NCBI RefSeq assembly: GCF_000344805.1
Contig: NC_020453.1
Span: 8,200,166 to 8,264,165, forward strand
Length of the DNA stretch: 64,000 nucleotides
Direction of reading: 5' to 3'
From: Bradyrhizobium oligotrophicum S58
Lineage (GTDB): Bacteria > Pseudomonadota > Alphaproteobacteria > Rhizobiales > Xanthobacteraceae
Position 1 is the first letter of the stretch. Every line of letters starts with the position of its first letter. This document shows positions 1 through 64,000 of this stretch, piece after piece. The translations under genes and the position numbers were made by a program. The notes beneath the pieces are model-generated. The model was given only the letters and a program-made list of their open reading frames with translations. It was not told where the DNA came from and searched no databases.

Positions 1-233
1 GAGAGATTTCGGTGGAGCCGGTTGCAGGCGAGCATCCGTGCGGCAAGCCCGGGCGGAATGCCCGGTACGCATGCGAGGAATCGCTCAACATGGATGTAGC
101 GCGCCGGCAATCGGCAAAACCCGTCCATATCAATCGCTGGCCGATGACCCACCGGTGCGCCGGGTTCGCTCCCACCGCTGACCTTCGGATCACGCAAGCC
201 AAAGGACGCTCCAGGTTGCACAAGCCTATTCAT
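1..233 (-). CDS. sctK: SctK-like T3SS sorting-platform protein, 5' end only (cut by window edge)
   Basis: An open frame on the minus strand begins at an ATG 27 bases after the end of sctJ and runs off the left edge, giving about 77 residues. The readable part includes YIHVERFLACVPGIPPGLAA and then RMLACNRLHRNL. This resembles the weak histidine/proline plus leucine-rich pattern of SctK (YscK, rhizobial NolU), a cytoplasmic adaptor of the sorting platform. The main support is gene order: rhizobial loci run sctI(nolB)-sctJ(rhcJ)-nolU-nolV-sctN away from a divergent rhcC1, as here. The start is uncertain because no good Shine-Dalgarno is visible; a later ATG at 128 is possible. The identification rests on synteny plus a weak motif. 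Confidence 0.55.
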   Translation of the reverse strand, partial: MNRLVQPGASFGLRDPKVSGGSEPGAPVGHRPAIDMDGFCRLPARYIHVERFLACVPGIPPGLAARMLACNRLHRNL

Positions 234-260
234 CTGCCGGCCGACCCCACGTCAATCGCC

Positions 261-1127
261 CTAGGACACGACACGCAGCGGATCACGCACCCGCGTTCCG
301 CCATCCCGACGCAGCGGTACCTTGCGTTGCGCACGTCCCGCGCGCGCCCGGCGCCAGAGCTGGAAAACTCCGATCGATCCGAGCAGTCCCACCCCAGCCG
401 CGGCTGACGCTCCCAAGATGAGCGGACTGCCACGTAGGGCAGATCCGTCGTGAGATAGGACGGATGCCGTCGTCTCGATCGACGTTGAAGGGCTGAGTTC
501 GACGGGCTCTGAACTGCCACGCACGAATACCACGGCCACCTTGTCGTAGGTCAGTCCCTCGACACTGTTGGCAATAAGAGTCTTGATCTGCGGCAGCAGC
601 ATGGTGACTTCAGCGCGCGCGTCATGCTTGATGAACACCGACGCCGCCGACGGAACCTGGTCGCGACGCAATGGATCGTTCTTCGGCAGCACCACGTGGA
701 CACGAGCCGAGATGACTCCGTCGATCTCCATGATCGTCCTTGCCAACTCTTGATTGAGCGCATGAATCAGCTTGGCTCGCTCCTCTGTCGGAGACGACAC
801 GAGACCATTGCTCGAGAACACGCTACCCATGTCCTCGAACTTCGCACGCGGCAACCCGGATGCATTCAGCAGCGTTACGGAGTCGGCAAACCGCTCCTGC
901 TCGACCCTGACAGTGTTGCTGCCGTCCTTTGCCTGGAGACGATCGGCAGCTATGCCGTTGTGCAGCAGAAGAGCTATCATGAGATTGGCCTCTTTCTCGC
1001 TCAAGCGGCTATAAAGCTCGCCTTTGCAACCGCTCAACGCGAACGCCAAACCCAGCACGAGCACGACATTCAATCTGCGCCCACGAGCGGCCCGCCAATG
1101 CTTGGCCTCAACACGGTCCATTCTCAC
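261..1127 (-). CDS. sctJ: SctJ (RhcJ/HrcJ) inner-membrane ring lipoprotein of the T3SS
   Basis: This 288-residue protein belongs to the YscJ/FliF family, which forms the periplasmic-side inner-membrane ring of the injectisome. Its N-terminal signal ends in a lipobox, ALSGC at about residues 31-35. It is followed by the two ring-building domains: ELYSRLSEKEANLMIALL, the early FliF-like motif, and DGVISARVHVVLPKND. A C-terminal hydrophobic segment (about residues 237-257) is followed by an arginine-rich cytoplasmic tail. Length and architecture match SctJ rather than the much longer flagellar FliF. The gene overlaps sctI by four bases, so the two are translationally coupled. The cluster order makes it a rhizobial-type T3SS component. 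Confidence 0.93.
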   Translation of the reverse strand: MRMDRVEAKHWRAARGRRLNVVLVLGLAFALSGCKGELYSRLSEKEANLMIALLLHNGIAADRLQAKDGSNTVRVEQERFADSVTLLNASGLPRAKFEDMGSVFSSNGLVSSPTEERAKLIHALNQELARTIMEIDGVISARVHVVLPKNDPLRRDQVPSAASVFIKHDARAEVTMLLPQIKTLIANSVEGLTYDKVAVVFVRGSSEPVELSPSTSIETTASVLSHDGSALRGSPLILGASAAAGVGLLGSIGVFQLWRRARAGRAQRKVPLRRDGGTRVRDPLRVVS

Positions 1128-1711
1128 TGCCCCTTCAAGAAGGTGTTGAAGATCCGGGTCGACTCGGTCGAGATTTTCGACATGAGCGTTGCCTCAATGG
1201 CAAACGAGAATGCGTGCTCCAACATTTGCAATGCCTGGCGGCCCGCGTCCGGCTTCTCCGCTCCCGGTCCCGCTCCGTCATTGTTGGAGGATGCCGGACC
1301 GGACGCTGCCGGCTCCGGCATGAGGTTGAGTTCGGGGGCGGCATTGTGCTGGACCCGCTCGTACGAGCTCTCCATCCACTCCATCACCTTCCCGCCGAGT
1401 TGGTCGACGGCGTGCGCGGGCTCCATCCGCAGCGTGGTGACCGGTCGATGAAGAGCGTCTTGAAACGACTGCTGCGCGGCAGCTCCAGGCTCAACGGCTC
1501 CGACACCGACGGCAGCTGTTCCGGAAGCCATGACGCCACCAACCGGCGCAATCGTCGTCATGCCGACGCTCCGTGCCGTCTCAAGACCCCTCGTGCTCTC
1601 GTCACTGCTCACTCCAAACAAATAATAATGACTCACAAGGGACAGCCCGACCAACAGTCCTGCACCGCAGATCAGGCAGAGCTTTGCACGGCGCCAAACC
1701 GCGCAGAGCAT
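1124..1711 (-). CDS. sctI: SctI-like inner-rod protein (NolB position)
   Basis: A 195-residue protein immediately upstream of sctJ. The last 40 residues (QALQMLEHAFSFAIEATLMS, then KISTESTRIFNTFLKGQ) form the amphipathic C-terminal helix typical of SctI/YscI rod proteins, and the position matches rhizobial nolB. The start is ambiguous. The first ATG has an AGGA element seven bases upstream and would give an N-terminal hydrophobic helix (about residues 12-33), which is unusual for a rod protein. An internal ATG at 1561 has a good GGAG seven bases upstream and would give a 145-residue protein without that helix, closer to the family's usual length. The shorter form is my preference, but the longer frame is recorded. 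Confidence 0.7.
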   Translation of the reverse strand: MLCAVWRRAKLCLICGAGLLVGLSLVSHYYLFGVSSDESTRGLETARSVGMTTIAPVGGVMASGTAAVGVGAVEPGAAAQQSFQDALHRPVTTLRMEPAHAVDQLGGKVMEWMESSYERVQHNAAPELNLMPEPAASGPASSNNDGAGPGAEKPDAGRQALQMLEHAFSFAIEATLMSKISTESTRIFNTFLKGQ

Positions 1712-1789
1712 AATATTTTCCTAATATATTCTCCGACGCCCCCGCGGCCCCTGTGGTTGAATGAGATGAGCTGATAGCAACAAGTAACT

Positions 1790-2506
1790 GTGAGTCATGC
1801 TGTGTCGACGCGCGATCAACTACACGGTTGCCACGATTGCTCCGCGACAACGTCGCACGAAAGCCACGTTTTCTCTTGGGGCCACGGGACGTCTCGGGTT
1901 CCGGCCCCATTGCGCAGCGGGGCTACGATCGCGACCATCTGGCTGACGCTCTCGGGGACGGCAATCCACACCACGTCCGCGGCCGCAGGTGAACCTGCCT
2001 GGCCGACGGAGTCCTACAGGTACACCATCGTCGACCAGGACCTTGGCAACGTTCTTCAGGAATTCGGACGGAATACCGGCCTGCGGTTGGAGGTGAGCCC
2101 GGAAGTCCGCGGACGCGTGCGTGGGCCCCTGCCTGAACTCAAAGCCAGAGATTTCATCGAGCATCTATCCCGAAACTACGGACTCGACTGGTATTTCGAC
2201 GGCTTTCGGATCTATGTCACCAGCAACAAGGAAGCTTCGAGCAGGCTCGTTCAACTCGGTGCCGTGCCGCTCCAGCGTCTCGAAGCCGCGCTTCGCGATC
2301 TCGCGCTGTCCGATGCGCGCTTCTCCCTCAGATCGATCAAGCAGGCCGACATGGCCCTGGTCTCCGGTCCCCCGCAATATATCCAAACTGTGGAACGCAC
2401 GCTCGCGGCACTGAAGCCTCGACCCGACCAGCCATCGTCCGTCACCGTCTATCGCGGAGAGCACGTCCAAGTGGTCAAGCTCAACGCACCGGGCGGCGTG
2501 CCATGA
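1790..2506 (+). CDS. rhcC1: RhcC1: N-terminal (N0-N1) part of the T3SS secretin
   Basis: A 238-residue exported protein carrying only the periplasmic N-terminal domains of a type III secretin. After a likely signal region (ATIATIWLTLSGTAIHTTSA) comes an N0-type domain (YRYTIVDQDLGNVLQEFGRN), then LSRNYGLDWYFDGFRIYVTS and an N1/secretin_N segment ending VSGPPQYIQTVERTL. There is no beta-barrel secretin domain. Rhizobial T3SSs are known for this split into RhcC1 and RhcC2, with the gate-forming part encoded separately (7904-9250 here). The gene is divergent from sctI. The start is uncertain: the given frame begins at GTG with no strong Shine-Dalgarno, and the true start may be downstream, closer to the signal peptide. 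Confidence 0.87.
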   Translation: MSHAVSTRDQLHGCHDCSATTSHESHVFSWGHGTSRVPAPLRSGATIATIWLTLSGTAIHTTSAAAGEPAWPTESYRYTIVDQDLGNVLQEFGRNTGLRLEVSPEVRGRVRGPLPELKARDFIEHLSRNYGLDWYFDGFRIYVTSNKEASSRLVQLGAVPLQRLEAALRDLALSDARFSLRSIKQADMALVSGPPQYIQTVERTLAALKPRPDQPSSVTVYRGEHVQVVKLNAPGGVP

Positions 2507-2567
2507 CGCAAGTCGGCAGGTCCGAAAGTCCTGCCAGAAAAACCGGATGGATCAAAGGAGTGTCAGA

Positions 2568-2780
2568 ATGGCCGTAGAAGCATCGAGCATGACGACGGCG
2601 ACGGCAACTGCCCCGAGCGGCAGCGACGCGGTCTCGGCCGAGGATCAAGCAAAGTTCGAGGAGGCGTTTCTCAGCGCAATGCCGCAGGCGGCCACGTTCA
2701 TGCTCATGACTGTTGCCCAGGACGGCATTCAGGAGATGGCATCCGTGGGCGACGAGAACAGTGCAACTCCGGATCCGTGA
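2568..2780 (+). CDS. Small T3SS-cluster protein of unknown function
   Basis: A 70-residue protein. The ATG is preceded by AAGGAG at a seven-base spacing, a better start than the in-frame one 21 bases upstream. The N-terminal third is Ala/Ser/Thr-rich. The rest includes a possible amphipathic or hydrophobic helix, EEAFLSAMPQAATFMLMTVA. There are no cysteines and no signal peptide. Size, composition and location between rhcC1 and sctD would suit a secreted needle/pilus subunit or a chaperone, but I do not recognise the sequence as a known family member, so no function is claimed. Confidence 0.65.
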   Translation: MAVEASSMTTATATAPSGSDAVSAEDQAKFEEAFLSAMPQAATFMLMTVAQDGIQEMASVGDENSATPDP

Positions 2781-2870
2781 CGGAGCACGGCCAACTCTAC
2801 GACCCTTCAGGCTCTTTTGCTCAGAACAAGACAAATATGACATCGGAACGCACAACAAGGAGAGAGTTGC

Positions 2871-3557
2871 ATGTCTCGGGTCAGCTCCCACGCGCCATCC
2901 TCACGTGAAGTTCACGCCGGTCACATGATGGGTCCGCACGGACACGCATCGTCCTGGACCGGCTTTGCCGGGTTTCAGCCCACGACGCCCGGCGGGTCGC
3001 CAGCTCACCGCTGTGATGCGGGGGATTGGTGGCATCCTTCGATGCCGCCCGCTTCGCAGCAGCAAGATTCGCGGACTTCTTCCATAGCATCGGATGTCCT
3101 CGGATTGGTCGCGGACGCAAAGACCCCTGCAGACAAGGCGGCCCTGATCTCCGCTGCTATCAGCATCCTCAAGGGCGGAGCGGGCCAGAGCGACGCGCGG
3201 AAGAACGACCGGGTTACCAAGATCCTTGGCGACCTGACCCATCAGATCACAAATTCCTCGGGACCCAGCGATCCGGCCAAAGGTCAGTTGCTCGACGGAA
3301 TTGCGAAGATCCTGAAGCAGCTCGTAACCGCTCCATCCCACCAGCCCGGCGCGAGCAGCTCGGTACTCCACACCCTGAATCAGCTCGTCGACCAAATCTC
3401 AGAGGCCAAGTACCTCGACCAGACGACGAAGAACAGCATCCTCGACAAGCTTTCATCGATCATTCAGCAACTCGCGGCTTCGAACTCGGGATCGCCCTGT
3501 GACCGCTCCGCGGGACACCTCTCGGCTGACGACGACATCGCGGTCGGAGACGGGTAG
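2871..3557 (+). CDS. Unknown 228-residue T3SS-cluster protein, possibly secreted
   Basis: The start follows AAGGAGAG at suitable spacing. The first 70 residues are His/Ser/Pro/Gly-rich and look disordered (several HGH/GHM-type stretches), as expected for a type III secretion signal region. Residues of about 72-200 are helical with a repeated pattern: AALISAAISILKGG, GQLLDGIAKILKQLV and NSILDKLSSIIQQLA are similar amphipathic helices spaced roughly 45-60 residues apart. There is no Sec signal or membrane helix. Candidates are a harpin-like or translocator-associated secreted protein, or an effector. I recognise no family. It lies between two other small unknown genes upstream of sctD. Confidence 0.65.
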   Translation: MSRVSSHAPSSREVHAGHMMGPHGHASSWTGFAGFQPTTPGGSPAHRCDAGDWWHPSMPPASQQQDSRTSSIASDVLGLVADAKTPADKAALISAAISILKGGAGQSDARKNDRVTKILGDLTHQITNSSGPSDPAKGQLLDGIAKILKQLVTAPSHQPGASSSVLHTLNQLVDQISEAKYLDQTTKNSILDKLSSIIQQLAASNSGSPCDRSAGHLSADDDIAVGDG

Positions 3558-3626
3558 GCAACGTGGCCTCATTGTCGCAACGCTGACGAGAGCGATGAGA
3601 CCAGAACGTTGAAGGGAAGGCGCAAG

Positions 3627-3650
3627 AGGCGCACCTCACAAGGTGCGCCT
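3627..3650 (+). terminator. Strong hairpin between two T3SS genes
   Basis: A perfect nine-base-pair stem (GGCGCACCT / AGGTGCGCC) with a CACA loop, extendable by one A-T pair. It lies about 70 bases after the stop of the 228-residue gene and 130 bases before the next. It is not followed by a run of T, so it may be an attenuator, an mRNA-stability element or a factor-dependent stop rather than a classical intrinsic terminator. Confidence 0.5.
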
Positions 3651-3783
3651 TGGGACGGGATCCAAGCCGCCGCTTCAACCGAGAGGTGATCAGCATGAAC
3701 AACGCAAACGATCACTTCCCGGCTGGAGGGCATTCCCCGACAGCCCTATCCTCAACGTAACGCAAACATAGAGAGATACCGCA

Positions 3784-3966
3784 ATGTCCCATTCAACAAG
3801 CTCCGTTTCTTCGACGACGTCATCGAACTCGAGCATCGATGACGCCATCGCGAAGATGAAGACTGCCTTCGACGAAGCGATCAAGACCAATGCCGAGATC
3901 ACGACCAAGAAGACGCACTGGGGATCGATCGAGACCGTCGCGCAGCAGCGTCCGAACGTCGGCTGA
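3784..3966 (+). CDS. 60-residue T3SS-cluster protein, candidate needle/pilus subunit
   Basis: A very small protein. Residues 1-18 are Ser/Thr-rich (SSVSSTTSSNSS), followed by one amphipathic helix, DDAIAKMKTAFDEAIKTNAE, and a polar C-terminus. It has no cysteine, signal peptide or membrane segment. Needle and pilus subunits of T3SSs are short, helical, cysteine-free proteins encoded close to sctD, and this is the best size match in the locus. However, the typical SctF helix-turn-helix with a conserved C-terminal helix is not obvious. The upstream spacing lacks a strong AGGAGG but has GAGAGATACCGC before the ATG. Function is inferred from size and position only. Confidence 0.6.
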   Translation: MSHSTSSVSSTTSSNSSIDDAIAKMKTAFDEAIKTNAEITTKKTHWGSIETVAQQRPNVG

Positions 3967-4071
3967 TCCGGCTATCGCGTCCGACAGCTACCAACCGCTG
4001 ACGGCACGGGGCGTTCGTACCGAGCGCTCCGCTGCCAACATGGCTGCCAGGTCTTGATGCAGAGGGAGAGA

Positions 4072-5061
4072 ATGCCGGCATCACCGTCCCCATTCGAGCT
4101 CGCGATCCGATCGGGCCTTCATGCCGGCGTCCGGCAAGAACTCGACGCCGGGACCTATCTGTTGGGTCATTCGATGGACGCCGACGTCGTTCTCATGGAT
4201 GACTGTCTTGCTCCCTTGCACGCGCGGCTTGCGCTCGAGGCGGACTGTTGCGAAGTCGAAAGCACCGCAGATGGCGTTCTGCTGAACGGCACCCTGCTCG
4301 GTGCCGGCGAGGCACGAATCAGTCGTTATCCGGCCGATATCGTTCTGAACGGAATTCAGCTCCGCTGCACCCGCAAGCGAAGAACGATCGGTTTGAGCTT
4401 CTTGAGGTATGGACTAGGTACCGCCGCGATCCTGGTCTGCCTGGCCCTGCTTCTGCAGGGATTTCCCGCCGACGCAGACAAGGTCACCGGCGATGGCGTC
4501 TATGCCACGGCTGAGTGGCCGAGATCCCCCGGCTGCGTCTCCGACTGTTCCACCAAATATCCGAGCAAGCACGCCGCCGCTTCGCCCGCCCCTACGCTTG
4601 CGCCCGCATCTCTGCCTGGGCAGGGCAGAACGGGACGAACCGGCGCAGGGCCCGGGGCGCCGGCGGCGGATTTGAATGGCGCGGCGGACGCGCTGCGCCA
4701 GCGATTGGCGGCTGCCGGCCTCACGACCGTGGAGATTGTCAGCGACTCGAGCGCCATCACGGCGAGAGGAAACATTGACTCCGCGGCGCTCGGCAAGTGG
4801 CGTGACATCGAGCGATGGTTCGACGGCACGTTCGGCATTGCGATCGTATTGACGAGCCAGGTGGAGGCGAAATCTGCATCGCCCAGCACCCCTTTGACGG
4901 TTCAGGCGATCTGGGCCGGAGCTGGGCCGTACGTCATTGATGGACGCGGTCAGAAACTATTCGCAGGCGCCGTTATCAACGACGGTTGGATCGTCGATCG
5001 AATCGAACAGAACCGGGTCGTGTTGCGTCGGGGCGCCGACCTGCTCGCCGTGAGCTTGTAA
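4072..5061 (+). CDS. sctD: SctD (YscD/HrpQ) outer inner-membrane-ring protein
   Basis: A 329-residue bitopic membrane protein. The N-terminal cytoplasmic FHA-like domain (about residues 1-100) contains LLGHSMDADVVLMDDCLAPL, the usual FHA strand pattern. One transmembrane helix follows (YGLGTAAILVCLALLLQG, about residues 115-132). After a Pro/Ala/Gly-rich linker comes a periplasmic domain with BON-like alpha/beta pattern and a C-terminal strand-rich part ending RIEQNRVVLRRGADLLAV. This is the SctD architecture, which pairs with SctJ to make the inner-membrane rings. The chosen ATG has AGAGG six bases upstream; an in-frame ATG 15 bases earlier is also possible. sctV follows after 69 bases. Confidence 0.87.
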   Translation: MPASPSPFELAIRSGLHAGVRQELDAGTYLLGHSMDADVVLMDDCLAPLHARLALEADCCEVESTADGVLLNGTLLGAGEARISRYPADIVLNGIQLRCTRKRRTIGLSFLRYGLGTAAILVCLALLLQGFPADADKVTGDGVYATAEWPRSPGCVSDCSTKYPSKHAAASPAPTLAPASLPGQGRTGRTGAGPGAPAADLNGAADALRQRLAAAGLTTVEIVSDSSAITARGNIDSAALGKWRDIERWFDGTFGIAIVLTSQVEAKSASPSTPLTVQAIWAGAGPYVIDGRGQKLFAGAVINDGWIVDRIEQNRVVLRRGADLLAVSL

Positions 5062-5130
5062 GACGATGCCCCTCTGCGCCTCGATCAACGTGACAAAGGT
5101 CTTGATCCTCTTTGGAGGGGACCGCAGACC

Positions 5131-7131
5131 ATGACGGCCATTGTCGAGAGCTTGACCCGCTGGTCGAACGACAAGCGTGAGCTTCTCGTCGTGATCCTGA
5201 TCATCACCACGATCATGGCGATGATCCTGCCGATTCCGACGGCGCTCGTCGACGTCATGGTGTCCGTCAACATCGGCGTATCGATTCTGCTGCTGATGGT
5301 GGCATTCTACTTGAACGCCGCGGTGGAGTTCTCCGCGCTTCCGGCAATCATCCTCATCTCCACGGTGTTCCGGCTCTCCATTTCCATCACCATCACGCGC
5401 CTGGTGCTCAGCCAGGCCGATGCGGGGTCCATCGTTCAGACCTTTGGCGAGTTCGTCGTTTCCAGCAACGTCGTGGTTGGGCTCGTGGTGTTCCTGATCA
5501 TCACGATCGTCCAGTTCGTCGTCATCACCAAAGGATCTGAACGGGTCGCCGAAGTTGCCGCCCGATTCACGCTCGATGCGCTGCCGGGTAAGCAAATGAG
5601 CATCGATGCCGACCTCCGCAACGGCGACATCAACCAGGCCGAGGCCCGGCGCCGCCGACGGCGGCTGGAGCGCGAGAGCCAGCTGTACGGAGCGATGGAC
5701 GGCGCCATGAAGTTCGTCAAAGGTGATGCGATCGCCGGTCTCATCATCATCGCCGTCAACCTCGTTGGCGGCATTGTGGTCGGCACCGTGCAGCACAGGC
5801 TGCGTATTGGCGAAGCGATCCAGCTCTACTCGCTGTTGACGATCGGCGACGGCCTAGTCTCCCAAGTCCCCGCGCTGTTCGTGTCGATGGCGGCGGGAAC
5901 GGTCGTGACCCGGGTTGCGACAGAAGCGGCGAGCAATCTTGGCTCCGAGATCATGGAGCAGATCACGTCGCAGCCGCAATCCCTGCAACTGGCCGGTCTC
6001 ATGATGCTGGGGTTGGCCTTCGTACCGGGTTTTCCGGCGCCGATTTTCCTTTTTATGGCGACGGTGTTCGGCGGCTCCGGCCTCGCGATGCTCTTGGCTC
6101 GGCGGCGCGCACATCGAACCTCCGGCACGGCGCTACCGTCCGACCCGTCAGAGCCCACGAGAAGTTCGCGGATCGCGATCCCGGCGACCAGGTCTGCGCC
6201 GATCATGATCCTCGCGGAAGCCGCCTTGTGCGATGAACTCCGGCGAGCCGGTATCCATGATCGGATCAGGCGGACACGACAGGACGTGGCCGACTGGCTC
6301 GGATGCGCTTGTCCCGGGGCCGCGCTCGACGAAAGCAGCGCCCTGGCGCCCGGTCATTTCAGGATCGAGCTGCATGGCGTGCCTCTTCTGCTCTCGTCCG
6401 GAGAGCTGGATCAGCCGGCAACCGGAACGGCTGGGGCGCCGGCCATGTCCGCAGTGGATGCCGAGCTCCGGCGTGTTCTCGTCCGCTATGCCCCCGAGTT
6501 CCTCGGCATACAGGAGACCAAGCGCCTGCTCAACCAGTTGGAGGCCGACTACGCCGACCTGGTGCGCGAGGCCTTGCGCGTGGTTCCTACACAGCGCATC
6601 ACCGATGTCCTTCGCCGTCTGCTCGACGAGCGGGTCTCCATCCGCAATCTGCGGCTGATCCTGGAGACGCTGGCCGAGTGGGGCATGCGGGAGCAGAGCA
6701 GCATCATGCTGGTCGAACACGTGCGGCTGGCGCTGCGCCGGCAAATCTGCTTCGAATGTTCAGGCATTGATCGGACCTTGCGCTGCTTCGTGCTTGATCG
6801 ACAGACAGAGGAAGCGATCCGTGTGGCCGTGCACGCTCTTGATGAAAACACTCAGACGTCTCTCGATCCGGCCGTCAGCACGCGCCTGCTTGATGCGTTG
6901 ATCCGGCAGCTTCCCGCTGTCGATCATCTTGCCGCATCGCCGAGTATCGTACTGGCCTCCGCCGACCTGCGCCGGGTGGTCTGGACTCTGCTCGCGCCGT
7001 CCGGTCTCAACGTGGTTGTGCTCTCTTATCAAGAAATCTCAAAGGACTTTCGGCTCGAGCCGATTGCCGTCCTTGGGTTGGATGAATCACGCGAGCAGGC
7101 TGAACCTTCCCCGATCCCGGCGATGCAATGA
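5131..7131 (+). CDS. sctV: SctV (RhcV/HrcV) export-gate protein
   Basis: A 666-residue member of the YscV/FlhA family, the nonameric export gate under the T3SS. The N-terminal half has the family's transmembrane helices and the conserved cytoplasmic loop, including ITKGSERVAEVAARFTLDAL, PGKQMSIDADLRNGDI and the FVKGDAIAGLII stretch. The C-terminal half is the cytoplasmic ring domain with LIRQLPAVDHLAAS and the usual ending. Length fits a virulence-type SctV. GGAGGGG lies upstream of the ATG. The gene follows sctD and precedes a TadD-like gene, close to the rhizobial order. No truncation or frameshift is visible. Confidence 0.95.
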   Translation: MTAIVESLTRWSNDKRELLVVILIITTIMAMILPIPTALVDVMVSVNIGVSILLLMVAFYLNAAVEFSALPAIILISTVFRLSISITITRLVLSQADAGSIVQTFGEFVVSSNVVVGLVVFLIITIVQFVVITKGSERVAEVAARFTLDALPGKQMSIDADLRNGDINQAEARRRRRRLERESQLYGAMDGAMKFVKGDAIAGLIIIAVNLVGGIVVGTVQHRLRIGEAIQLYSLLTIGDGLVSQVPALFVSMAAGTVVTRVATEAASNLGSEIMEQITSQPQSLQLAGLMMLGLAFVPGFPAPIFLFMATVFGGSGLAMLLARRRAHRTSGTALPSDPSEPTRSSRIAIPATRSAPIMILAEAALCDELRRAGIHDRIRRTRQDVADWLGCACPGAALDESSALAPGHFRIELHGVPLLLSSGELDQPATGTAGAPAMSAVDAELRRVLVRYAPEFLGIQETKRLLNQLEADYADLVREALRVVPTQRITDVLRRLLDERVSIRNLRLILETLAEWGMREQSSIMLVEHVRLALRRQICFECSGIDRTLRCFVLDRQTEEAIRVAVHALDENTQTSLDPAVSTRLLDALIRQLPAVDHLAASPSIVLASADLRRVVWTLLAPSGLNVVVLSYQEISKDFRLEPIAVLGLDESREQAEPSPIPAMQ

Positions 7132-7208
7132 ACCCAACCGACCCGCGACGACACCTGCGAGGCTTGGAGAATTGAACTAGAGGACAGTGCAATATCCGTA
7201 GGAAGTAC

Positions 7209-7901
7209 ATGCGTAGCTCTGAAGGCCGGGAAACCGCGTCCAATAATTTTCTGAAAACAAGCGCCCATGGGTGTGGGCTAATGGCGTTGACTGGCATCAT
7301 CGCCGGTCTGCTCTGCACGTGTTCGTCGCTGAGCCCGGACGTTGGCGGACCGGTGCCGGCGCCCGCGCCCGCACGCGTCTCGGTTGAGGGTCGTAGTCTG
7401 CCGGCGTCCACGACAACCGCAGCAGGTCCCGCCGACCGGGTCGCCGGGATCGAAGACAAGGACGATCGCATCAGGAAAGCGCGAAGCGAGCTCGCCAGAC
7501 ATCAAGCCGAGCCCGCTCTGGCAATCTTTACCAGCGTGCTCACCACGGATCCCGAGAACATTCCGGCCCTCAACGGCCTGGGAGTGGCTCTCGACATGCT
7601 CGGCCGCCATGACGAAGCTCAGGACGCCTATCGTCAGGTGCTCGCAATCGCTCCCGCCGACATGATCGCAGGCAACAATCTGGGCCTGTCACTCACCTTG
7701 GCGGGCCGGTACGCCGACGCGATGACGGTCCTGCGGCCGATCGCGCTCGGTGAGAGCGCGTCGCCTCGTGCACGCCAGAACCTCGTGATAGCTATGGCGC
7801 TGAGCGGCGATCGCGATGGCGCCGCCAAGCTTGCGCGGGTCGATCTTCGGGAAGAGGACGTGAGGCTCAATCTCGAGATGCTCTCGGCGATGCGGCGCTG
7901 A
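7209..7901 (+). CDS. TadD-like TPR protein of the T3SS locus (Y4yS position)
   Basis: A 230-residue exported protein with a hydrophobic N-terminal segment (GLMALTGIIAGLLCTC) that ends near a cysteine, a possible but imperfect lipobox. Residues from about 95 to 200 contain tandem tetratricopeptide repeats (NIPALNGLGVALDMLGRHDE; MIAGNNLGLSLTLAGRYADA), followed by RARQNLVIAMALSGDRDGAA. That last element is characteristic of TadD, the TPR lipoprotein of Tad pilus systems. Its place between sctV and the secretin matches rhizobial y4yS. The likely role is assisting outer-membrane secretin assembly, as inferred for TadD. The ATG has AGGA five bases upstream. The next gene starts two bases after the stop. 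Confidence 0.8.
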   Translation: MRSSEGRETASNNFLKTSAHGCGLMALTGIIAGLLCTCSSLSPDVGGPVPAPAPARVSVEGRSLPASTTTAAGPADRVAGIEDKDDRIRKARSELARHQAEPALAIFTSVLTTDPENIPALNGLGVALDMLGRHDEAQDAYRQVLAIAPADMIAGNNLGLSLTLAGRYADAMTVLRPIALGESASPRARQNLVIAMALSGDRDGAAKLARVDLREEDVRLNLEMLSAMRR

Positions 7902-7903
7902 CG

Positions 7904-9250
7904 ATGGTACCGTTTCGAACTTCGCCATCCGCCTGGCTGACCTCGATCGTGGTGGTCCTGACGATGCTGGTTCATTGCGCGCCGGCATCATCCAACGCGC
8001 GGCAACAGGTGCGGATCTACGTGTCTCAGGGCGAGATGCTGACCTTGCCCCGTCCGGCTTCCAAGGTGTTTGTTGCCGAGCCGGCTGTTGCGGACGTGCA
8101 GGTCGCAGCCGCCGACCGCGTCTTCGTTTTCGGCAAAAAGCCCGGCCGCACGACGCTCTTCGCGCTCGACGATTCCGGCGCGACCGTCGCGACGTTCCGG
8201 ATTGCGATCGCCTACGACGAGAGTGATCTACGGCAGCTGCTGCGAGCTCAATTCGCAGACCTCGACGTCAGGCTGTCGCGGACGCCGCGCGGCGCTGTTC
8301 TGAGTGGGCTGGTGCCCAACGCCGACATGGCCGAGAAGGTCCGCTCCACCTGCGCGCAGTTCCTCGGCGCGGACGAGATGCTGATCAATCAGTTGAAGAT
8401 CAGCGGGAGCACGCAGGTGAACCTGCGGGTCCGTATTGCCGAAGTCTCGCGCAACGCGGTGAAGCAACTCGGGGTCAACTGGGAGACAGCAGGCTCGGCC
8501 GGTGGCTTCAGCTTTGGGCTCTCGTCGGCGGCCTCAGGCAGGATCAACACGCCGGCGAATGGCAGCTACAGCGTGACTGCCATCGTGGATGCGCTCGCTC
8601 AGGAGGGATTGGTCTCGATCCTGGCAGAACCCACGCTCACTGCTGTTTCGGGCCAGAAGGCGAACTTCCTGGCCGGCGGCGAATTTCCGATCCCCGTCGC
8701 CCAAGGGCTCGACCGCGTCTCGATCGATTTTCGCCGCTACGGCGTGGGACTGGAGTTCACACCGACAGTGCTCTCCGATCGTCTGATCAACCTGCAGGTC
8801 AAGCCGGAGGTCAGCGAACTGTCGAACGAAGGCGCCCTGATCATGAACGGCGCCCGCGTCCCGAGCCTGATTACCCGGCGGGCGGAGACCACAGTCGAGC
8901 TCGGCAGCGGGCAGAGCTTCGTGATCGCCGGACTGCTGCAGAACAAGTTCAACACCGGCCTGGACATGCTGCCGGGGCTGGGCGACCTGCCGGTGCTAGG
9001 CGCTCTGTTCAGGTCGACACAGTTCCGGAAGAACGAATCCGAACTGATCATCATCGTCACGCCGACGATCGTTCGCCCAATCAGCGAATCGGCGCGCATA
9101 CCTGTCCCTACCGACTTCGTCGGCCCACCTTCCGAGCTTGAGCGCATCATATTCGGCCGTCTCGGAACGACCCGCCCCGGGGCGGGCCCGATCGAGGTGC
9201 CGGTGCCGGGCCGGAAATTGCGTGGCGATGCCGGCTTCCTGATCGAATGA
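7904..9250 (+). CDS. rhcC2: RhcC2: CpaC/RcpA-type outer-membrane secretin
   Basis: A 448-residue secretin. After a signal peptide it has the 'pilus formation' N-terminal domain (VRIYVSQGEMLTLPRPASKV) and a BON-like domain (RLSRTPRGAVLSGLVPNADM). The barrel-forming secretin domain contains RIAEVSRNAVKQLGVNWE, the gate-region GGEFPIPV, VGLEFTPTV, TTVELGSGQSFVIAGLL and NKFNTGLDMLPGLGDLPVLG. All of these are typical of CpaC/RcpA secretins of Tad pili rather than of YscC/HrcC. It would form the outer-membrane channel, completed by the N0-N1 domains supplied by RhcC1. It is tightly packed with the TPR gene upstream and a CpaD-like gene downstream. Confidence 0.92.
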   Translation: MVPFRTSPSAWLTSIVVVLTMLVHCAPASSNARQQVRIYVSQGEMLTLPRPASKVFVAEPAVADVQVAAADRVFVFGKKPGRTTLFALDDSGATVATFRIAIAYDESDLRQLLRAQFADLDVRLSRTPRGAVLSGLVPNADMAEKVRSTCAQFLGADEMLINQLKISGSTQVNLRVRIAEVSRNAVKQLGVNWETAGSAGGFSFGLSSAASGRINTPANGSYSVTAIVDALAQEGLVSILAEPTLTAVSGQKANFLAGGEFPIPVAQGLDRVSIDFRRYGVGLEFTPTVLSDRLINLQVKPEVSELSNEGALIMNGARVPSLITRRAETTVELGSGQSFVIAGLLQNKFNTGLDMLPGLGDLPVLGALFRSTQFRKNESELIIIVTPTIVRPISESARIPVPTDFVGPPSELERIIFGRLGTTRPGAGPIEVPVPGRKLRGDAGFLIE

Positions 9251-9273
9251 CCGTCCTGCAAGGAGCGATAGAT

Positions 9274-9894
9274 ATGGCACCGATCAGAAGCGGCTTGGCC
9301 ATCGCCCTCGCGGTGCTGGCTGCAGGCTGCGCTGTGGACCGGACGGGACCGTCACCGCAGCTCGCCAGTGGGACCGTTCATTACGTCTACGACGTACCTG
9401 CAGGACGCTGTCATGCGGCCAGTTCCGGCGTGGAACACTTCGTGGCCGCGACGGCGAATGGCCGCCCTGAAAGCATTCGTGCCTGGATCGAAGGACCGCC
9501 GGGACCATGCACGGCAGCGATCGAGCACTCCATCCTCCGCGCCGGCGTCAATCGTTTCCACATCAGGCACGACGTTGCAGCGGCAATGCACCACGCGACG
9601 CGCGTTCACATCGAGCGCCTGCTCATCGGCTCCGTTCACTGCTACCTCTCGGACGGCTTCAATCGCGGCATATTCGCGGAAAATACTTCCGATCCGGCCC
9701 TCGGCTGCAGCACCGCTGCAGCGCTGGGCGGCATGGTTGCGGATCCCGAGGATCTTCACGCCGGAAAAGGACGGAGCCGCGCGGAAGGGGAGCCGGCCAC
9801 CCGCGCGGTCGCCAATATGCGCGGGGAGCAACCGACCCGTGCTGAACCAACCGGCGAGGACCACCGGCAGACCGCGGCTCACCCCGCACAATGA
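9274..9894 (+). CDS. CpaD-like outer-membrane lipoprotein in the T3SS locus
   Basis: A 206-residue lipoprotein. The chosen ATG has AAGGAG eight bases upstream and opens a signal peptide ending in the lipobox LAAGC (about residues 13-17). An alternative ATG overlapping the secretin stop has no such site. The segment LGCSTAAALGGMVADPEDLH is close to the motif GC-x-N-LA-xx-VA-(D/N)P-xDL that marks CpaD of Tad pili, and the preceding alpha/beta stretch also fits. The C-terminus is a disordered Glu/Arg/Thr-rich tail. CpaD accompanies CpaC in Tad loci, so this gene extends the Tad-like character of the T3SS outer membrane part. The family call rests mainly on the motif and the neighbour. Confidence 0.72.
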   Translation: MAPIRSGLAIALAVLAAGCAVDRTGPSPQLASGTVHYVYDVPAGRCHAASSGVEHFVAATANGRPESIRAWIEGPPGPCTAAIEHSILRAGVNRFHIRHDVAAAMHHATRVHIERLLIGSVHCYLSDGFNRGIFAENTSDPALGCSTAAALGGMVADPEDLHAGKGRSRAEGEPATRAVANMRGEQPTRAEPTGEDHRQTAAHPAQ

Positions 9895-10190
9895 TTGTTC
9901 AAGCCGGAGAGCTTTGCCGGTGCGATCCCAGATCAGGTAATCCCGATCTTCGGAATCCGCGGCCTCCACAATTTTTTGTAATCTTGACCACGACGTTGAT
10001 TTGGGCGCGATCTCTCGCGTAAGCGCCACGTCAGCAGGCGGAAGAAAATCGGCGCGGTCTTTCGGACAGGAACGTCGCTATTGTTGCAGACAAATTCGAT
10101 CGGCTTCAGGAAGATAGCGTACAATAGCGGGCCCTATGGTGTTTTTCGGATAGGCGCGTCACCTCGCTCCGAAGGCAAACACGGGGGAGG
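9895..10190. other. Gap between the T3SS locus and the biosynthetic cluster
   Basis: About 300 bases between convergent genes. It has an AT-richer patch (CACAATTTTTTGTAATC) near 9968-9984, but I see no convincing gene, RNA or symmetric terminator. It marks the boundary between the T3SS locus and the leftmost operon of the putative biosynthetic cluster. Confidence 0.5.
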
Positions 10191-11525
10191 TCAGAACATC
10201 CGTTGCCGCAAGGCGAGCCGGACGAACCATCCGAGCGTGCGATAGATTTCAAGCTCGGTGTCGACGAGCGGCAGAATTCTGCGCAGGTAGATCGAGGCCA
10301 TATGCAGGGCAGCGATTGGTTGCGCCATCTTCCAGGCCTGCAGCGCGACGCCTCGGCCCAGCCGCTGTTGCCAGGGCTCGAGATAGGCATCACGCATATG
10401 GTTGCGCAGGCGTGGATCGCGCGACATCGGCACCGCGATGCCCTCCGCCATCAGCAATGGCAGCGTGCTGAAGAACGGGCATCCGATGGTCGCATCCGAC
10501 CAGTCGAGGAACCGGGCGTTGTTCTTGCCGGAAAGGATGTTGGGCGCCCACAAGTCACCATGGTCGATCGAGACCGGGAGGTTGGCGACATTCAGTTCGG
10601 CGATCAGTCCGCTCAGCCGCGGCCAGGCGTGATGCAGGCGTTGCAAATGATGATCGCTCAGGCCGGCCAGCGTACGGGTGACGCGCATGGGCTCATCGCG
10701 CAGAGCGCCAATGTCGGCTTCGATATCGGTGAGATCAAGCGGTGGAATCCCGCGCGCGATGAAACGGTCCACCGCACCGCTCGCATCCAGCTGCAGGCGT
10801 CCGAACTGCGCGGCGGCTTCGATCCAGGCGGACGGCGCGCGACGGGCCTCCAGCGTCGGCTCGGAATAGGCATCCATCAGGAACCCCGAGCCGGCCCGAT
10901 AGCGCGCCACCAGATGCGGGACATGATCCGGCGCGATCCGCATCAACAGGTCGATCACGTCGGCCTCGACATTGAGCGGCGCCGGCGAACATTTGAAATA
11001 CCAGGTCGCACGCTCCGCTGTGACGCGGGCGAGCCAGGCGATCTCCCAGCTCCGCAGCTGCTCGACCCGGAGCACCCGCCCTGCACCCAGGCGATCCGCG
11101 GTCTGCTCCAGCCACCGGACCGCGGCCGCTGCAAAGCCCGCCTTCCACCACGGCCGGTTACCCGCGCGCGGTCGCATCGCGTGCCCGAGATCGAACAGTT
11201 CGCCGCGCGGCGAGACTGCGAACGGCGTGATGTCCGCGCGGTCGATGATGCGATAGGCACGGGAGGCGCGCTCGAGCGGGCCGGCAGCTTCGAGCAGATG
11301 GATCTGGCTGCGCGTGTCCCGGCCTCGTGGGTCGGTATGACGCCGCAGACAGCGCAGCATATAGACCGGCAGCCGGAGCTGCCGCTGGACCAGAGCGATG
11401 AATTCGGCGACTTCACCGGACGCGACGGCGGGCGCACGGATCTCCGGCAACGCCCCGGTGTTGCGATCGACCAGCAGGCGGCGGCCGGATGGGTCGACAA
11501 CAGCGATCAAATGCGCGATCTTCAC
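10191..11525 (-). CDS. APH-fold phosphotransferase (small-molecule kinase) 1 of the cluster
   Basis: A 444-residue protein with a C-terminal aminoglycoside/choline-kinase-type domain. SIDHGDLWAPNILSG (HGD-x4-N catalytic loop) is followed by ARFLDWSDATIGCP, the metal-binding Asp position. The first 150 residues are not part of the standard kinase fold and include HLIAVVDPSGRRLLVDRNTG, which looks like a nudix-like or MutT-style beta region, so this may be a two-domain protein. The start codon is GTG. It is the last gene of the leftward operon, 93 bases after the radical SAM gene. A second APH-like kinase is in the same cluster. The substrate is unknown; phosphorylation of the cluster product or an intermediate is inferred from context. 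Confidence 0.8.
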   Translation of the reverse strand: MKIAHLIAVVDPSGRRLLVDRNTGALPEIRAPAVASGEVAEFIALVQRQLRLPVYMLRCLRRHTDPRGRDTRSQIHLLEAAGPLERASRAYRIIDRADITPFAVSPRGELFDLGHAMRPRAGNRPWWKAGFAAAAVRWLEQTADRLGAGRVLRVEQLRSWEIAWLARVTAERATWYFKCSPAPLNVEADVIDLLMRIAPDHVPHLVARYRAGSGFLMDAYSEPTLEARRAPSAWIEAAAQFGRLQLDASGAVDRFIARGIPPLDLTDIEADIGALRDEPMRVTRTLAGLSDHHLQRLHHAWPRLSGLIAELNVANLPVSIDHGDLWAPNILSGKNNARFLDWSDATIGCPFFSTLPLLMAEGIAVPMSRDPRLRNHMRDAYLEPWQQRLGRGVALQAWKMAQPIAALHMASIYLRRILPLVDTELEIYRTLGWFVRLALRQRMF

Positions 11526-11618
11526 GGCTTGTTCCAGTGCCGGGCGCTGCCACGATATGTGCGGAAGATCATCTGGACAATTCCGCTTCGGCGACCGGAC
11601 GTCGCGGCGCGGCAGGCC

Positions 11619-13232
11619 TCATACGAGCTGGATGCCATGGCTGCTGACGAGCTCGGACACACGGTTCCGGTAGTCGAACGCCTGCTCGATCGTGACGGCG
11701 GGACAGCACCCGCGCATGAAATCCAGCAGCAGCTCATCGGTGTCGATCATGTCCTCTTCGGCGTACTTGCCCTGCACCGACCGCAGATAGTCGTAGTCGA
11801 CCTCCAGGCCCAGCCTGCCCGCGGCGTCGCGAGCGGAGCTTGGCATGCGCAGGTAGTCGAACGCCAGCGATCCCGGGTTGGGATACAGCAGGTTGACGGT
11901 GATTTCCATGAAGGCCTGCGCGTGGCGCTGCAGGCAGTCGTCCAGAATCCTGAAATTCGTCTCCATGATGTCCGGCGTGATCCCGAGATGCGTGACGATC
12001 AGCCCGGCACCGATCCGGGCGCCGCGCTGAGCCGCGCACGCGACCGCTTCGAGATTGTGCTCAAGCATGTCCTGCGAGCCGTTGCGGCTGGCGGAAATCC
12101 CCTTGTTCATCGCCCGGAGCGAGATCGTCGAGAAGGCCTCCAGGCCGATCCAGAACGTGTCGTAGTTCAACTGCTCCATCATCAGGTCGATGCGATGCAG
12201 CTTGTTGGCCTTGAAGGCGTCGGCGCGGGCGTAGCACAGAAAGCGCGGGCGATCGTCGCGGTGCATGTCGCGATACCAGTCCGGAACCCGCTCGGCCATC
12301 CGGTTCAGCAGCGGCCAGAACGTCAGCGGCAACTCGTCGGTCGTGACAAAGAAGTAGTTGTAGCCCTGCTCGACGGCGCTGCGGATGATGGCCCAGGCGC
12401 GCTCCGCATCGGCGCCGATCATGGCCCTGCTGCCGGGATTGATGGCGCAGAAGTCGCATGCGTTCAGGGGGACGCCGTAATCGTTTCGCCGGCCGCCGAA
12501 CTTCAGGCACCCCCGCGCGAACTCGATGGTCACACCGCGCGCGCCGCGAGCAGCGAGCGACGGCATGCTGCGATGCTGCTCGGCCAGATAGCGCGCGTCA
12601 TGGTCGAACGGCCCGCGGGTGAGCGAGTAGTCGACCATCGGGAGCCGGTTAAACTCCTCGGGATCCTCTTCGTTTCTGGCGATCCTGCCGTTGTTGGCCG
12701 GATCGCGAAACACCAGCCCGGGGTAACGGCCGAGATCGACGACGCGGCGCTCGGCAAGGTCGGCCATCAAGCGGCTGAAGCCCTCGACGACATCATTGCC
12801 GTAGAAACCATAGTCGAACGCGGCACGGCGCCGCATCGCGATCCGCCAGATCGCCGAGAAGCCGTCATTGCCGAGCACGGTATGAATGTTGGGATCGAGC
12901 CGCTTGACGCGCTCGGCAATCCGGGCGGAGGCGACATAATTGGCGGTGTAGATGCTGAAGCAGACCGCAAACAGCCGCGGCGCATGCGCTTCCAGATAGG
13001 ATATCAGCTCGTCGTTGCCGGTGACCGACGCGTCGAAATATGTCACCTGATGGCTGAGGCCGCGTGCGGCGAGCTCCGTGCGCAAGGCCGTGCCGAGGGT
13101 CAGCAGACCGAGATTTGGAAAGGCGTTGGCCTGGTAGGGCTCGGCGGCCTCGTCGAACAGCGTCGAGGCGCTGTCGGCGGCATTGATCAGGACGATCTCT
13201 TTCGTCGCAAGCGATCGGACAGGCGCATCCAT
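11619..13232 (-). CDS. B12-binding radical SAM protein with extended Cys motif
   Basis: A 537-residue protein with an N-terminal B12-binding-like Rossmann region (about residues 10-180; NLGLLTLGTALRTELAARG, VLGNDGF) and a radical SAM domain. The iron-sulfur motif is unusual. Cysteines at about 242, 259 and 262 form C-x16-C-x2-C, where the radical SAM norm is C-x3-C-x2-C. The context (RGC...ACDFC) is otherwise typical. Later elements are normal: FFVTTDELP, MMEQLNYDTFWIGLEAFS and RGARIGAGLIVTHLG. The ATG has GAGGG seven bases upstream. It is co-transcribed with the deoxyhypusine-synthase-like gene (11-base gap). The reaction is unknown; methylation or rearrangement is common in the family. Confidence 0.85.
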   Translation of the reverse strand: MDAPVRSLATKEIVLINAADSASTLFDEAAEPYQANAFPNLGLLTLGTALRTELAARGLSHQVTYFDASVTGNDELISYLEAHAPRLFAVCFSIYTANYVASARIAERVKRLDPNIHTVLGNDGFSAIWRIAMRRRAAFDYGFYGNDVVEGFSRLMADLAERRVVDLGRYPGLVFRDPANNGRIARNEEDPEEFNRLPMVDYSLTRGPFDHDARYLAEQHRSMPSLAARGARGVTIEFARGCLKFGGRRNDYGVPLNACDFCAINPGSRAMIGADAERAWAIIRSAVEQGYNYFFVTTDELPLTFWPLLNRMAERVPDWYRDMHRDDRPRFLCYARADAFKANKLHRIDLMMEQLNYDTFWIGLEAFSTISLRAMNKGISASRNGSQDMLEHNLEAVACAAQRGARIGAGLIVTHLGITPDIMETNFRILDDCLQRHAQAFMEITVNLLYPNPGSLAFDYLRMPSSARDAAGRLGLEVDYDYLRSVQGKYAEEDMIDTDELLLDFMRGCCPAVTIEQAFDYRNRVSELVSSHGIQLV

Positions 13233-13243
13233 CACGGCGCCCT

Positions 13244-14212
13244 CTATCTACCGAGCAGGTAGGCGAAGATCAGTGGGGCGACGATCGTGGCGTCGGACTC
13301 GATGACATATTGCGGGCAATCGCCCGCGATCTTGCCCCAAGTGATCTTCTCGTTCGGAACCGCGCCGCTATAGGAGCCGTAGCTCGTCGTGGAGTCGCTG
13401 ATCTGGCAGAAGTACTTCCACTCCGGGACGTGCTCCTCCAGGTCCTGCCGGATCATGGGAACGACGCAGATGGCGAAATCGCCGGCGATGCCGCCGCCGA
13501 TCTGGAAGAAGCCCATCGGATGCCGGGCCGATCCCTCGCGATACCAGTTGGCGAGCTCCAGCAGATAGTCGATCCCGCCCCGCATCGCCGCCGGCGACAT
13601 TTCGCCTCGGATACACAGCGACGTGAAGATGCTTCCGAGCGTCGAATCCTCCCACCCCGGAACGAACAGCGGCAGCGAGCGCTCGCAGGCCGCGACAAGC
13701 CAGCTGTGCTCCAGGGGAATCTGATAGTGCTCCTTGAGCCGGCCGCTGCGGATCAGCTCATAGCAGAATTGATGCGGCAGCTTCGGCTTCCCCTCCTGCT
13801 TCGCATCGCGCCAATGCGTCTCGATCAAATGCTGGATTTTTCGGATCGCGTAGTCTTCCGGGATGCAGGTGTCCGTGACCCGGTTCAGCCCGCGCTCGAG
13901 CAGCTCGACCTCCTGCTGCTTCGACAGATAGCGATAGCCGGGCACGCGAACGTAGCGGTCATGGGCGACGAGATTGAACAGGTCCTCCTCGAGATTCGCC
14001 CCAGTGCAGGTGATCGCATGCACCTTGCCGGCCCGGATCATCTCCGCGAGCGACAGACCGAGTTCCGCCGTGCTCATGGCTCCGGCGAGCGTCAGCATCA
14101 TCCGCCCACCGGCGTTCAGGAATGTCTCGTATCCCTGCGCCGCGTCCTTCAGGGTGGCGGCATTGAAATGGCGAAAGTGGTGATCGATGAACGCACGGAT
14201 CTCGGCCGCCAT
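13244..14212 (-). CDS. Deoxyhypusine-synthase-like (aminobutyl-transfer family) enzyme
   Basis: A 322-residue member of the deoxyhypusine synthase family, NAD-dependent enzymes that cleave spermidine and move its 4-aminobutyl group. Visible family elements are MMLTLAGAMSTAELGLSL near the start, AITCTGANLEEDLFNLV, FVPGWEDSTLGS, FQIGGGIAGDFAICVVPM, YCQ-like SDSTTSYGSYSGA, and the active-site lysine in ITWGKI at about residue 294. Bacteria lack eIF5A, so the acceptor must be something else; homospermidine synthesis or transfer to a cluster intermediate are the obvious options. The chosen ATG begins MAAEIRAF and is preceded by GAGAGGGGG. It is first in the leftward operon, divergent from the DUF3326 gene. 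Confidence 0.88.
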   Translation of the reverse strand: MAAEIRAFIDHHFRHFNAATLKDAAQGYETFLNAGGRMMLTLAGAMSTAELGLSLAEMIRAGKVHAITCTGANLEEDLFNLVAHDRYVRVPGYRYLSKQQEVELLERGLNRVTDTCIPEDYAIRKIQHLIETHWRDAKQEGKPKLPHQFCYELIRSGRLKEHYQIPLEHSWLVAACERSLPLFVPGWEDSTLGSIFTSLCIRGEMSPAAMRGGIDYLLELANWYREGSARHPMGFFQIGGGIAGDFAICVVPMIRQDLEEHVPEWKYFCQISDSTTSYGSYSGAVPNEKITWGKIAGDCPQYVIESDATIVAPLIFAYLLGR

Positions 14213-14376
14213 GTGTCCCCCTCTCGCCGGCGGCGCCGAAGATTGACGCCCCACTTTAAGGTTGTAAACGACAATATATCATACTACAAGTTTATATCGG
14301 CATTGGCGATGGTCTTCTCGAGTACTGGATCGGCTTACAGCGCGCTCAAGCGGTCGGCTGGCCGGAAGGAGGTCGG
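14213..14376. promoter_or_regulatory. Divergent promoter region of the biosynthetic cluster
   Basis: This 164-base gap separates the two divergent operons. It contains an AT-rich core (14260-14300) that stands out in the GC-rich surroundings, beginning GGTTGTAAACGACAATATAT. GGTTGTAA followed by ATATATC resembles a stretch upstream of speD (26617-26635). The arms TTGTA and TACAA (14262-14266 and 14284-14288) form an imperfect dyad. The rightward operon has AAGGAGG just before its first ATG. Promoters for both operons probably sit here, but exact -35/-10 boxes cannot be assigned. Confidence 0.5.
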
Positions 14377-15735
14377 ATGGAGGCTCATGAGATCTTTCTT
14401 GATCTTCCGATCAAGCGCAGCCACGGCGACCTCATAGCTTATTTTGCTGATGCACTGACCTCGCGACTGCCGCGGGATGTCGTCCCGATCCGCTTCGTCG
14501 TCACCGAAACGACCGGCGAGTGCTATCGCTGCGAGGTCGGCGTCATCAGCGGAGGTCCGGCCGGGCTGATTGACGACCGGCTCGGCATCTTCCGTTTCAG
14601 GGATCGCAAGATCCACGGTGGCGACGGTTTCAACGTCGTGTACATGGTGCCGACCGGCATCGGTGCCGAAATCGGCGGACACGTCGGCGACGCCGGACCA
14701 GCAGCGCGGCTGCTTGCCACAACCTGCGACCGCCTCATCACCCATCCCAACGTGGTCAATGCGGCAGACCTCAACGAGCTCCCCGAGAACGGCGTCTATG
14801 TCGAAGGCAGCGTGATCTGCCGCCTGCTGATGGGCACGATCGGGCTTCAGCCGGTGCGATCCAACCGGATCCTGGTCGTGATCGGCGAGCACAAGGTCGA
14901 GAAGATCACTAATTACTCCATCAATGCCACCAACGCCGCCCGCGCATCCTGCGGCTACCAATGCACGGAGCTGCTGCGGCTGGATCCGCCGTTCGACATG
15001 AAGGCCTATTTCACGTCTTCCGGCAGGGCCGCCGGACGGGTCGAGCATCTGGAGCGGCTGCTCGATCTGCTGGCCGCGCGCCGCGGTCAATTCGATGCGG
15101 TGGCACTGAACACGATCATCGAATATCCCGAAGACGATATTATCGCCTATTACAACGGCCCCGACGATTCAGTGAACCCCTGGGGAGGCATCGAGGCCAT
15201 CCTCACCCACGCCGTCACCCATGCGCTCAACGTGCCGTCGGCGCATTCGCCGCAGCTGAACGAATACAAATCGATTCCGGTCGGCGTCGGACATCCGGTG
15301 ATGGCCGCGGAGCTGATTTCGGCCGCCTACTTGCAATGCATCCTCAAGGGACTTTCGCGCAGCCCGCGACTGATCGTCGATCCCGAGGCGATGCTCAATC
15401 GCAACGTGCTCACCGCCGCAGACGTCTCCTGCGTCGTCATGCCTGACCGCTGCCTCGGCCTGCCCACCCTGGCCGCGCTCCAGCAGGAGATCCCCGTCAT
15501 TGCCGTGCGAGACAGCACCAATCGCGCCCGCACCGATCTGTCGATGCTGCCATGGGCACCCGGCAAGCTGTTGTATGCGGAGAATTACCTGGAAGCCTGC
15601 GGCCTGTTGAGCGCGCTGCGTTCCGGTGTCGCCGTCGAATCGCTGCGCCGTCCGTTGCATCGGCTGGAGACCCCGATCATCAGGCCGTCGTGGGACATGG
15701 AGCCGGCGCAGGCCAGGTTGAGCGCTGCTGGATGA
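14377..15735 (+). CDS. DUF3326-family protein
   Basis: A 452-residue soluble protein. The stretch VPTGIGAEIGGHVGDAGPAA, followed by ARLLATTCDRLITHPNVVNA and NGVYVEGSVICRLL, matches the DUF3326 signature known mainly from cyanobacteria, plants and scattered bacteria; no biochemical function is established to my knowledge. The C-terminal half contains VVMPDRCLGLPTLAALQQEI and IPVIAVRDSTNRARTDL. The last looks like a nucleotide or cofactor-binding Rossmann-like end, which is an inference. It opens the six-gene rightward operon with a strong AAGGAGG. The next gene starts four bases after the stop. Its place beside PLP decarboxylase-like genes suggests it acts on an amino-acid- or polyamine-type substrate. 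Confidence 0.75.
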   Translation: MEAHEIFLDLPIKRSHGDLIAYFADALTSRLPRDVVPIRFVVTETTGECYRCEVGVISGGPAGLIDDRLGIFRFRDRKIHGGDGFNVVYMVPTGIGAEIGGHVGDAGPAARLLATTCDRLITHPNVVNAADLNELPENGVYVEGSVICRLLMGTIGLQPVRSNRILVVIGEHKVEKITNYSINATNAARASCGYQCTELLRLDPPFDMKAYFTSSGRAAGRVEHLERLLDLLAARRGQFDAVALNTIIEYPEDDIIAYYNGPDDSVNPWGGIEAILTHAVTHALNVPSAHSPQLNEYKSIPVGVGHPVMAAELISAAYLQCILKGLSRSPRLIVDPEAMLNRNVLTAADVSCVVMPDRCLGLPTLAALQQEIPVIAVRDSTNRARTDLSMLPWAPGKLLYAENYLEACGLLSALRSGVAVESLRRPLHRLETPIIRPSWDMEPAQARLSAAG

Positions 15736-15739
15736 GGCC

Positions 15740-16915
15740 ATGGCGTGCCCTCACGCAAACGTCGAGGCGCTGCTTTCCGAACTCCAGCCGTCGGAGCCGA
15801 TGCTTTGCGTCTGGCCTGACCGGATCGCCGCGCAACTCCGACGCTTTCAGGGCGGCTTCCCTGGCGAGGTCCTCTACGCCATAAAAGCCAATCCTCTCGC
15901 CTCCGTCCTTCGCACGCTGTGCGCGGCCGGGTTGCGGCATTTCGACGTCGCTTCGATTGCCGAAATCGAGGCCGTCACAGCGATCCGCCGCGACGCCGGG
16001 CTGTTCTTCCATAACCCCGTCAAATCACGCGACGCGATCCGCGTGTCGGCCAGCCTGCCGCAGATCCATAGCTTCGCCGTCGATCATGCCGATGAGCTGG
16101 CCAAATGCATGGCCGAGACTGACCGGCGAGATATCCAGATTGCCGTGCGGATGGCGACACAGCGCGCCGACGCGGCGCAGGATTTCAGCACCAAGTTCGG
16201 CGCGGCGCCGGCCGAGGCCGCACAAATCCTGCGCGCGGCCCATCAAGCCGGTTTTGCATGCGGCCTGACGTTTCACGTCGGCACACAATGTCGTAACCCC
16301 CAGGCCTATTCCGATGCGCTAGCGGCCTGCGGTGAAATCGCCGCCGTCGCGGGCGTTCCGCTGGCGAGCATCGATGTCGGCGGCGGCTTTCCGGCGGCGC
16401 ATGAGGGCGAGATCGTGCCGCCGCTGGAGACCTATTTCGATGCGATCGGACGCAGCTTCCGCGATCTCCATATCGAGGGATGCCGGCTGCTGTGCGAGCC
16501 GGGCCGCGCGCTCGTCGCCCAGGCCTGCGCGGTGCTGGTTCAGGTGGTACACCGCCGCGACGGTCGCCTGCATATCAACGATGGCGTCGCAGGCAGTTTC
16601 GGCGAACTCTCGTTTCTCGATCGCCGCGTGCCGGCGCGTCTGTACCGCAGGCGAGGGACCGACGTCCGGGGGGTGGACGGCGAACCGACCACTTTCACAT
16701 TGGTGGGGCCGCTTGCCTTCGACACGCGGGATGAGCTGCCCGGCCGTTACGCCCTGCCCGCAGATGCGCGTGAAGGCGATTGGATCCTGCTCGGCGAGTT
16801 GGGGGCTTACGCCACCTGCCTGGCGGCTGACTTCCTGGCCTATCGACAGCCGCTCGATGCGACGGTTGCAGAATGGCCATGGATCGATGCCCGGGAGCGC
16901 GATCATGCGGCCTGA
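15740..16915 (+). CDS. Fold-III PLP decarboxylase-like subunit A (keeps Lys, lacks Cys)
   Basis: A 391-residue protein of the ornithine/diaminopimelate decarboxylase (alanine racemase fold) family. VLYAIKANP carries the PLP-binding Lys at residue 49. HVGTQ, DVGGGFP, CEPGRA and GELGAY (the C-terminal Tyr) are also intact, so it should bind PLP. The partner-side motif that in ODC reads GPTCD, and supplies a catalytic Cys and Asp across the dimer interface, is here GPLAFDTRD, without the cysteine. Normal ODC-family length is about 390-430. The next gene overlaps its end and encodes a related protein with the opposite pattern of retained residues. Likely job: decarboxylation in polyamine-type chemistry, possibly only as a heterodimer. 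Confidence 0.88.
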   Translation: MACPHANVEALLSELQPSEPMLCVWPDRIAAQLRRFQGGFPGEVLYAIKANPLASVLRTLCAAGLRHFDVASIAEIEAVTAIRRDAGLFFHNPVKSRDAIRVSASLPQIHSFAVDHADELAKCMAETDRRDIQIAVRMATQRADAAQDFSTKFGAAPAEAAQILRAAHQAGFACGLTFHVGTQCRNPQAYSDALAACGEIAAVAGVPLASIDVGGGFPAAHEGEIVPPLETYFDAIGRSFRDLHIEGCRLLCEPGRALVAQACAVLVQVVHRRDGRLHINDGVAGSFGELSFLDRRVPARLYRRRGTDVRGVDGEPTTFTLVGPLAFDTRDELPGRYALPADAREGDWILLGELGAYATCLAADFLAYRQPLDATVAEWPWIDARERDHAA

Positions 16916-18113
16916 GACAACTGATCGAAGCGCCTCCGTCATCCGAGCCAGCGATGTGCTCGACCTGCTGCAGCGATTGCAGCCGGCAGAGCCGCTGTTC
17001 TGCGTGGACGAGATGCTGCTCGACCAGCGGGCGCGCGTCGTCCTGGCCACATTTGACGGCGACATCTGCCATGACCTGCTGGTGAATCCGCACCCGCGGA
17101 TATTGGCGAGCCTCGCGCAAGCGGGCATCCGCCGGTTTGCCATCTCGGGCCCGGCCGATCTGGCTCGGCTCGATCAGCTCGCCGAGCCAATCATCCCGTT
17201 GCTGCGACAACCGATCAATTCGCGCCACGATCTGCAGGTCATGGCGCGGCGCGGAGTGCGCGTCTTCGCCATCGATCACCTGGATGGTCTGGCCAAGCTG
17301 CATGACGAAGTCGGCTTTGACGAGCTCGAAGTCGAGATCATGGTGCCGGCTTCGCTGATCAGGCAACCGTGTGAAGCCTCCGACCGGCTGCATGACCAAG
17401 CTGTTGGGGCCATGCTCCGTGCGAGCCGAGCGTACGGCTTCTCCACATCGATCGCGATCTGTCCCGGCGTATCATCCGGCAGCGATATTGCCGCCGCGCT
17501 GGCCTACGGCCGATCGCTCGCGCAACGCTCCGGCATCGCCCTTACCGCCATCAACCTCGGCAGCGCGGAGATCCGTCCCGGCGGAGAAACCATCGAACAA
17601 CTCTGTACGGCCGCCTCCGCACACGCCGCCAGGCTCGGCCTTGCGACGACCCGCCTTCGGCTCGACACCAGCCGTGCAGTGGTGGATTCCTCCTGCAGCG
17701 TTGTAGTCCAGGTGCTGTTGCGCAAGCCTGACGCCATCTACCTCAACGACGGACGTTTCGGCTGGCTGCACTCGCTCGACCGCCGGCTTCGCCGCGACGG
17801 CCCGGCGCCGCGGCTGCGCCGGCTGAACGGCACGCCATCCGGCGCCACGCGCAGCTTCCATGTGTTCGGGCCGACCTGTGATTCCTGGGACGCCTTCGAA
17901 ACCGCCATGGAGTTGCCCGCTGATGTCAGGGAAGGCGACTGGATCGAGATTGCGGCCATGGGCGCAGACACGCTGCCGTGGGCCTGCGCCTTCAACGGCC
18001 TCCATCCCGATCTGTGTGCCGTGATCGCGCCGCGGGCCGAGACCGGCCGAACCAGCCACGCAGCTGTTCCAATCACGCATCTTCCATCCTCAACAGCGAG
18101 TGCGCAGCCGTGA
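16905..18113 (+). CDS. Fold-III PLP decarboxylase-like subunit B (lacks Lys, keeps Cys)
   Basis: A 402-residue paralog of the preceding gene, overlapping it by 11 bases. The segment matching YAIKANP reads HDLLVNPHP, so the PLP lysine is replaced by Leu at residue 59. The glycine loop is INLGSAEIRPG, EPGR is DTSR, and the C-terminal GAY is GAD. It therefore cannot form its own PLP aldimine. It does keep FGPTCDSWDAF, with Cys at about residue 325, the motif that in ODC reaches into the neighbouring subunit's active site. I infer an obligate A-B heterodimer with one composite active site. The chosen ATG continues directly from subunit A; the longer upstream frame is a shadow of that gene. Confidence 0.85.
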   Translation: MRPETTDRSASVIRASDVLDLLQRLQPAEPLFCVDEMLLDQRARVVLATFDGDICHDLLVNPHPRILASLAQAGIRRFAISGPADLARLDQLAEPIIPLLRQPINSRHDLQVMARRGVRVFAIDHLDGLAKLHDEVGFDELEVEIMVPASLIRQPCEASDRLHDQAVGAMLRASRAYGFSTSIAICPGVSSGSDIAAALAYGRSLAQRSGIALTAINLGSAEIRPGGETIEQLCTAASAHAARLGLATTRLRLDTSRAVVDSSCSVVVQVLLRKPDAIYLNDGRFGWLHSLDRRLRRDGPAPRLRRLNGTPSGATRSFHVFGPTCDSWDAFETAMELPADVREGDWIEIAAMGADTLPWACAFNGLHPDLCAVIAPRAETGRTSHAAVPITHLPSSTASAQP

Positions 18114-18979
18114 AACGATTGGGCGAGATCGAGCGGCGTCACGACATGACGCACGAACGCTTCTTCGGTGATTTCTTCCAACAGCGCCCGGTCGTGATGA
18201 CCGAGCAGATCTCGCATTGGCCGGCGCTCGCGGCCTGGGGGCCCGGCTACTTCAGGAGCCGTTACGGGCAGACGCCGGTTTGGCTCAGCCGCTACGATCC
18301 CTCATCCCAGCGGACCTTCCTGGAACAGAACATCGACCACCAATTCCGCGAAGGCACCATGGCGGAATATGTCGACTCCCTGACATCCGAGAACGGTCGC
18401 TACTCCATTCGCGAAAGTGTCGGCCTGCTGCAACGAAATCCGGAACTGCTCGACGACCTCGATCATTTCCGGCCGTTCGGCTGCGTTCACGAGCCTCCCG
18501 ACGATCAGTTCATGGCGCTCTGGTTCGCGCCGAAAGGAACCATCACGGGGATGCATATCGATGTCGGAGAGAATGTGCTGTTTCATCTGCACGGCCATAA
18601 GCACGTCCTGCTGTTCTCTCCCGACAACACCGCACTGCTCTACGAAGAAGATCTCTCTCAGCTCGACGCACCGGGACTTGCCGATCGTGTCGATTCCGAC
18701 ACCCTTCAGATGTGGCGTCACTACGTGCGCTGGAGCAAGGTCAACGCGTTCAATCCTGATTTCGAGCGATTTCCCCTGCTCGGCGCGTCGAGCTATCTCG
18801 AAGCGATCATCGGGCCCGGCGACGCGCTCTACATCCCCTGTGGATGGTGGCACACCGTCCGCTCGCTCGACGTCACGATCAGCGTGTCGAAATCGGTGTT
18901 CAAGGACGAGTTCCTGCGGCCAGCGCCGCCATTGACGGATGCCCGGCCAGTCGCAGCCACATGGGAGACGCGCTCATGA
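18110..18979 (+). CDS. JmjC/cupin_8 Fe(II)/2-oxoglutarate oxygenase-like protein 1
   Basis: A 289-residue cupin-like protein of the JmjC hydroxylase group. Iron ligands are in place: GMHIDV gives His149 and Asp151, and YIPCGWWHTVRSLD gives His248. HLHGHKHVLLFSP is the usual following strand with a basic residue for 2-oxoglutarate. It starts at a GTG overlapping the previous stop by four bases (GTGA); this start aligns with the ATG of the next gene, its tandem paralog. No signal peptide is present. It probably hydroxylates an intermediate or product of the cluster. About 20 extra C-terminal residues distinguish it from its paralog. Confidence 0.85.
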   Translation: MKRLGEIERRHDMTHERFFGDFFQQRPVVMTEQISHWPALAAWGPGYFRSRYGQTPVWLSRYDPSSQRTFLEQNIDHQFREGTMAEYVDSLTSENGRYSIRESVGLLQRNPELLDDLDHFRPFGCVHEPPDDQFMALWFAPKGTITGMHIDVGENVLFHLHGHKHVLLFSPDNTALLYEEDLSQLDAPGLADRVDSDTLQMWRHYVRWSKVNAFNPDFERFPLLGASSYLEAIIGPGDALYIPCGWWHTVRSLDVTISVSKSVFKDEFLRPAPPLTDARPVAATWETRS

Positions 18980-19791
18980 GATACGCGGGAACGATCGAAC
19001 GGGCTCCGGCGATGACGCACGAGCACTTCTACGACGCGTTCTTCCAGAAGCGGCCGGTCGCCATGCCGCAGAAGATCTCGCATTGGCCGGCGCTGACACA
19101 ATGGAGCCCGGAGTTCTTCAAGCGCAGCTATGGCGATCTGCCGGTGTGGTTGAGTCGCTATGACCCCCACTCGGAACGATCCTATCTCGACCAGCATATC
19201 GAATACGCCAGCCGCAAGACGACCATGGCCGACTATGTCGACGCACTGTCCGGAGACCACGGCTTTTTCTCGATCCGGGAAAGCATCGGGATGCTGCAGA
19301 GCCATCCGGAATTGCTCGAGCATGTCGACGGCTTCCGGCCGTTCGGATGCAGTAGCGAACCGCCCGCCAGCCAATATATGGCTCTGTGGTTCAGTCCGGG
19401 CCACGACACCACCGGGATGCATATCGATGTGGCGGAGGGATTGTTGTTCCACATCTACGGGCACAAACGGGTTATCCTGCTCGCACCGGATCAGACCGGG
19501 CTGGTCTATGAGGACGATCTGAACAAGCTCTATGCCAGGGGCCTCGAAGACCGGATTGATCCCGAGGATCTCGAGATGTGGCGAAACTTCGTCCGCTGGA
19601 GCAAGGTCAACCCGTTCGAACCGGACTTCGAGCGATTTCCAGCGCTGCGCGAGGCGACCTATTTCGACGTCGTCATCAACCCAGGCGATGTGCTCTATAT
19701 TCCGCTCGGCTGGTGGCATGCCGTGCGATCGCTCGATACCACGATCAGCATTTCCAAATCACTCTTCAAAGACGAATTCCTGCGCGCATGA
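18976..19791 (+). CDS. JmjC/cupin_8 Fe(II)/2-oxoglutarate oxygenase-like protein 2
   Basis: A 271-residue tandem paralog of the preceding gene. The two align without gaps over about 250 residues, with roughly half the positions identical. His149, Asp151 (GMHIDV) and His248 (YIPLGWWHAV) are retained, so both copies should be catalytically competent. Stop and start overlap as ATGA on both sides, giving tight coupling with both neighbours. Differences cluster around the substrate-facing strands (for example CVHEPPDDQF against CSSEPPASQY). That suggests two successive or site-specific hydroxylations rather than redundancy, though this is inference. Confidence 0.85.
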   Translation: MRYAGTIERAPAMTHEHFYDAFFQKRPVAMPQKISHWPALTQWSPEFFKRSYGDLPVWLSRYDPHSERSYLDQHIEYASRKTTMADYVDALSGDHGFFSIRESIGMLQSHPELLEHVDGFRPFGCSSEPPASQYMALWFSPGHDTTGMHIDVAEGLLFHIYGHKRVILLAPDQTGLVYEDDLNKLYARGLEDRIDPEDLEMWRNFVRWSKVNPFEPDFERFPALREATYFDVVINPGDVLYIPLGWWHAVRSLDTTISISKSLFKDEFLRA

Positions 19792-20822
19792 CGGGTCCCG
19801 ATCAACCTGCCGACTGGCAATGGTCCCTGGACCCGCCCCTGCTGCGGGACGCGTTGTCGCGCTTCGGATGCAAGCCAGAGACCGCCGAACCGGTCGGAAG
19901 CTTCATCAGCAAGGTCTACGCCTGCCAGCGCGAACACGACTGGATCGCGTTGAAGATCACGCCTGACTGGTTTCACGATCGGAACGAGATTCTCGCCGAA
20001 TTGGATTTCATCATCTTTCTCGATCGAAACAATGTGCCGGTGTTGCGCCCGGTGCGATCGGACGGCAATCAGCTGGTCGAAGTGATCCCGAGCGACGATG
20101 CCGATCTGCTGGCATATGCCTCGCAATGGATTGACGGCGAGGCTGTCGAAGGCCCGGACTGGACTGCGGATTACTTTCGGCGCGCCGGCGCCATGATGGG
20201 ACATATTCACGCTGCCTCGACGCTCTACCCGACCGTGAGGAAACGTCAGCGACGGCCGCACTGGGACCATGACGACTACTACGAGGAGAGGCTCGCCAGA
20301 CTTCCGGCCCGGCTGTCGCACATCGCGGCAAATGCCAGACAGCTGGTGGAGCGGCTGCGAGGCCTGCCGAGCGACCCCGCGCATTTCGGCTTGCTGCATG
20401 GCGACATGAACGTCGGCAATCTGCTGTGCTGCGATGACGGCAGCATGCGGGTGATCGACTTCGAGAACTGCTACTATGGCTGGTTCATGGACGACATCGC
20501 AGCGGCCCTGTACTACACCGCGCATGATCGCTGGGAATATTTTCCCGGCGATACCTACCTGCAATGGAGTGCCGCGAACGGGCTGGCGCCGGATGGCGCC
20601 GCGTTCGGCAACTTCTATCTGACGCATTTTCTCGAGGGCTACACCTCCGTTCGCCCGGTTGGCGGGGAATGGATCGCGCGGATACCCGACTTTCTTCATC
20701 TGCGGCATCTGGACGAGTTTCTGGCCAAGTTCGACGGGTCGCCCTCATTGTTCGATGCGGAAGGCAATCGTGCGACCCTCGAGAGCTACGTCCGCGAGCT
20801 CGAGGCCGGGATCTTCCTGTGA
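19788..20822 (+). CDS. APH-fold phosphotransferase (small-molecule kinase) 2 of the cluster
   Basis: A 344-residue kinase of the aminoglycoside phosphotransferase/homoserine kinase II type. An N-lobe with SFISKVYACQ and WIALKITP (the ATP-binding Lys) is followed by GLLHGDMNVGNLL (HGD-x4-N catalytic loop), then MRVIDFENCYYGWFMDDIA with the metal-binding Asp. It lacks the extra N-terminal domain of the other cluster kinase. The ATG overlaps the previous stop by four bases. It ends the rightward operon, 19 bases from the convergent radical SAM gene. The substrate is unknown. In antibiotic clusters such kinases often phosphorylate the product for self-protection, which is my working idea here. 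Confidence 0.82.
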   Translation: MTGPDQPADWQWSLDPPLLRDALSRFGCKPETAEPVGSFISKVYACQREHDWIALKITPDWFHDRNEILAELDFIIFLDRNNVPVLRPVRSDGNQLVEVIPSDDADLLAYASQWIDGEAVEGPDWTADYFRRAGAMMGHIHAASTLYPTVRKRQRRPHWDHDDYYEERLARLPARLSHIAANARQLVERLRGLPSDPAHFGLLHGDMNVGNLLCCDDGSMRVIDFENCYYGWFMDDIAAALYYTAHDRWEYFPGDTYLQWSAANGLAPDGAAFGNFYLTHFLEGYTSVRPVGGEWIARIPDFLHLRHLDEFLAKFDGSPSLFDAEGNRATLESYVRELEAGIFL

Positions 20823-20841
20823 CAGCCGCCGCGCGCCCCGC

Positions 20842-22305
20842 TCAGGTCTTGTCGCCGGCCGGCTTCCACGCCAGATCGTAGCCGGCGAAGTCCGGCACCG
20901 CAGCGCCGAGCACGTCCTGCGCAAACGGCCGGAAGTCATCCGGCGCGGCCCGCGAGATTGCAGCCGACCAGGCCGACGCAGCATCCTCCTCATGCCCCTG
21001 GCGCCGGACGATGTCGAGCATCACGCGCCTGCGGTCGGGCGTGATGCCGGGATGGGTGAGCACCCACTCCCGCATCCGCGCGTTGTGATCGATGTAGAGA
21101 CGCTCATTCAGCGCATCCAGCCGATGATAATAGTCCGCCGGCGTCATCTGAAGCGGCAGCCGCATCGACAGGATTTCGTTGCCGATACAGAGATAGGAAG
21201 GGTCGAAGATCCGGCCCTGCGCCAGATGGTCCTGGTGAAGGCCGGTTTCCGGCAGCGAGAACGGCACGAACACCATCGGCAGCACGTTGGGGCACTTCTC
21301 GGTCAATTCGACCAGGTAGGACGTCGTCTCCTGTTCGAAATCCCTGGCACTGAGGCCATAGATATAATTGACGATGATGAAGAACGGACATTGCGCGCAG
21401 ATATCGATCAGATCCGACCGCCTGTTCTTCGCGTAGTCGGCATGGATGTTTTCAAGTCCGACCTCCAGCAGCACGAAACCGGCGTCCGTGAACAGGCGGC
21501 GCATCTCCGGCTGCCGGAGCGCCGACGACGTCGTGAATCCCATTGCGTAGCGATCGCCAAGCCCGCTCAGCCCATGCATGATGGCCTTGCCATGCTCGCC
21601 CAATCCAAACAGCGGATCGTTGAAGACGATCAGCTTCTCGTCACAGGATGCAATATCTGCAACCACATCGGCCGCGTCGATGGTTGAAAAGTTGGTCTCG
21701 GCATCGGTGCAGAACGAACAGGTATACGGACATCCCGTCGAGGCCAATGCGTTGCGAAAGCCTTGCGCGGGAACGAATCCCCGCGCCTGAAACTCCGAAT
21801 AATGCGGCAGGCGATCGATGGAACGCGTCGTCGCGTAGCTGCGCTGCAGCCTGCCTTGGCCCACGTCATCCAGGATCTGCAGGAACAGCGCCTGGTCGCA
21901 CTTCTTGACGATCGCATCGGCTCCGGCGCGGTAGCAATGTTCGGGAAAGCTGACCGCATGTGGACCGCACACCACGATGCAGCCATCGGTCTGGGCCCGA
22001 TAGGCCTCGATGGCGTTCTTCAGGGCATAGGCAGCAACGCTGAACAGCACGATGAAGACGACGTCGGCGGCGGCGCCGCGCCGGCGCGATTCCGGCTCCC
22101 AGATCACCTCGACCTCCGCGCCACGCTGGGCCGCCCACGCCGCGCAACTCAACAGCATGATGGACTGGCGATCGTCACGGGTATCGCTGCAATAGCGATC
22201 GATCGTGACCGGATATCCCGCGGCGAGATGCTCAAAGGCCACCCGCAACGGACGCGAGCGCTGGCCGCGTGCCCCGGGACGTGAGATCGTGCGGACCGCT
22301 CCCAT
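20842..22305 (-). CDS. B12-binding radical SAM protein 2
   Basis: A 487-residue protein with an N-terminal cobalamin-binding-type Rossmann domain (about residues 20-150; SIMLLSCAAWAAQRGAEVEV, IVVCGPHAVSFPEHC) and a radical SAM domain with the canonical motif GCPYTCSFC (Cys 192, 196, 199; C-x3-C-x2-C). Further elements are LIVFNDPLFGLGEHG, FVLLEVGLENI and FIIVNYIYGLSARD. The architecture is that of class B methylase-type radical SAM enzymes and related oxidoreductases. It is the last gene of the leftward speD operon, three bases after the desaturase. Unlike the first radical SAM protein of the cluster, its cysteine spacing is normal. Confidence 0.88.
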   Translation of the reverse strand: MGAVRTISRPGARGQRSRPLRVAFEHLAAGYPVTIDRYCSDTRDDRQSIMLLSCAAWAAQRGAEVEVIWEPESRRRGAAADVVFIVLFSVAAYALKNAIEAYRAQTDGCIVVCGPHAVSFPEHCYRAGADAIVKKCDQALFLQILDDVGQGRLQRSYATTRSIDRLPHYSEFQARGFVPAQGFRNALASTGCPYTCSFCTDAETNFSTIDAADVVADIASCDEKLIVFNDPLFGLGEHGKAIMHGLSGLGDRYAMGFTTSSALRQPEMRRLFTDAGFVLLEVGLENIHADYAKNRRSDLIDICAQCPFFIIVNYIYGLSARDFEQETTSYLVELTEKCPNVLPMVFVPFSLPETGLHQDHLAQGRIFDPSYLCIGNEILSMRLPLQMTPADYYHRLDALNERLYIDHNARMREWVLTHPGITPDRRRVMLDIVRRQGHEEDAASAWSAAISRAAPDDFRPFAQDVLGAAVPDFAGYDLAWKPAGDKT

Positions 22306-22308
22306 CGC

Positions 22309-23259
22309 TCAACCCGGCGCCGGCACGTTCGGCGACGCGTCGATATGACCGGACATCAGCCGGTTGCGCGTGCTGTTGACGAAGAACAGCATGCGGACAA
22401 AGGCGATCGGGTTGAACAGGATGGCGCTGTTGAGCGCGACCGAGACCGGCGCACCGTGATCCCGGTAGTCCGCTTCCCACGCGGCCTGCCGACGCGGCAA
22501 CTCGGTCCAGTAGATGCCGGGCGCGCGATGGTGGGTGAGATGGGTCGAGATATTGTGCAGATCGAGGGCGGAGAGGAATCGGCGGTAGCGGCTGTCGAGC
22601 GGAACGTAGGTGGCATAGCGATAGGGATCGGCGGGTACGCCGGGGACATGGTCGGTGTAGTTGTACACCGCTACCATCAGGGTCGATCCAACCCACGTCA
22701 CTGGAAGCCAGAACAGAACGGCCGCGCGCCAATCCAGCAGCGCCAGCACCGCGGCCAGCACCAGCGTCAGAACGAGGCTCGCGATGCATTCGACTTGGTG
22801 GCGCGCCTTCATCTCACGGAAGAACTGAAGAACGTGAAGCTCGCGCAGCGCCAGGCGAAGATAGGCCCAGATACTGGCGTGAGCGGCCGCATCGCGAACC
22901 AGCGTCGTGGTCGTATCGGCGTCGCCGTTGTTGAAGCGGTGATGATGGAAATGCAGGTACCGGTACCAGATCGCCGGCAATGGCAGGACGCAGAAGCAGA
23001 GCCGATGCGCCATGTTCAGAGCGGGACTGCGAAAGACCGGAAAATGCGTGGTCCAGTGCAGAATGGCTTCGAGACGTCCGGCCAGGATGCAGCCGACCCA
23101 CAGCATGATCAGTTTCGCCCATAGCGGTGCGGCCTCGAAGTGCCGGAACAGCAGCAGCAGGAAAGCGACGATCAACCCGAGATAGGCAACCAGCACGCCC
23201 CCGCCCCAGCGGACCGAGGACGCATCGTCTGCCGTCGCGCCTGCCGCCTTATCGGTCAT
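22309..23259 (-). CDS. Membrane fatty-acid-desaturase-type di-iron enzyme
   Basis: A 316-residue integral membrane protein. Two or more hydrophobic hairpins (VLVAYLGLIVAFLLLLF; CIASLVLTLVLAAVLALL) flank three histidine clusters: LHWTTHFP (H-x3-H), YLHFHHHRF (H-x2-HH) and STHLTHHRAPG (H-x2-HH). This is the metal-binding signature of membrane desaturases and hydroxylases. The start ATG lies inside the end of the PaaK-like gene (11-base overlap). It would introduce a double bond or hydroxyl into an acyl chain or an amine-containing lipid, and pairing with an acyl-activating enzyme suggests an acyl moiety in the product. The longer upstream frame is a shadow. Confidence 0.87.
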   Translation of the reverse strand: MTDKAAGATADDASSVRWGGGVLVAYLGLIVAFLLLLFRHFEAAPLWAKLIMLWVGCILAGRLEAILHWTTHFPVFRSPALNMAHRLCFCVLPLPAIWYRYLHFHHHRFNNGDADTTTTLVRDAAAHASIWAYLRLALRELHVLQFFREMKARHQVECIASLVLTLVLAAVLALLDWRAAVLFWLPVTWVGSTLMVAVYNYTDHVPGVPADPYRYATYVPLDSRYRRFLSALDLHNISTHLTHHRAPGIYWTELPRRQAAWEADYRDHGAPVSVALNSAILFNPIAFVRMLFFVNSTRNRLMSGHIDASPNVPAPG

Positions 23260-24670
23260 GGTCGACCAGCGAAATGGCGGCCTTGGTCTTGGTGCCGCGT
23301 GCATAGGGGATCGCCGCGACGATCTCGACGCCGACCTCGACGCCGTCGCCAAGCAGGCCCCGCATCCGCGCCTCGATCTTTTCGCGCGCCACATGATCGA
23401 TCGGGCCCGACGGGCTCGCGGCAGGAACCAGATAGACACCGACCCTGTCGCGGGCGTGCTGAACGATCTGGTACTGGATGCCGTTGACCGGAATGCGGGA
23501 CTCCAGCACCCAGTTGTAGGCATCGTCCATGATCGTGCCCGCAGGCACGATCATGCCCGATTGGGTGACGAAGCTGTCGCCGATCCGGCCCATCGGCTGG
23601 GAGATCCGGCCGAAGGTGCAACCGCATCGGCATCGCGTCTCGTTGCCGAGCGCGCTGGCGAAGTCACCCTGGCGATAGCGGATCAACGGCGTCGCTTCGT
23701 TGACGAGATTGGTGCCGACCACCTCTCCCATCTGATCCGTCGCGCATCTGCTGCCGGTGTCGGGATCGATGATCTCCAGAAAACACGCATCCTCTTCGAG
23801 ATGGTAGCTGCCGAACGGGCATTCGAGCGCGATCCGGATCAATTCCTCGCTCGAATATTCGTCGCAGATCGGCACCCCCAGCGCGTGTGACAGCTCCAGC
23901 CGTTCAGCACGGGTGGATGCCTCGGAATGGGTGATGACGAGCCTCACCCCGCATTCGGAGAGGTGGATGTGAGCGCGCGCCAACTCGCGCAGATAGCTCG
24001 GATAGAGGGAGATCACCGACGGTCGCTGCTCGCGAATGACGCGGCACGCCTGCGCGACCGGGGTGCGGGTCGACAGGAAATCCTGCGGAAACAGTCCGTC
24101 CGTCGAGCTGAACCACCAGGGGCAGGTGATGATGAAGAGCGTCGCATCGGCCGATCCCACCTGCCCGCCGCTCTGGAAGATGTTCTGCCGGGCCATCTGC
24201 AGATTTTCGAAATGCACGCCGTTCTCGCTGACCGCGAGATACACGAATCGCCCGGAGGATCCGGAGCTGGTGGTCATGAACTCGACGTCGTGCATGCTGC
24301 TGACCGAATGGTCCGGCCAGCCGGCGATGAGCTCGTCCTTGGTCAGGAATGGAAGGCGCTCGAAATCGGCCCAGCCCCGCAGGTCGGCGGGCGCAAATCC
24401 GACGGCACGATATTTCTCCCGATACAGTGGGACCGTCTCATAGGCGTGGGCGACGATCTGCTGAATGCGGCGAAACTGCCAATCCCGGATCGCCTCGATC
24501 GAGGCCTGCCGCAGCGCGACCATGCGGTCGAAATCGGCGTCATAGCGCTCGCGCAACTTGCGGTGATCGGACGCTGTTTCGGCCCTGATGAGATCGGGGC
24601 CGATCTTCGCCTCCATCCATCGCTCGCTATTCCTCGAATATGGGCCTTCGGTCGCGTCGGTACGATCCAT
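23249..24670 (-). CDS. PaaK-like adenylate-forming acyl-activating enzyme
   Basis: A 473-residue member of the ANL superfamily, closest in look to phenylacetate-CoA ligases and their relatives in secondary metabolism. The phosphate-binding loop is MTTSSGSSGRFVY. The YSSEELIRIALEC motif and TPLIRYRQGDFAS (the ribose/ATP Asp region) are clear. CRCGCTFGRISQ is the cysteine-rich turn seen in PaaK proteins, and a C-terminal lid domain follows (ending GTKTKAAISLVD with likely catalytic Lys residues). It activates a carboxylic acid as an acyl-adenylate, and may pass it to CoA or an amine. It lies in the speD operon, 25 bases after the phosphatase and overlapping the desaturase. Confidence 0.88.
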   Translation of the reverse strand: MDRTDATEGPYSRNSERWMEAKIGPDLIRAETASDHRKLRERYDADFDRMVALRQASIEAIRDWQFRRIQQIVAHAYETVPLYREKYRAVGFAPADLRGWADFERLPFLTKDELIAGWPDHSVSSMHDVEFMTTSSGSSGRFVYLAVSENGVHFENLQMARQNIFQSGGQVGSADATLFIITCPWWFSSTDGLFPQDFLSTRTPVAQACRVIREQRPSVISLYPSYLRELARAHIHLSECGVRLVITHSEASTRAERLELSHALGVPICDEYSSEELIRIALECPFGSYHLEEDACFLEIIDPDTGSRCATDQMGEVVGTNLVNEATPLIRYRQGDFASALGNETRCRCGCTFGRISQPMGRIGDSFVTQSGMIVPAGTIMDDAYNWVLESRIPVNGIQYQIVQHARDRVGVYLVPAASPSGPIDHVAREKIEARMRGLLGDGVEVGVEIVAAIPYARGTKTKAAISLVDHDR

Positions 24671-24695
24671 CGCGGGCTCTCGTGCTGGTCGTCAT

Positions 24696-26009
24696 TCAAT
24701 TATCGTTGCGGTCGCCGTGGCTCCTGGTGAGCGGGACCGGACAATACGACCCCGCGGTCCGGCCGCTTGCCGGCCCGGGCCAATCGGTCGGGCAAGGCGG
24801 CTCGTCGGGCTCGGATGTCGGCGGCTGCGCGGCGCAATAGGACGCGACGTCCGATGGCGGCTGACAGTCGGACGGCGCGGGCACACAGCCTTGCGGCACC
24901 TGCTGCCGATAGACATCGATCGGCGCACTTTGTTTGACGGAGTAGAAGCAGAACTCCATCTCGCGGCTATTGGCCACGACCAGCATCGCGCCGTGTGCTC
25001 CATTGTAGCGCTTCTGGCTGCCGGGCTGCACCGGACAGCTCTTCTGATCGTACACATACGGATTGCCGCCCAGACCATTGACGAAATATGGCATGCCCTC
25101 GATTTCGAGGCGCTCATAGGCGTGTTCGTGGCCGGTCAGGATCGACGTCGCGCACCATTGCTTGAAGGGCCAGCGCATCCAGGCGCCAGGCGCATCCTCG
25201 CGCGCGGTGGTATAGGGCGGGTGATGGAAGTACACCAGTTTCCATGGCGCCTTCGATGCCGCGAGCGCGTCCCTCAACCAGCCCGCCTGCTTGGAATTGC
25301 AGCAGGTCCCATCCTGCTCATGATAGTCGCTGTCCAGCCCGAACAGTTCGACCAGCGGACTTGGCGCGACGTTATAGTAACGCCCCTGCACCGGCGGCTG
25401 CGTGTTCGGCGAATATTGCTTGAGATAGTCGAAGAAATCCAAATACGGATAGGGCGTGCCCCAGGCATATTGAGGATCCTTGCGCACCGTTCCCCAGTCG
25501 TGGTTGCCGAGGGTCGGGAAGAACTTCTTCTCGCGGACGAAGTTGCCGTAGTGATCCGCGATGTTGCGCTTGATGGTGCTCTTCTTGCCGCTGTTGTAGT
25601 TGTCGTCCCCGACCGTGATCACGAAGTCGACCGAGAGCCGCTTGCGCCAGCCCTGAACCATCCTGGAGACGACGCCTTCGCATTGATACTTGCTGTAGCC
25701 GAAATCGCCGATCACGACAAAGCGGACCAGATTCGGGTCGGGCGTGATGCCCTTTCCGCAGGCGGCCAAATCGCTCTTGACCGGCTGCTCGCCGGCACTG
25801 CAGCTGACGGTGCGGTACTCGCAGCAAGGACAGGTCTCTTTCGCTTCGTTGCGGGCGTCCGCAAAGGAGCGTGCATCGCCCGCCTGCTGGGCCAGTAGCG
25901 GTGCCGACGGCCACGGCATCAGGACGACCGCGGCGAGGAAAGAACCACGGAGGAACGGCGGGCATCTGACAAAGGTCGAGGCGATACGGCGCAACCCGTC
26001 CGGCATCAT
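24696..26009 (-). CDS. Exported purple-acid-phosphatase-like metallophosphatase
   Basis: A 437-residue secreted protein. GGGAGG precedes ATGATG, and a signal peptide (FLRGSFLAAVVLMPWPSAPL, then LAQQA) follows. The calcineurin-like metal motifs are complete: VVIGDFGYSKYQ, VGDDNYNSG, LGNHDWG, YFHHPPY and GHEHAYER, in the order and spacing of purple/tartrate-resistant acid phosphatases. Extra cysteines flank the domain (CPCCEYRTVSC and the C-terminal Cys/Pro-rich tail), suggesting disulphides outside the cytoplasm. The start overlaps the speD stop. In a cluster with two small-molecule kinases, an exported phosphatase could activate a phosphorylated precursor after export. That link is inference. 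Confidence 0.87.
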   Translation of the reverse strand: MMPDGLRRIASTFVRCPPFLRGSFLAAVVLMPWPSAPLLAQQAGDARSFADARNEAKETCPCCEYRTVSCSAGEQPVKSDLAACGKGITPDPNLVRFVVIGDFGYSKYQCEGVVSRMVQGWRKRLSVDFVITVGDDNYNSGKKSTIKRNIADHYGNFVREKKFFPTLGNHDWGTVRKDPQYAWGTPYPYLDFFDYLKQYSPNTQPPVQGRYYNVAPSPLVELFGLDSDYHEQDGTCCNSKQAGWLRDALAASKAPWKLVYFHHPPYTTAREDAPGAWMRWPFKQWCATSILTGHEHAYERLEIEGMPYFVNGLGGNPYVYDQKSCPVQPGSQKRYNGAHGAMLVVANSREMEFCFYSVKQSAPIDVYRQQVPQGCVPAPSDCQPPSDVASYCAAQPPTSEPDEPPCPTDWPGPASGRTAGSYCPVPLTRSHGDRNDN

Positions 26010-26491
26010 CAATCCCTCCCGCCTACTCGCCGCGGCGTCGCCGGCACGATCGGGCTGATCGCCGATTGATCGGCGGCGACCGCGGCATCGGCGGCCGGCG
26101 CTCCCGTCTCCAACTCGAGCGAGTGGCTCAAATCCGTGGTGCGAAGCGATTTGGTCATGAACGCTCGACTGACCAGGTCGACGACAACCGACGGATTGAA
26201 CTTCCGGCAGGAAAACACATCCAGCACGAACTGGCTTTGCAGCGGCCAGGTATGGATGGCGCAATGAGAGGTCGAAAGAACCACGATGCCGGTGACGCCG
26301 CCTTCGTCCTCGAAGGGCTCGCAATTCATTCGCCGGATGTCCTCTTCGACCTCGTAGATATGAGGGGAGCCCAGCGCGCGCATGTTGAGAGCTTCGACCA
26401 GATCGTCCAGCAGGCCCTTGATCCGAGACATGCTGCGTAGCCGGTCGGGGTCGCCAATTCCGACCGCCTTGATGTGCCGCCCGAGGATCAC
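26009..26491 (-). CDS. speD: SpeD-like pyruvoyl decarboxylase (AdoMet decarboxylase family)
   Basis: A 160-residue SpeD-family proenzyme with a GTG start (MILGRHIKAVG, the usual opening). The self-cleavage region reads STSHCAIHTWPL. The pyruvoyl-forming Ser (75), the following His (80) and the catalytic Cys (95, in DVFSC) are all at the family's normal spacing. Two residues are unusual: the Glu that normally precedes the Ser is Thr, and IHTWPE is IHTWPL. The C-terminal 30 residues are an Ala/Pro-rich tail. It should make a pyruvoyl enzyme: decarboxylated AdoMet for aminopropyl transfer, or a different decarboxylation, since some SpeD homologs are reported to act on ornithine or arginine. It is the first gene of the leftward operon. 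Confidence 0.85.
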   Translation of the reverse strand: MILGRHIKAVGIGDPDRLRSMSRIKGLLDDLVEALNMRALGSPHIYEVEEDIRRMNCEPFEDEGGVTGIVVLSTSHCAIHTWPLQSQFVLDVFSCRKFNPSVVVDLVSRAFMTKSLRTTDLSHSLELETGAPAADAAVAADQSAISPIVPATPRRVGGRD

Positions 26492-26867
26492 GTGGGCCCC
26501 CTGCTTAAATCACTGGTCTGGTTCCGGCCGCAATCAAAGAGCGCCCGCGAAATACACCGGCGCGTAGCTCTGTGTCGTCCGCTTTCGCCTGATGAAAATT
26601 CGGCCCGCGGAGACTGGGTTGTAACCTATAATATCTTCAATCTATGGTGTCTAGCTGTAATCCGAGCGTTTCTCAACCGATACGGATGTTGCGCCGTTGG
26701 CGGATGTGACGCTGCGACACCACGCGATCAGGGACATCTATTCCAATCAGTTTGGTTCCATCGATGTCGAGATCAGCCCGGTGTCGAACAGCCGCAGATG
26801 CTCTACCATAGCTGGTTGGATTGCTCGGAAGGCAAAGGTCGCGGGTTCGAACCGTGACCCGTCAGCC
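26492..26867. promoter_or_regulatory. speD upstream region with AT-rich core and tRNA-like scrap
   Basis: No gene is seen in this 376-base gap. An AT-rich island at 26617-26660, starting GGTTGTAACCTATAATATC, probably holds the speD promoter (transcribed leftward) and resembles the AT-rich island between the other two cluster operons. Nearer the right end, 26838-26860 forms an eight-base-pair hairpin with one G-U pair around GTTCGAA. Just before it, on the other strand, lies AGCTATGGTAGAGCAT. Both recall tRNA arms, but they point in opposite directions and no complete tRNA can be folded. Confidence 0.45.
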
Positions 26868-28064
26868 TCATCCCCGAATGGCGCCCGTCCGCGACTTCTG
26901 CAGTTCGCGGGCGACGATCAGCTTCTGCACCTCGGTGGCGCCTTCGTAGATGCGCAGGGCCCGGATCTCGCGGTAGAGGCTCTCGACGATCTCGCCCTTG
27001 CGGACGCCGCGGCCGCCGAACATCTGCAACGCGCGATCGATGACGCGCTGCGCGGTTTCGGTGGCGGCGAGCTTGGCCATCGCGGCCTCGCGTGTGGTCG
27101 GCAGCTTCTGGACGTCGCGGCGCCAGGCGGCGCGGTAGGTCAGCAGCGCCGCGGCGTCGGTCTCGGTGGCCATGTCGCCGAACGCGGCCTGGGTCATCTG
27201 CAGATCGGACAGCGCGCCGCCGAACATGCGCCGGCTGGCGGCGTGGTCCTGCGCCTCGTCGAGCGCGCGGCGACCGAAGCCGAGCGCGGCCGCGGCCACC
27301 GAGGCGCGGAAGATGTCGAGCGTCTGCATCGCGAGCTTGAAGCCACCGCCGGGCGCGCCGAGCCGGCGGCTCACCGGGATGCGGCAGTTCTGCAGCCGCA
27401 ACGTCGCCAGCGGATGCGGCGCGATCACCTCGATCCGCTCGGCAACCGAGAAGCCGGGATCGTCTGGGAAAACGACGAAGGCGGAGATGCCGCGTGCGCC
27501 CGGCGCCTCGCCGGTGCGGGCGAACAGCGTGTAGACGTCGGCAATGCCGCCATTGGAGATCCAGGTCTTCTCGCCATCGAGCACGTAGGCATCGCCGTCG
27601 AGCCGCGCCGCGCAGGCCATTGCGGCGACGTCGGAGCCCGCCTCCTTCTCGGACAGCGCGAAGGCCGCGAGCCATTCGCCGGCGCGCACCTTCGGCAACA
27701 TGCTGACGCGCAGCTCGGGCGAGCCGCCGAGCGCGATCGCGCCGGAGCCTAGCCCCTGCATGGCGAAGGCGAAGTCGGCGAGGCCATCGGCATAGGCCAG
27801 CGTTTCGCGCGACAGGCAGATCGCGCGCGAGTCGATCGCCGCGGCATCCGCGTCCGGCGCCACGACGGCGCTGTCGAGCAGCCCGGCTGAGCCCAGCGCG
27901 CGCACGATCTTGCGGCAGGCAGCATCGACGTCGCTGTGATCGACATCGTCGAGCGCGCCGGAACCGACGAAGCGATCGAGCCGTTCGCACAGCTGACGGT
28001 GACGCGGCTCGAAGAACGGCCAGTCGAGCCAGTCGCGGGGGATCACCTTGGCCGATGCACTCAT
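26868..28064 (-). CDS. Acyl-CoA dehydrogenase family protein
   Basis: A 398-residue flavoprotein. The FAD/substrate elements are visible: [31 protein letters not shown], the middle beta domain with [32 protein letters not shown], and the C-terminal [20 protein letters not shown], then [16 protein letters not shown]. It oxidises an acyl-CoA to the enoyl-CoA and passes electrons to ETF. The start chosen begins MSASAKV and has GGAGAGG six bases upstream; an earlier in-frame ATG sits at the edge of a palindromic operator. It stands alone, with operator-like DNA directly upstream, so it is probably induced by its substrate through a TetR- or MarR-type regulator. That regulator is not necessarily encoded nearby. 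Confidence 0.92.
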
Positions 28065-28082
28065 GATGGACCTCTCCGCCAT

Positions 28083-28104
28083 ATTATTTTAAGTATAAAA
28101 TAAT
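28083..28104. promoter_or_regulatory. Perfect AT-rich palindrome before the acyl-CoA dehydrogenase
   Basis: Nine-base arms ATTATTTTA and TAAAATAAT around an AGTA centre form a perfect inverted repeat, 19 bases upstream of the chosen start. In this GC-rich DNA such an AT-only palindrome is conspicuous and most likely binds a MarR- or TetR-type dimer. The binding protein is not identified. Confidence 0.65.
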
Positions 28105-28160
28105 TGGCAGCCGATCCGATTGTCAAGGCTCCGGCCGCGACGCGCCGGTGCCGCCCCCGG

Positions 28161-29174
28161 TCACTCCGCTGCCTTGCCGAGCTTGCCGAATGACCGCGTC
28201 GGCGCCGCAAAGCCGCAGGACGTGCCGTCGGTGACCCTGACCTGATCCTCCCAGGGCAGCCGGTAGGTGCCCGCGACCATGTCGTGCATGAAGCTGTAGG
28301 GACAGTCCATCGCGCCGCCCTTCACGGCGACATAGCCGCGATGCCAGAGCTGATAGATGTTGTTCTCGACGCCCCAATTGATGCGGGCCTCGCGCACCAG
28401 GTCGGGCCGCACCTCGGCGGTGATGATCTCGTCGGCGCGCCCCGTGGTGCCGTGGGCGAGAATGCTGCCGTCGAAATTGACGATCATCCCCTCCCCCATG
28501 GAATCGAACGAGCCGTCCGAGCCGCACATGCAGACATTGGCCGTCACCATCAGGTTCTGGAATGCGTTGGCCTGGTTGGTGAAGTGCCAGCTGTCGCGGA
28601 TCGGCGCGGTGTAGCCTGCCGTGCGGATCATGATCTCGGCGCCCTTGTAGGCGCATTCCCGCGCCATCTCCGGGAACATGCCGTCATGGCAGATGATCAG
28701 CGCGATTCTAGCGCCGCGCGGTCCCTCGATCACGGGAATGCCGATGTCGCCGGGCTCCCACGGCTCGACCGGGATCCACGGATGCAGCTTGCGATAATAC
28801 AGCTTGATGTCGCCGTGATCGTCGATGATCAGGCCGGAATTGTAGGGGTTGCCGTCGGGGTTGTGCTCCATGATCGAGAAGCAGCCCCAGATCCTGTTGT
28901 CGATGCAGGCCTGCTTGAACGCCGCGACCTCCGGCCCGTCGAGCCGGCACATGATGTCGGGATTGGTGTCCATCGACAGGCCGTGCAGCGAGTATTCCGG
29001 GAACACCACGAGATCCATGGTGCCGAGATTGCGTCGCGCCTTGCCGACCATCCAGACGATCTTCTCGGTCTGCCGCGCGAGGTCTTCCTTGGTCACCACG
29101 ATCGGCAGCTGGAGCTGCACCAGCCCGATCACGACGCCGTTGTCGGATTTGTTGAGACCGCCTAACCCATTCAT
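28161..29174 (-). CDS. Formamidase-like aliphatic amidase (nitrilase superfamily)
   Basis: A 337-residue carbon-nitrogen hydrolase that resembles formamidase AmiF along its length. The catalytic triad is readable: Glu in VVFPEYSLHGLS, Lys in YYRKLHPWIPVEPWEPGDIG, and Cys in LIICHDGMFPEMARECAYKG. The typical C-terminal NNIYQLWHRGYVAVKGGAMD is also present. It would hydrolyse a short amide (formamide or acetamide type) to ammonia and the acid in the cytoplasm. GGGAGG lies six bases before the ATG. It stands alone between the acyl-CoA dehydrogenase and a TetR gene. AmiE and AmiF are close relatives, so the exact substrate is not certain. Confidence 0.88.
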   Translation of the reverse strand: MNGLGGLNKSDNGVVIGLVQLQLPIVVTKEDLARQTEKIVWMVGKARRNLGTMDLVVFPEYSLHGLSMDTNPDIMCRLDGPEVAAFKQACIDNRIWGCFSIMEHNPDGNPYNSGLIIDDHGDIKLYYRKLHPWIPVEPWEPGDIGIPVIEGPRGARIALIICHDGMFPEMARECAYKGAEIMIRTAGYTAPIRDSWHFTNQANAFQNLMVTANVCMCGSDGSFDSMGEGMIVNFDGSILAHGTTGRADEIITAEVRPDLVREARINWGVENNIYQLWHRGYVAVKGGAMDCPYSFMHDMVAGTYRLPWEDQVRVTDGTSCGFAAPTRSFGKLGKAAE

Positions 29175-29307
29175 GCCGGACCTCCCTGATATCAGCCGCT
29201 GCTCGGGGCGTTGCCCAAGACAACCACGATTTCCCGAGAGCCGCGCGCCGATATTTCAGCCCGCCCGCTGCCGCTTGCGCGGGCAGATTCGGCTTATCGG
29301 TTCAGTA

Positions 29308-29871
29308 TCAGACCGCAGATGGCTGTTGCAGGCGTCGTTGGAACCGCGCCAGTGCGCGGCCGAACACCGCCTCGTCATTGGTGGCGCGCGCCAGCACCAG
29401 TGCGCCCTGGATGCCGAGCACCACCTCCTCGGCGCTGTCGGCCGCCTCCGCCATCGGCCAGCCGCCGCGCACCAGCGCATCGCGCAAGCCTTCGATCCAG
29501 CGCGTGAAGTAGCTGGCGATGGCGGCCGCGAAACGGTCGCGCGTCTCGTCCAGGGCAAACGCCCCGACGAGACAGATGCGCCGCCCGGAACGGAAGTAAT
29601 CGTCGACGCCGTGCCACATCCGCGCGATCGACTGCTCCGGCGGATCATGGCGCAACGGCGTAAAAATCTCGCGCTCGAACCAGCCGTCGACATGCGCCAG
29701 CACGGCACGGGCCATTTCCTCCTTCCCGCCTGGGAAGAAGTGATACAGGCTGCCCTTGCCGAGCCGCGTCTTCTCGGTGATGCGGCTGAGCGAAGTGCCC
29801 TCGAAGCCGAACTCACGGAACACCTCCGCTATCAGCGGGATGACGTCGGCGCGCTCGTTGAGCGTCCGCAT
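29308..29871 (-). CDS. TetR/AcrR-family transcriptional repressor
   Basis: A 187-residue regulator. The N-terminal helix-turn-helix is clear: FREFGFEGTSLSRITEKTRL, then GKGSLYHFFPGGKEEMARAV. The rest is the helical ligand-binding and dimerisation domain. It is 12 bases downstream of the DUF1348 gene and presumably co-transcribed with it. The tandem TGTACC-type palindromes upstream of that gene are the obvious candidate operators, giving autoregulation. The inducer is unknown. Confidence 0.9.
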   Translation of the reverse strand: MRTLNERADVIPLIAEVFREFGFEGTSLSRITEKTRLGKGSLYHFFPGGKEEMARAVLAHVDGWFEREIFTPLRHDPPEQSIARMWHGVDDYFRSGRRICLVGAFALDETRDRFAAAIASYFTRWIEGLRDALVRGGWPMAEAADSAEEVVLGIQGALVLARATNDEAVFGRALARFQRRLQQPSAV

Positions 29872-29883
29872 CGCGCTCCCCGC

Positions 29884-30345
29884 CTACAGCCCCAGTTCGC
29901 TCAGTCCGGGATGATCGTCGGGCCGGCGGCCCAGCGGCCAGTGAAACTTGCGCTCGCTCTGCTTGATCGGCAGGTCGTTGATGCAGGCATAGCGGCGCTG
30001 CATCAGCCCTTGGGCATCGAACTCCCAGTTCTCGTTGCCGTAGGACCGAAACCAGTTGCCACTGTCGTCATGCCATTCATAGGCGAAGCGCACCGCGATC
30101 CGATTGTCGCTGTGGGCCCAGATCTCCTTGATCAGGCGGTAGTCGAGCTCCTTTGCCCATTTGCGGCTGAGGAAGGCGACGATCTCGGCACGGCCGGTGA
30201 CGAACTCGGCGCGATTCCGCCATCGGCTGTCCGGCGTGTAGACCAGCGACACGCGCTCGGGATCGCGGCTGTTCCAGCCGTCTTCGGCCACGCGCACCTT
30301 CTTGGTGGCGGTCTCCAATGTGAAGGGCGGGGCAAGCACGGTCAT
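29884..30345 (-). CDS. DUF1348 (NTF2-like) protein
   Basis: A 153-residue NTF2-fold protein. [20 protein letters not shown] and [20 protein letters not shown] open the cone-shaped fold, and [20 protein letters not shown], then [20 protein letters not shown], are typical of the DUF1348 family. Function is not established; such proteins bind or convert small hydrophobic compounds and are commonly under TetR control. The chosen ATG has GGGAG eight bases upstream. It heads a two-gene operon with the TetR regulator and has operator-like repeats before it. Confidence 0.85.
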
Positions 30346-30360
30346 GACAACGTCTCCCTT

Positions 30361-30395
30361 TGTACCACTTCGTATATCTTGTACCATTCGGTACA
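30361..30395. promoter_or_regulatory. Tandem TetR-type operator repeats
   Basis: TGTACCATTCGGTACA (30380-30395) is a perfect six-base-arm palindrome. TGTACCACTTCGTATA (30361-30376) is a degraded copy 19 bases away. Both sit just upstream of the DUF1348-TetR operon, so the adjacent TetR protein probably binds here as two dimers. Confidence 0.65.
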
Positions 30396-30624
30396 CCGCC
30401 GTCAAGACATACCTTTCCTTTGCCTGACGCACTCTCGTCCGGAGGCGACGCAGGGCGCTCACCGGCTATGACTGAGCTGCCGGCACGGTGCGCATCTACC
30501 AATCTGCGTGCTGCGACGGTCAGCACGCTTGTGTGCTCAACGGAAATTCGATGATCTGCTAAGGGAACCGGCCGCGCCGCGGGGGCGCCGTGCAGGCCGG
30601 TCGTACGGTTGGGGATGTCTGGAC

Positions 30625-32214
30625 ATGTCGATGCTCACGCCGCATGGCGAGTGCCTGCTATGGCTGCCTGAATTGATCTGGGTGAACGCCATCTCGGACG
30701 TCCTCATCTCCATCGCCTTCTTCACCATCGCATTCGTCCTCGGCTTCATCGTCTATCGTCGCCGCGACTTTCAGTTCAGCTACATTTTCTGGGCTTTCGC
30801 CCTGTGGGTCTCCGTCTGCGGGATGACGCGACTGATCGAGGTCCTCACGATCTGGATCCCTGCCTACACGCTCGAGGCTGCCACGAAAGGCTTCCTGGCG
30901 TTCATGTCGGTCGGCATCGCCGCGGCGCTGATGCTGATGCTGCCGCGGGTGCTGACGATGCCGTCGCGCGCCCAGTTGCGGACGGCCTATGCGCAGCTCG
31001 AGGAGGAGACGCGGCAGCGGCGCAGCGCCGAAGCGATGGTCAGGCGCTTCCAGGAGATCGAGGCCACCGAGGCGCAGGTGCGCCAGGCGCAGAAGATGGA
31101 AGCCATCGGCCAACTGACCGGCGGCGTCGCCCACGACTTCAACAACATCCTGACCGTGATCACCGGCACGATCGAGATCCTGGCAGACGCCGTCAAGGAC
31201 CGTCCGCAACTGGTGCAGATCACCAGCCTCATCAACTCGGCGGCCGCGCGCGGCGCGGACCTGACCAAGCATCTGCTGGCTTTCGCCCGCAGGCAGCCGC
31301 TGCAGCCGCGCAGCGTCGACATCAACGGCATGGTGGTCGACACCGCCCGCCTGCTGCGGCGGACGCTCGGCGAGCAGATCGAAATCGAATCCATGCTGGC
31401 GCACGATTCCGCGCCGGCGATGATCGACCCCAGCCAGTTGTCGACCGCGATACTGAACCTGGCACTCAACGCCCGCGACGCGATGCCCGAGGGCGGCAAG
31501 CTGACCTTGGAAACCAAGAACGTGCTGCTCGACAGCGCCTATGCGCGCATGAATCCGGAAGTGATTCCGGGCAACTACGTCATGATCGCGGTCAGCGACA
31601 CCGGCGAAGGCATTCCCGCCAATCTGCTCGACAAGGTATTCGAGCCGTTCTTCACCACCAAGGACGTCGGCAAGGGCGTTGGCCTCGGGCTCAGCATGGT
31701 CTACGGCTTCGTCAAGCAGTCCAATGGGCATATCAAGATCTACAGCGAGCCCGGGCACGGCACCTCGGTCAAGCTCTATCTGCCGCAGGCCACCGCTGAC
31801 GCCGACGCGCTGCTCTCCGAGACCAATACCGTCGGAATGGAACGCGGCGACGAATCCATCCTCATCGTGGAGGACGATTCGCTGGTGCGCGAATACGTCG
31901 TCGCCCAGATCAAGCGGCTCGGATACACCACGCTGGCCGCGAGCAAGGCCGACGAGGCGCTGGCGCTCATCGACAGCCCGGTGCGCATCGATCTGCTGTT
32001 CACCGATATCATCATGCCCGGCGGCATGAACGGCCGTCAGCTCGCGATCGAGGCGCTGAAGCGGCGCCCGACCCTCAAGGTGCTGTATACGTCCGGCTAT
32101 ACGGAGAACGCGATCGTGCATCACGGCCGGCTCGACGCCGGCGTGCTGCTGCTCACCAAGCCGTATCAGAGCGCCGATCTCGCCCGCATGATCCGGACGG
32201 CGCTGAACTCTTGA
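30625..32214 (+). CDS. Hybrid histidine kinase with ethylene-receptor-like membrane sensor
   Basis: A 529-residue hybrid kinase. The N-terminal 130 residues carry three membrane helices that align with the plant ETR1 ethylene-binding domain from the first residue: PELIWVNAISDVLISIAFFT and WVSVCGMTRLIEVLTIWIPA. Asp25 and the copper-ligand Cys65 are kept, but Tyr32 is Phe and the second copper ligand His69 is Arg. A coiled linker follows, then the histidine box GQLTGGVAHDFNNILTVITG, the ATPase boxes (ILNLALNARDAMPEGG, VSDTGEGIP, GVGLGLSMVYGF) and a receiver domain (ILIVEDDSLVRE, FTDIIMPGG, LTKPYQS). The exact match of residue numbers with ETR1 supports this ATG over the upstream one. Confidence 0.9.
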   Translation: MSMLTPHGECLLWLPELIWVNAISDVLISIAFFTIAFVLGFIVYRRRDFQFSYIFWAFALWVSVCGMTRLIEVLTIWIPAYTLEAATKGFLAFMSVGIAAALMLMLPRVLTMPSRAQLRTAYAQLEEETRQRRSAEAMVRRFQEIEATEAQVRQAQKMEAIGQLTGGVAHDFNNILTVITGTIEILADAVKDRPQLVQITSLINSAAARGADLTKHLLAFARRQPLQPRSVDINGMVVDTARLLRRTLGEQIEIESMLAHDSAPAMIDPSQLSTAILNLALNARDAMPEGGKLTLETKNVLLDSAYARMNPEVIPGNYVMIAVSDTGEGIPANLLDKVFEPFFTTKDVGKGVGLGLSMVYGFVKQSNGHIKIYSEPGHGTSVKLYLPQATADADALLSETNTVGMERGDESILIVEDDSLVREYVVAQIKRLGYTTLAASKADEALALIDSPVRIDLLFTDIIMPGGMNGRQLAIEALKRRPTLKVLYTSGYTENAIVHHGRLDAGVLLLTKPYQSADLARMIRTALNS

Positions 32215-32294
32215 ACCGCATGCACGTGATCCGCCTTGCGGATCGGCGCGTTACCCTCACGGCGATCGCACCGATGCAAGGCTGAGACACGTGA

Positions 32295-32855
32295 ATGTGT
32301 AACATGTTCGGACACTGGCTTGCCGCCGTGCAGGCCTATGCGTCAGCCGACGACCCGCAGTCCGACATCGCGGCCAAGGTGGCGCTGGTCATCGTGTCAA
32401 ACCAGCCGTTCTATCCGCTCTATCTGCACGCGATCGCAGGCCCGGCCGCCTGGCCGGCCTGGCTGACCTTGCTCACGACACCGTTCTTCGCAGCCGTCCC
32501 GGCGCTGGCGCGCCGCAATCCATTCGCCGGCCGCGCCCTGATGGTCATGACCGGAACCGCGAACACCCTGTTCGGCGTCAAGCTGTTCGGTACGCATAGT
32601 GGTGTCGAGCTGTTCCTCATTCCGTGCGCCCTGCTCGGTGCCCTGCTATTCCGTCCCGACGAGCGCATTCGGTCGCTGCCGCTGCTGACGTTGCCGATCA
32701 TGTCCTATCTGCTGATCGATTCCCGTCTCGGCACCGCCGTGATGAAAGTAGCCGATACCGACTACACCTCGCTGATCGCGATCAATGCGACCAGCGCCGG
32801 CGCCGTGACGGTCTTGATCGGGATGCTCGCTGCAGCACGCATGATGACGAGGTGA
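32295..32855 (+). CDS. Multi-pass membrane protein of unknown function
   Basis: A 186-residue protein with about five to six hydrophobic helices: WPAWLTLLTTPFFAAVPALA, LFLIPCALLGALLF, LPLLTLPIMSYLLI, and a C-terminal INATSAGAVTVLIGMLAAAR. No catalytic motif is seen. It lies 80 bases after the hybrid kinase on the same strand and might be co-transcribed. It looks like a conserved hypothetical protein of the genus. I do not recognise a named family. Confidence 0.65.
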   Translation: MCNMFGHWLAAVQAYASADDPQSDIAAKVALVIVSNQPFYPLYLHAIAGPAAWPAWLTLLTTPFFAAVPALARRNPFAGRALMVMTGTANTLFGVKLFGTHSGVELFLIPCALLGALLFRPDERIRSLPLLTLPIMSYLLIDSRLGTAVMKVADTDYTSLIAINATSAGAVTVLIGMLAAARMMTR

Positions 32856-32951
32856 CCTGCGCACGCCGCGATGGCCGCGATGGCCCCCGAGTGCGAACCA
32901 GATCCGCTCCGTATCGCGCAGGACTTGATGCCGCGCAGGACTTGCTCTCGC

Positions 32952-34325
32952 TCAGGACTTGGACGCCCAGATCGGCTCCGGCGCAGCGCCGCTACGGCAG
33001 CGGCGCCACATCTGGTCATAGAGGTCCTGCAGAGATCGGGCATAGCCGGCCGCGTCGAACAGCGGGGTGACCGGCCGGTTGCGCCGAAGCCTGGCCTTGG
33101 CGGCCTGCAGCATGTGCGGCTCGGCGGCGAGCGTCAGCGCAACCGCGACATAGTCGGCCTCATCGGCGGCAATGAGCTCGGGAAGTCCCACCGCGTGCAG
33201 CAGGCTGCCGGCAACCCGGGAAGCAAACGTATCTCCGGCGCAGGTGACGATCGGCACGCCGGCCCAGAGCGCGTCGCTCGCCGTGGTGTGAGCGCCATAG
33301 GGCGCCGTGTCGAGCACGAGATCGGCGAGCTGCAGCCGCCGCAGGTGCTCGCTCTGCTTCATCTCGGGCGCGAACACCAGGCGACCTGGCGCCACGCCTC
33401 GCCGTAGCGCCTCGCCGCGCAGATTGCCCTCGGCCTGATCGGACGCCAGCAGCCACAACACGCTGTCCGGCGTTGCGTCGAGCAGGCGGCACCACAGGTC
33501 GAACACCGTGGGCGTCAGCTTGTAGGCCTGATTGAAGCAGCAGAAGACGAAGCCCGCTTCCGGCAGGCCCACCTCGGCGCGGGTCGGCGGCGGGCCGAGC
33601 GCTGTTCGGCCATGCGGCTGGTACGAATGCGGCATGTAGGCGAAGCTCTCGGAATAATCGGCAGCAGTCGCCAGCGGCGTCACGAAGGGATCGGTGATGA
33701 TGTAGTCGCAGATATCGCCGCCGAGCGTTCCGGGATAGCCGAGGAAGTTCACCTGAACCGGCGCCGGATGCAGCATCAGGATTCCGGTCCGGGCGCCGCG
33801 CGTGTAGCCTTTGAGATCGACCAGAATATCGATCTGCGCGGCATGCACCGCGGTGGCCGCAGCGCTATCGCCCAACGCGGCGACGTCGTGGAAGGCGTGG
33901 AAGGCGGCGTTGAGCCGCCGACGCATCGCCCCCTGATCATCGGCGCCGAACGAGAAGGCGTGCAGCTCACATCGCTCCCGGTCATGCGCCTCGAGCGCCT
34001 CGATCAGCAGATGGGCGGTCGCATGGTCGTGAAAGTCGTTTGAAAGGTATCCGACACGAAGCTTGTCGCGGATCGTCAGGTCGAAGCGAAAATCCAACCG
34101 CGTCCGCTCCGCGCTGCTCGCCGCGATACGGTCACGGGTCCACAGCTCCGAGCAGATCCGATGCTGGCCGGCACTCATGCCGGGCACCGAGAGCAGCAGG
34201 AATGGCGGAATCTGTCCGGATTGCGCCTGCGCCAGCGAAAGACGGGCATCAAGCGACGACTGGGCGAAGTCGTCCCAGGCACACATGCTGCGGTCGCGCC
34301 CGAGCGATCTCATCGCGTCCTTCAT
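32952..34325 (-). CDS. O-GlcNAc-transferase-like (SPINDLY/GT41) catalytic domain without TPRs
   Basis: A 457-residue protein matching the catalytic region of bacterial SPINDLY/OGT-like glycosyltransferases. It contains KLRVGYLSNDFHDHATAHLL, then QIDILVDLKGYTRGARTGIL, HPAPVQVNFLGYPGTLGGDI, FVFCCFNQAYKLTP, LVLDTAPYGAHTTASDALWA and GVPIVTCAGDTFASRVAGSL. The last two are the UDP-sugar pocket. Usual family members carry a long N-terminal TPR array; here only about 80 residues precede the catalytic part and they are not obviously TPRs. It may be a trimmed protein or rely on a partner for substrate binding. The start is uncertain, with a second Met at about codon 5. Confidence 0.87.
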   Translation of the reverse strand: MKDAMRSLGRDRSMCAWDDFAQSSLDARLSLAQAQSGQIPPFLLLSVPGMSAGQHRICSELWTRDRIAASSAERTRLDFRFDLTIRDKLRVGYLSNDFHDHATAHLLIEALEAHDRERCELHAFSFGADDQGAMRRRLNAAFHAFHDVAALGDSAAATAVHAAQIDILVDLKGYTRGARTGILMLHPAPVQVNFLGYPGTLGGDICDYIITDPFVTPLATAADYSESFAYMPHSYQPHGRTALGPPPTRAEVGLPEAGFVFCCFNQAYKLTPTVFDLWCRLLDATPDSVLWLLASDQAEGNLRGEALRRGVAPGRLVFAPEMKQSEHLRRLQLADLVLDTAPYGAHTTASDALWAGVPIVTCAGDTFASRVAGSLLHAVGLPELIAADEADYVAVALTLAAEPHMLQAAKARLRRNRPVTPLFDAAGYARSLQDLYDQMWRRCRSGAAPEPIWASKS

Positions 34326-35065
34326 CGCCGATGCCGGCGCACATCAGCCTGAGCAAGTCCCGCGCCAATATGAGCCATCCGCGCGCGGGAACGCCCGAGC
34401 AGCTGACACCGCTATCGTCCGGCCGAGTCCGAGCAATGCGGTCGCCCAGGCGCAAGTTGAGTCGCCCGTCGGGCAGGTTGATGCGCCGTTATCACCCGGT
34501 CCGCTGTCGTCAGCAGCGAAGGATCGGATGCGCCGAAACGCTGATTTCAGGCGCTGATTCAACGCGATGACCTCTGTCCAGATCGCCGCGCAAAAATATT
34601 CCGCTTTCGTTTTTTCGTAATTTGATGTCTGATGCGCCCATACCGCCTCGGGCAGAGGACGTATCGCGGTCGTCACGACACGCGAGGCGGGGAGCGATGG
34701 CCGCGACGAATCGCAGCGTTTCCTTCGGGGGATGCCGACGAACGATCCGTTGCGGACGGTGAAATCGTGTGGTCCTGACACCCCGATGCTGGTGTCCCGC
34801 GCAACGCGCAAGCGTTGTCGCGAACACGGTGGCCAGAAAGCCCGGTGCACCGAGGAGATCACGTATAAGCCGTAGCCCATCGCGCAGGGGAGGCCGGGTG
34901 TTTCGGCCAGACCTGTGGTTCCTGCCACCTGCATTTTTTTCGCAGGCGGGCCACGGGCGCGGCCAGCGCCCGGCCTTCCCTGCCCCTCTCTTCGTGGAGG
35001 GGCCGACGCCAGCACAACCCGGGTGCCGATTGCATCGCGGGACTGAGACGATTTTGAGCTACGAA
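34326..35065. other. 740-base stretch without a convincing gene
   Basis: Several frames stay open here, as is usual in such GC-rich DNA, but none shows protein-like composition or a ribosome-binding site. A short hairpin CCCCTC-GAGGGG with a loop of eight occurs near 34983-35002, and a T-run followed by GC-rich DNA near 34934. The longest frame (minus strand, through 34344-35408) covers the start of the neighbouring small gene and has an arginine/glycine/proline-rich, non-family sequence. I see nothing else to annotate. Confidence 0.5.
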
Positions 35066-35323
35066 CTAAGCGGCGGCCATTTGCCAAGGTGATGGCGTGT
35101 AGGAGGGCGAATGATGATTCATGTTCGCCGGGGCTTGCGATGGCGCATGACGGGCGACGAAATAAGCCTCGAGCTCGGCGACAGCCCGGCTTTCCCATTC
35201 CGCCGCCTGAGTCAGCAGCGAGTCGCGTTGATGCGGACGGAACGCCGCAGTCTGGCGGTACAAGGAGGCGATGGTGCGGTAGCGCCGCACGTTTTCCAGA
35301 ACCGCTTCCCCATTCATGCTCAT
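35066..35323 (-). CDS. Small conserved Bradyrhizobium-type protein
   Basis: An 85-residue protein. The segment TAAFRPHQRDSLLTQAAEWE, followed by SRAVAELEAYFVARH, is a pattern I know from many short Bradyrhizobium hypothetical proteins, so the frame is likely real. The chosen ATG has GGGGAG upstream. It is predicted to be cytoplasmic and helical, with a disordered Pro/Ser-rich tail. Function is unknown. It lies alone between a glycosyltransferase-like gene and an exporter operon. Confidence 0.7.
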   Translation of the reverse strand: MSMNGEAVLENVRRYRTIASLYRQTAAFRPHQRDSLLTQAAEWESRAVAELEAYFVARHAPSQAPANMNHHSPSYTPSPWQMAAA

Positions 35324-35551
35324 GGTTGCTCTCCCCACCTTCCGTCCCCCTCAGGACGTGCCGAAGGTGCACCACCACGATTTTCCAAATCGTTATCGGC
35401 GCTGGCACGCGCGAGGCATGGTTGGAGAAGCGTTGCCGCGTTGCCGGGCCGGAAAGGATCGTTGGAGGGGTCGTTCACCGTTGCGTGCAGGTCGGACATT
35501 AAGACGCTGGAAACCCTGTCGAGGGCACCGCCGTGTGGCGTGTCTTTCCTG

Positions 35552-36682
35552 TCACGCTCCGGCCGTCGCGATCGCCGCACGGAAGCGACGCAAGGTCAGC
35601 GCCAGGACCAGCGCCCCGATGGCGGCGACCGCCAGGAACTGCGGCCAGACGACGTCGAAGCCGGCACCCCGATAGAGTATGGACTGGGCGAAGGACACGA
35701 AGTGCGTCGACGGCGAGGCCTTCATGATGGTCGCGAGCCACACCGGCTGGCTTTCGACGGGGGTCATCCCGCCCGACAGCATGTTGATCGGCACCGCGAC
35801 CAGAATGTAGAGCAGGCCGAGTTGCGGCATCGATCGCGCGATGGTGCCGAGAAACAGCCCGACGGCGGTGGCGAAGAACAGATAAAGCACGGTGCCGCCG
35901 AGGAACAGCGGGATCGAGCCCATGATCGGCACCTGGAGATACCATCGCACGACCAGGTAAAGCGCGATGGCCACGGCGACCGCGATGACCAGCGCATTGG
36001 CCCAGATCTTCGACATCGCGATCTCGAACGGCGACAACGGCATCACCAACAGATGATCCATGGTGCCGTGCTCGCGCTCGCGCACCAGCGCCGCGCCGGC
36101 CAGGATGATCGCAAGCATGGTGACGCTGTTGATGATGCCCATCACGCCCTCGAACCAGGCCGTGGTCACGTTGGGGTTGAACGCGATGCGCGTCACCAGA
36201 TTGACCGGGGCCGGCGTCGACGTTTCGGCGCGCGCAACGAACCAGGCGACCTCGGTGTTGATGATCTGCAGCGCATAGCCGGAGCCGATGCCGGCCTGGA
36301 TCATCGCGGTGGCATCGACGTTCACTTGCACCGAGGGCTTGCGCCCGGCCAGCACGTCGCGCTGGAAGTTCGGCGGGATGTCGAGCACGAAGGTGAAGCG
36401 GCCACTGTTCATCAGCGGCTCGATCTGGCCCTGGCTGATGTAAACCGGCGACTGAAAATAGGGCAGCTGGAAGGCGCGCGTGATCCGGCGCGACAGCTCG
36501 GAATTGTCCTCATCGACCACGGCGATCGAGGCGCGGTGCAGCTCCTGCGAGCTGCTCTGCGCCTGGCTGATCACCGCCACCGTGAACGAATAGATCACCA
36601 GCCCGATCAGCACGAGATCGCCGAACAGGCTGCGCAGCTCCTTGGTGCCGAGCCAGAAGATGTTGGAGAGCGAGCGCATCAT
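35552..36682 (-). CDS. ABC-2 family transporter permease (YhhJ-like)
   Basis: A 376-residue membrane protein. One N-terminal helix (DLVLIGLVIYSFTVAVISQA) and a large extracytoplasmic domain (SIAVVDEDNSELSRRITRAF) are followed by about five C-terminal helices, as in the ABC-2 permeases YhhJ/YbhS. LVREREHGTMDHLLVMPLSP is the family's conserved coupling helix. It is three bases after the RbbA-like gene and completes an MFP-ATPase/permease-permease exporter. The substrate is unknown, with drugs or hydrophobic compounds typical. Confidence 0.9.
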   Translation of the reverse strand: MMRSLSNIFWLGTKELRSLFGDLVLIGLVIYSFTVAVISQAQSSSQELHRASIAVVDEDNSELSRRITRAFQLPYFQSPVYISQGQIEPLMNSGRFTFVLDIPPNFQRDVLAGRKPSVQVNVDATAMIQAGIGSGYALQIINTEVAWFVARAETSTPAPVNLVTRIAFNPNVTTAWFEGVMGIINSVTMLAIILAGAALVREREHGTMDHLLVMPLSPFEIAMSKIWANALVIAVAVAIALYLVVRWYLQVPIMGSIPLFLGGTVLYLFFATAVGLFLGTIARSMPQLGLLYILVAVPINMLSGGMTPVESQPVWLATIMKASPSTHFVSFAQSILYRGAGFDVVWPQFLAVAAIGALVLALTLRRFRAAIATAGA

Positions 36683-36685
36683 GAC

Positions 36686-39433
36686 TCACGTCTCCTGCTT
36701 CGGCAGCATTGCGAGACTGAGCCCGGTGAGGACGGGAATGAAGATCAGCAGGATCAGAATGTCGGCGCCGACGTCCGCAAAGCCCAGTCCCTTGGTGAAG
36801 GTGCCGACGGTGATCGGGCGGTAGTAGGTCATGGGGAAGCCCATGCCGAGCAACCGGGCGACGCCGGACAGCGACGACACCGGAACCAGCATGCCGGAGA
36901 ACTGCGTGGCGGGCAGCACGGTGAGGATCGCCGTGCCGAACAGCGCCGCGATCTGGGTCCGGCAGAAGGTCGAGATCAGCATGCCGAAGCCCGTCGTCGT
37001 GAAGACGTAGACGAAGGTACCGACCAGCAACGGCAGGAAGGCGCCCTTCAGCGGCACGCGGAACAGCACCAGTGCCATCACGTACATCAGCACGAAGTTC
37101 ACCAGCGCGACCGCGATGTAGGGCAGCTGCTTGCCGAGCAGGAATTCGAGCCGCGTCACCGGCGTAACATAGAGGTTGGTGATCGAGCCGAGCTCCTTTT
37201 CCCGGACCACCGCGAGCGCCATCAGGATCGCCGGAAACAGCGCCAGCAGCAGCGCGATGGTGCTCGGCGCCATCGCATAGATGCTGTCGAAGGCTTGGTT
37301 GTACTTGAAGCGGATCTCGACATTGACGGGCGAGGCCGCCATCGGCCGCGTCGTCTTGACGGCGGGGTCGGAGAGATAGAGCTGATGCGTGCCTTCGAGA
37401 TAGCCGCGGATGGTCTCGGCGCGGAACGGCATCGCGCCGTCGATCCAGGCCGACACGAAGGCCGGCCGGCCGCGCTTGATGTCGACGCCGAAGTTCGGCG
37501 GGATCTCGATCGAGGCCTTGATGTCGCCGCTCTTCATGCGCCGTTCCAGCTCGGCATAGTCGGCGAGCGCGGGCTTCTCGACGAAGTAGCGCGAGCCTCT
37601 GAGCTCCGCGAGATAGGCGCGGCTCTCGGGCGACTGGTCGCGATCGAGCGCGGCGAAGGTCAGGTTGTTGACATCGGTCGAGATGCCGAAGCCGATCACG
37701 ATCATCAGGAACGCCGTTCCGAACAGCGCGAACATCAGCCGGATCGGATCACGGATCAGCTCGAGGCCCTCGCGGATCGTATAGGCCAGCAGCCGCCGCA
37801 GGCTGAAAGCGGCGTCGTGTCGACGATCGACCGATCGTTCGGCGGGATGCGGATCAGACTTCGCCTGCGTCAGCGTGACCGGCGGATCGGCAACGCCGGC
37901 ATCCTGCTCCAGGAACGCGATGAAGGCCTGCTCCAGCGTCTGCGCATCCTTGGCCCTGATCAGACCGTCCGGCGTGTCGGTCGCCAGCACGCGCCCCTCA
38001 TGCATCAGCGACAGCCGGTCGCAGCGCGCGGCCTCGTTCATGAAATGCGTGGAGACGAAGATCGTCATGTCATCCTGTCGCGACAATTCGATCAGCAGCC
38101 GCCAGAACTGGTTGCGGGCGACCGGATCGACGCCCGATGTCGGCTCGTCCAGGATCAGAAGATCCGGCTTGTGGACGATCGCCACCGCGAGCGACAGGCG
38201 CTGGCGAATGCCGAGCGGCAGATCAGCGGCGAGACCGTCGACATGCTCGGTCAGATCACAGCGGTCGATCAGCTCCGCAATCCGCTTCCCGGCCGTGTCG
38301 AACGGCAGGTGGAACAGCCGCGCATGCAGCACGAGGTTCTGCCGCACCGTGAGCTCGCCATACAGCGAGAACGCCTGCGACATGTAGCCGACACGGCTGC
38401 GCGACTCGTGATTGCCGGCCTCCATGGAGCGGCCGAAGATCAGCGCCTCGCCTTCGCTCGGCTGCAGCAGCCCGGTCAGCATCTTCATCGTCGTGGTCTT
38501 GCCGCAACCGTTGGAGCCGACGAAGCCGAAGATCTCGCCCTTGCGGATCTGGAAATTGACGCCGTCGACCGCGGTGAAGTCGCCGAAGCGGCAGGTCAGG
38601 TCATCAGCGACGATGACGGTCTGATGGCTACCGTCGAGTTCGGCTTTGACCGGCATCTCGACGCTGCGCGGGTCCGGCTGCTCGGGCAGCAGCGCAACGA
38701 AGGCACCTTCGATATCGGGGGCGGCCGTCTGCCGCTTCAACTCCGCCGGCGTACCGGTCGCGAGGATGCGACCGTCGTTCATCGCGATCAGCCAATCGAA
38801 GCGCTCGGCCTCCTCCATATAGGCGGTGGCGACGATGACGCTCATGCCGCTGGCGCTGCGCGCGCGCAGCCGGTCGATCAGGTCCCAGAACTGGCGCCGC
38901 GACAGCGGGTCGACGCCCGTGGTCGGCTCGTCGAGGATCAGGAAGTCGGGATCGTGGATCAGCGAGCAGCACAGGCCAAGCTTCTGCTTCATGCCGCCGG
39001 AGAGCTTCCTTGCCGGGCGATCGGCGAAGTCGGACAGCGTCGTTGCGTCCATCAGCTCGGCAATGCGCCACTCGCGCTCGGCGCGAGACTGGCCGAACAG
39101 GCGCCCGAAGAAGGCGATGTTCTCGCGCACGCTGAGGTCGGGATAGAGATTCCGGCCGAGGCCCTGCGGCATGTAGGCGATGCGCGGACAGACCTGCTCA
39201 CGCGCGCGGCGGTCGGCCATGTCGGCGTCGAGCACGGTCACCTGCCCGTCCTGGACCGCACGTGCACCGGCCAGGATCGACAGCAGCGACGACTTTCCGA
39301 CGCCGTCGGGCCCGATCAAGCCGACCACGCATCCGGACGGAATCTCGATCGAGACGTCGTCGAGCGCGGTGACGGCACGATAATGTTGGGACAGGTGCCT
39401 CACGACCGCGACCGGAGGCGCTGATGTGCTCAT
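36686..39433 (-). CDS. RbbA-like fusion of two ABC ATPases and an ABC-2 permease
   Basis: A 915-residue protein, the normal size for the RbbA/YhiH group. The first ATPase (about residues 1-235) has GPDGVGKSSL, LSGGMKQKLG and LILDEPTTGVDP. The second (about 275-495) has GSNGCGKTTT, the degenerate signature LPLGIRQRLS and LILDEPTSGVDP. The C-terminal permease (about 540-910) has one helix, an extracytoplasmic domain and five further helices, with VVREKELGSITNLYVTPVTR as coupling helix. RbbA in E. coli is linked to ribosomes, but in this operon with a membrane fusion protein and a second permease it is better read as a tripartite exporter subunit. The ATG overlaps the MFP stop by four bases. Confidence 0.9.
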   Translation of the reverse strand: MSTSAPPVAVVRHLSQHYRAVTALDDVSIEIPSGCVVGLIGPDGVGKSSLLSILAGARAVQDGQVTVLDADMADRRAREQVCPRIAYMPQGLGRNLYPDLSVRENIAFFGRLFGQSRAEREWRIAELMDATTLSDFADRPARKLSGGMKQKLGLCCSLIHDPDFLILDEPTTGVDPLSRRQFWDLIDRLRARSASGMSVIVATAYMEEAERFDWLIAMNDGRILATGTPAELKRQTAAPDIEGAFVALLPEQPDPRSVEMPVKAELDGSHQTVIVADDLTCRFGDFTAVDGVNFQIRKGEIFGFVGSNGCGKTTTMKMLTGLLQPSEGEALIFGRSMEAGNHESRSRVGYMSQAFSLYGELTVRQNLVLHARLFHLPFDTAGKRIAELIDRCDLTEHVDGLAADLPLGIRQRLSLAVAIVHKPDLLILDEPTSGVDPVARNQFWRLLIELSRQDDMTIFVSTHFMNEAARCDRLSLMHEGRVLATDTPDGLIRAKDAQTLEQAFIAFLEQDAGVADPPVTLTQAKSDPHPAERSVDRRHDAAFSLRRLLAYTIREGLELIRDPIRLMFALFGTAFLMIVIGFGISTDVNNLTFAALDRDQSPESRAYLAELRGSRYFVEKPALADYAELERRMKSGDIKASIEIPPNFGVDIKRGRPAFVSAWIDGAMPFRAETIRGYLEGTHQLYLSDPAVKTTRPMAASPVNVEIRFKYNQAFDSIYAMAPSTIALLLALFPAILMALAVVREKELGSITNLYVTPVTRLEFLLGKQLPYIAVALVNFVLMYVMALVLFRVPLKGAFLPLLVGTFVYVFTTTGFGMLISTFCRTQIAALFGTAILTVLPATQFSGMLVPVSSLSGVARLLGMGFPMTYYRPITVGTFTKGLGFADVGADILILLIFIPVLTGLSLAMLPKQET

Positions 39434-40530
39434 GGCGTCGCTTGCAGGCGCGCCGGCCAAGCTATGTCGGGATTCCACCTGACATAGGCGACGCCGGGCA
39501 ACCCGCTCCGCACGGCGTCGGCATGGGCGGCCAGCCTGTCCTGATCGACGCGCACGCGGATGCGGAACATCAGCTTGTCACGCTCGCTGCGGGTCTCCAC
39601 CGTCTTCGGCGTGAATTGCGCCTGGCTCGCCACGAACGACACCTTCGCCGGAATCGGACGATCAGGATAGGCATCGAGCACGATGCGGGCGTCACTGCCG
39701 ACCTTGATCTTGCCGACATCCTCGGTCGGCAGGAACACGTCCATGTAGACATAGCCGATGTCGAGCATGGTGAAGATCTTGCCGCCGGCGCCGACGACTT
39801 CGCCGACATTGGCGAGACGATATTGGATGCGGCCGGCCTTCGGCGCGATCAGCGAGTTGTCGGCGATCTGGACGGTGTACAGCGCGACGTCGTGACGAAC
39901 GGCTTCGAGCCCGCGCTCGGCTTCGGAAATCCGCGCCTGCGCGCCGGCAAGGCCGGCGGTCGCAGCGTCGAGCGCCTGCTGGCGCTGATCGGCCAATTCT
40001 CGCGTCGTCCAGCCGTTCTGCAGCAGGCTGCGCGTGCGCTCCATCTCCTGCTCGGCGAGCGTCTTCTGCGTCTGCAATTGCACGAGATTGGCGCGGGCCT
40101 GATCGACGACGTGCTGCGCCTGTTCGGCCTGGGCCTCCGCCTTCGACAGCGACTGCTGCAGCTCCTTGCTGTCCATCCGGGCGACGATCTGCCCGGCCTC
40201 GACCAGATCGCCGATATCGGCGCGCAGCTCGGCAACCCGACCGGCATATTTGGTCGCGATGTCGATCTCGTCGGCCTCGATGCGGCCGTTGCTGACGCTG
40301 ATGCCGGGCGGCAGCGGCGGATGCAGTCGCTGCCACCAGACATAGCCCCCGCCTCCGGCGCCACCGAGGGCGAGGACGAGCAGCACGAATGGCCACATCC
40401 TCCGCCTTGGCCGCGGCCCATGCGCCACGGGGACGGGCATCGCCGACGTGCGAACGAGGTCAGCGGGTTCGGCATGGACGTGCTGAACCGGCCGTTCGTC
40501 ACCGACGAGCTGAGTGTCCTGTGGGACCAT
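39430..40530 (-). CDS. HlyD-type membrane fusion protein of the exporter
   Basis: A 366-residue periplasmic adaptor. After a short cytoplasmic N-terminus comes one transmembrane helix (MWPFVLLVLALGGAGGGGYV). Then come the lipoyl half-motifs (GRIEADEIDIATKYAGRVAE; DNSLIAPKAGRIQYRLANVG), a long alpha-hairpin coiled coil (KAEAQAEQAQHVVDQARANL onward) and a beta-barrel domain (GYVYMDVFLPTEDVGKIKVG). It links the inner-membrane RbbA-like ATPase/permease to an outer-membrane channel encoded elsewhere. The chosen ATG begins MVPQDTQ; an earlier in-frame codon gives a cysteine-rich extension that looks unnatural. Confidence 0.88.
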   Translation of the reverse strand: MVPQDTQLVGDERPVQHVHAEPADLVRTSAMPVPVAHGPRPRRRMWPFVLLVLALGGAGGGGYVWWQRLHPPLPPGISVSNGRIEADEIDIATKYAGRVAELRADIGDLVEAGQIVARMDSKELQQSLSKAEAQAEQAQHVVDQARANLVQLQTQKTLAEQEMERTRSLLQNGWTTRELADQRQQALDAATAGLAGAQARISEAERGLEAVRHDVALYTVQIADNSLIAPKAGRIQYRLANVGEVVGAGGKIFTMLDIGYVYMDVFLPTEDVGKIKVGSDARIVLDAYPDRPIPAKVSFVASQAQFTPKTVETRSERDKLMFRIRVRVDQDRLAAHADAVRSGLPGVAYVRWNPDIAWPARLQATP

Positions 40531-40652
40531 TACGAAACGCCTTCTTCGCTGAAGCACGTGTCGTTTGCCACAGGCACACGAAATTCCGTTGATGCAGCTC
40601 AATTGGCGGCAGCTGCGCCGACCGGCCGTCCGCGACGCCGATCACGATTGGG

Positions 40653-40865
40653 TTACGGCGCGGAGTCGCAGGTCGCGATGGCATGAATCAGCAGCAAGCT
40701 GCCGAAAATGACGAACAGCGCAGATGCCTGAAATTCGCGCATCGACATCGCAAACAGCGCAAGCAGCCAATCGGCGGGCGCACCTGCAACGATCCCGAGA
40801 AGGACGATGGTTGCCGAGATGAAGATGCCGTCGAGGATCTTCAGTGCGATCATCTTGGATGTCAT
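40653..40865 (-). CDS. Small two-helix membrane protein
   Basis: A 70-residue protein with two hydrophobic helices (ILDGIFISATIVLLGIVAGA and ASALFVIFGSLLLIHAIATC). It begins 12 bases after the AraC regulator's stop and lies upstream of the exporter operon, on the same strand as both. Size and layout resemble small accessory membrane proteins, but no family is recognised. The start ATG is followed by a second Met at codon 5. Confidence 0.6.
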   Translation of the reverse strand: MTSKMIALKILDGIFISATIVLLGIVAGAPADWLLALFAMSMREFQASALFVIFGSLLLIHAIATCDSAP

Positions 40866-40877
40866 CGGCGGCTCCGT

Positions 40878-41876
40878 TCAGCACATCCGCCCGGACGACT
40901 CGCGGCCGATGCCGCGATCGCCTCGCACCTCGCGCGGTGTCAGCCCGTACTGACGGCGGAACGAGCGATTGAAGTGCGAGAGATCGCCGAAGCCGACATC
41001 ATAGGCGATGCTCGCGATCGCCAGCTGACCGTGGGCGGGATCGCACAGCATGCGATGCGCGTTCGCAAGCCGCACGCCGGACAGGAAGGCGGAAAAGGTG
41101 GTGCCATCCACCTCGAACAGGCGCTGCACGTAGCGCGGCGTCACGTTCAGCTTGCCCGCGAGCATCGCCACCGAGATATCGCTGCGCCGGCTGTTGGCGA
41201 TGAGGAAGGACTTGGCGAGCTTCAGGCGAGCGGCACGCAATCCTCGAGCCCGCATCGTCTCTGCCATATCGGCCGAGGGTCCGATCGCCAGCGCCAGCAG
41301 ATCCTGCACGTGGCGCACGGACAGATTGAGCAGCTGCGCGTCGATCGTCCCGCCACTGCTCATCAGCCAGCTCGCATAGTGGTCGAGCAGTTGCAGCGCG
41401 CCCTGGTTGGCGGCGATCGGCCGCATGACGGCGTCCGCCACGCTGACGTCAGCAGCCTCGATCATCACGCGCGGCACCAGCAGGGTGAACGAGTGGCCAT
41501 TGCTGACACGATGAAATGTGCCCGGGTCGGTGCCGCTCAGGATGATGGCCTCGCCTTCGCGCAGCTCGTGGCCCTGCCGGCCCTGCTCGACGAATGCGCT
41601 GCCTTCGCGATTGATCGCGAGGATCAGATTGTCGGTGCCGTCGGCGAGATGGGGGCCGGACCGCGAGATCCGCGCCGGCGTGGCCCACGCATCGAGCAGT
41701 TGCAGGCCCGGCAGCGTCAGCGCGCGATTGCGCGCCTTGAACGCCACGTCGGGGGCGGGCTCGAAATCGACGTGCAGCATCACTTGTCCATAATGCTCAC
41801 GCCAGAACGCCGCACGCTCCGGCTCCGGAATGTGGTCGGTCGAAAACTCGACGATGCGAGGATTGAGGTCTGACAT
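40878..41876 (-). CDS. AraC-family transcriptional regulator
   Basis: A 332-residue regulator with an AraC-binding-like N-terminal sensor domain (residues of about 20-200) and a C-terminal AraC HTH pair. The HTH part contains ISVAMLAGKLNVTPRYVQRL and LAIASIAYDVGFGDLSHFNR, then SFRRQYGLTPREVRG, the typical second-helix signature. The start MSDLNPRI is preferred to an upstream in-frame codon. It is encoded directly upstream of the small membrane protein and the exporter operon on the same strand, so it may control them. The ligand is unknown. Confidence 0.9.
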   Translation of the reverse strand: MSDLNPRIVEFSTDHIPEPERAAFWREHYGQVMLHVDFEPAPDVAFKARNRALTLPGLQLLDAWATPARISRSGPHLADGTDNLILAINREGSAFVEQGRQGHELREGEAIILSGTDPGTFHRVSNGHSFTLLVPRVMIEAADVSVADAVMRPIAANQGALQLLDHYASWLMSSGGTIDAQLLNLSVRHVQDLLALAIGPSADMAETMRARGLRAARLKLAKSFLIANSRRSDISVAMLAGKLNVTPRYVQRLFEVDGTTFSAFLSGVRLANAHRMLCDPAHGQLAIASIAYDVGFGDLSHFNRSFRRQYGLTPREVRGDRGIGRESSGRMC

Positions 41877-42108
41877 GCAATCACCCGAGACCTTTGGACT
41901 GAAACGCGATGCCGGGATCGATACCGCCATCGCCCGGCAACCGGCGTCCTCCGATCAGGGGACGGTACCTCGCGCATGGCCTGCGCGTGTGAACTGGATC
42001 ACGTCCGGTCGTGGCAGCCCTGACAATGGTCGTCGCGCACCAAGACGCCTTGGGTTCCGCAATGATGCCGTCGGCCGCGTCACAACTGATGAGGATAAGG
42101 ATGAAACT

Positions 42109-42534
42109 ATGATGAAACTATCTGGACGATGTTTTTGCGGAGCGGTCGAGATCGAGGTGTCCGGCGCGCCGGAGGCGATGGGCTATTGTCACTGCCGTTC
42201 CTGCCGGTCGTGGTCGGGCGGGCCGGTCAACGCTTTCAGCCTGTGGAAGCCGGACGCGGTCAGGATCGCGTCGGGAACCGAGCATGTCGCCATGTTCCAG
42301 AAAACGCCGCTGAGCCAGCGGCAATATTGCGACAAATGCGGCGGTCACCTGATGACCACGCATCCGCCGCTGGGGCTGATCGACGTATTCGCTGCGACCA
42401 TTCCGGACCTCGACTTCCAGCCGGCCGTCCACGTTAACTATGCGGAAACCGTGCTGCCGATGCGCGACGGCCTGCCGAAGCTGAAGGATTTCCCGAGCGA
42501 GTTCGGCGGCTCCGGGGAGGTCGTGACGGAATAG
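42109..42534 (+). CDS. GFA-family (glutathione-dependent formaldehyde-activating-like) protein
   Basis: A 141-residue zinc-binding protein of the GFA/CENP-V fold. The metal-binding cysteines are in LSGRCFCGAVEIEVSG, YCHCRSCRSWSG and YCDKCGGHLMTTHP. Members bind zinc. Glutathione-dependent formaldehyde activation is reported for the founder, but most homologs have no proven activity. AAGGATG lies seven bases upstream of the first of two adjacent ATGs. It is divergent from the AraC gene and stands alone. Confidence 0.88.
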   Translation: MMKLSGRCFCGAVEIEVSGAPEAMGYCHCRSCRSWSGGPVNAFSLWKPDAVRIASGTEHVAMFQKTPLSQRQYCDKCGGHLMTTHPPLGLIDVFAATIPDLDFQPAVHVNYAETVLPMRDGLPKLKDFPSEFGGSGEVVTE

Positions 42535-42606
42535 CTCGGCATGCCCATGAGGTCCTGGAGTGGTGTCCCCCTCCAGGGCCTTGGTTCCGTACGCTTGCAT
42601 CTGCGC

Positions 42607-42768
42607 TCAGTCGAGCAGATGCCGATGATCCCTGATGATCCGGCGCGCCGCGCGCGCCCGTGATTCCTGAAGCGCCGCCAGCAGGGCCGCCACCATCCGC
42701 CGCATGCGGCCGCGCAGTCGCACTCTTGCAGACAACCGGCGCGGAACAAGCGGCACAGCGATCCTCAT
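42607..42768 (-). CDS. Short basic protein, possible DUF-type hypothetical
   Basis: A 53-residue frame. MVAALLAALQESRARAARRI, followed by IRDHRHLLD, is a pattern often seen in very short Bradyrhizobium hypothetical proteins (a leucine-rich helix, a basic stretch, then (Y/H)RHL(L/I)). The N-terminal half is very arginine-rich, so the true start may be the Met of that helix. No Shine-Dalgarno was confirmed. Function is unknown; reality is moderately supported. Confidence 0.45.
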   Translation of the reverse strand: MRIAVPLVPRRLSARVRLRGRMRRMVAALLAALQESRARAARRIIRDHRHLLD

Positions 42769-42980
42769 CAGTCCTCTCCAGCGAGGTGGCACTGCCACCG
42801 TGCATCACTGCGCGCCTGATAGCTGGGAGGATTCCGTCAATCCTGCGGCCGGGAACGACCAGCCTGCCGGTGAACCTCACGCACGCCGGGGCGACCTATG
42901 TTTGGGGGAATATTGTCGTCGCGGCAGGGTTGAAGGTTCGGACCCGCGCAGCCGGCTCGGGACATCGCAGCGAGGTCACC

Positions 42981-44108
42981 GTGCAGAGCGAGTTGTATTC
43001 GCAGGCGCTGGACGCCATCTATCAGGGCTTCGCCGAACCGGACGGCCTTCCCCGGGCGCTGGACTCGATCCGCAGGCTCATGGGGGCCGAAGGCGCGACC
43101 TTCGAGGTGATCGACACGGCCGCGCGGCGTCCCGTGGCATTTCATAGCAGCGGCGTCGCATCGGCCGAGGGCGACGACTACTTGGCCCATTTTGCGCCGC
43201 GCAACCCCCGACTCCCCGTCGCACTCAGTCAGCAACACGCCGGACTCTGCTGGGACTATCAGGTCATGGACGAGAGCGCCATGAACCGCGATCCGTTCTA
43301 TGCGGAGTTTCTGCCGCGCGCCGGACTGCGCTATTTTCTTTCCGCGGTGCTGGAGCAGTCGCCGCAGCGACTCGTCGCCTTCACCTTGCAGCGGACGCCG
43401 CGGCAGGGCCATGTCGGCAAAGCTGAGATTGCGCTGATGCGGCGCCTGACGCCGCATTTGCAACGCGCCTACGCGATGCGAAGCCGCCTCGTCACGGCCT
43501 ACGGCACTGATGCGGGCACGAGCGCGCTCGATCTGCTGAAGGACGGCGTCGCGCTGCTCGGTCCCAAAGGCGAGATCGTCTATCTCAATTCGAGCCTGCA
43601 GACGATCTCGGCCGAGAGCGGCGTATTCCGGATCGATCAGCGCGGCATTCACTTCGGCTCGGCCGATCTGCGCAGCCGCTATGCGCTGGCTCTCGGCGCA
43701 GCTATGCACGCCGGCGGCTCTGCAGACGCAGACGCCGCGGTCGACTTCATGGCTCCGCGGGGGGACGGGCTGCCGCCTTGCACGATCTCGCTGCGTCCGC
43801 TGCGCCAGCGCTGGCCGCAATCCGACCGTCCCGATGCCGCCGTCATGATGCTGGTGCACGATCCCTTGCGCGACAGCGCGGCGGCGCGCCTGCTGCAGCA
43901 GCTCCATGGCCTCACCCAGGCCGAGGCGCAGCTGGCCTGTGCGCTGGCCACGGGCATGACGGCCGTCGAATATGCTGCTCATCGCGGCGTCAAGGTCACC
44001 ACGGTCTATACGCACCTAAAGCGCACGCGTGAGAAGACGGGATGGCGCAGCGTCGCCGAGCTGACGCGGCGTGTCCACGAGATCTCGATCGGGTTGAGGA
44101 CCGAGTGA
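42981..44108 (+). CDS. LuxR-type helix-turn-helix regulator
   Basis: A 375-residue regulator. The C-terminal LuxR-type HTH reads LTQAEAQLACALATGMTAVE, then YAAHRGVKVTTVYTHLKRTR and EKTGWRSVAELTRRV. The N-terminal part is a GAF/PAS-like sensor region (FEVIDTAARRPVAFHSSG onward), with a second PAS-like stretch (LGPKGEIVYLNSSLQTISAE). The GTG start has GAGG five bases upstream; the long in-frame extension before it is proline/arginine-rich and unlikely. There is no receiver domain. Neighbours give no hint of its targets. Confidence 0.85.
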   Translation: MQSELYSQALDAIYQGFAEPDGLPRALDSIRRLMGAEGATFEVIDTAARRPVAFHSSGVASAEGDDYLAHFAPRNPRLPVALSQQHAGLCWDYQVMDESAMNRDPFYAEFLPRAGLRYFLSAVLEQSPQRLVAFTLQRTPRQGHVGKAEIALMRRLTPHLQRAYAMRSRLVTAYGTDAGTSALDLLKDGVALLGPKGEIVYLNSSLQTISAESGVFRIDQRGIHFGSADLRSRYALALGAAMHAGGSADADAAVDFMAPRGDGLPPCTISLRPLRQRWPQSDRPDAAVMMLVHDPLRDSAAARLLQQLHGLTQAEAQLACALATGMTAVEYAAHRGVKVTTVYTHLKRTREKTGWRSVAELTRRVHEISIGLRTE

Positions 44109-44115
44109 GCTCGCT

Positions 44116-46062
44116 TTACGTAGCGGGGAAGCCAGCGACCTGCTGCGTCAGTGCATCGCGCACCTGCGCGACGACGTCGCGATAGTCGCGGCGCTCGTCC
44201 TGGCGGAACAGCCGCACGCTCGGATACCAGGGGCTATCGTCGCGCCCGAGCAGCCAACGGTAGTCCGGCGTGTAGGGCAGCATGATCCAGGTCGGCTTGC
44301 CCGAGGCGCCGGCGAGATGCGCCACGCTGGTGTCGACGGTGATGACGAGGTCGAGATTGTCGATCAGCGCGGCGGTGTCGACGAAGTCACGGATCTCGGC
44401 GGTGAGGTCGAGAATGTCGCCGCGCGTGGCGAGCAGCGCCCTGTCCGCGGGACGCGCATCCTTCTGCAGACTGATGAACCGCACGTCGACATCGAGCAGC
44501 GGTGCCAGCGTCGCCAGCGGCATCGAACGATTGTGGTCGTTGAGATGCACAGGGTTGCCGGACCACACCAGGCCGACCCGCAGCCTGTCATGTGGGCCGA
44601 GCCGCTGCTCCCACAGGGAACGGCGCTCGGCCGGCGGGCGCGGCAGATAGCACGGCGAGGCCGGGATGGTCTCGAGGCGGGTGGCGAAGGCGAGCGGCAG
44701 GCTCGACATCGGGCAGTGATAGTCGATGGCGGGCGCGGAATCGATGCCGCGGGCGAGGCACTGCGCCACGCCATCCAGGCCCGACAGCAGCGGCTGCAGC
44801 GGAGCGTCGACCTCGAGCACGACGCGCGCACCCTGCGCGGCCACCATGGGCGCGTAGCGCGAGAACTGGATCGTGTCGCCCAGCCCCTCGTCGCTGTGGA
44901 GCAGGATGGTCTTGCCCGCGAGCGGCGCGTCCGCCAGCCATCGCGGCACGTCGAAGCTGCGCTCGGCGAAGCCGACGGCGCGACACTGGCGACCCCATTC
45001 GCGCGCAGCCCAGCCGCGCGCGAAATCTCCGGTCAGGAGCCGAAACAGCGCCGCGTTCCAATGCGCATCGGCCAGATCCGGCTTCACCGCGACGGCGCGA
45101 TCGAAGCTGGCGAACGCCTCGGCGAAGCGATGCATCTCCGCCAGCGAGGTGCCGCGGTGATTGTAGAAATCCGCGGTCTGCGGCCGGATCGCAATCGCCT
45201 TATCGAACACGGCGACGGCCTCGTCATGGCGGCCGAGATTCTGCAGGATGCAGCCATAGCCATTCGCGAAATCGGCGTTGTCTGGCGCAAGCAGGTGTGC
45301 ACGTTGGCCGAACGCACGAGCCTCCTCGTAGCGCCGAAGGCGTCGCAGAGCGAGGCCTTTCAGGTACAACACGCCCGCCTGATCCGGCATCAGGGCCAGC
45401 GACTGCGCGAACCGCGCGATGGCCTGCTCGTAGTGCGCGGCATCGAAATGCAGTGCGCCGGCCTTGTTGACCGCCTCGATATGGTCGGGCCTCAGCGTCG
45501 CGACCTGATCGAATGCCAGCGCCGCCTCGGTGGTGCGGCCCTGCGCTTCGAGCACCTCGCCGAGACGCATCCACGTCGCGGCCCGATCCGGCGCCAGTTG
45601 AAGCAGGCGATCACAGGCCAGCGCCGCCTCGGCATGACGGCCGGCCTGCTGCAAAAGCTCGCCCAGGGCATCCCAGCTGTCGACTGCATCCGGCTGCAGC
45701 TGCAGCGCGCGATCATAGGCCTTGATCGCTTCGTCGCGACGGCCGGCCTGGCGCAGCGCCTGCGCGAGTCCCACGAATGAAAGAGCGACGGACGTATTCT
45801 GCCTGATGGCGCGGGCGAACCATTCGATCGCATCGTCGAAGCGTTTGAGCGCGAGACAGACCTGCCCCATCGCATGCAGCGCGTCGATCGAGGCCGCGTC
45901 CAGGGTCAGGGCACGCCGGCAGGCGTCCTCGGCTTGCGCAAGCTGGCCGGCGCGCAGCAGCCGCAAGGCCGCCGCACATAGCACATCGGATGTGTCGCCA
46001 TGCGTCGGCGATCCGGACTTGACCGGAGATTTGCCGGCGGGCCGGCGCGGCTTGTGCTTCAT
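44116..46062 (-). CDS. TPR protein with C-terminal GT9-like glycosyltransferase domain
   Basis: A 648-residue protein. After a basic N-terminus (MKHKPRRPAGKSPVKSG) come about nine to ten TPR units (for example IDALHAMGQVCLALKRFDDA, ALSFVGLAQALRQAGRRDEA, AVDSWDALGELLQQAGRHAE and AGVLYLKGLALRRLRRYEEA), filling about residues 30-340. The C-terminal 300 residues contain LHSDEGLGDTIQFSRYAPMV, VGLVWSGNP and LDLVITVDTSVAHLAGASGK, then PTWIMLPYTPDYRWLLGRDD. That series is the nucleotide-sugar-binding region of heptosyltransferase-like GT9 domains. Such fusions are common in alphaproteobacteria and are thought to glycosylate proteins or surface components; the substrate is unknown. Confidence 0.87.
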   Translation of the reverse strand: MKHKPRRPAGKSPVKSGSPTHGDTSDVLCAAALRLLRAGQLAQAEDACRRALTLDAASIDALHAMGQVCLALKRFDDAIEWFARAIRQNTSVALSFVGLAQALRQAGRRDEAIKAYDRALQLQPDAVDSWDALGELLQQAGRHAEAALACDRLLQLAPDRAATWMRLGEVLEAQGRTTEAALAFDQVATLRPDHIEAVNKAGALHFDAAHYEQAIARFAQSLALMPDQAGVLYLKGLALRRLRRYEEARAFGQRAHLLAPDNADFANGYGCILQNLGRHDEAVAVFDKAIAIRPQTADFYNHRGTSLAEMHRFAEAFASFDRAVAVKPDLADAHWNAALFRLLTGDFARGWAAREWGRQCRAVGFAERSFDVPRWLADAPLAGKTILLHSDEGLGDTIQFSRYAPMVAAQGARVVLEVDAPLQPLLSGLDGVAQCLARGIDSAPAIDYHCPMSSLPLAFATRLETIPASPCYLPRPPAERRSLWEQRLGPHDRLRVGLVWSGNPVHLNDHNRSMPLATLAPLLDVDVRFISLQKDARPADRALLATRGDILDLTAEIRDFVDTAALIDNLDLVITVDTSVAHLAGASGKPTWIMLPYTPDYRWLLGRDDSPWYPSVRLFRQDERRDYRDVVAQVRDALTQQVAGFPAT

Positions 46063-46145
46063 CGGCGGGTCTCTGCGCTCGTATTGCAAGCGGTAGATGA
46101 TTCCCCGATGCGCGGAAAGATTGCGCCGCCACCTCGCTTCCGAGA

Positions 46146-46889
46146 TCAGACGCTCTGTGCCGGTGCCAGCGGCACGGCGTCGAGACCGCCGAAACGGCGC
46201 TCGCGGCCGCGGAACGAGGCCAGCGCCTGGGCGAGATCATCGGCGTCGAAATCGGGCCACATGCGCTGCGTGAAATGCAGCTCGGCATAGGCACCTTCCC
46301 ACAGCAGGAAATCAGACAGCCGCTGCTCGCCGGAGGTCCGGATGATCAGGTCGACGTCGCGCAGGCCCGCTTCGCCGGTCACGAGATCGGAGAAGGCGTC
46401 GCGCGTCAGGCCCTCGATGCCGCGGGCTTTCGCTGCCGCATCGAGGATGGCGTCGCGGGCCGAGTAGTCGACCGCGATGCGCAGATGCAGGGTGCGGCCG
46501 CTGCGGGTCGCGGCTTCGGCCCGGCCGATCGCGTCGGCGATGCCGCCGGGCAGACGATCGCGGCGGCCGATCACGGTGAGACGGACGCCATTTCGCGCCA
46601 GCGATTCCACCTCGCTGGCGAGATAGACCCGCAGCAGCGCCATCAGACCGGTGACCTCGGCGCGGGGACGCCGCCAATTGTCGCTGGAGAAAGCATAGAG
46701 TGTGAGCGTCCCGACGCCCTGATCCGGCGCGGCCTCGACGACGCGGCGGATCGCCTCGACGCCGGCTTCGTGCCCGCGCAGCCGCGACATGCCTTTGCGT
46801 GTCGCCCAGCGGCCGTTGCCATCCATGATGATGCCGACATGCAGGCCGTCCACCAGAGCAGGCGATTTAGGTTGCAGACTACTTTGCAT
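46146..46889 (-). CDS. uppS: Polyprenyl diphosphate synthase (cis-prenyltransferase, UppS-like)
   Basis: A 247-residue cis-prenyltransferase. The catalytic Asp motif [20 protein letters not shown], the [12 protein letters not shown] loop, the Asn/Arg-rich region and the C-terminal [20 protein letters not shown], then [20 protein letters not shown], are all intact. It condenses isopentenyl diphosphate onto farnesyl diphosphate to make the lipid carrier for wall and surface polysaccharides. It sits beside a regulator/membrane-protein pair rather than with cdsA/dxr, so it may be a second copy; the primary uppS would be elsewhere. A palindrome covers its ribosome-binding site and start, suggesting regulated expression. 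GGAG lies seven bases before the ATG. Confidence 0.9.
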
Positions 46890-46896
46890 TGCAAAG
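46882..46896. promoter_or_regulatory. CTTTGCA-TGCAAAG palindrome over the uppS start
   Basis: A perfect seven-base-arm palindrome (CTTTGCA T TGCAAAG) that includes the uppS start codon and lies next to its Shine-Dalgarno. It resembles the site at 47946-47962 (CTTTG-N5-CAAAG), so both are probably bound by the adjacent winged-helix regulator. Confidence 0.6.
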
Positions 46897-46925
46897 CTCC
46901 AGGTCAAAAAAATCCGATGAGAAGG

Positions 46926-47306
46926 TCAGGCGCGTCCGGGGATGAGGCCCGCCGATGATGGCGTCGGCTCCCTGCCGGCCGCCGCCGCGGCATCGCGAAC
47001 CAGGCGTTCGAGCACCGCGAGATAGTCGAGGAACCGGCGCCGTCCGGCCTTGGTCAGCCGGCAGGTGGTGTGGGGACGATTGCCCTCATAACCCTTGGTG
47101 ACCTCGACCAGGCCGGCCTCCTGCAGCACCTGCAGGTGGCGTGACAGATTGCCGTCGGTCAGCCCGCAGAGTTGCTTGAGGTCGGCGAAGGCAAGGCCCT
47201 TCGGATGCGCCATCAGCGAGGTCAGCAGGCCAAGCCGCGCCTTCTCGTGGATGACGCGATCGAGGCCCTCATAGGAGAACGGCGCGCTGCCGTCAGTCTT
47301 CGACAT
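46926..47306 (-). CDS. Winged-helix (ArsR/MarR-like, HTH_34) transcriptional regulator
   Basis: A 126-residue regulator. GLDRVIHEKARLGLLTSLMA, then HPKGLAFADLKQLCGLTDGN, LSRHLQVLQEAGLVEVTKGY and a wing, form the winged-helix domain typical of small PadR/ArsR-like repressors of the HTH_34 type. A helical tail ends in a disordered segment. It overlaps the membrane-protein gene by 14 bases and precedes uppS, forming a unit. Two CTTTG-N5-CAAAG palindromes, upstream of the unit and at uppS, are the likely operators, implying autoregulation. Confidence 0.87.
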   Translation of the reverse strand: MSKTDGSAPFSYEGLDRVIHEKARLGLLTSLMAHPKGLAFADLKQLCGLTDGNLSRHLQVLQEAGLVEVTKGYEGNRPHTTCRLTKAGRRRFLDYLAVLERLVRDAAAAAGREPTPSSAGLIPGRA

Positions 47307-47910
47307 CGGAGTCTCCGGTCGCAAAATACAGAATGCCCGCCATCAGACCCTGGCCGATCACGAACGGCAGGCCCATGGTCCAGGGCGACAACGTGTGACT
47401 GGCACTTCCCAGCAGCAGCACCGCGAAACCCGCCAGGAAGTAGAACGCGCCGGCCAACGCCACCGTGCGCGGCAGCGAGCGCACCGAGGCGAACACCCCG
47501 AGCGACGTCAGGATCTGCCACAGCCCCGGCAGCATCCACAGCGCTTCCGGCGCGAACTTCCACAAGAGCACCGCGAGCAGCACGCCGGCGATCCCGGCTG
47601 GCAGGAACTGCTCCACCGCCTGGTGAATCATCGCGTCGGCGAGGCCGGAATGATGGCGGCGCGACCGCGCCCGCATCTCGATCCAGATCATCGTCAACGA
47701 GACGCAGGCCGCCGCGGCCCATCCAAGCAGGAACGCCAGCGGCTCGGCGGTCGGATCACGCAGCACGACCTGCTGGATCAACGCGGTGGCGAGGGCGACC
47801 GCCGCAGTCGCAGCCATCGTCGCCGGCCCATAGCCGCGAAACGCGGTGCCTGCCGCGAGCTGGCTGCGGATCGCGATGATGTCCGCCAGCGCCTTGTCGA
47901 GGTCGCGCAT
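47293..47910 (-). CDS. Integral membrane protein paired with the winged-helix regulator
   Basis: A 205-residue protein starting MRDLDKALADIIAIRSQLAA. This opening is common in a family of regulator-linked membrane proteins. About six hydrophobic helices follow (MAATAAVALATALIQQVVL; LAFLLGWAAAACVSLTMIWI; GIAGVLLAVLLWKF; VALAGAFYFLAGFAVLLLG; LPFVIGQGLMAGILYFATG). No enzymatic motif is visible. It is the first gene of the unit, with the palindrome at 47946-47962 just upstream. Function is unknown. Confidence 0.75.
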   Translation of the reverse strand: MRDLDKALADIIAIRSQLAAGTAFRGYGPATMAATAAVALATALIQQVVLRDPTAEPLAFLLGWAAAACVSLTMIWIEMRARSRRHHSGLADAMIHQAVEQFLPAGIAGVLLAVLLWKFAPEALWMLPGLWQILTSLGVFASVRSLPRTVALAGAFYFLAGFAVLLLGSASHTLSPWTMGLPFVIGQGLMAGILYFATGDSDVED

Positions 47911-47945
47911 GTCTCACCTGGGCCGGAGCCCATCCGGTACGATTA

Positions 47946-47962
47946 ACTTTGCGATACAAAGT
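47946..47962. promoter_or_regulatory. ACTTTG-N5-CAAAGT palindrome upstream of the regulator unit
   Basis: A perfect six-base-arm palindrome (ACTTTG CGATA CAAAGT) located 35 bases before the start of the membrane-protein gene, in the promoter position. It shares CTTTG-N5-CAAAG with the site at the uppS start. The expected binder is the winged-helix regulator of the unit. Confidence 0.65.
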
Positions 47963-48048
47963 ATACACGTCCGCAAAGTCGATGCAAGCCCGCGGATCGC
48001 GGCGCGCGCTGCCCGCATGCTGCCGTGGCCGAGGGTGGCCCGGAAAGC

Positions 48049-48348
48049 TCAGTAGTAGTTGTAGCGGTGCACGCGGCGCGGCGGCGGCATGTCGACATAG
48101 ACGGTCGGTCCGCGACGCGCCGGATCGAACGCCACGCGTGGGTTGATGCCACAACCGGCGCTGCGTCCCGAGGCGCTGGCGCGGCATTGCTCGAAGGTGT
48201 GATAGGAGCAGTCGCCGGGATAGCCAACGCCTCGACCCTGCACACACCAGGGATAATCGTAGCCGCCGGCCGCTGCCGGCGTAGCACCGCCGCCGCTGAC
48301 GAGTGCCATGCCGACGAGGCCGGCCGCCATCATCAAAACCTTGCGCAT
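48049..48348 (-). CDS. DUF3551 small exported protein
   Basis: A 99-residue exported protein. The signal peptide (MRKVLMMAAGLVGMALVSGG, cleaved near ATPAAAG) is followed by YPWCVQGRGVGYPGDCSYHT, then FEQCRASASGRSAGCGINPR. This is the conserved four-cysteine core of DUF3551, a family abundant in Bradyrhizobium and relatives. Likely periplasmic and disulphide-bonded. Function is unknown. Stands alone. Confidence 0.88.
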   Translation of the reverse strand: MRKVLMMAAGLVGMALVSGGGATPAAAGGYDYPWCVQGRGVGYPGDCSYHTFEQCRASASGRSAGCGINPRVAFDPARRGPTVYVDMPPPRRVHRYNYY

Positions 48349-48505
48349 GATCTGTTCCTCCTCAGGCGAGCAGGTTGCAACACATCGGCATGGTTAAAAA
48401 ACGACAAACCGGCGGAGCGGGTGACCAACCGAGGCGGTGACGTGTCGTCCCTGCGGCACGTCACCTTGTTTCCAGATCTCGTTTCCGGCCGATGGCCGCG
48501 CCGCG

Positions 48506-49480
48506 TCAATCCAGCTTCAGGCCGGCGAAATCGACGACCTTCTTCCACTTCTCCGTCTCGGCGGCGACCTGCGCGCCGAACTGCTCCGGCGATTGGATCA
48601 ACGGCTCACCGCCGAGATCGGCCAGCCGCTTCTTGATATCAGGCTCTGCAAGGATGGCGTTCACCTGCTTGTTCAGCTTCTCGATGATCTCCTTCGGCGT
48701 GGTCTTGGGTGCACCGATGCCGAACAATGCGCTCGCCTCGTAGCCCGGCACGGTTTCGCCGATCGCCTGTACGTCGGGCAGTTGCGGCGAGCGTTCCTGG
48801 GTGGTGACGCCGAGGGCACGCAGCGAGCCCGAACGGATGTGCTGAATGATGGAGGGCATGTTGTCGAAGATGACCTGGACCTGGCCGCCGAGCATGTCGG
48901 TGATGGCCGGCGCGGCGCCGCGATACGGCACATGCTGCATCTTGGTCCCGGTCATGGCCATGAACATCTCCCCCGACAGATGCACCGAGGTGCCGTTGCC
49001 GGACGAGGCCATGTTCACCTTGCCGGGGTTTTCCTTCAGATAGGCGATGAACTCGGCGACGTCTTTGGCCTTGATGTCGCTGTTGACCGTCATCACGTTC
49101 GGCACGCGGTTGAACGAGGCGACCGGCGCGATGTCGCGCACGAAATTGAACTTCAGGTTGGTGTAGAGGCTGGCATTGATGTAGTTCGCCGGATTGACCA
49201 GCAGCACGGTGTAGCCGTCCGCCGCCGCGTTCACGACCGACTCGGTGCCGATATTGTTACCGGCGCCCGGCTTGTTCTCGACCACGAATTGCTGGCCGAG
49301 CGTCTCGGACAGCCGCTGCCCGATCAACCGCGCCAGGATGTCGGTTGCGCCGCCCGGAGGATAGCCCACCACGAAACGGACCGGGCGGGCGGGATAGTCC
49401 GCCGCAGACGCGCTGCGAACGGCGGCGATGGACGGGACGGCGGAGGCGATCAGGCCAAGCGCAGTACGGCGTGAAATCAT
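48506..49480 (-). CDS. Tripartite tricarboxylate transporter substrate-binding protein (Bug family)
   Basis: A 324-residue periplasmic binding protein. The signal peptide has a twin-arginine-like start (MISRRTALGLIASAVPSIAA). Then YPARPVRFVVGYPPGGATDI, AGNNIGTESVVNAAADGYTV, MLGGQVQVIFDNMPSIIQHI and IGAPKTTPKEIIEKLNKQVN are the standard Bug/TctC motifs. Members capture carboxylates for TTT permeases or act as sensors. No TctA/TctB genes are adjacent, as is common for orphan Bug proteins. The ligand is unknown. Confidence 0.92.
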   Translation of the reverse strand: MISRRTALGLIASAVPSIAAVRSASAADYPARPVRFVVGYPPGGATDILARLIGQRLSETLGQQFVVENKPGAGNNIGTESVVNAAADGYTVLLVNPANYINASLYTNLKFNFVRDIAPVASFNRVPNVMTVNSDIKAKDVAEFIAYLKENPGKVNMASSGNGTSVHLSGEMFMAMTGTKMQHVPYRGAAPAITDMLGGQVQVIFDNMPSIIQHIRSGSLRALGVTTQERSPQLPDVQAIGETVPGYEASALFGIGAPKTTPKEIIEKLNKQVNAILAEPDIKKRLADLGGEPLIQSPEQFGAQVAAETEKWKKVVDFAGLKLD

Positions 49481-49591
49481 GCGTTTCCTCGGATATATCG
49501 TTGAGCGTTCGTTAACGACGCGCCGACGCGGATCGTAACAGAATGCCGCCATTGCGGCGAGATCGATGTCTCAATCGGGAGGGAAGAGTTC

Positions 49592-50002
49592 ATGCCGGTC
49601 AAGGTCGATGCGCTCGATCATCTGGTCATCAACGTCGCCGACGTAGATCGCACCGTGGCTTGGTACCAGCAGGTGCTGGGCATGAAGGCCCAGAGTTTCG
49701 ATCCCGGGCCCGGCAAGACCAGGCGCACGTCTCTGCAGTTCGGGAACCAGAAGATCAACGTGCGACCGAAGGACGCGGACAAGGTCGACTGGTTCACGGC
49801 CGACCATGTGATGGCGGGCAGCGACGACCTCTGCTTCCTGACCACCAGCACGCCGGACGCGGTCGTGACGCATCTGAACGCACTCGGCATCGCCATCGAG
49901 GAAGGGCCGGTCGCCAAGCAGGGCGCCCGCGGCACCCTGCGCTCGGTCTATTGTCGCGACCCCGATGGGAGCCTGATCGAGATCTCGTCGTACCAGGACT
50001 GA
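49592..50002 (+). CDS. VOC-family (glyoxalase/dioxygenase-like) protein
   Basis: A 136-residue protein of the vicinal oxygen chelate fold. LDHLVINVADVDRTVAWYQQ, then VLGMK, gives the first beta-alpha-beta unit with a His ligand. DDLCFLTTSTPDAVVTHLNA opens the second, and VYCRDPDGSLIEISSY carries the Glu ligand. The resemblance is to the common two-unit VOC proteins with lyase or dioxygenase activity, but the substrate cannot be told. GGGAGGGAAG precedes the ATG. Divergent from the Bug-protein gene. Confidence 0.88.
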   Translation: MPVKVDALDHLVINVADVDRTVAWYQQVLGMKAQSFDPGPGKTRRTSLQFGNQKINVRPKDADKVDWFTADHVMAGSDDLCFLTTSTPDAVVTHLNALGIAIEEGPVAKQGARGTLRSVYCRDPDGSLIEISSYQD

Positions 50003-50016
50003 ACCGCAGCACGGCG

Positions 50017-51345
50017 TTACTTCACCGCGGTCTCGCCGCTCTGCGCCATCTTGGCGACGATCTCGCTGCGCGACCAGCCGGTCACCGCGGCGAGGTCGGT
50101 CGCCTCCTTGGCGAAGCGCGTGGCCAGGCTCTCCTGATAGGACTTGGCCGCGTCGCATTTGGCCTCGCCGCGCCAGGGATGATGCTGCACGTAGCGGCCC
50201 TGGAAATTACTGCGGTCCTTGGTCTCGATGAAGACGATGTCCTCGGGGAACGTCTTGGCGTCGTAGCGGACGTGCAGCCGGGTCGCGAAGGCGTCGGAGC
50301 CGCTGCCACGCCGGCCGGTTCTGAACGCCACGTCGTCGTCGCTGCCGATCCAGCGTGCCCCGAGCTCGACCAGCTCCTTGTTGCTCATCGGATCGGCGGC
50401 ACAGGGGTCGCACCAGGCCATGTCCCAGGCATATTCGACGAACACCGCCTGCATGTTCTCACGCGCGACGGCGCGCTCGAACAGCGCCTTGTAGAACGGA
50501 CCGAACTCGTTCTTGACGTAGAGCGGAATGTCGATGCCGGAGGGGATCTTCACGGTACGATAGTTGGCGGCCTCAATGCGACCGGACTTGGTGAGCGCGT
50601 AGATGATCAGGTCCTGCGCGCCCTTGGCGTTGACCGTGCCGAGCCGCAGCGGCACCATGAACTTGGCGCTCTGGTAGCGCACCTGCAGCGGCCGAAGCTG
50701 GCCGTTGCCAATGCTCTTCATCCGCTCGACATTGACCTTGGCGACGAAAAACCGCATTCCCTGCTTGATGTAGCTGCCGAGCACGGCATCCGCCCCTTGC
50801 GGGATGCGATAGTCGTTGTCGGTCAGCCAGCGGGTCAATCCGTCGCTCTCCTGCGCCGACAGGATCAACACGTCGTATTCGGCGACGTCGTAGCTGGCTT
50901 CAATGGTGACACCATAATCCTGCCGGAACCGATATTGCATTGCGCCCGCCATCATCGGCGCGGCGGGCATGCTCCGTGCGGCCACGACGACCGGCGCGCA
51001 CGGATCTGCATCGTGATACTCGACCAGCCGCGGCGCGGTGTACTTGTCGAGATGCTCGATCGTCTTCGGCTCGACCACGCCGATCTGCTTGCGCTCGATG
51101 AAGGTCGGCACGGGAACGACGACGGCGAATTCCTTGACGTCACCCTCGAAGTCGCTGGCCATCGTGATCGCGGTCTGCTGACCGTCACGCGCCAGCACGA
51201 CCTTCGAGGACTGATTGAACAGCTTGGCGTCCGCCTGCGCGACGTAGAAGCCGCAGAACGCATTTGCCGGAGCGCTGGCCATGTTGGCGAGGATCGCAAC
51301 GGCCGCAACGCCGCTCCGGAAAACATTGCTGAGGCGCAGGGTCAT
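50017..51345 (-). CDS. DUF2330 exported protein
   Basis: A 442-residue exported protein. A signal peptide (VAAVAILANMASAPANAFCG) is followed by FYVAQADAKLFNQSSKVVLA, EFAVVVPVPTFIERKQIGVV and SYDVAEYDVLILSAQESDGL, typical of DUF2330, whose function is not established. Cysteines at the start of the mature protein and in WCDPCAADP suggest disulphides or metal binding. It overlaps the RnfD-like gene by four bases, so the two are made together. DUF2330 proteins commonly occur next to such membrane redox-type proteins. Confidence 0.87.
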   Translation of the reverse strand: MTLRLSNVFRSGVAAVAILANMASAPANAFCGFYVAQADAKLFNQSSKVVLARDGQQTAITMASDFEGDVKEFAVVVPVPTFIERKQIGVVEPKTIEHLDKYTAPRLVEYHDADPCAPVVVAARSMPAAPMMAGAMQYRFRQDYGVTIEASYDVAEYDVLILSAQESDGLTRWLTDNDYRIPQGADAVLGSYIKQGMRFFVAKVNVERMKSIGNGQLRPLQVRYQSAKFMVPLRLGTVNAKGAQDLIIYALTKSGRIEAANYRTVKIPSGIDIPLYVKNEFGPFYKALFERAVARENMQAVFVEYAWDMAWCDPCAADPMSNKELVELGARWIGSDDDVAFRTGRRGSGSDAFATRLHVRYDAKTFPEDIVFIETKDRSNFQGRYVQHHPWRGEAKCDAAKSYQESLATRFAKEATDLAAVTGWSRSEIVAKMAQSGETAVK

Positions 51346-52163
51346 GTCGATACTCCTTGGGGATTGGGAGAACGCCAGGAAAAGCGGGCCGCCGGGATCA
51401 GCCGGTCGAGGACGAGCGTGAGCGGCGACAGCGCGATCAGCGCGACATAGAGCGCAGGCCGCATCTGCAGAAAGAACGCGAGATAGTGCGCGGTGACGGC
51501 CACCGTCACCGCGAACAGCAGCCGGCCGAGATGCGAGTCCGGCGTCGTCCGCGGATCGGAGATCATGAAGAAGGTGAAGATGAGCAGCGAACCGCTCTGC
51601 AACTGATGCAGCGGGATTGCGAGGGGATCACCAAGCCAGGCGGCGCGCAGCAGCAGCAATGCAGCGTGGCTGGCGAAAAAATACACCGCGATATCAGCGC
51701 GCCGGGACGCACTGAGCACGAGGATCGCGAACAGGCCGGCCAGACTGCCGAGCCAGATTTCCGTTCCCCATTGGCCGGGCGAGATCCACACGCCCTTCGA
51801 GGTGAACAGCAACACCACGATCGCGAGCCCTGCCGGGTTGAATACATGCTTGCCGTCGAGCCGCAGCACGAATTTCGAACCGATCGCGATCACGGCGGCG
51901 GCCGCATGCAGCCATAGCGCATCGGCCCGGAGCAGCAGGCTGAGCGACAGCCCGGTGATCAGCGGTGACTTGAGATCGAGCGGCACGCCGGAGATGCGGC
52001 AGCAGACGATCTGCGTCAGCAAGGCGCCGGCGATCGCGATCACGCTGGCTTCCGGGCGCGCGCCGAAATCGATGATGGCGAAATTGATCGCCAGCAGCGT
52101 GGCCAATGCCGCGAGCTGGAAATAGCGGGCATCAGGCAGCCGCCGTCCTGACAGGGCCGTCAT
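51342..52163 (-). CDS. RnfD/NqrB-like integral membrane protein
   Basis: A 273-residue protein with about eight to nine hydrophobic helices. The helix LDGKHVFNPAGLAIVVLLFT (the FNP motif) and the later FFMISDPRTTPDS are hallmarks of the RnfD/NqrB family, which carries covalently bound flavin in ion-pumping redox complexes. In RnfD/NqrB the flavin is attached to a Thr in this SDPxT(T)-type region, so the site may be present. No other rnf/nqr genes are adjacent, which makes a full Rnf complex unlikely. GGAGG lies five bases before the chosen ATG. Upstream of the DUF2330 gene, with overlap. Confidence 0.82.
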   Translation of the reverse strand: MTALSGRRLPDARYFQLAALATLLAINFAIIDFGARPEASVIAIAGALLTQIVCCRISGVPLDLKSPLITGLSLSLLLRADALWLHAAAAVIAIGSKFVLRLDGKHVFNPAGLAIVVLLFTSKGVWISPGQWGTEIWLGSLAGLFAILVLSASRRADIAVYFFASHAALLLLRAAWLGDPLAIPLHQLQSGSLLIFTFFMISDPRTTPDSHLGRLLFAVTVAVTAHYLAFFLQMRPALYVALIALSPLTLVLDRLIPAARFSWRSPNPQGVST

Positions 52164-52324
52164 GCAAACCTCCGGGCGCGTTTCGCCGCGCCATTGGTCG
52201 CGCCCGAAAAGAAACCGGTTCAATCCCGTTTAGTCGCGGCGACCGGGAATGGCACAACGGCCGACACAAACGAAAATGAAGCGGCCGGCACGGGCCGCGG
52301 ACAAGAACGACGATGGGAGCCGAA

Positions 52325-53899
52325 ATGAACGGAACGACGATCGCGCCCGGCACGGTGACGCCTTTCGACGGCATGGACGTGCCCTGGCTCCTGAAGCTGC
52401 GCAGCGAGACCCGCCGCGATCATCCGTTCCTGATCTGGGCGCCATTCGATGCACCGGCGCGTCGGTGGACCTATGGCGAATTCCACGACCGGGTCGGCGC
52501 GCTCGCCGCCGGCCTCGTCAGGCGCGGCATCAGACCGGGCGATGCGGTGCTGATCCATCTCGACAATTGCATCGAGGCGATGCTGGCCTGGTTCGCCTGC
52601 GTCGAGCTCGGCGCGCTCGCGGTCACGACCAACACGCGCTCGGCCGCCACTGAAATGAGCTACTTCGCCGGGCACTGCCGCGCGGTCGCCGCCATCACGC
52701 AGCCGGCCTATGCCGAGATGATCTCGGCGCATTGTAGGGACATCCGCTGGATGGCCGTGATCTCGCACGATCCCGGCCAGCCGGAGAGCGCCGCGGTCGG
52801 ACAAGGCGATCGTTTCGAATCCCTGTTTGCTGACAGCGCCGACCGGCCACGCCGCGCGCCCGATCCGCTGGCGCCGTGCAGCGTTCAATATACCTCAGGC
52901 ACGACGTCGCGGCCCAAGGCCGTGCTGTGGACGCACGCCAATGCGCTGTGGGGCGCCAAGGTCAATGCCGTTCACGAGGACCTGCATCAGGGCGACGTGC
53001 ACCAGACCTATCTGCCGCTGTTCCACACCAATGCGCTGGCCTACTCCATGCTGGCGAGCCTGTGGGTCGGCGCGACCTGCGTGATCCAGCCGCGCTTCTC
53101 AGCGAGCCGGTTCTGGAGCGTGGCGCGGGAGCATGGCTGCACCTGGACCTCGACGATTCCGTTCTGCATGAAGGCGCTGCTCGACCAGGAGGTGCCGACG
53201 GACCACAAGTTCCGGCTATGGGGCACGGCGGTTTCGGAGCCACCTCCGTTCGCGAAGTTCGGCATCAAGATCATCGGCTGGTGGGGCATGACTGAGACCA
53301 TCACCCACGGCATCGTCGGCGAGATCGACCAGCCGAACACGCCGATGTCGATCGGCCGCGCCGCGCCGGAATACACCGTCCGCATCACCGATGATGACGG
53401 CCGGCCGACCGAGGTCGGCGAGACCGGCAACTTGGCCATCAGGGGCGTGCCCGGCCTGTCACTGTTTGCCGAATATCTCTACAACGCGGAGGCGACGCGG
53501 ACGAGCTTCGACGCCGACGGCTTCTTCCTCACGGGAGATCGCGTCACGCGGCTGGCGAACGGCTTCATCAAGTTCGGCGACCGCGCCAAGGACATGCTCA
53601 AAGTGGGTGGCGAGAACGTCGCGGCATCCGAGATCGAGCAGGTCATCATCACGGTGCCCGGCGTGCGCGAGACCGCCGTGGTCGCCATGAAGCACCCGAT
53701 GCTCGACGAGGTGCCGGTCGCGTTCGTGATCCCGCAGGCCGGCATCGCATGCGAGGACTTGCCCGAGCGAGTGCTGGCCGTCTGCCGCGCCGGCCTCGCC
53801 GACTTCAAGGTGCCGCGCGAGGTGAGGTTGGTCGACGCGATGCCGCGCTCGACCCTGGAGAAGGTCGCGAAGGCCGAGCTGCGCAGGCTGCTGGACTGA
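52325..53899 (+). CDS. AMP-dependent acyl-CoA ligase
   Basis: A 524-residue ANL enzyme. The ATP loop is VQYTSGTTSRPKAVLWTHAN, then the core A5 region WWGMTETITHGIV, the motor region GFIKFGDRAKDMLKVGGENV (hinge Asp/Arg) and the C-terminal catalytic Lys in STLEKVAKAELR. It activates a carboxylic acid to its CoA thioester. GGGAG five bases upstream supports the ATG beginning MNGTTIAP. The gene converges on a P450 gene; in related genomes such pairs act in degradation of terpenoid or aromatic acids, which is only a hint here. Confidence 0.92.
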   Translation: MNGTTIAPGTVTPFDGMDVPWLLKLRSETRRDHPFLIWAPFDAPARRWTYGEFHDRVGALAAGLVRRGIRPGDAVLIHLDNCIEAMLAWFACVELGALAVTTNTRSAATEMSYFAGHCRAVAAITQPAYAEMISAHCRDIRWMAVISHDPGQPESAAVGQGDRFESLFADSADRPRRAPDPLAPCSVQYTSGTTSRPKAVLWTHANALWGAKVNAVHEDLHQGDVHQTYLPLFHTNALAYSMLASLWVGATCVIQPRFSASRFWSVAREHGCTWTSTIPFCMKALLDQEVPTDHKFRLWGTAVSEPPPFAKFGIKIIGWWGMTETITHGIVGEIDQPNTPMSIGRAAPEYTVRITDDDGRPTEVGETGNLAIRGVPGLSLFAEYLYNAEATRTSFDADGFFLTGDRVTRLANGFIKFGDRAKDMLKVGGENVAASEIEQVIITVPGVRETAVVAMKHPMLDEVPVAFVIPQAGIACEDLPERVLAVCRAGLADFKVPREVRLVDAMPRSTLEKVAKAELRRLLD

Positions 53900-53911
53900 G
53901 CGGCCTCGGCC

Positions 53912-55213
53912 TCAGGACATCTCGACGCGGATCGGCAGCTTCTTCGGTCCGTTGACGAAGGTCGCCTGCGTCATCTTGACGGGACCGACAGGCGCCAGCG
54001 ACGACAGGCGCTGCAGCAGCTCCTCGAACAGGATCCGCATCTCGAGCCTCGCGAGGTGCTGGCCGAGACACAGATGTGCGCCGTAGCCGAAGGCGACGTG
54101 CCGATTGGGCTTGCGGTCGCAGCGGAAGGCGTCGGGTTCATCGAACACGGCCTCGTCGCGATTGCCCGACGCGTAGCACAGCATCAGCCAGTCACCCCTG
54201 GCGATATGGCGGCCGCCGAGCTCGGTATCGGCGGTGGCGCTGCGCATGAAATGCTTGACCGGCGTCATCCAGCGGATCGCCTCGTCGACGAGCCCCGGGA
54301 TCAGCCCGGGCTCGGCCTTGACGCGTGCGAATTGTTCGGGGTCTTCCGCCAGCGCCCAGATCGCGCCGGCGGTCGATGACGACGTCGTGTCGTGGCCCGC
54401 GGTCGCCACGATCATGTAGTAGCTGGTGCGGTCATGCAGCGGCATATCCTCGCCATTGATTTTGGCATTGGCGATGACGGTGGCGAGATCTTCGCGTGGA
54501 TTGGCCTTGCGGTCCTCGGTGATGCGCTGGAAGTAGGCGGCGAAATCGGCGACCACGGCCTGCAGCATCGCCGCGAACAGCTCGGCCGAGAGCGCCTCGC
54601 GCACCCGCGCCGTGTCCGGATCCTGCGGACCGAACAGCTCCTGCGTCAGCTTGAGCATGCGCGGCTCGTCTTCCTCCGGCACGCCCAGGATCTCCATGAT
54701 CACGTGCAGGGGATAGCCGAGCGCGACATCCTCGACGAAGTCGCAGACGCCGCCATTGGCCGCGGCCTTGGCCGCCATGCGGTCGACGGTCGCACGTGCG
54801 ATCTCGCGGATGCGCGGCTCGAACCTGGCGATGTTGGCCGGCATGAACCAGCCCTGCGTCAGCGCACGATACTTCGGATGGTCCGGCGCATCCATCTGCA
54901 CCAGCGAGCGCACGAGATTGGGCTGCCCGGTGATCTTATGGACGCGCTCCAGCACCGCCTTGTTGGTCAGCGTGGTCGCGCGATCGGCATTGTGGAACAG
55001 ATCGTTCTGGCGGCTGATGCTGAGAATGTCGGCGTGCCGGGTCACCACCCAGAACGGATCGAAGGCCTCGAGCCGCACACGGCCGAGCGGATTGTTGGCG
55101 CGCAGCCAACGGTAGGCGTCATGGATGCGGTGGTCGGCGTAGCAGGCCGCGTCGACCAGCGCGGTCGCCACGTGCGCGGGAATGGTCTCCTCGGCCTGTG
55201 CGGCTGCGCCCAT
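53912..55213 (-). CDS. Cytochrome P450
   Basis: A 433-residue soluble bacterial P450. The I-helix oxygen-activation motif is AGHDTTSSS, the ExxR motif is EAIRWMTP, and the heme loop is FGYGAHLCLGQHLARLE with the Cys thiolate. DRTSYYMIV and the N-terminal YADHRIHDAYRWLRANNPLG fit class I bacterial P450s that need ferredoxin and a reductase, neither of which is nearby. GGAGG lies before the ATG. The substrate is unknown; the adjacent acyl-CoA ligase suggests an acid side chain or terpenoid. Confidence 0.93.
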   Translation of the reverse strand: MGAAAQAEETIPAHVATALVDAACYADHRIHDAYRWLRANNPLGRVRLEAFDPFWVVTRHADILSISRQNDLFHNADRATTLTNKAVLERVHKITGQPNLVRSLVQMDAPDHPKYRALTQGWFMPANIARFEPRIREIARATVDRMAAKAAANGGVCDFVEDVALGYPLHVIMEILGVPEEDEPRMLKLTQELFGPQDPDTARVREALSAELFAAMLQAVVADFAAYFQRITEDRKANPREDLATVIANAKINGEDMPLHDRTSYYMIVATAGHDTTSSSTAGAIWALAEDPEQFARVKAEPGLIPGLVDEAIRWMTPVKHFMRSATADTELGGRHIARGDWLMLCYASGNRDEAVFDEPDAFRCDRKPNRHVAFGYGAHLCLGQHLARLEMRILFEELLQRLSSLAPVGPVKMTQATFVNGPKKLPIRVEMS

Positions 55214-55326
55214 GCTGCTCCTCCCGCCTTTGATGGATTTGCGGGTAGGATAGTGCGCCGCTGCCGACAGGCACTTGCGTCCAGCGGCTACCGCCGGCCG
55301 ATGGGCACGGTCTCAGGTCGATCGTC

Positions 55327-56436
55327 TCAATGCGACCCCATGGCGACCGGGCGGAACGCCTGCAGCAGCTGCTGGTCGAGCTTCGGGCCCATGTTCTCCA
55401 TGATCTGGAACGCCCGCGAATGCGTGAAGGCGGGGCGATAGGCACGATTCTCGATCAGCGCGGCATAGATGTCGACGATCGTGGTGAGGCGCACGATGTC
55501 GCTGATCTGCTCGCTGTGCAGGGCGTCCGGATAGCCGGAGCCGTCGAGGAATTCGTGATGATGCAGGATCACGTCCAGCATCTCCGGCGGGAAGCCGCCC
55601 TGCCGCCACAGCGCCTCGTAGCCGCGGCGCGGATGCTGGCGCAGGATCGCGATCTCCTCGGCCGTCAGCTTGCCCTGCTTGTCGAGAATCGCCACCGGAA
55701 TGAAGGCCTTGCCGACATCGTGCAGCAAGGACGCGCGGATCAGCCGGCGCTGATCGTCGTCGCGCATCCCGAGATGGATCGAGAAGCCGACCGCGAAGCC
55801 GGTGACATACAGGCAATGACGATAAGTGTCGTTGTGGTGGCAGCCGACGACGGTCAGCCATTCGCGCAGCGACGAGTGCTTGATCGCCTTGAGGATCTTG
55901 TTCTCGGCCGCGACGATGTCCGCCATCGTCAGCGAGATGCCCTCCGGCAGCTTCTCGAACATCTTGACCATGACGGCCTGCGCCGCCTCGACCCCCCGGT
56001 TCAACAGCTTGCCGCGGTCGGTCTCGTCGTAGCCGTCATCGGCAGGCAACGCCGAGCGGATGCGCTGCAGCACGTCGGCAGCCCTGAACGGCCGCGCGAT
56101 CGTATCGGTCGCGCCCAGCGCCCATGCCTGCATGGTGGCGTGATGCAGCGCCTCGGCGAGCACGAACAGCCGCGGCACATCGCTATAGGCGCGCGAGGCG
56201 AGCTTCTTGCGCACGCGCTGCACGCTCTCGGGCGAACGCAGGTTGATATCGACGATGACGCCGGAAAAGCGGCTACCGGGATTCTCCGGGATTTCGGTGG
56301 TCGGCATCAGGTCGACATCGCCGACCGAGCGCAGGATGCGCGCCAGCTCGCTGCTCTGGTCACCGCGATCAGATGCGAGCAGGAGATGGCGCCTGGTCGC
56401 GGTCTGGGTCACGGTCTGCTTGGCTGTCGCGCTCAT
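55327..56436 (-). CDS. Response regulator with HD-GYP c-di-GMP phosphodiesterase domain
   Basis: A 369-residue protein. The N-terminal 125 residues form a receiver-like domain (HLLLASDRGDQSSELARILR; FSGVIVDINLRSPESVQRVR; Lys-loop region IARPFRAADVL), although the phosphoacceptor pattern is imperfect. The C-terminal half is HD-GYP: HHNDTYRHCLYVTG, LLHDVGKAFIPVAILDKQGK, HPRRGYEALW, HHHEFLDGSGYPDALH and TIVDIYAALIENRAYRPA. Both HD and GYP are intact, so it should hydrolyse cyclic di-GMP and lower biofilm- or attachment-type signalling. Stands alone. Confidence 0.92.
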   Translation of the reverse strand: MSATAKQTVTQTATRRHLLLASDRGDQSSELARILRSVGDVDLMPTTEIPENPGSRFSGVIVDINLRSPESVQRVRKKLASRAYSDVPRLFVLAEALHHATMQAWALGATDTIARPFRAADVLQRIRSALPADDGYDETDRGKLLNRGVEAAQAVMVKMFEKLPEGISLTMADIVAAENKILKAIKHSSLREWLTVVGCHHNDTYRHCLYVTGFAVGFSIHLGMRDDDQRRLIRASLLHDVGKAFIPVAILDKQGKLTAEEIAILRQHPRRGYEALWRQGGFPPEMLDVILHHHEFLDGSGYPDALHSEQISDIVRLTTIVDIYAALIENRAYRPAFTHSRAFQIMENMGPKLDQQLLQAFRPVAMGSH

Positions 56437-56596
56437 ACGTGCTCGCCCCCTGCGGTTTGCTGCTCATGCAAGTTACCGGGATACGGGTTCGTCGCGGCTT
56501 AAGCCGATCATTCAAGCTGTATCGTTTCGGGTGAGCGAAGCGTTAACAGGATCGCTCGAATTGTCCGGGGCCGATGCCGGTCCGCGGCCCAAACGA

Positions 56597-56625
56597 AAAC
56601 CGCCGGAAAGGACCTCCGGCGGTTT
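56597..56625 (-). terminator. Intrinsic terminator of the iorA-iorB operon
   Basis: A perfect 11-base-pair stem (AAACCGCCGGA / TCCGGCGGTTT, loop of seven). Read on the minus strand it is followed by TTTTCGTTT and lies about 30 bases after the stop of the molybdopterin subunit gene. A convincing Rho-independent terminator for leftward transcription. Confidence 0.8.
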
Positions 56626-56654
56626 CCAGTTACTGCAATCGCGGTTGCGACGAT

Positions 56655-58937
56655 CTAGGCCTGCATCGCCGCCTTTACCGCGGCGGCGGTGATCGGCAGC
56701 GAGCGCAGCCGCGCGCCGCAGGCGTTGTAGATGGCGTTGCCGAGCGCCGGCGCGACCACGGTCACCGCGGGCTCGCCGACGCCGGTCGCCTTCTCGCCAT
56801 TGGCGATCACGGCGATCGCGACCTCCGGCACCTGGCTCATCCGCAGCGGCCGGTAGCTGTCGAAGTTGGTCTGCTCGATGCCGCCATCCTTCAACGTCGC
56901 CTTCTCGTACATCGCGAGCGACAGCCCCCACAGCGCCGCGCCCTCGACCTGGGCGCGGATGTTGTCGGGATGCACCTGGGTGCCGACATCGGTCGCCACC
57001 GTGAGCTTCTTCACCGTGACCTCGCCGGTCTCAGCAACCGCGACATGGGCGACGCACGCCGTCCAGCTCGCGGTCGCCCGCTCCTGCGACGACACGCAGG
57101 ACACGCCCATGCCCTCGCCCTTCGGCAGCTTCTTGGCGCCGTAGCCCGACAGGCCCATCGCCGCCAGCAGCGTATTGCGCAGCCGCTGCGCGCCGCCGTC
57201 GTTCTTGCCCTTGCCGTCGAGCAGCGCGATGCGGAACTGCGCCGGGTCCTGTCCCGACGCAGCTGCGATCTCGTCGATCATGCTCTCGACCGCCCAGAAC
57301 GTCCAACCCGGCGCCACCGAGCGCAGCTGCCCCGACGGCGTCGCATTGTGCGCGAGCTCGTTCTTGATCGCGCGCACATGGTGGTTGGGCACGGTGTAGA
57401 AGAAGTCGGCGCCGTTGACCGTGAACGAGTCGAGCGGGCCCTTCTTGTCGACCGAGGGCGACAGGAAGTCCGGGATGCCCCAGCGCGCCGTCGGCCACGC
57501 CGAGACGACGTCGTGGCTCAAGGCAATGAGCTTGCCGTTGCTGTCGAGCCCCGCCTTGACTTTCTGGTAGGTGAGCGGCCGCGAGTAGTCCATCGTCATG
57601 TCGTTCTCGCGGGAATAGATCACCTTGACCGGCTTGCCCACGGCCTTGGCCGCCTGCACCGCCGGGATCATCATGTCGGCATCGAGCCTGCGGCCGAAGC
57701 CGCCGCCGAGCCAAGCCTGGTGCATCACGACGAATTTCGGATCGATCCCGGCGGCACCCGCCGCGATCGCACCTGATCGCGTCGCGAACTGATTGCCGGA
57801 ATAGATGTGCAGGATGTCGCCCTTGAACTCGGCGGTGGCGTTCATCGGCTCCAGCGGCGCGTGGATGTTGATGCTGGTGGTGTACTCCGCCTCCAGCACC
57901 TTGGCCGCGCCGGCCAGCGCCGCGGCGGGATCGCCATCCTTGACGAAGAACTGCCCGGCATCGTCCTGCGCCTGCAGCCGCATCGCCTCGGTGATGATGG
58001 TGTCGGTGCTGACATTGGCGTACGGGCCCTTGTCGTAGCTGATCTTGAGCGCATCCGCCGCCTTCCTGGCGTTGGCGTAGGTGTTGGCGACCGCGACCAC
58101 CCAGCCCGAGGTCGAACCGGTCTTGTCGTCGAGCGTCACCGCCTTGATGAAGCCCGGCACCTTCTTGGCCTCGGAGTCGTCGACCGCCGTGACGGTTGCG
58201 CCGAAGCGCACCGGCGGCGTCACCACCTTGCCGTAGACCATGCCCGGCAGCATCGTATCGATGCCGTATTTGGCCGTGCCGTTGGTCTTCGACGGGATGT
58301 CGAGCTGCGGCACCGAGACGCCGATCATGGTGTACTGATCCGGCGTCTTCAGCGTGATCGCCTTCAGCTCGTCCGGCGTGAAGCTCTTGGTGATCTTGCC
58401 GCTCTTGACGATCTCGGCATAGGTCATCTGCTTCTTCGACTTCGGATGCATCACGACGCTGTCGCGCACCACGAGCTCCTTCGCCGGCACGCCCATCGCC
58501 GTGGCCGCCGCCTCGGTGAGCGCGATGCGCCCGGCTGCGCCGGCCCGGCTCATGGCGTCGAAGTTCATCATCGTGCTCCAGCTGCCGCCGGTGATCTGGG
58601 CGCCGAGCACGGGATCGTTGAACTTCGGATCGTTGGAGGCTAGCTGGACACGCATGTCCTTCCAGGCCGCGCCGAGCTCCTCGCACAAGATCTGCGCCAT
58701 CGTCGATGCGATGTGCTGGCCCATGTCGGCCTTGCCGCAGGTCACGGTCACGAGCCCATCGGGCGCGATCGCGTACCAGACGCTGGGCTCGAAGTTGGCT
58801 GGAGCGGCAGCCGCGAAGGCGCTGTCGGGCAGCCCGGCATAGCCGAGCACGAGGCCGGTGGCGGCGGTGCCGACCAGGAACGAGCGGCGGCTGAGATCGG
58901 TCGCGACCGATGAATTGGTTTTGACGTGCTGGTTCAT
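56655..58937 (-). CDS. Isoquinoline-1-oxidoreductase-type molybdopterin subunit
   Basis: A 760-residue exported molybdoenzyme large subunit of the xanthine-oxidase/IorB group. The N-terminus has a twin-arginine signal ([20 protein letters not shown]). Then [54 protein letters not shown] and the C-terminal [20 protein letters not shown] (the active-site Glu region) fit the family. It hydroxylates N-heterocycles or oxidises aldehydes in the periplasm. The ATG overlaps the [2Fe-2S] subunit's stop by four bases. The N-terminal extension of the longer frame is a shadow. Confidence 0.92.
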
Positions 58938-59422
58938 GTCGCTCTCCGGTCGCTCGAGTTGGACGCGGTGCGCATCTCGGACGCGGCGCGCTGGATCGCC
59001 TTCTGGATCCGCGAATAGGTCATGCAGCGGCAGAGATTGCCGTCCATGTGCGCTGTGATCTCCTCCTTGGTCGGGCTCGTCGTCTTCGCAAGCAGCGAGG
59101 CCGCCTGCATGATCTGGCCGGACTGGCAGTAGCCGCATTGCGGCACCTGCTCGGCGATCCACGCCTTCTGCAGGGGATGATCGCCCTTCTGCGACAGCCC
59201 CTCGATGGTGGTGATCTTCTTGTTCGCGACGTCGCCGACCTGGGTCTGGCACGAGCGCACGGCCTCGCCGTTGACATGCACGGTACAGGCGCCGCACAGC
59301 CCGGCGCCGCAGCCGAACTTGGTGCCGGTCATCTGCAACTGCTCGCGGATGACCCATAGCAGCGGCGTGTCGTTCGCCGCGTCGACGGACATGGTCCGCC
59401 CATTGATGGTGAGATTGGGCAT
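58934..59422 (-). CDS. [2Fe-2S] subunit of the isoquinoline-1-oxidoreductase-like enzyme
   Basis: A 162-residue protein with two iron-sulfur domains. The plant-type cluster is in [20 protein letters not shown], then VRSCQTQ. The helical [2Fe-2S] domain is in [13 protein letters not shown] and [12 protein letters not shown]. The C-terminal tail is short. It transfers electrons from the molybdenum centre. It has no signal of its own, so it would be co-exported with the Tat-signal subunit, as known for this family. First gene of the two-gene operon. Confidence 0.93.
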
Positions 59423-59676
59423 CTGGTTTCTTCCCCGCCCGGCGTACGACTTCGCTTACGGCGAAGTTCGGTTGTTAGGACGCCGGCACCCACCGGATCG
59501 ATGCCAGCCGCGACAAGAATGATCGCGCCGGCGCAGCGATGCAACGGAATTTGGAACGACGCTTTGCGAAATGAATCGGCAATTCGCGTTGTGCGCCGCG
59601 GCAGCACTGGGATCGCAGCGCGGCGCAGGCTAAGAACGGCTGCGGTCGATACCGCTGCGAAAGGAGACGTCGGATC

Positions 59677-60057
59677 ATGCGAACATTTGCGCCCGGACCG
59701 CTGCGACGTGCCGCTGCCCTGCTCTCACCTGCCCTGGTGCTCGCAGACGTGCTGATCGCAGGCCGCGCCGAAGCGGAACAGGCATGGCCGCCGTCACCCG
59801 GCCGCGCGCCTTTCACAGCGACGTTATCCAACGTGACGCCGCTTGCCTTCGGCATGGATGTCGGTGAGACATCGCGCGTGCTGCGGCAGCCGTTGGTCTA
59901 TCTGAACGGCCGGCCCGGCAACGAGACCTATCTCGCCTTGCGCGATCTTGGCGGCAGCGGATTGGTCCCGCACCACCATCGCCTGTTCCTCAAATTCCGC
60001 AAGGGACGGCTGACCGGCTGGAAAGAGGACTACGGTACCAACTGGATGTGGCGCTGA
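59677..60057 (+). CDS. Small exported protein of unknown function
   Basis: A 126-residue protein with a signal peptide (RRAAALLSPALVLADVLIAG, cleaved after RAEA). The mature part contains LSNVTPLAFGMDVGETSRVL and RQPLVYLNGRPGNETYLALR, ending FLKFRKGRLTGWKEDYGTNW. The layout of a turn after GM and a late LxF(K/R)xGxLTGW is like a small BamE/OmlA-type fold, which is an impression only. AAAGGAG lies about ten bases before the ATG. Two other genes flank it without overlap. Confidence 0.75.
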   Translation: MRTFAPGPLRRAAALLSPALVLADVLIAGRAEAEQAWPPSPGRAPFTATLSNVTPLAFGMDVGETSRVLRQPLVYLNGRPGNETYLALRDLGGSGLVPHHHRLFLKFRKGRLTGWKEDYGTNWMWR

Positions 60058-60088
60058 CGCGCGCATCGCGATGTGTGAAGGACAGAAC

Positions 60089-60796
60089 GTGGGACAGGAC
60101 ATCAAGCTGACTGCATCGGACGGCTTCCAGCTCGGCGCCTACCGCGCCGATCCGAGCGCGCCGCCCAAGGGCCGGGCCAAGGATCAGGCCAAGGACCAGG
60201 CAAAGGGCGCGATCGTCGTGATCCAGGAGATTTTCGGCGTCAACCATCACATCCGCAACGTCTGCGACCGTCTCGCGGCCGAGGGCTATGTCGCCGTGGC
60301 GCCCGCGATCTTCGACCGTATCGAACCCGACTTCACCTCCGGCTACTCGCCCGACGAAATCGCCGTGGCGCGGAAATTCGTCGCCAATCCGGATTGGCCG
60401 GCGATGCTGCGCGACACCCAGGCGGCAATCGATGCGGTCAAGGATGCGGGACCAGTCGGCATCATCGGCTTCTGTCTCGGCGGCAGCGTTGCCTATGCGG
60501 CCGCCACCAAGCTCACCGGCTTGAAAGCCGCCGTGGGCTATTATGGCGGTGCCATCGTCCGCTTCGCCGACGACAAGCCGACGGTTCCGACACAACTGCA
60601 TTTCGGCGAAAAGGACGCGGGCATTCCCCTGACCGATGTCGAGACGATCAAGGCCAAGCGGCCTGACGTCGAGATCTTGATCTATCCCGGCGCCCAGCAC
60701 GGCTTCGGCTGCGACGAGCGCGCGAGCTACGACCAGCCGAGCGCGGATCTTGCGTGGACGCGCAGCCTGGCGTTCTTCGCGCAGCACCTGCGCTGA
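60089..60796 (+). CDS. Dienelactone hydrolase family protein
   Basis: A 235-residue alpha/beta hydrolase. The oxyanion/nucleophile loop is IIGFCLGGSVAYAA with a Cys nucleophile. The Asp is in LHFGEKDAGIPL and the His in YPGAQHGFGCDERAS, with the helper Glu in VVIQEIFGVNHHIRNVCDRL. This is the dienelactone hydrolase catalytic set (Cys-His-Asp). A short charged repeat (AKDQAKDQAKGA) is inserted near residues 35-46. The GTG start has AAGGA six bases upstream and yields the usual MGQxIKLTASDG opening; an in-frame ATG 18 bases earlier is weaker. Confidence 0.88.
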   Translation: MGQDIKLTASDGFQLGAYRADPSAPPKGRAKDQAKDQAKGAIVVIQEIFGVNHHIRNVCDRLAAEGYVAVAPAIFDRIEPDFTSGYSPDEIAVARKFVANPDWPAMLRDTQAAIDAVKDAGPVGIIGFCLGGSVAYAAATKLTGLKAAVGYYGGAIVRFADDKPTVPTQLHFGEKDAGIPLTDVETIKAKRPDVEILIYPGAQHGFGCDERASYDQPSADLAWTRSLAFFAQHLR

Positions 60797-60808
60797 AGTC
60801 CCAACCAT

Positions 60809-60927
60809 CGTCATTGCGAGGAGCGAAGCGACGAAGCAATCCAGGGTGTCACGCGCGACTCTGGATTGCTTCGCGGAGCCTGTCATCGGGCCGCGCATGA
60901 GCGCGGACCCGTTGGCTCGCAATGACG
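60809..60927. repeat. REP/BIME-like palindromic intergenic repeat
   Basis: A 119-base imperfect palindrome. The ends are CGTCATTGCGAG and CTCGCAATGACG, and the inner arms are the exact 12-mers GAAGCAATCCAG and CTGGATTGCTTC. This is the extragenic repeat widely dispersed in Bradyrhizobium genomes. It sits in the gap between two converging genes and may act as a terminator or stabiliser. Confidence 0.85.
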
Positions 60928-60992
60928 GCGGAGAGAGATCCCGCATCACCGAGCATGCGCAGGCGCGAACCCAGACCGACATAGCCGGACGA

Positions 60993-61709
60993 TCAGAACC
61001 AGCGCTCACCCACCTGGATGGTATCGCCGGGCTTCAGCGAGGTGCCGAGCGGGACCTCGTAGCGAGCCGCGCCCGAGGGATCGGTGTGGGTCAGGGTGAC
61101 GATGTCGCGCCGGGCGCGCGGCGAGAAGCCGCCGGCAATCGCGATCGCGCTCTCGACCGTCATGTTCGGCACATAGGGATATTGGCCGGGCGCCTGCACC
61201 TCGCCGAGAATGAAGAACGGGCGATAGGCCTCGATCTCGACCGCCACCGACGGCTCGCGGATATAGCCGTTGCGCAGCTTAGCGGTGATCTCGGCAGCCA
61301 GTCCTGCGGTGGTGCGACCACGCGCCGGGACACTGCCGATCAGCGGCATCGTGATCGATCCGGAGGCATCGATCGCATAGGTGTTGGTGAGGCCCTCCTG
61401 GCCGTAGACGACGACGCGCAGCTTGTCGCCAGCATCGAGATGATAGACCGAGTCATGGCGCGCCGACACGTAGCCGGCGGGAACGACATAGGCGCCCGCG
61501 CGCGGGGCGGCAGCGAACGATTCGCGTAACGCGGGGATCGCCCCGCCCTGCCCGGTGGCGGCAACCGGGCGGGTGGAAGGCGTTCCATAGGCCATTGTGT
61601 CGAGATCGCTCTGCGGCTGGACGGCAGCGACCGGGGAGATCGTCTGCATGCAGCCCGGCAACAGGATCGCGGACAGGACGGCAATGACCGGAAGAAACAA
61701 CGCGCGCAC
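60993..61709 (-). CDS. Polysaccharide export outer-membrane lipoprotein (Wza-like)
   Basis: A 238-residue lipoprotein. A hydrophobic signal with lipobox LLPGC is followed by the Poly_export domain (YHLDAGDKLRVVVYGQEGLT, SGSITMPLIGSVPARGRTTA) and an SLBB-type domain (YRPFFILGEVQAPGQYPYVP, SAIAIAGGFSPRARRDIVTL). It is a short Wza-like exopolysaccharide export component. The GTG start has AAGGA eight bases upstream and gives a clean signal peptide; the earlier ATG has no ribosome-binding site. No Wzc/Wzx partners are adjacent. Confidence 0.87.
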   Translation of the reverse strand: MRALFLPVIAVLSAILLPGCMQTISPVAAVQPQSDLDTMAYGTPSTRPVAATGQGGAIPALRESFAAAPRAGAYVVPAGYVSARHDSVYHLDAGDKLRVVVYGQEGLTNTYAIDASGSITMPLIGSVPARGRTTAGLAAEITAKLRNGYIREPSVAVEIEAYRPFFILGEVQAPGQYPYVPNMTVESAIAIAGGFSPRARRDIVTLTHTDPSGAARYEVPLGTSLKPGDTIQVGERWF

Positions 61710-61891
61710 TCGAACAATCCTTGAATGAGGATGTGTCCTAGTCATGCGCGGTTAAGGTTAACAATTCGTTGGCGCGTGCACTTCGCGCAGCGCGCAAGCG
61801 CGCCGCGGTGAAGCTGCTCGAAAAAAGTCCCCCGCCCACGGCGTGGGAGAGGGATCCAAGGTTCAGCGCAATCGGGCGCGCGCAAGCTGGC

Positions 61892-62554
<663 letters not shown>

Positions 62555-62678
62555 GGGATGTGTCTCCGGGCATGGCATCGCCCGCGGGAGAGAGTCCTGC
62601 GGGGCGATGACCTTCAATCTGGGATTATATAGGTCTCTACGCCGCAAGCCCCAGCGATGTTACGCCGCTGTCGCGCGC

Positions 62679-62996
62679 TCAGTCGCGCCCATAGCCGATC
62701 AGCGGCCGGCGCGGCCGGAACAACAGCATCAGCAGGATTCCGAGCACACCCAGCACGGCGAACACCGGCTGGTCCAGGAAGGCCTTGACGATCCAGTCCC
62801 ACAGGAACGGCGCCTTGGCCTCGACCCACGCCTTGAAGGCAGCCTGGCTCGCTTGGTGGACGTCGTTCCAGAGCTGGCCGAACCGGGTGAACTGCAGGGT
62901 CTGGTCGGCGACCCAGCGCGCGCCGTCATAGACGAGGAAAATGAAGCTTCCGGCCAGCAGCAACAGCCCCACCAGGCGGAAAAAACCGCGGATCAT
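62679..62996 (-). CDS. Small membrane protein conserved next to rpsT
   Basis: A 105-residue protein with an N-terminal membrane helix (GFFRLVGLLLLAGSFIFLVY), a Trp-rich amphipathic middle (WNDVHQASQAAFKAWVEAKA) and a C-terminal membrane helix (PVFAVLGVLGILLMLLFRPR). This looks like a conserved alphaproteobacterial hypothetical protein. It is divergent from rpsT. No known function. Confidence 0.8.
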   Translation of the reverse strand: MIRGFFRLVGLLLLAGSFIFLVYDGARWVADQTLQFTRFGQLWNDVHQASQAAFKAWVEAKAPFLWDWIVKAFLDQPVFAVLGVLGILLMLLFRPRRPLIGYGRD

Positions 62997-63130
62997 GCTT
63001 CACCTGTCCTGTCTCGCACGCCCTCACGGGCAGCAAGGCCATAGCGGGGGCTCCTCGGAAATTCAACCTCCTCAGGGGTTTAGAAGCGGCTTTTGGCGGG
63101 TTCCGACGGCCGGAGCGGCTTCCGAGACCG

Positions 63131-63159
63131 TTGACGCTCGAAAGACGTGGCCCTATAAG
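63131..63159 (+). promoter_or_regulatory. Sigma-70-type promoter of rpsT
   Basis: TTGACG, a spacer of exactly 17 bases, and TATAAG. The predicted start leaves a leader of about 190 bases before rpsT, long enough for translational feedback by S20. It is the clearest promoter in the window. Confidence 0.75.
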
Positions 63160-63357
63160 GTCGCCATTGGCGGTGGGCGCAATCCCGCCGCCGCTGTTCT
63201 TTGAGCAGCGCCGATCCACCGAGCCCACACGCTCCGGTCATGGCATTCTCAGAGAGGCGTCCGAACAACCCGTCGCGTCGGTCGGGCTCGCATCGAGCGG
63301 GCCGCGCGCGTACCCGCAGATTGCGGCGAACGCTCGCCGCCGAAGGATATTGAGAGC

Positions 63358-63624
63358 ATGGCCAACACGACTTCCGCGAAGAAAGCGACGCGCAAGATTG
63401 CCCGCCGTACCATCGTCAACAAGTCGCGCCGCACCCAGATGCGCGGTGCGGTTCGCTCCGTCGAGGACGCGATCAAGAAGGGCGATCGCGACGCCGCGCT
63501 GAAGGCGATGGCCAATGCCGAGCCGCAACTGATGCGCGCCGCGCAGCGCAACATCATTCACAAGAACAACGCGAGCCGCAAAGTGTCGCGCCTCACGCAT
63601 CAGATCGCCAAGCTCGCGAAATAA
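63358..63624 (+). CDS. rpsT: 30S ribosomal protein S20
   Basis: An 88-residue protein rich in Lys, Arg and Ala. [20 protein letters not shown], then [20 protein letters not shown] and the C-terminal [20 protein letters not shown], is the standard S20 sequence, binding 16S rRNA early in 30S assembly. It has a promoter upstream and an intrinsic terminator downstream, so it is a single-gene unit. In this bacterial group rpsT precedes dnaA, which is expected beyond the right edge. Confidence 0.98.
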
Positions 63625-63676
63625 ATCGGTGGAACGACTACGGTCGAACGACTTGCAAACTAATCAAGATGCAAAC

Positions 63677-63704
63677 AGCCCGGCTCGCGCCGGGCTTTTC
63701 TTTT
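63677..63704 (+). terminator. Intrinsic terminator after rpsT
   Basis: An eight-base-pair GC-rich stem (AGCCCGGC / GCCGGGCT, TCGC loop) followed by TTTCTTTT, about 50 bases after the rpsT stop. A standard Rho-independent terminator. Confidence 0.9.
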
Positions 63705-64000
63705 GCGCGTTCGGTCTTTTGCGCATTTGTCCGCCAGACCTTCGCGCTCTTTCAATCTCATGGCGACATCACGGCTTCGTTGCGATCTGCGCGCGCATGG
63801 AACAGACGCGATGTCGCGCGCGCCTGACACGTTCCGTACTCCTACGTGCTGTTCCGTAATTTTACGCGGTGACAATTTTGTCTCACTCGAAACATCAGCG
63901 AATCTCCGCGTCTTGCTTGCGTGTCGATGTCAAGAGCGCATGATTACGTCGTTCACTTCGCGCACTGCACACGGCGGGAGTTACCCGCTTGAAGTAATCG
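63705..64000. other. Right-end region after rpsT, probably leading to dnaA
   Basis: No convincing gene is visible in the last 296 bases. They are less GC-rich than the average (for example GTGACAATTTTGTCTCACTC). I see no clear TTATCCACA-type DnaA box, so an origin cannot be claimed from these bases alone. By synteny this should be the dnaA upstream region. Confidence 0.4.

Follow-up and report, generated by a model that had tools for sequence, protein, structure and literature searches.

What does a polyamine-type gene set with no NRPS or PKS genes make in Bradyrhizobium oligotrophicum S58? The window (the whole stretch of DNA analysed, 64,000 nucleotides) holds three packed operons with all of the families that an earlier note had named, as confirmed by Pfam, NCBIfam, and PDB comparisons; the genes number 14, the sum of that note's own list, rather than the 13 it gave. 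The set is also rare among the organism's kin: a DUF3326 gene occurs in one of 265 genomes of the genus and one of 391 of the family, this genome being the one in both cases, and in four of 397 of the order, this genome counted and one of the matches weak and partial. The reading preferred here, with slightly less than even confidence, is a specialised-metabolite cluster, rare and probably acquired by horizontal transfer, on a core of DUF3326 plus a decarboxylase; its amine would be hydroxylated by JmjC oxygenases, phosphorylated by APH kinases, and perhaps freed outside the cell by a secreted phosphatase.

Operon A (minus strand) encodes the kinase APH1, a B12-binding, radical-SAM-like protein (rSAM1), and a DHS-like enzyme. 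Operon B (plus strand) encodes the DUF3326 protein, ODC1, ODC2, JmjC1, JmjC2, and the kinase APH2; of its five junctions, all but the first (those from ODC1 to APH2) are overlaps of 4-11 bp, checked in the sequence and reading frames. Operon C (minus strand) encodes rSAM2, a desaturase, a PaaK-like ligase, a metallophosphatase, and a SpeD-like protein. There is no exporter among the 14 genes.

The DUF3326 protein (14377..15735) matches PF11805 at 294.9 bits (cut-off 25); its AF2 model has a pLDDT of 83, and comparison with solved structures found no confident relation, a GT-B glycosyltransferase fold being a candidate. For the neighbourhood survey, the best 80 of 252 genome matches (18 phylum-level groups) were combined with 60 viral loci; these DUF3326 homologues are mostly 36-54% identical to the cluster protein, and cyanobacteria lie outside the sample. 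In 128 of the 140 loci a single decarboxylase type, SpeD-like, NspC-like, or phosphatidylserine-decarboxylase-like, adjoins or is close to DUF3326; the three types are unrelated, and no locus combines two of them. The partner is SpeD-like in 44 and NspC-like in 29 of these best 80 genome loci, with three partnerless where the contig continues and four at a contig edge; among the 60 viral loci it is SpeD-like in 48 and phosphatidylserine-decarboxylase-like in seven, and five have none of the three types. A quick DUF3326 tree has 13 partner changes against a minimum of 2, and its well-supported (starred) branches require the SpeD label to change at least 7 times. Because no locus has two partner types and the partner changes repeatedly on the tree, comparative genomics indicates that DUF3326 works together with a swappable decarboxylase. 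A suspected SpeD-DUF3326 fusion (the 611-residue P0181) was rejected, its extension being a repeat of DUF3326 itself and probably an assembly artefact.

In the surveyed loci the decarboxylase is mostly upstream of DUF3326, whereas in this cluster ODC1 is directly downstream; ODC1 belongs to a different subfamily from the surveyed partners and matches the NspC-like profile at only 8e-7. The cluster SpeD lies 10 kb from DUF3326 and matches the DUF3326-linked SpeD profile at only 6e-5. In Synechocystis a ferredoxin gene is reported next to DUF3326 in the part of PMC4284462 drawn on here.

A bolder and doubtful proposal makes DUF3326 a novel type of enzyme: it would transfer a chain bearing an amino acid, such as 3-amino-3-carboxypropyl, to an acceptor, and the neighbouring decarboxylase would then trim that chain. 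Such a module would allow aminoalkylation with neither decarboxylated SAM nor SpeE. Many phyla and phages would use it, with decarboxylases of three folds able to take each other's place, and in this cluster it would have been combined with a split-site ODC1/ODC2 heterodimer at the start of a new natural-product class. The model is aminopropylation of microcin C by MccD and MccE, in which an amino-acid-bearing group is transferred and then trimmed by a PLP decarboxylase; the review, in the sections used, leaves room for the opposite order of transfer and decarboxylation (PMC10491745). MccD is an enzyme of SAM-methyltransferase type, in contrast to DUF3326 with its lack of a confident structural relative. 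The 3-amino-3-carboxypropyl group is common to SAM and carboxyspermidine.

The decarboxylase next to DUF3326 appears to be divided between two proteins. ODC1 (15740..16915), an alanine-racemase-fold decarboxylase subunit (PF02784, 125 bits; 2plj, E 2.8e-40), retains the PLP residues including the PLP Lys in alignments but has GPLAFDT where the usual GPTCD carries the catalytic Cys; that Cys is present in 26 of 26 aligned NspC-like rows and in one other ODC-family protein of the host, whose genome holds two further ODC-family matches besides this pair. In its paralog ODC2 (16905..18113; 30% identical to ODC1; PF00278 at 36.7 bits for the longer ORF; aligned to the C-terminal part of human ODC), Leu replaces the PLP Lys while GPTCD and NDG are kept in the alignment columns; no relatives of ODC2 were found in viral contigs. 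Because these losses are complementary, leaving the PLP site in ODC1 and the Cys motif in ODC2, the two are predicted to form an obligate heterodimer and are probably two halves of a single decarboxylase, in which ODC1 would give the PLP and ODC2 the Cys/Asp of the facing subunit, the site being complete in the heterodimer only; ODC1 alone might function despite the lost Cys. Catalytically dead paralogs required for their partner's activity are described for trypanosome AdoMetDC/prozyme and DHS/DHS paralog; activation there is conformational/allosteric in the passages available, whereas ODC1 and ODC2 are predicted to share a composite active site (PMC5201418; PMC3663545).

The remaining tailoring genes are assigned with differing firmness. 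APH2 (19788..20822), a small-molecule kinase with HGDMNxxN and DFE visible, is clearly over the PF01636 cut-off of 23.2 (63.2 bits), and APH1 (10191..11525), an aminoglycoside-phosphotransferase-like kinase with an N-terminal extension and a visible HGDxxxxN, is slightly under it (21.6 bits). rSAM1 (11619..13235) matches only the B12-binding domain in Pfam (PF02310, 38.9 bits), with a radical SAM model (TIGR03975) at 34.5 against a cut-off of 281.85 bits and a Cys spacing that by eye is atypical; for rSAM2 (20842..22305), Pfam gave nothing at E 0.01 and NCBIfam a weak hit (TIGR04013, 37.4 vs 251 bits), though CxxxCxxC is visible. The desaturase (22309..23259) is a membrane fatty-acid-desaturase-type di-iron enzyme (PF00487, 73.7 bits; three His boxes visible). 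For the PaaK/F390-type adenylate-forming ligase (23249..24670), Pfam likewise gave nothing at E 0.01, and the NCBIfam matches are all under their cut-offs (NF045666, 127.4 vs 300 bits). The phosphatase (24696..26009) is of calcineurin-like/purple-acid type (PF00149, 55.2 bits; PDB acid phosphatases, E 2e-6) and, judged by eye, seems to carry a signal peptide.

The earlier note's proposal can be written out as a polyamine route, with SpeD forming decarboxylated SAM, the ODCs putrescine, and the DHS-like enzyme (homo)spermidine, the product then being methylated, hydroxylated, and N-acylated with a desaturated acid activated by the PaaK-like ligase. The SpeD-like protein (26009..26491; PF02675, 69.2 bits) does keep the pyruvoyl Ser and the catalytic His and Cys in alignment to the PDB AdoMetDC structures 1tlu and 1vr7 (roles as given in the sections of PMC10407285 used here), and it retains HTWP; yet it is under the AdoMetDC cut-off (TIGR03330, 56.6 vs 75.65 bits), two conserved Glu are altered in the same alignment, and the search of this genome for SpeE gave three partial matches (best 55 bits) but none of full length, all of which speaks against an aminopropyl route through SpeD. 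The same source describes a lost conserved Pro in SpeDA (arginine) decarboxylases and diagnostic Gln, Thr, Phe, and Tyr in SpeDC (ornithine) decarboxylases. Genome-wide there is one DHS-family and one SpeD-family match, both inside the cluster. The DHS/SpeY-like enzyme (13244..14254) is over the PF01916 cut-off (142.3 vs 27 bits), has as its best NCBIfam match the homospermidine type (PRK00770/NF001980; 124 bits, cut-off 450), and conserves in alignment the WGKI Lys, the family's active-site residue. The true start of this gene may be an internal ATG about 14 codons in. DHS homologues (SpeY) make homospermidine in other bacteria, according to the parts of PMC10407285 and PMC9992855 consulted, which favours the proposed DHS step. 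Against the route stand also the missing PLP Lys of ODC2 and the absence of an acyltransferase and a carrier protein from the 14 genes, which leaves the suggested acylation without its enzymes; the route as a whole is rather unlikely.

Homospermidine clusters of bacteria that pair SpeY with a neofunctionalised SpeD likewise have a SpeD homologue without a clear SpeE, a DHS/SpeY homologue, and different-fold decarboxylases for one job; unlike this cluster, as portrayed in the available text they show no JmjC, rSAM, kinase, ligase, or desaturase genes (PMC10407285; PMC9992855), and DUF3326 has no mention in the main text of PMC10407285. SpeD-derived arginine/ornithine decarboxylases adjoining SpeY are known from the same partial source (PMC10407285), which would suit an acquired homospermidine/putrescine set standing in for host genes beside unrelated neighbours; this explanation is improbable, given the two other ODC-family matches in the host, the gene overlaps of operon B, and the tandem JmjC, kinase, and rSAM-like genes for which it has no place. 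Least probable is a hypusine-like protein modification, in which a Lys of a protein is the substrate of the DHS-like enzyme and the JmjC hydroxylases, and the remaining genes supply an aminoalkyl donor. JmjC1 (18110..18979; PF13621, 122.5 bits; HxD...H visible) is a Cupin_8/JMJD5-like oxygenase, and JmjC2 (18976..19791; 116.5 bits; 60% identity to JmjC1) is nearest in PDB to the protein hydroxylases JMJD5 (E 9.9e-21) and JMJD7, which together with a DHS family member bearing the catalytic Lys fits such a modification; the homospermidine-type match of the DHS-like protein, though under cut-off, argues against it, as do kinases, ligase, and desaturase better suited to a small molecule and a cluster without a candidate target protein. 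That several unrelated small operons lie side by side by chance, adjoining a type III secretion locus, is unlikely, if less so than these last two. In its favour, the three operons are separate, and operon C, whose proteins were outside the protein-database queries, was not seen in a relative. Whether homologues stay together, on which the earlier note had staked its case, was tested in part: DHS, ODC1, ODC2, JmjC, APH, and rSAM occur in none of the 80 distant DUF3326 loci (~50% identity; tblastn 1e-4) save for single weak matches in 5 loci, and among close relatives the linkage consists of contig-size coincidences only. Close homologues of DUF3326 and JmjC2 are on contigs of equal listed size 133053 (P0177, P0136), those of DHS and DUF3326 on contigs of 2838 (P0019, P0178), and those of JmjC2 and of JmjC1 type, the latter typed by length and identity, on contigs of 32835 (P0139, P0143), the matching size being the only link in all three cases. 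Against chance neighbourhood, the equal sizes tie operon A to operon B, and DUF3326 to JmjC2, and each operon has a polyamine-type gene (DHS, ODC, and SpeD, respectively), with the genome's sole DHS-family and SpeD-family matches among them. Operon C, and the phosphatase in it, could be a neighbour of the cluster and not part of it.

The cluster was probably acquired horizontally. Third-position G+C of 12 listed cluster ORFs is 0.71-0.85 against mostly 0.8-0.9 right of 26868, in overlapping ranges; the neighbouring secretion genes are similarly low, so composition fails to single out the cluster. An empty site was sought in four relatives, in all of which the dehydrogenase alone aligned, so no cluster boundary is definable. 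Two genes considered as further members were rejected: the acyl-CoA dehydrogenase (26868) has nearly full-length DNA matches of 80-84% in several genus genomes, the amidase (28161) is a formamidase (580.4 bits, cut-off 406), and both have a third-position G+C of about 0.9. With the cluster DUF3326 as query, neither 72,556 plasmid nor 50,697 phage records gave a hit at 1e-5; this result holds for the cluster-type query, and phage records carrying the viral type may exist. A JmjC2 match was present in 31 plasmid records, in every case at less than 60% identity (20 listed at 22-28%), and a SpeD match in 13 phage records (10 listed at 31-33%). No published cluster with this gene set was recognised from titles and abstract openings among the matches listed in the open-licence PMC literature, where DUF3326 is mentioned in two papers, the Synechocystis one included.

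For the specialised-metabolite cluster preferred here, a pathway of five steps can be proposed. DUF3326 and the ODC1/ODC2 pair would produce an amine or act on one: DUF3326 would either build an amino-acid-bearing intermediate for the decarboxylase to trim or modify the amine that the decarboxylase releases. The SpeY-like enzyme may then add or exchange an aminobutyl unit, after which the two JmjC oxygenases would hydroxylate the product, APH2 would phosphorylate the new hydroxyl, and operon C (rSAM2, desaturase, PaaK-like ligase, SpeD) would decorate it. By a prodrug logic, one or both kinases may hold the compound phosphorylated inside the cell, with the secreted phosphatase freeing it outside. 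In self-protection against streptomycin and viomycin, a kinase phosphorylates the compound inside and a phosphatase frees it outside; an APH-fold kinase and an extracytoplasmic phosphatase share one cluster there, as here, but this cluster has no aminoglycoside or peptide core genes, and the pairing is proposed by analogy. The earlier note had overlooked the pairing of kinase and secreted phosphatase.

Cluster finders based on core genes would probably miss this cluster. ODC1 and ODC2, if the prediction is right, present a clean case of paralogous subunits whose active sites have lost complementary residues, and DUF3326 gains a first testable function class, that of companion to a decarboxylase replaceable by an unrelated one.

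The putative amine cluster comprises 14 genes in three operons: operon A (minus strand; APH1, rSAM1, and the DHS-like gene), operon B (plus strand; DUF3326, ODC1, ODC2, JmjC1, JmjC2, and APH2), and operon C (minus strand; rSAM2, a desaturase, a PaaK-like ligase, a metallophosphatase, and SpeD). In operon B, 4 bases separate DUF3326 from ODC1, and from ODC1 onward consecutive genes overlap stop-to-start, by 4 to 11 bases each. The observation made in the earlier note is sound and its gene content is correct, with the count one short (14, not 13); its two radical SAM genes are present, but their assignments are weak by profile. The window is the terminal 64 kb of one 8.26 Mb contig, and no tRNA was found in it. 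Directly adjoining the cluster on the left (window 1790-9894) is a rhizobium-type type III secretion locus, which includes SctV (5131-7131), a Y4YQ-domain gene (4054-5061), and a secretin. Window 30508-32214 encodes a histidine kinase of the hybrid type whose N-terminal domain is ethylene-receptor-like.

The cluster is rare. Counting its own genome each time, DUF3326 is found in 1 of 265 genomes of the genus, 1 of 391 of the family, and 4 of 397 of the order (two of the others at about 50% identity, one a weak partial match); the family profile matches 2 of 398 genomes of the phylum, the other being a short match with internal stops, and, of 14 control genomes, that of Synechococcus elongatus alone. 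The DHS-like gene has matches in 4 of 149 relatives' genomes, its own included, with 25-30% identity in the other three. Close homologs in the protein database are 75-83% (JmjC2), 75-96% (DUF3326), and 84-96% (DHS) identical; their sources are jgi, ena, and lgn, one has an ncbi name, and P0018, a DHS homolog with 84% identity, is named Bradyrhizobium sp. The longest contig listed is of the same size for DUF3326 and JmjC2 (133053), DHS and DUF3326 (2838), and JmjC2 and a JmjC1-type protein (32835); these equal sizes suggest that the homologs of each pair share contigs. The 133053 contig is listed for none of the close DHS homologs.

SpeD, ODC, and DHS had been proposed to build an aminopropyl/aminobutyl backbone. 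This chemistry is probably wrong, since SpeD has changed two Glu residues (one before the pyruvoyl Ser, one after HTWP) and no full-length SpeE was found in this genome. SpeD, the sole PF02675 match in the genome, retains Ser, His, and Cys; the DHS-like protein, the sole PF01916 match, keeps its Lys.

ODC1 and ODC2 are paralogs (30% identical). ODC1 retains the PLP Lys, His, Gly loop, and Glu/Arg, and has GPLAFDT at the position of GPTCD in ODCs; in ODC2, the Lys, His, Gly, and Glu positions are occupied by Leu, Cys, Ser, and Asp, respectively, whereas GPTCD and the NDG Asp are retained. In ODC homodimers, the PLP-side and Cys/Asp-side residue sets are supplied by different subunits. Because the losses are complementary and the two sets lie on different subunits, ODC1 and ODC2 are predicted from sequence to form a composite active site. 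One host ODC-family protein has both Lys and Cys, and among 26 aligned NspC-like rows Cys is present in all and Lys in 25 (one gap). In trypanosomes, dead paralogs are reported to activate polyamine enzymes (PMC5201418, PMC3663545).

JmjC1 and JmjC2 are 60% identical and both contain HxD...H; the closest PDB likeness of JmjC2 is JMJD5. The APH2 start overlaps the JmjC2 stop, and APH2 would phosphorylate the hydroxyl that the JmjC enzymes would newly make; phosphorylation could instead prepare ring closure. The metallophosphatase has an apparent signal peptide, and the APH kinases together with this exported phosphatase, encoded in operon C, suggest a protected precursor.

A DUF3326 alignment was scanned against named genomes of bacteria and archaea; of the 252 stretches confirmed, the best 80 (46-54% identity, 18 phylum-level groups) were kept. 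The cluster genes, which the earlier note had expected to stay together, do not do so in these best 80 of 252: the other window genes are absent (tblastn, 1e-4), bar 5 loci with a single weak match apiece (acyl-CoA dehydrogenase in two; PaaK, SpeD, and amidase in one each). Clustering of the neighbours placed one or another partner gene directly upstream of DUF3326, and partner profiles were built from these clusters. Within 300 bases upstream lies a SpeD-like gene at 44 of the 80 loci and an NspC-like PLP decarboxylase gene at 28; one more locus has the NspC-like gene downstream, the contig runs out at 4, and 3 lack both partners. SpeD-like and NspC-like genes occur together at none of the 80. 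A glutathionylspermidine-synthase-like ligase is present in 24/80, and neighbours that we take to be DUF350-like and DUF1190-like in 20/80 and 19/80, respectively. A conserved array, mainly in Rhodospirillaceae-type records (loci L014, L015, L016, L026, L028, L033, L038, and others), consists of presumed DUF350-like and DUF1190-like genes, the ligase, SpeD-like, and DUF3326. Polyamine-ligase operons with DUF350 and DUF1190 have been reported (PMC11237479).

Viral contigs yielded 60 DUF3326 loci (L088-L147), partly near-duplicates and thus not independent events; 48 carry a SpeD-like gene, which in 42 lies no more than 300 bases upstream. The two genes recur as a unit, mostly without further conserved neighbours. 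At 7 of the 12 viral loci lacking SpeD-like (L091, L093, L094, L098-L101), DUF3326 adjoins a phosphatidylserine-decarboxylase-like gene, once on the opposite strand; PF02666 was confirmed in all 4 of these genes scanned, and none of the remaining 133 of 140 loci has such a gene. At L090 an ornithine-cyclodeaminase-family gene (3939-4865) lies directly upstream of DUF3326, with no decarboxylase neighbour. A partner is missing in 4/60 viral loci, in two of which the contig end cuts DUF3326. Overall, exactly one of three unrelated decarboxylases is present in 128 of 140 loci, and two types never co-occur (0/140). On a quick DUF3326 tree of 147 rows with approximate supports, the partner changes 13 times (least possible, 2); counting only the changes imposed by well-supported branches, the minimum is 7 for the SpeD label, 6 for the NspC label, and 2 for the third partner. 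The window DUF3326 belongs to a well-supported 8-row group, together with database proteins that carry no partner label. One DUF3326 protein, P0181 (611 residues), repeats its own N-terminal part, probably an assembly artefact.

Three NspC-like proteins score 252-330 bits against the carboxynorspermidine decarboxylase model (cut-off 409). One DUF3326-linked SpeD-like protein belongs to the Pfam AdoMet_dc family (53.4 bits, cut-off 25) and scores 27.9 bits against the AdoMet decarboxylase model (cut-off 75.65); one viral SpeD-like protein has no match to that model at 0.001, and none of 22 DUF3326-linked SpeD-like proteins aligned retains WPE as found in the T. maritima-type enzyme. SpeD homologs of bacteria and phages are reported to have become decarboxylases of arginine or ornithine (PMC10407285, PMC9992855). 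Among 45 DUF3326-bearing genomes searched, several being drafts of unstated completeness, 28 have a spermidine-synthase-family match (many partial) and 8 a DHS-family match; the DUF3326/decarboxylase pair therefore needs neither.

The feature common to the three decarboxylase families is an alpha-amino-acid end. A 3-amino-3-carboxypropyl group is present in both SAM and carboxyspermidine, on which the SpeD and NspC families, respectively, naturally act. Because the three families have this end in common, the simplest reading is that DUF3326 would build or use a molecule bearing a group of this type; alternatively, DUF3326 may act on the free amine. The predicted DUF3326 model is good (pLDDT 83) and has no confident match among known folds. 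The building or use of such a molecule would resemble what is proposed for MccD and MccE of microcin C (PMC10491745). The pairing of DUF3326 with one of three exchangeable decarboxylases is the broadest result and is independent of the cluster.
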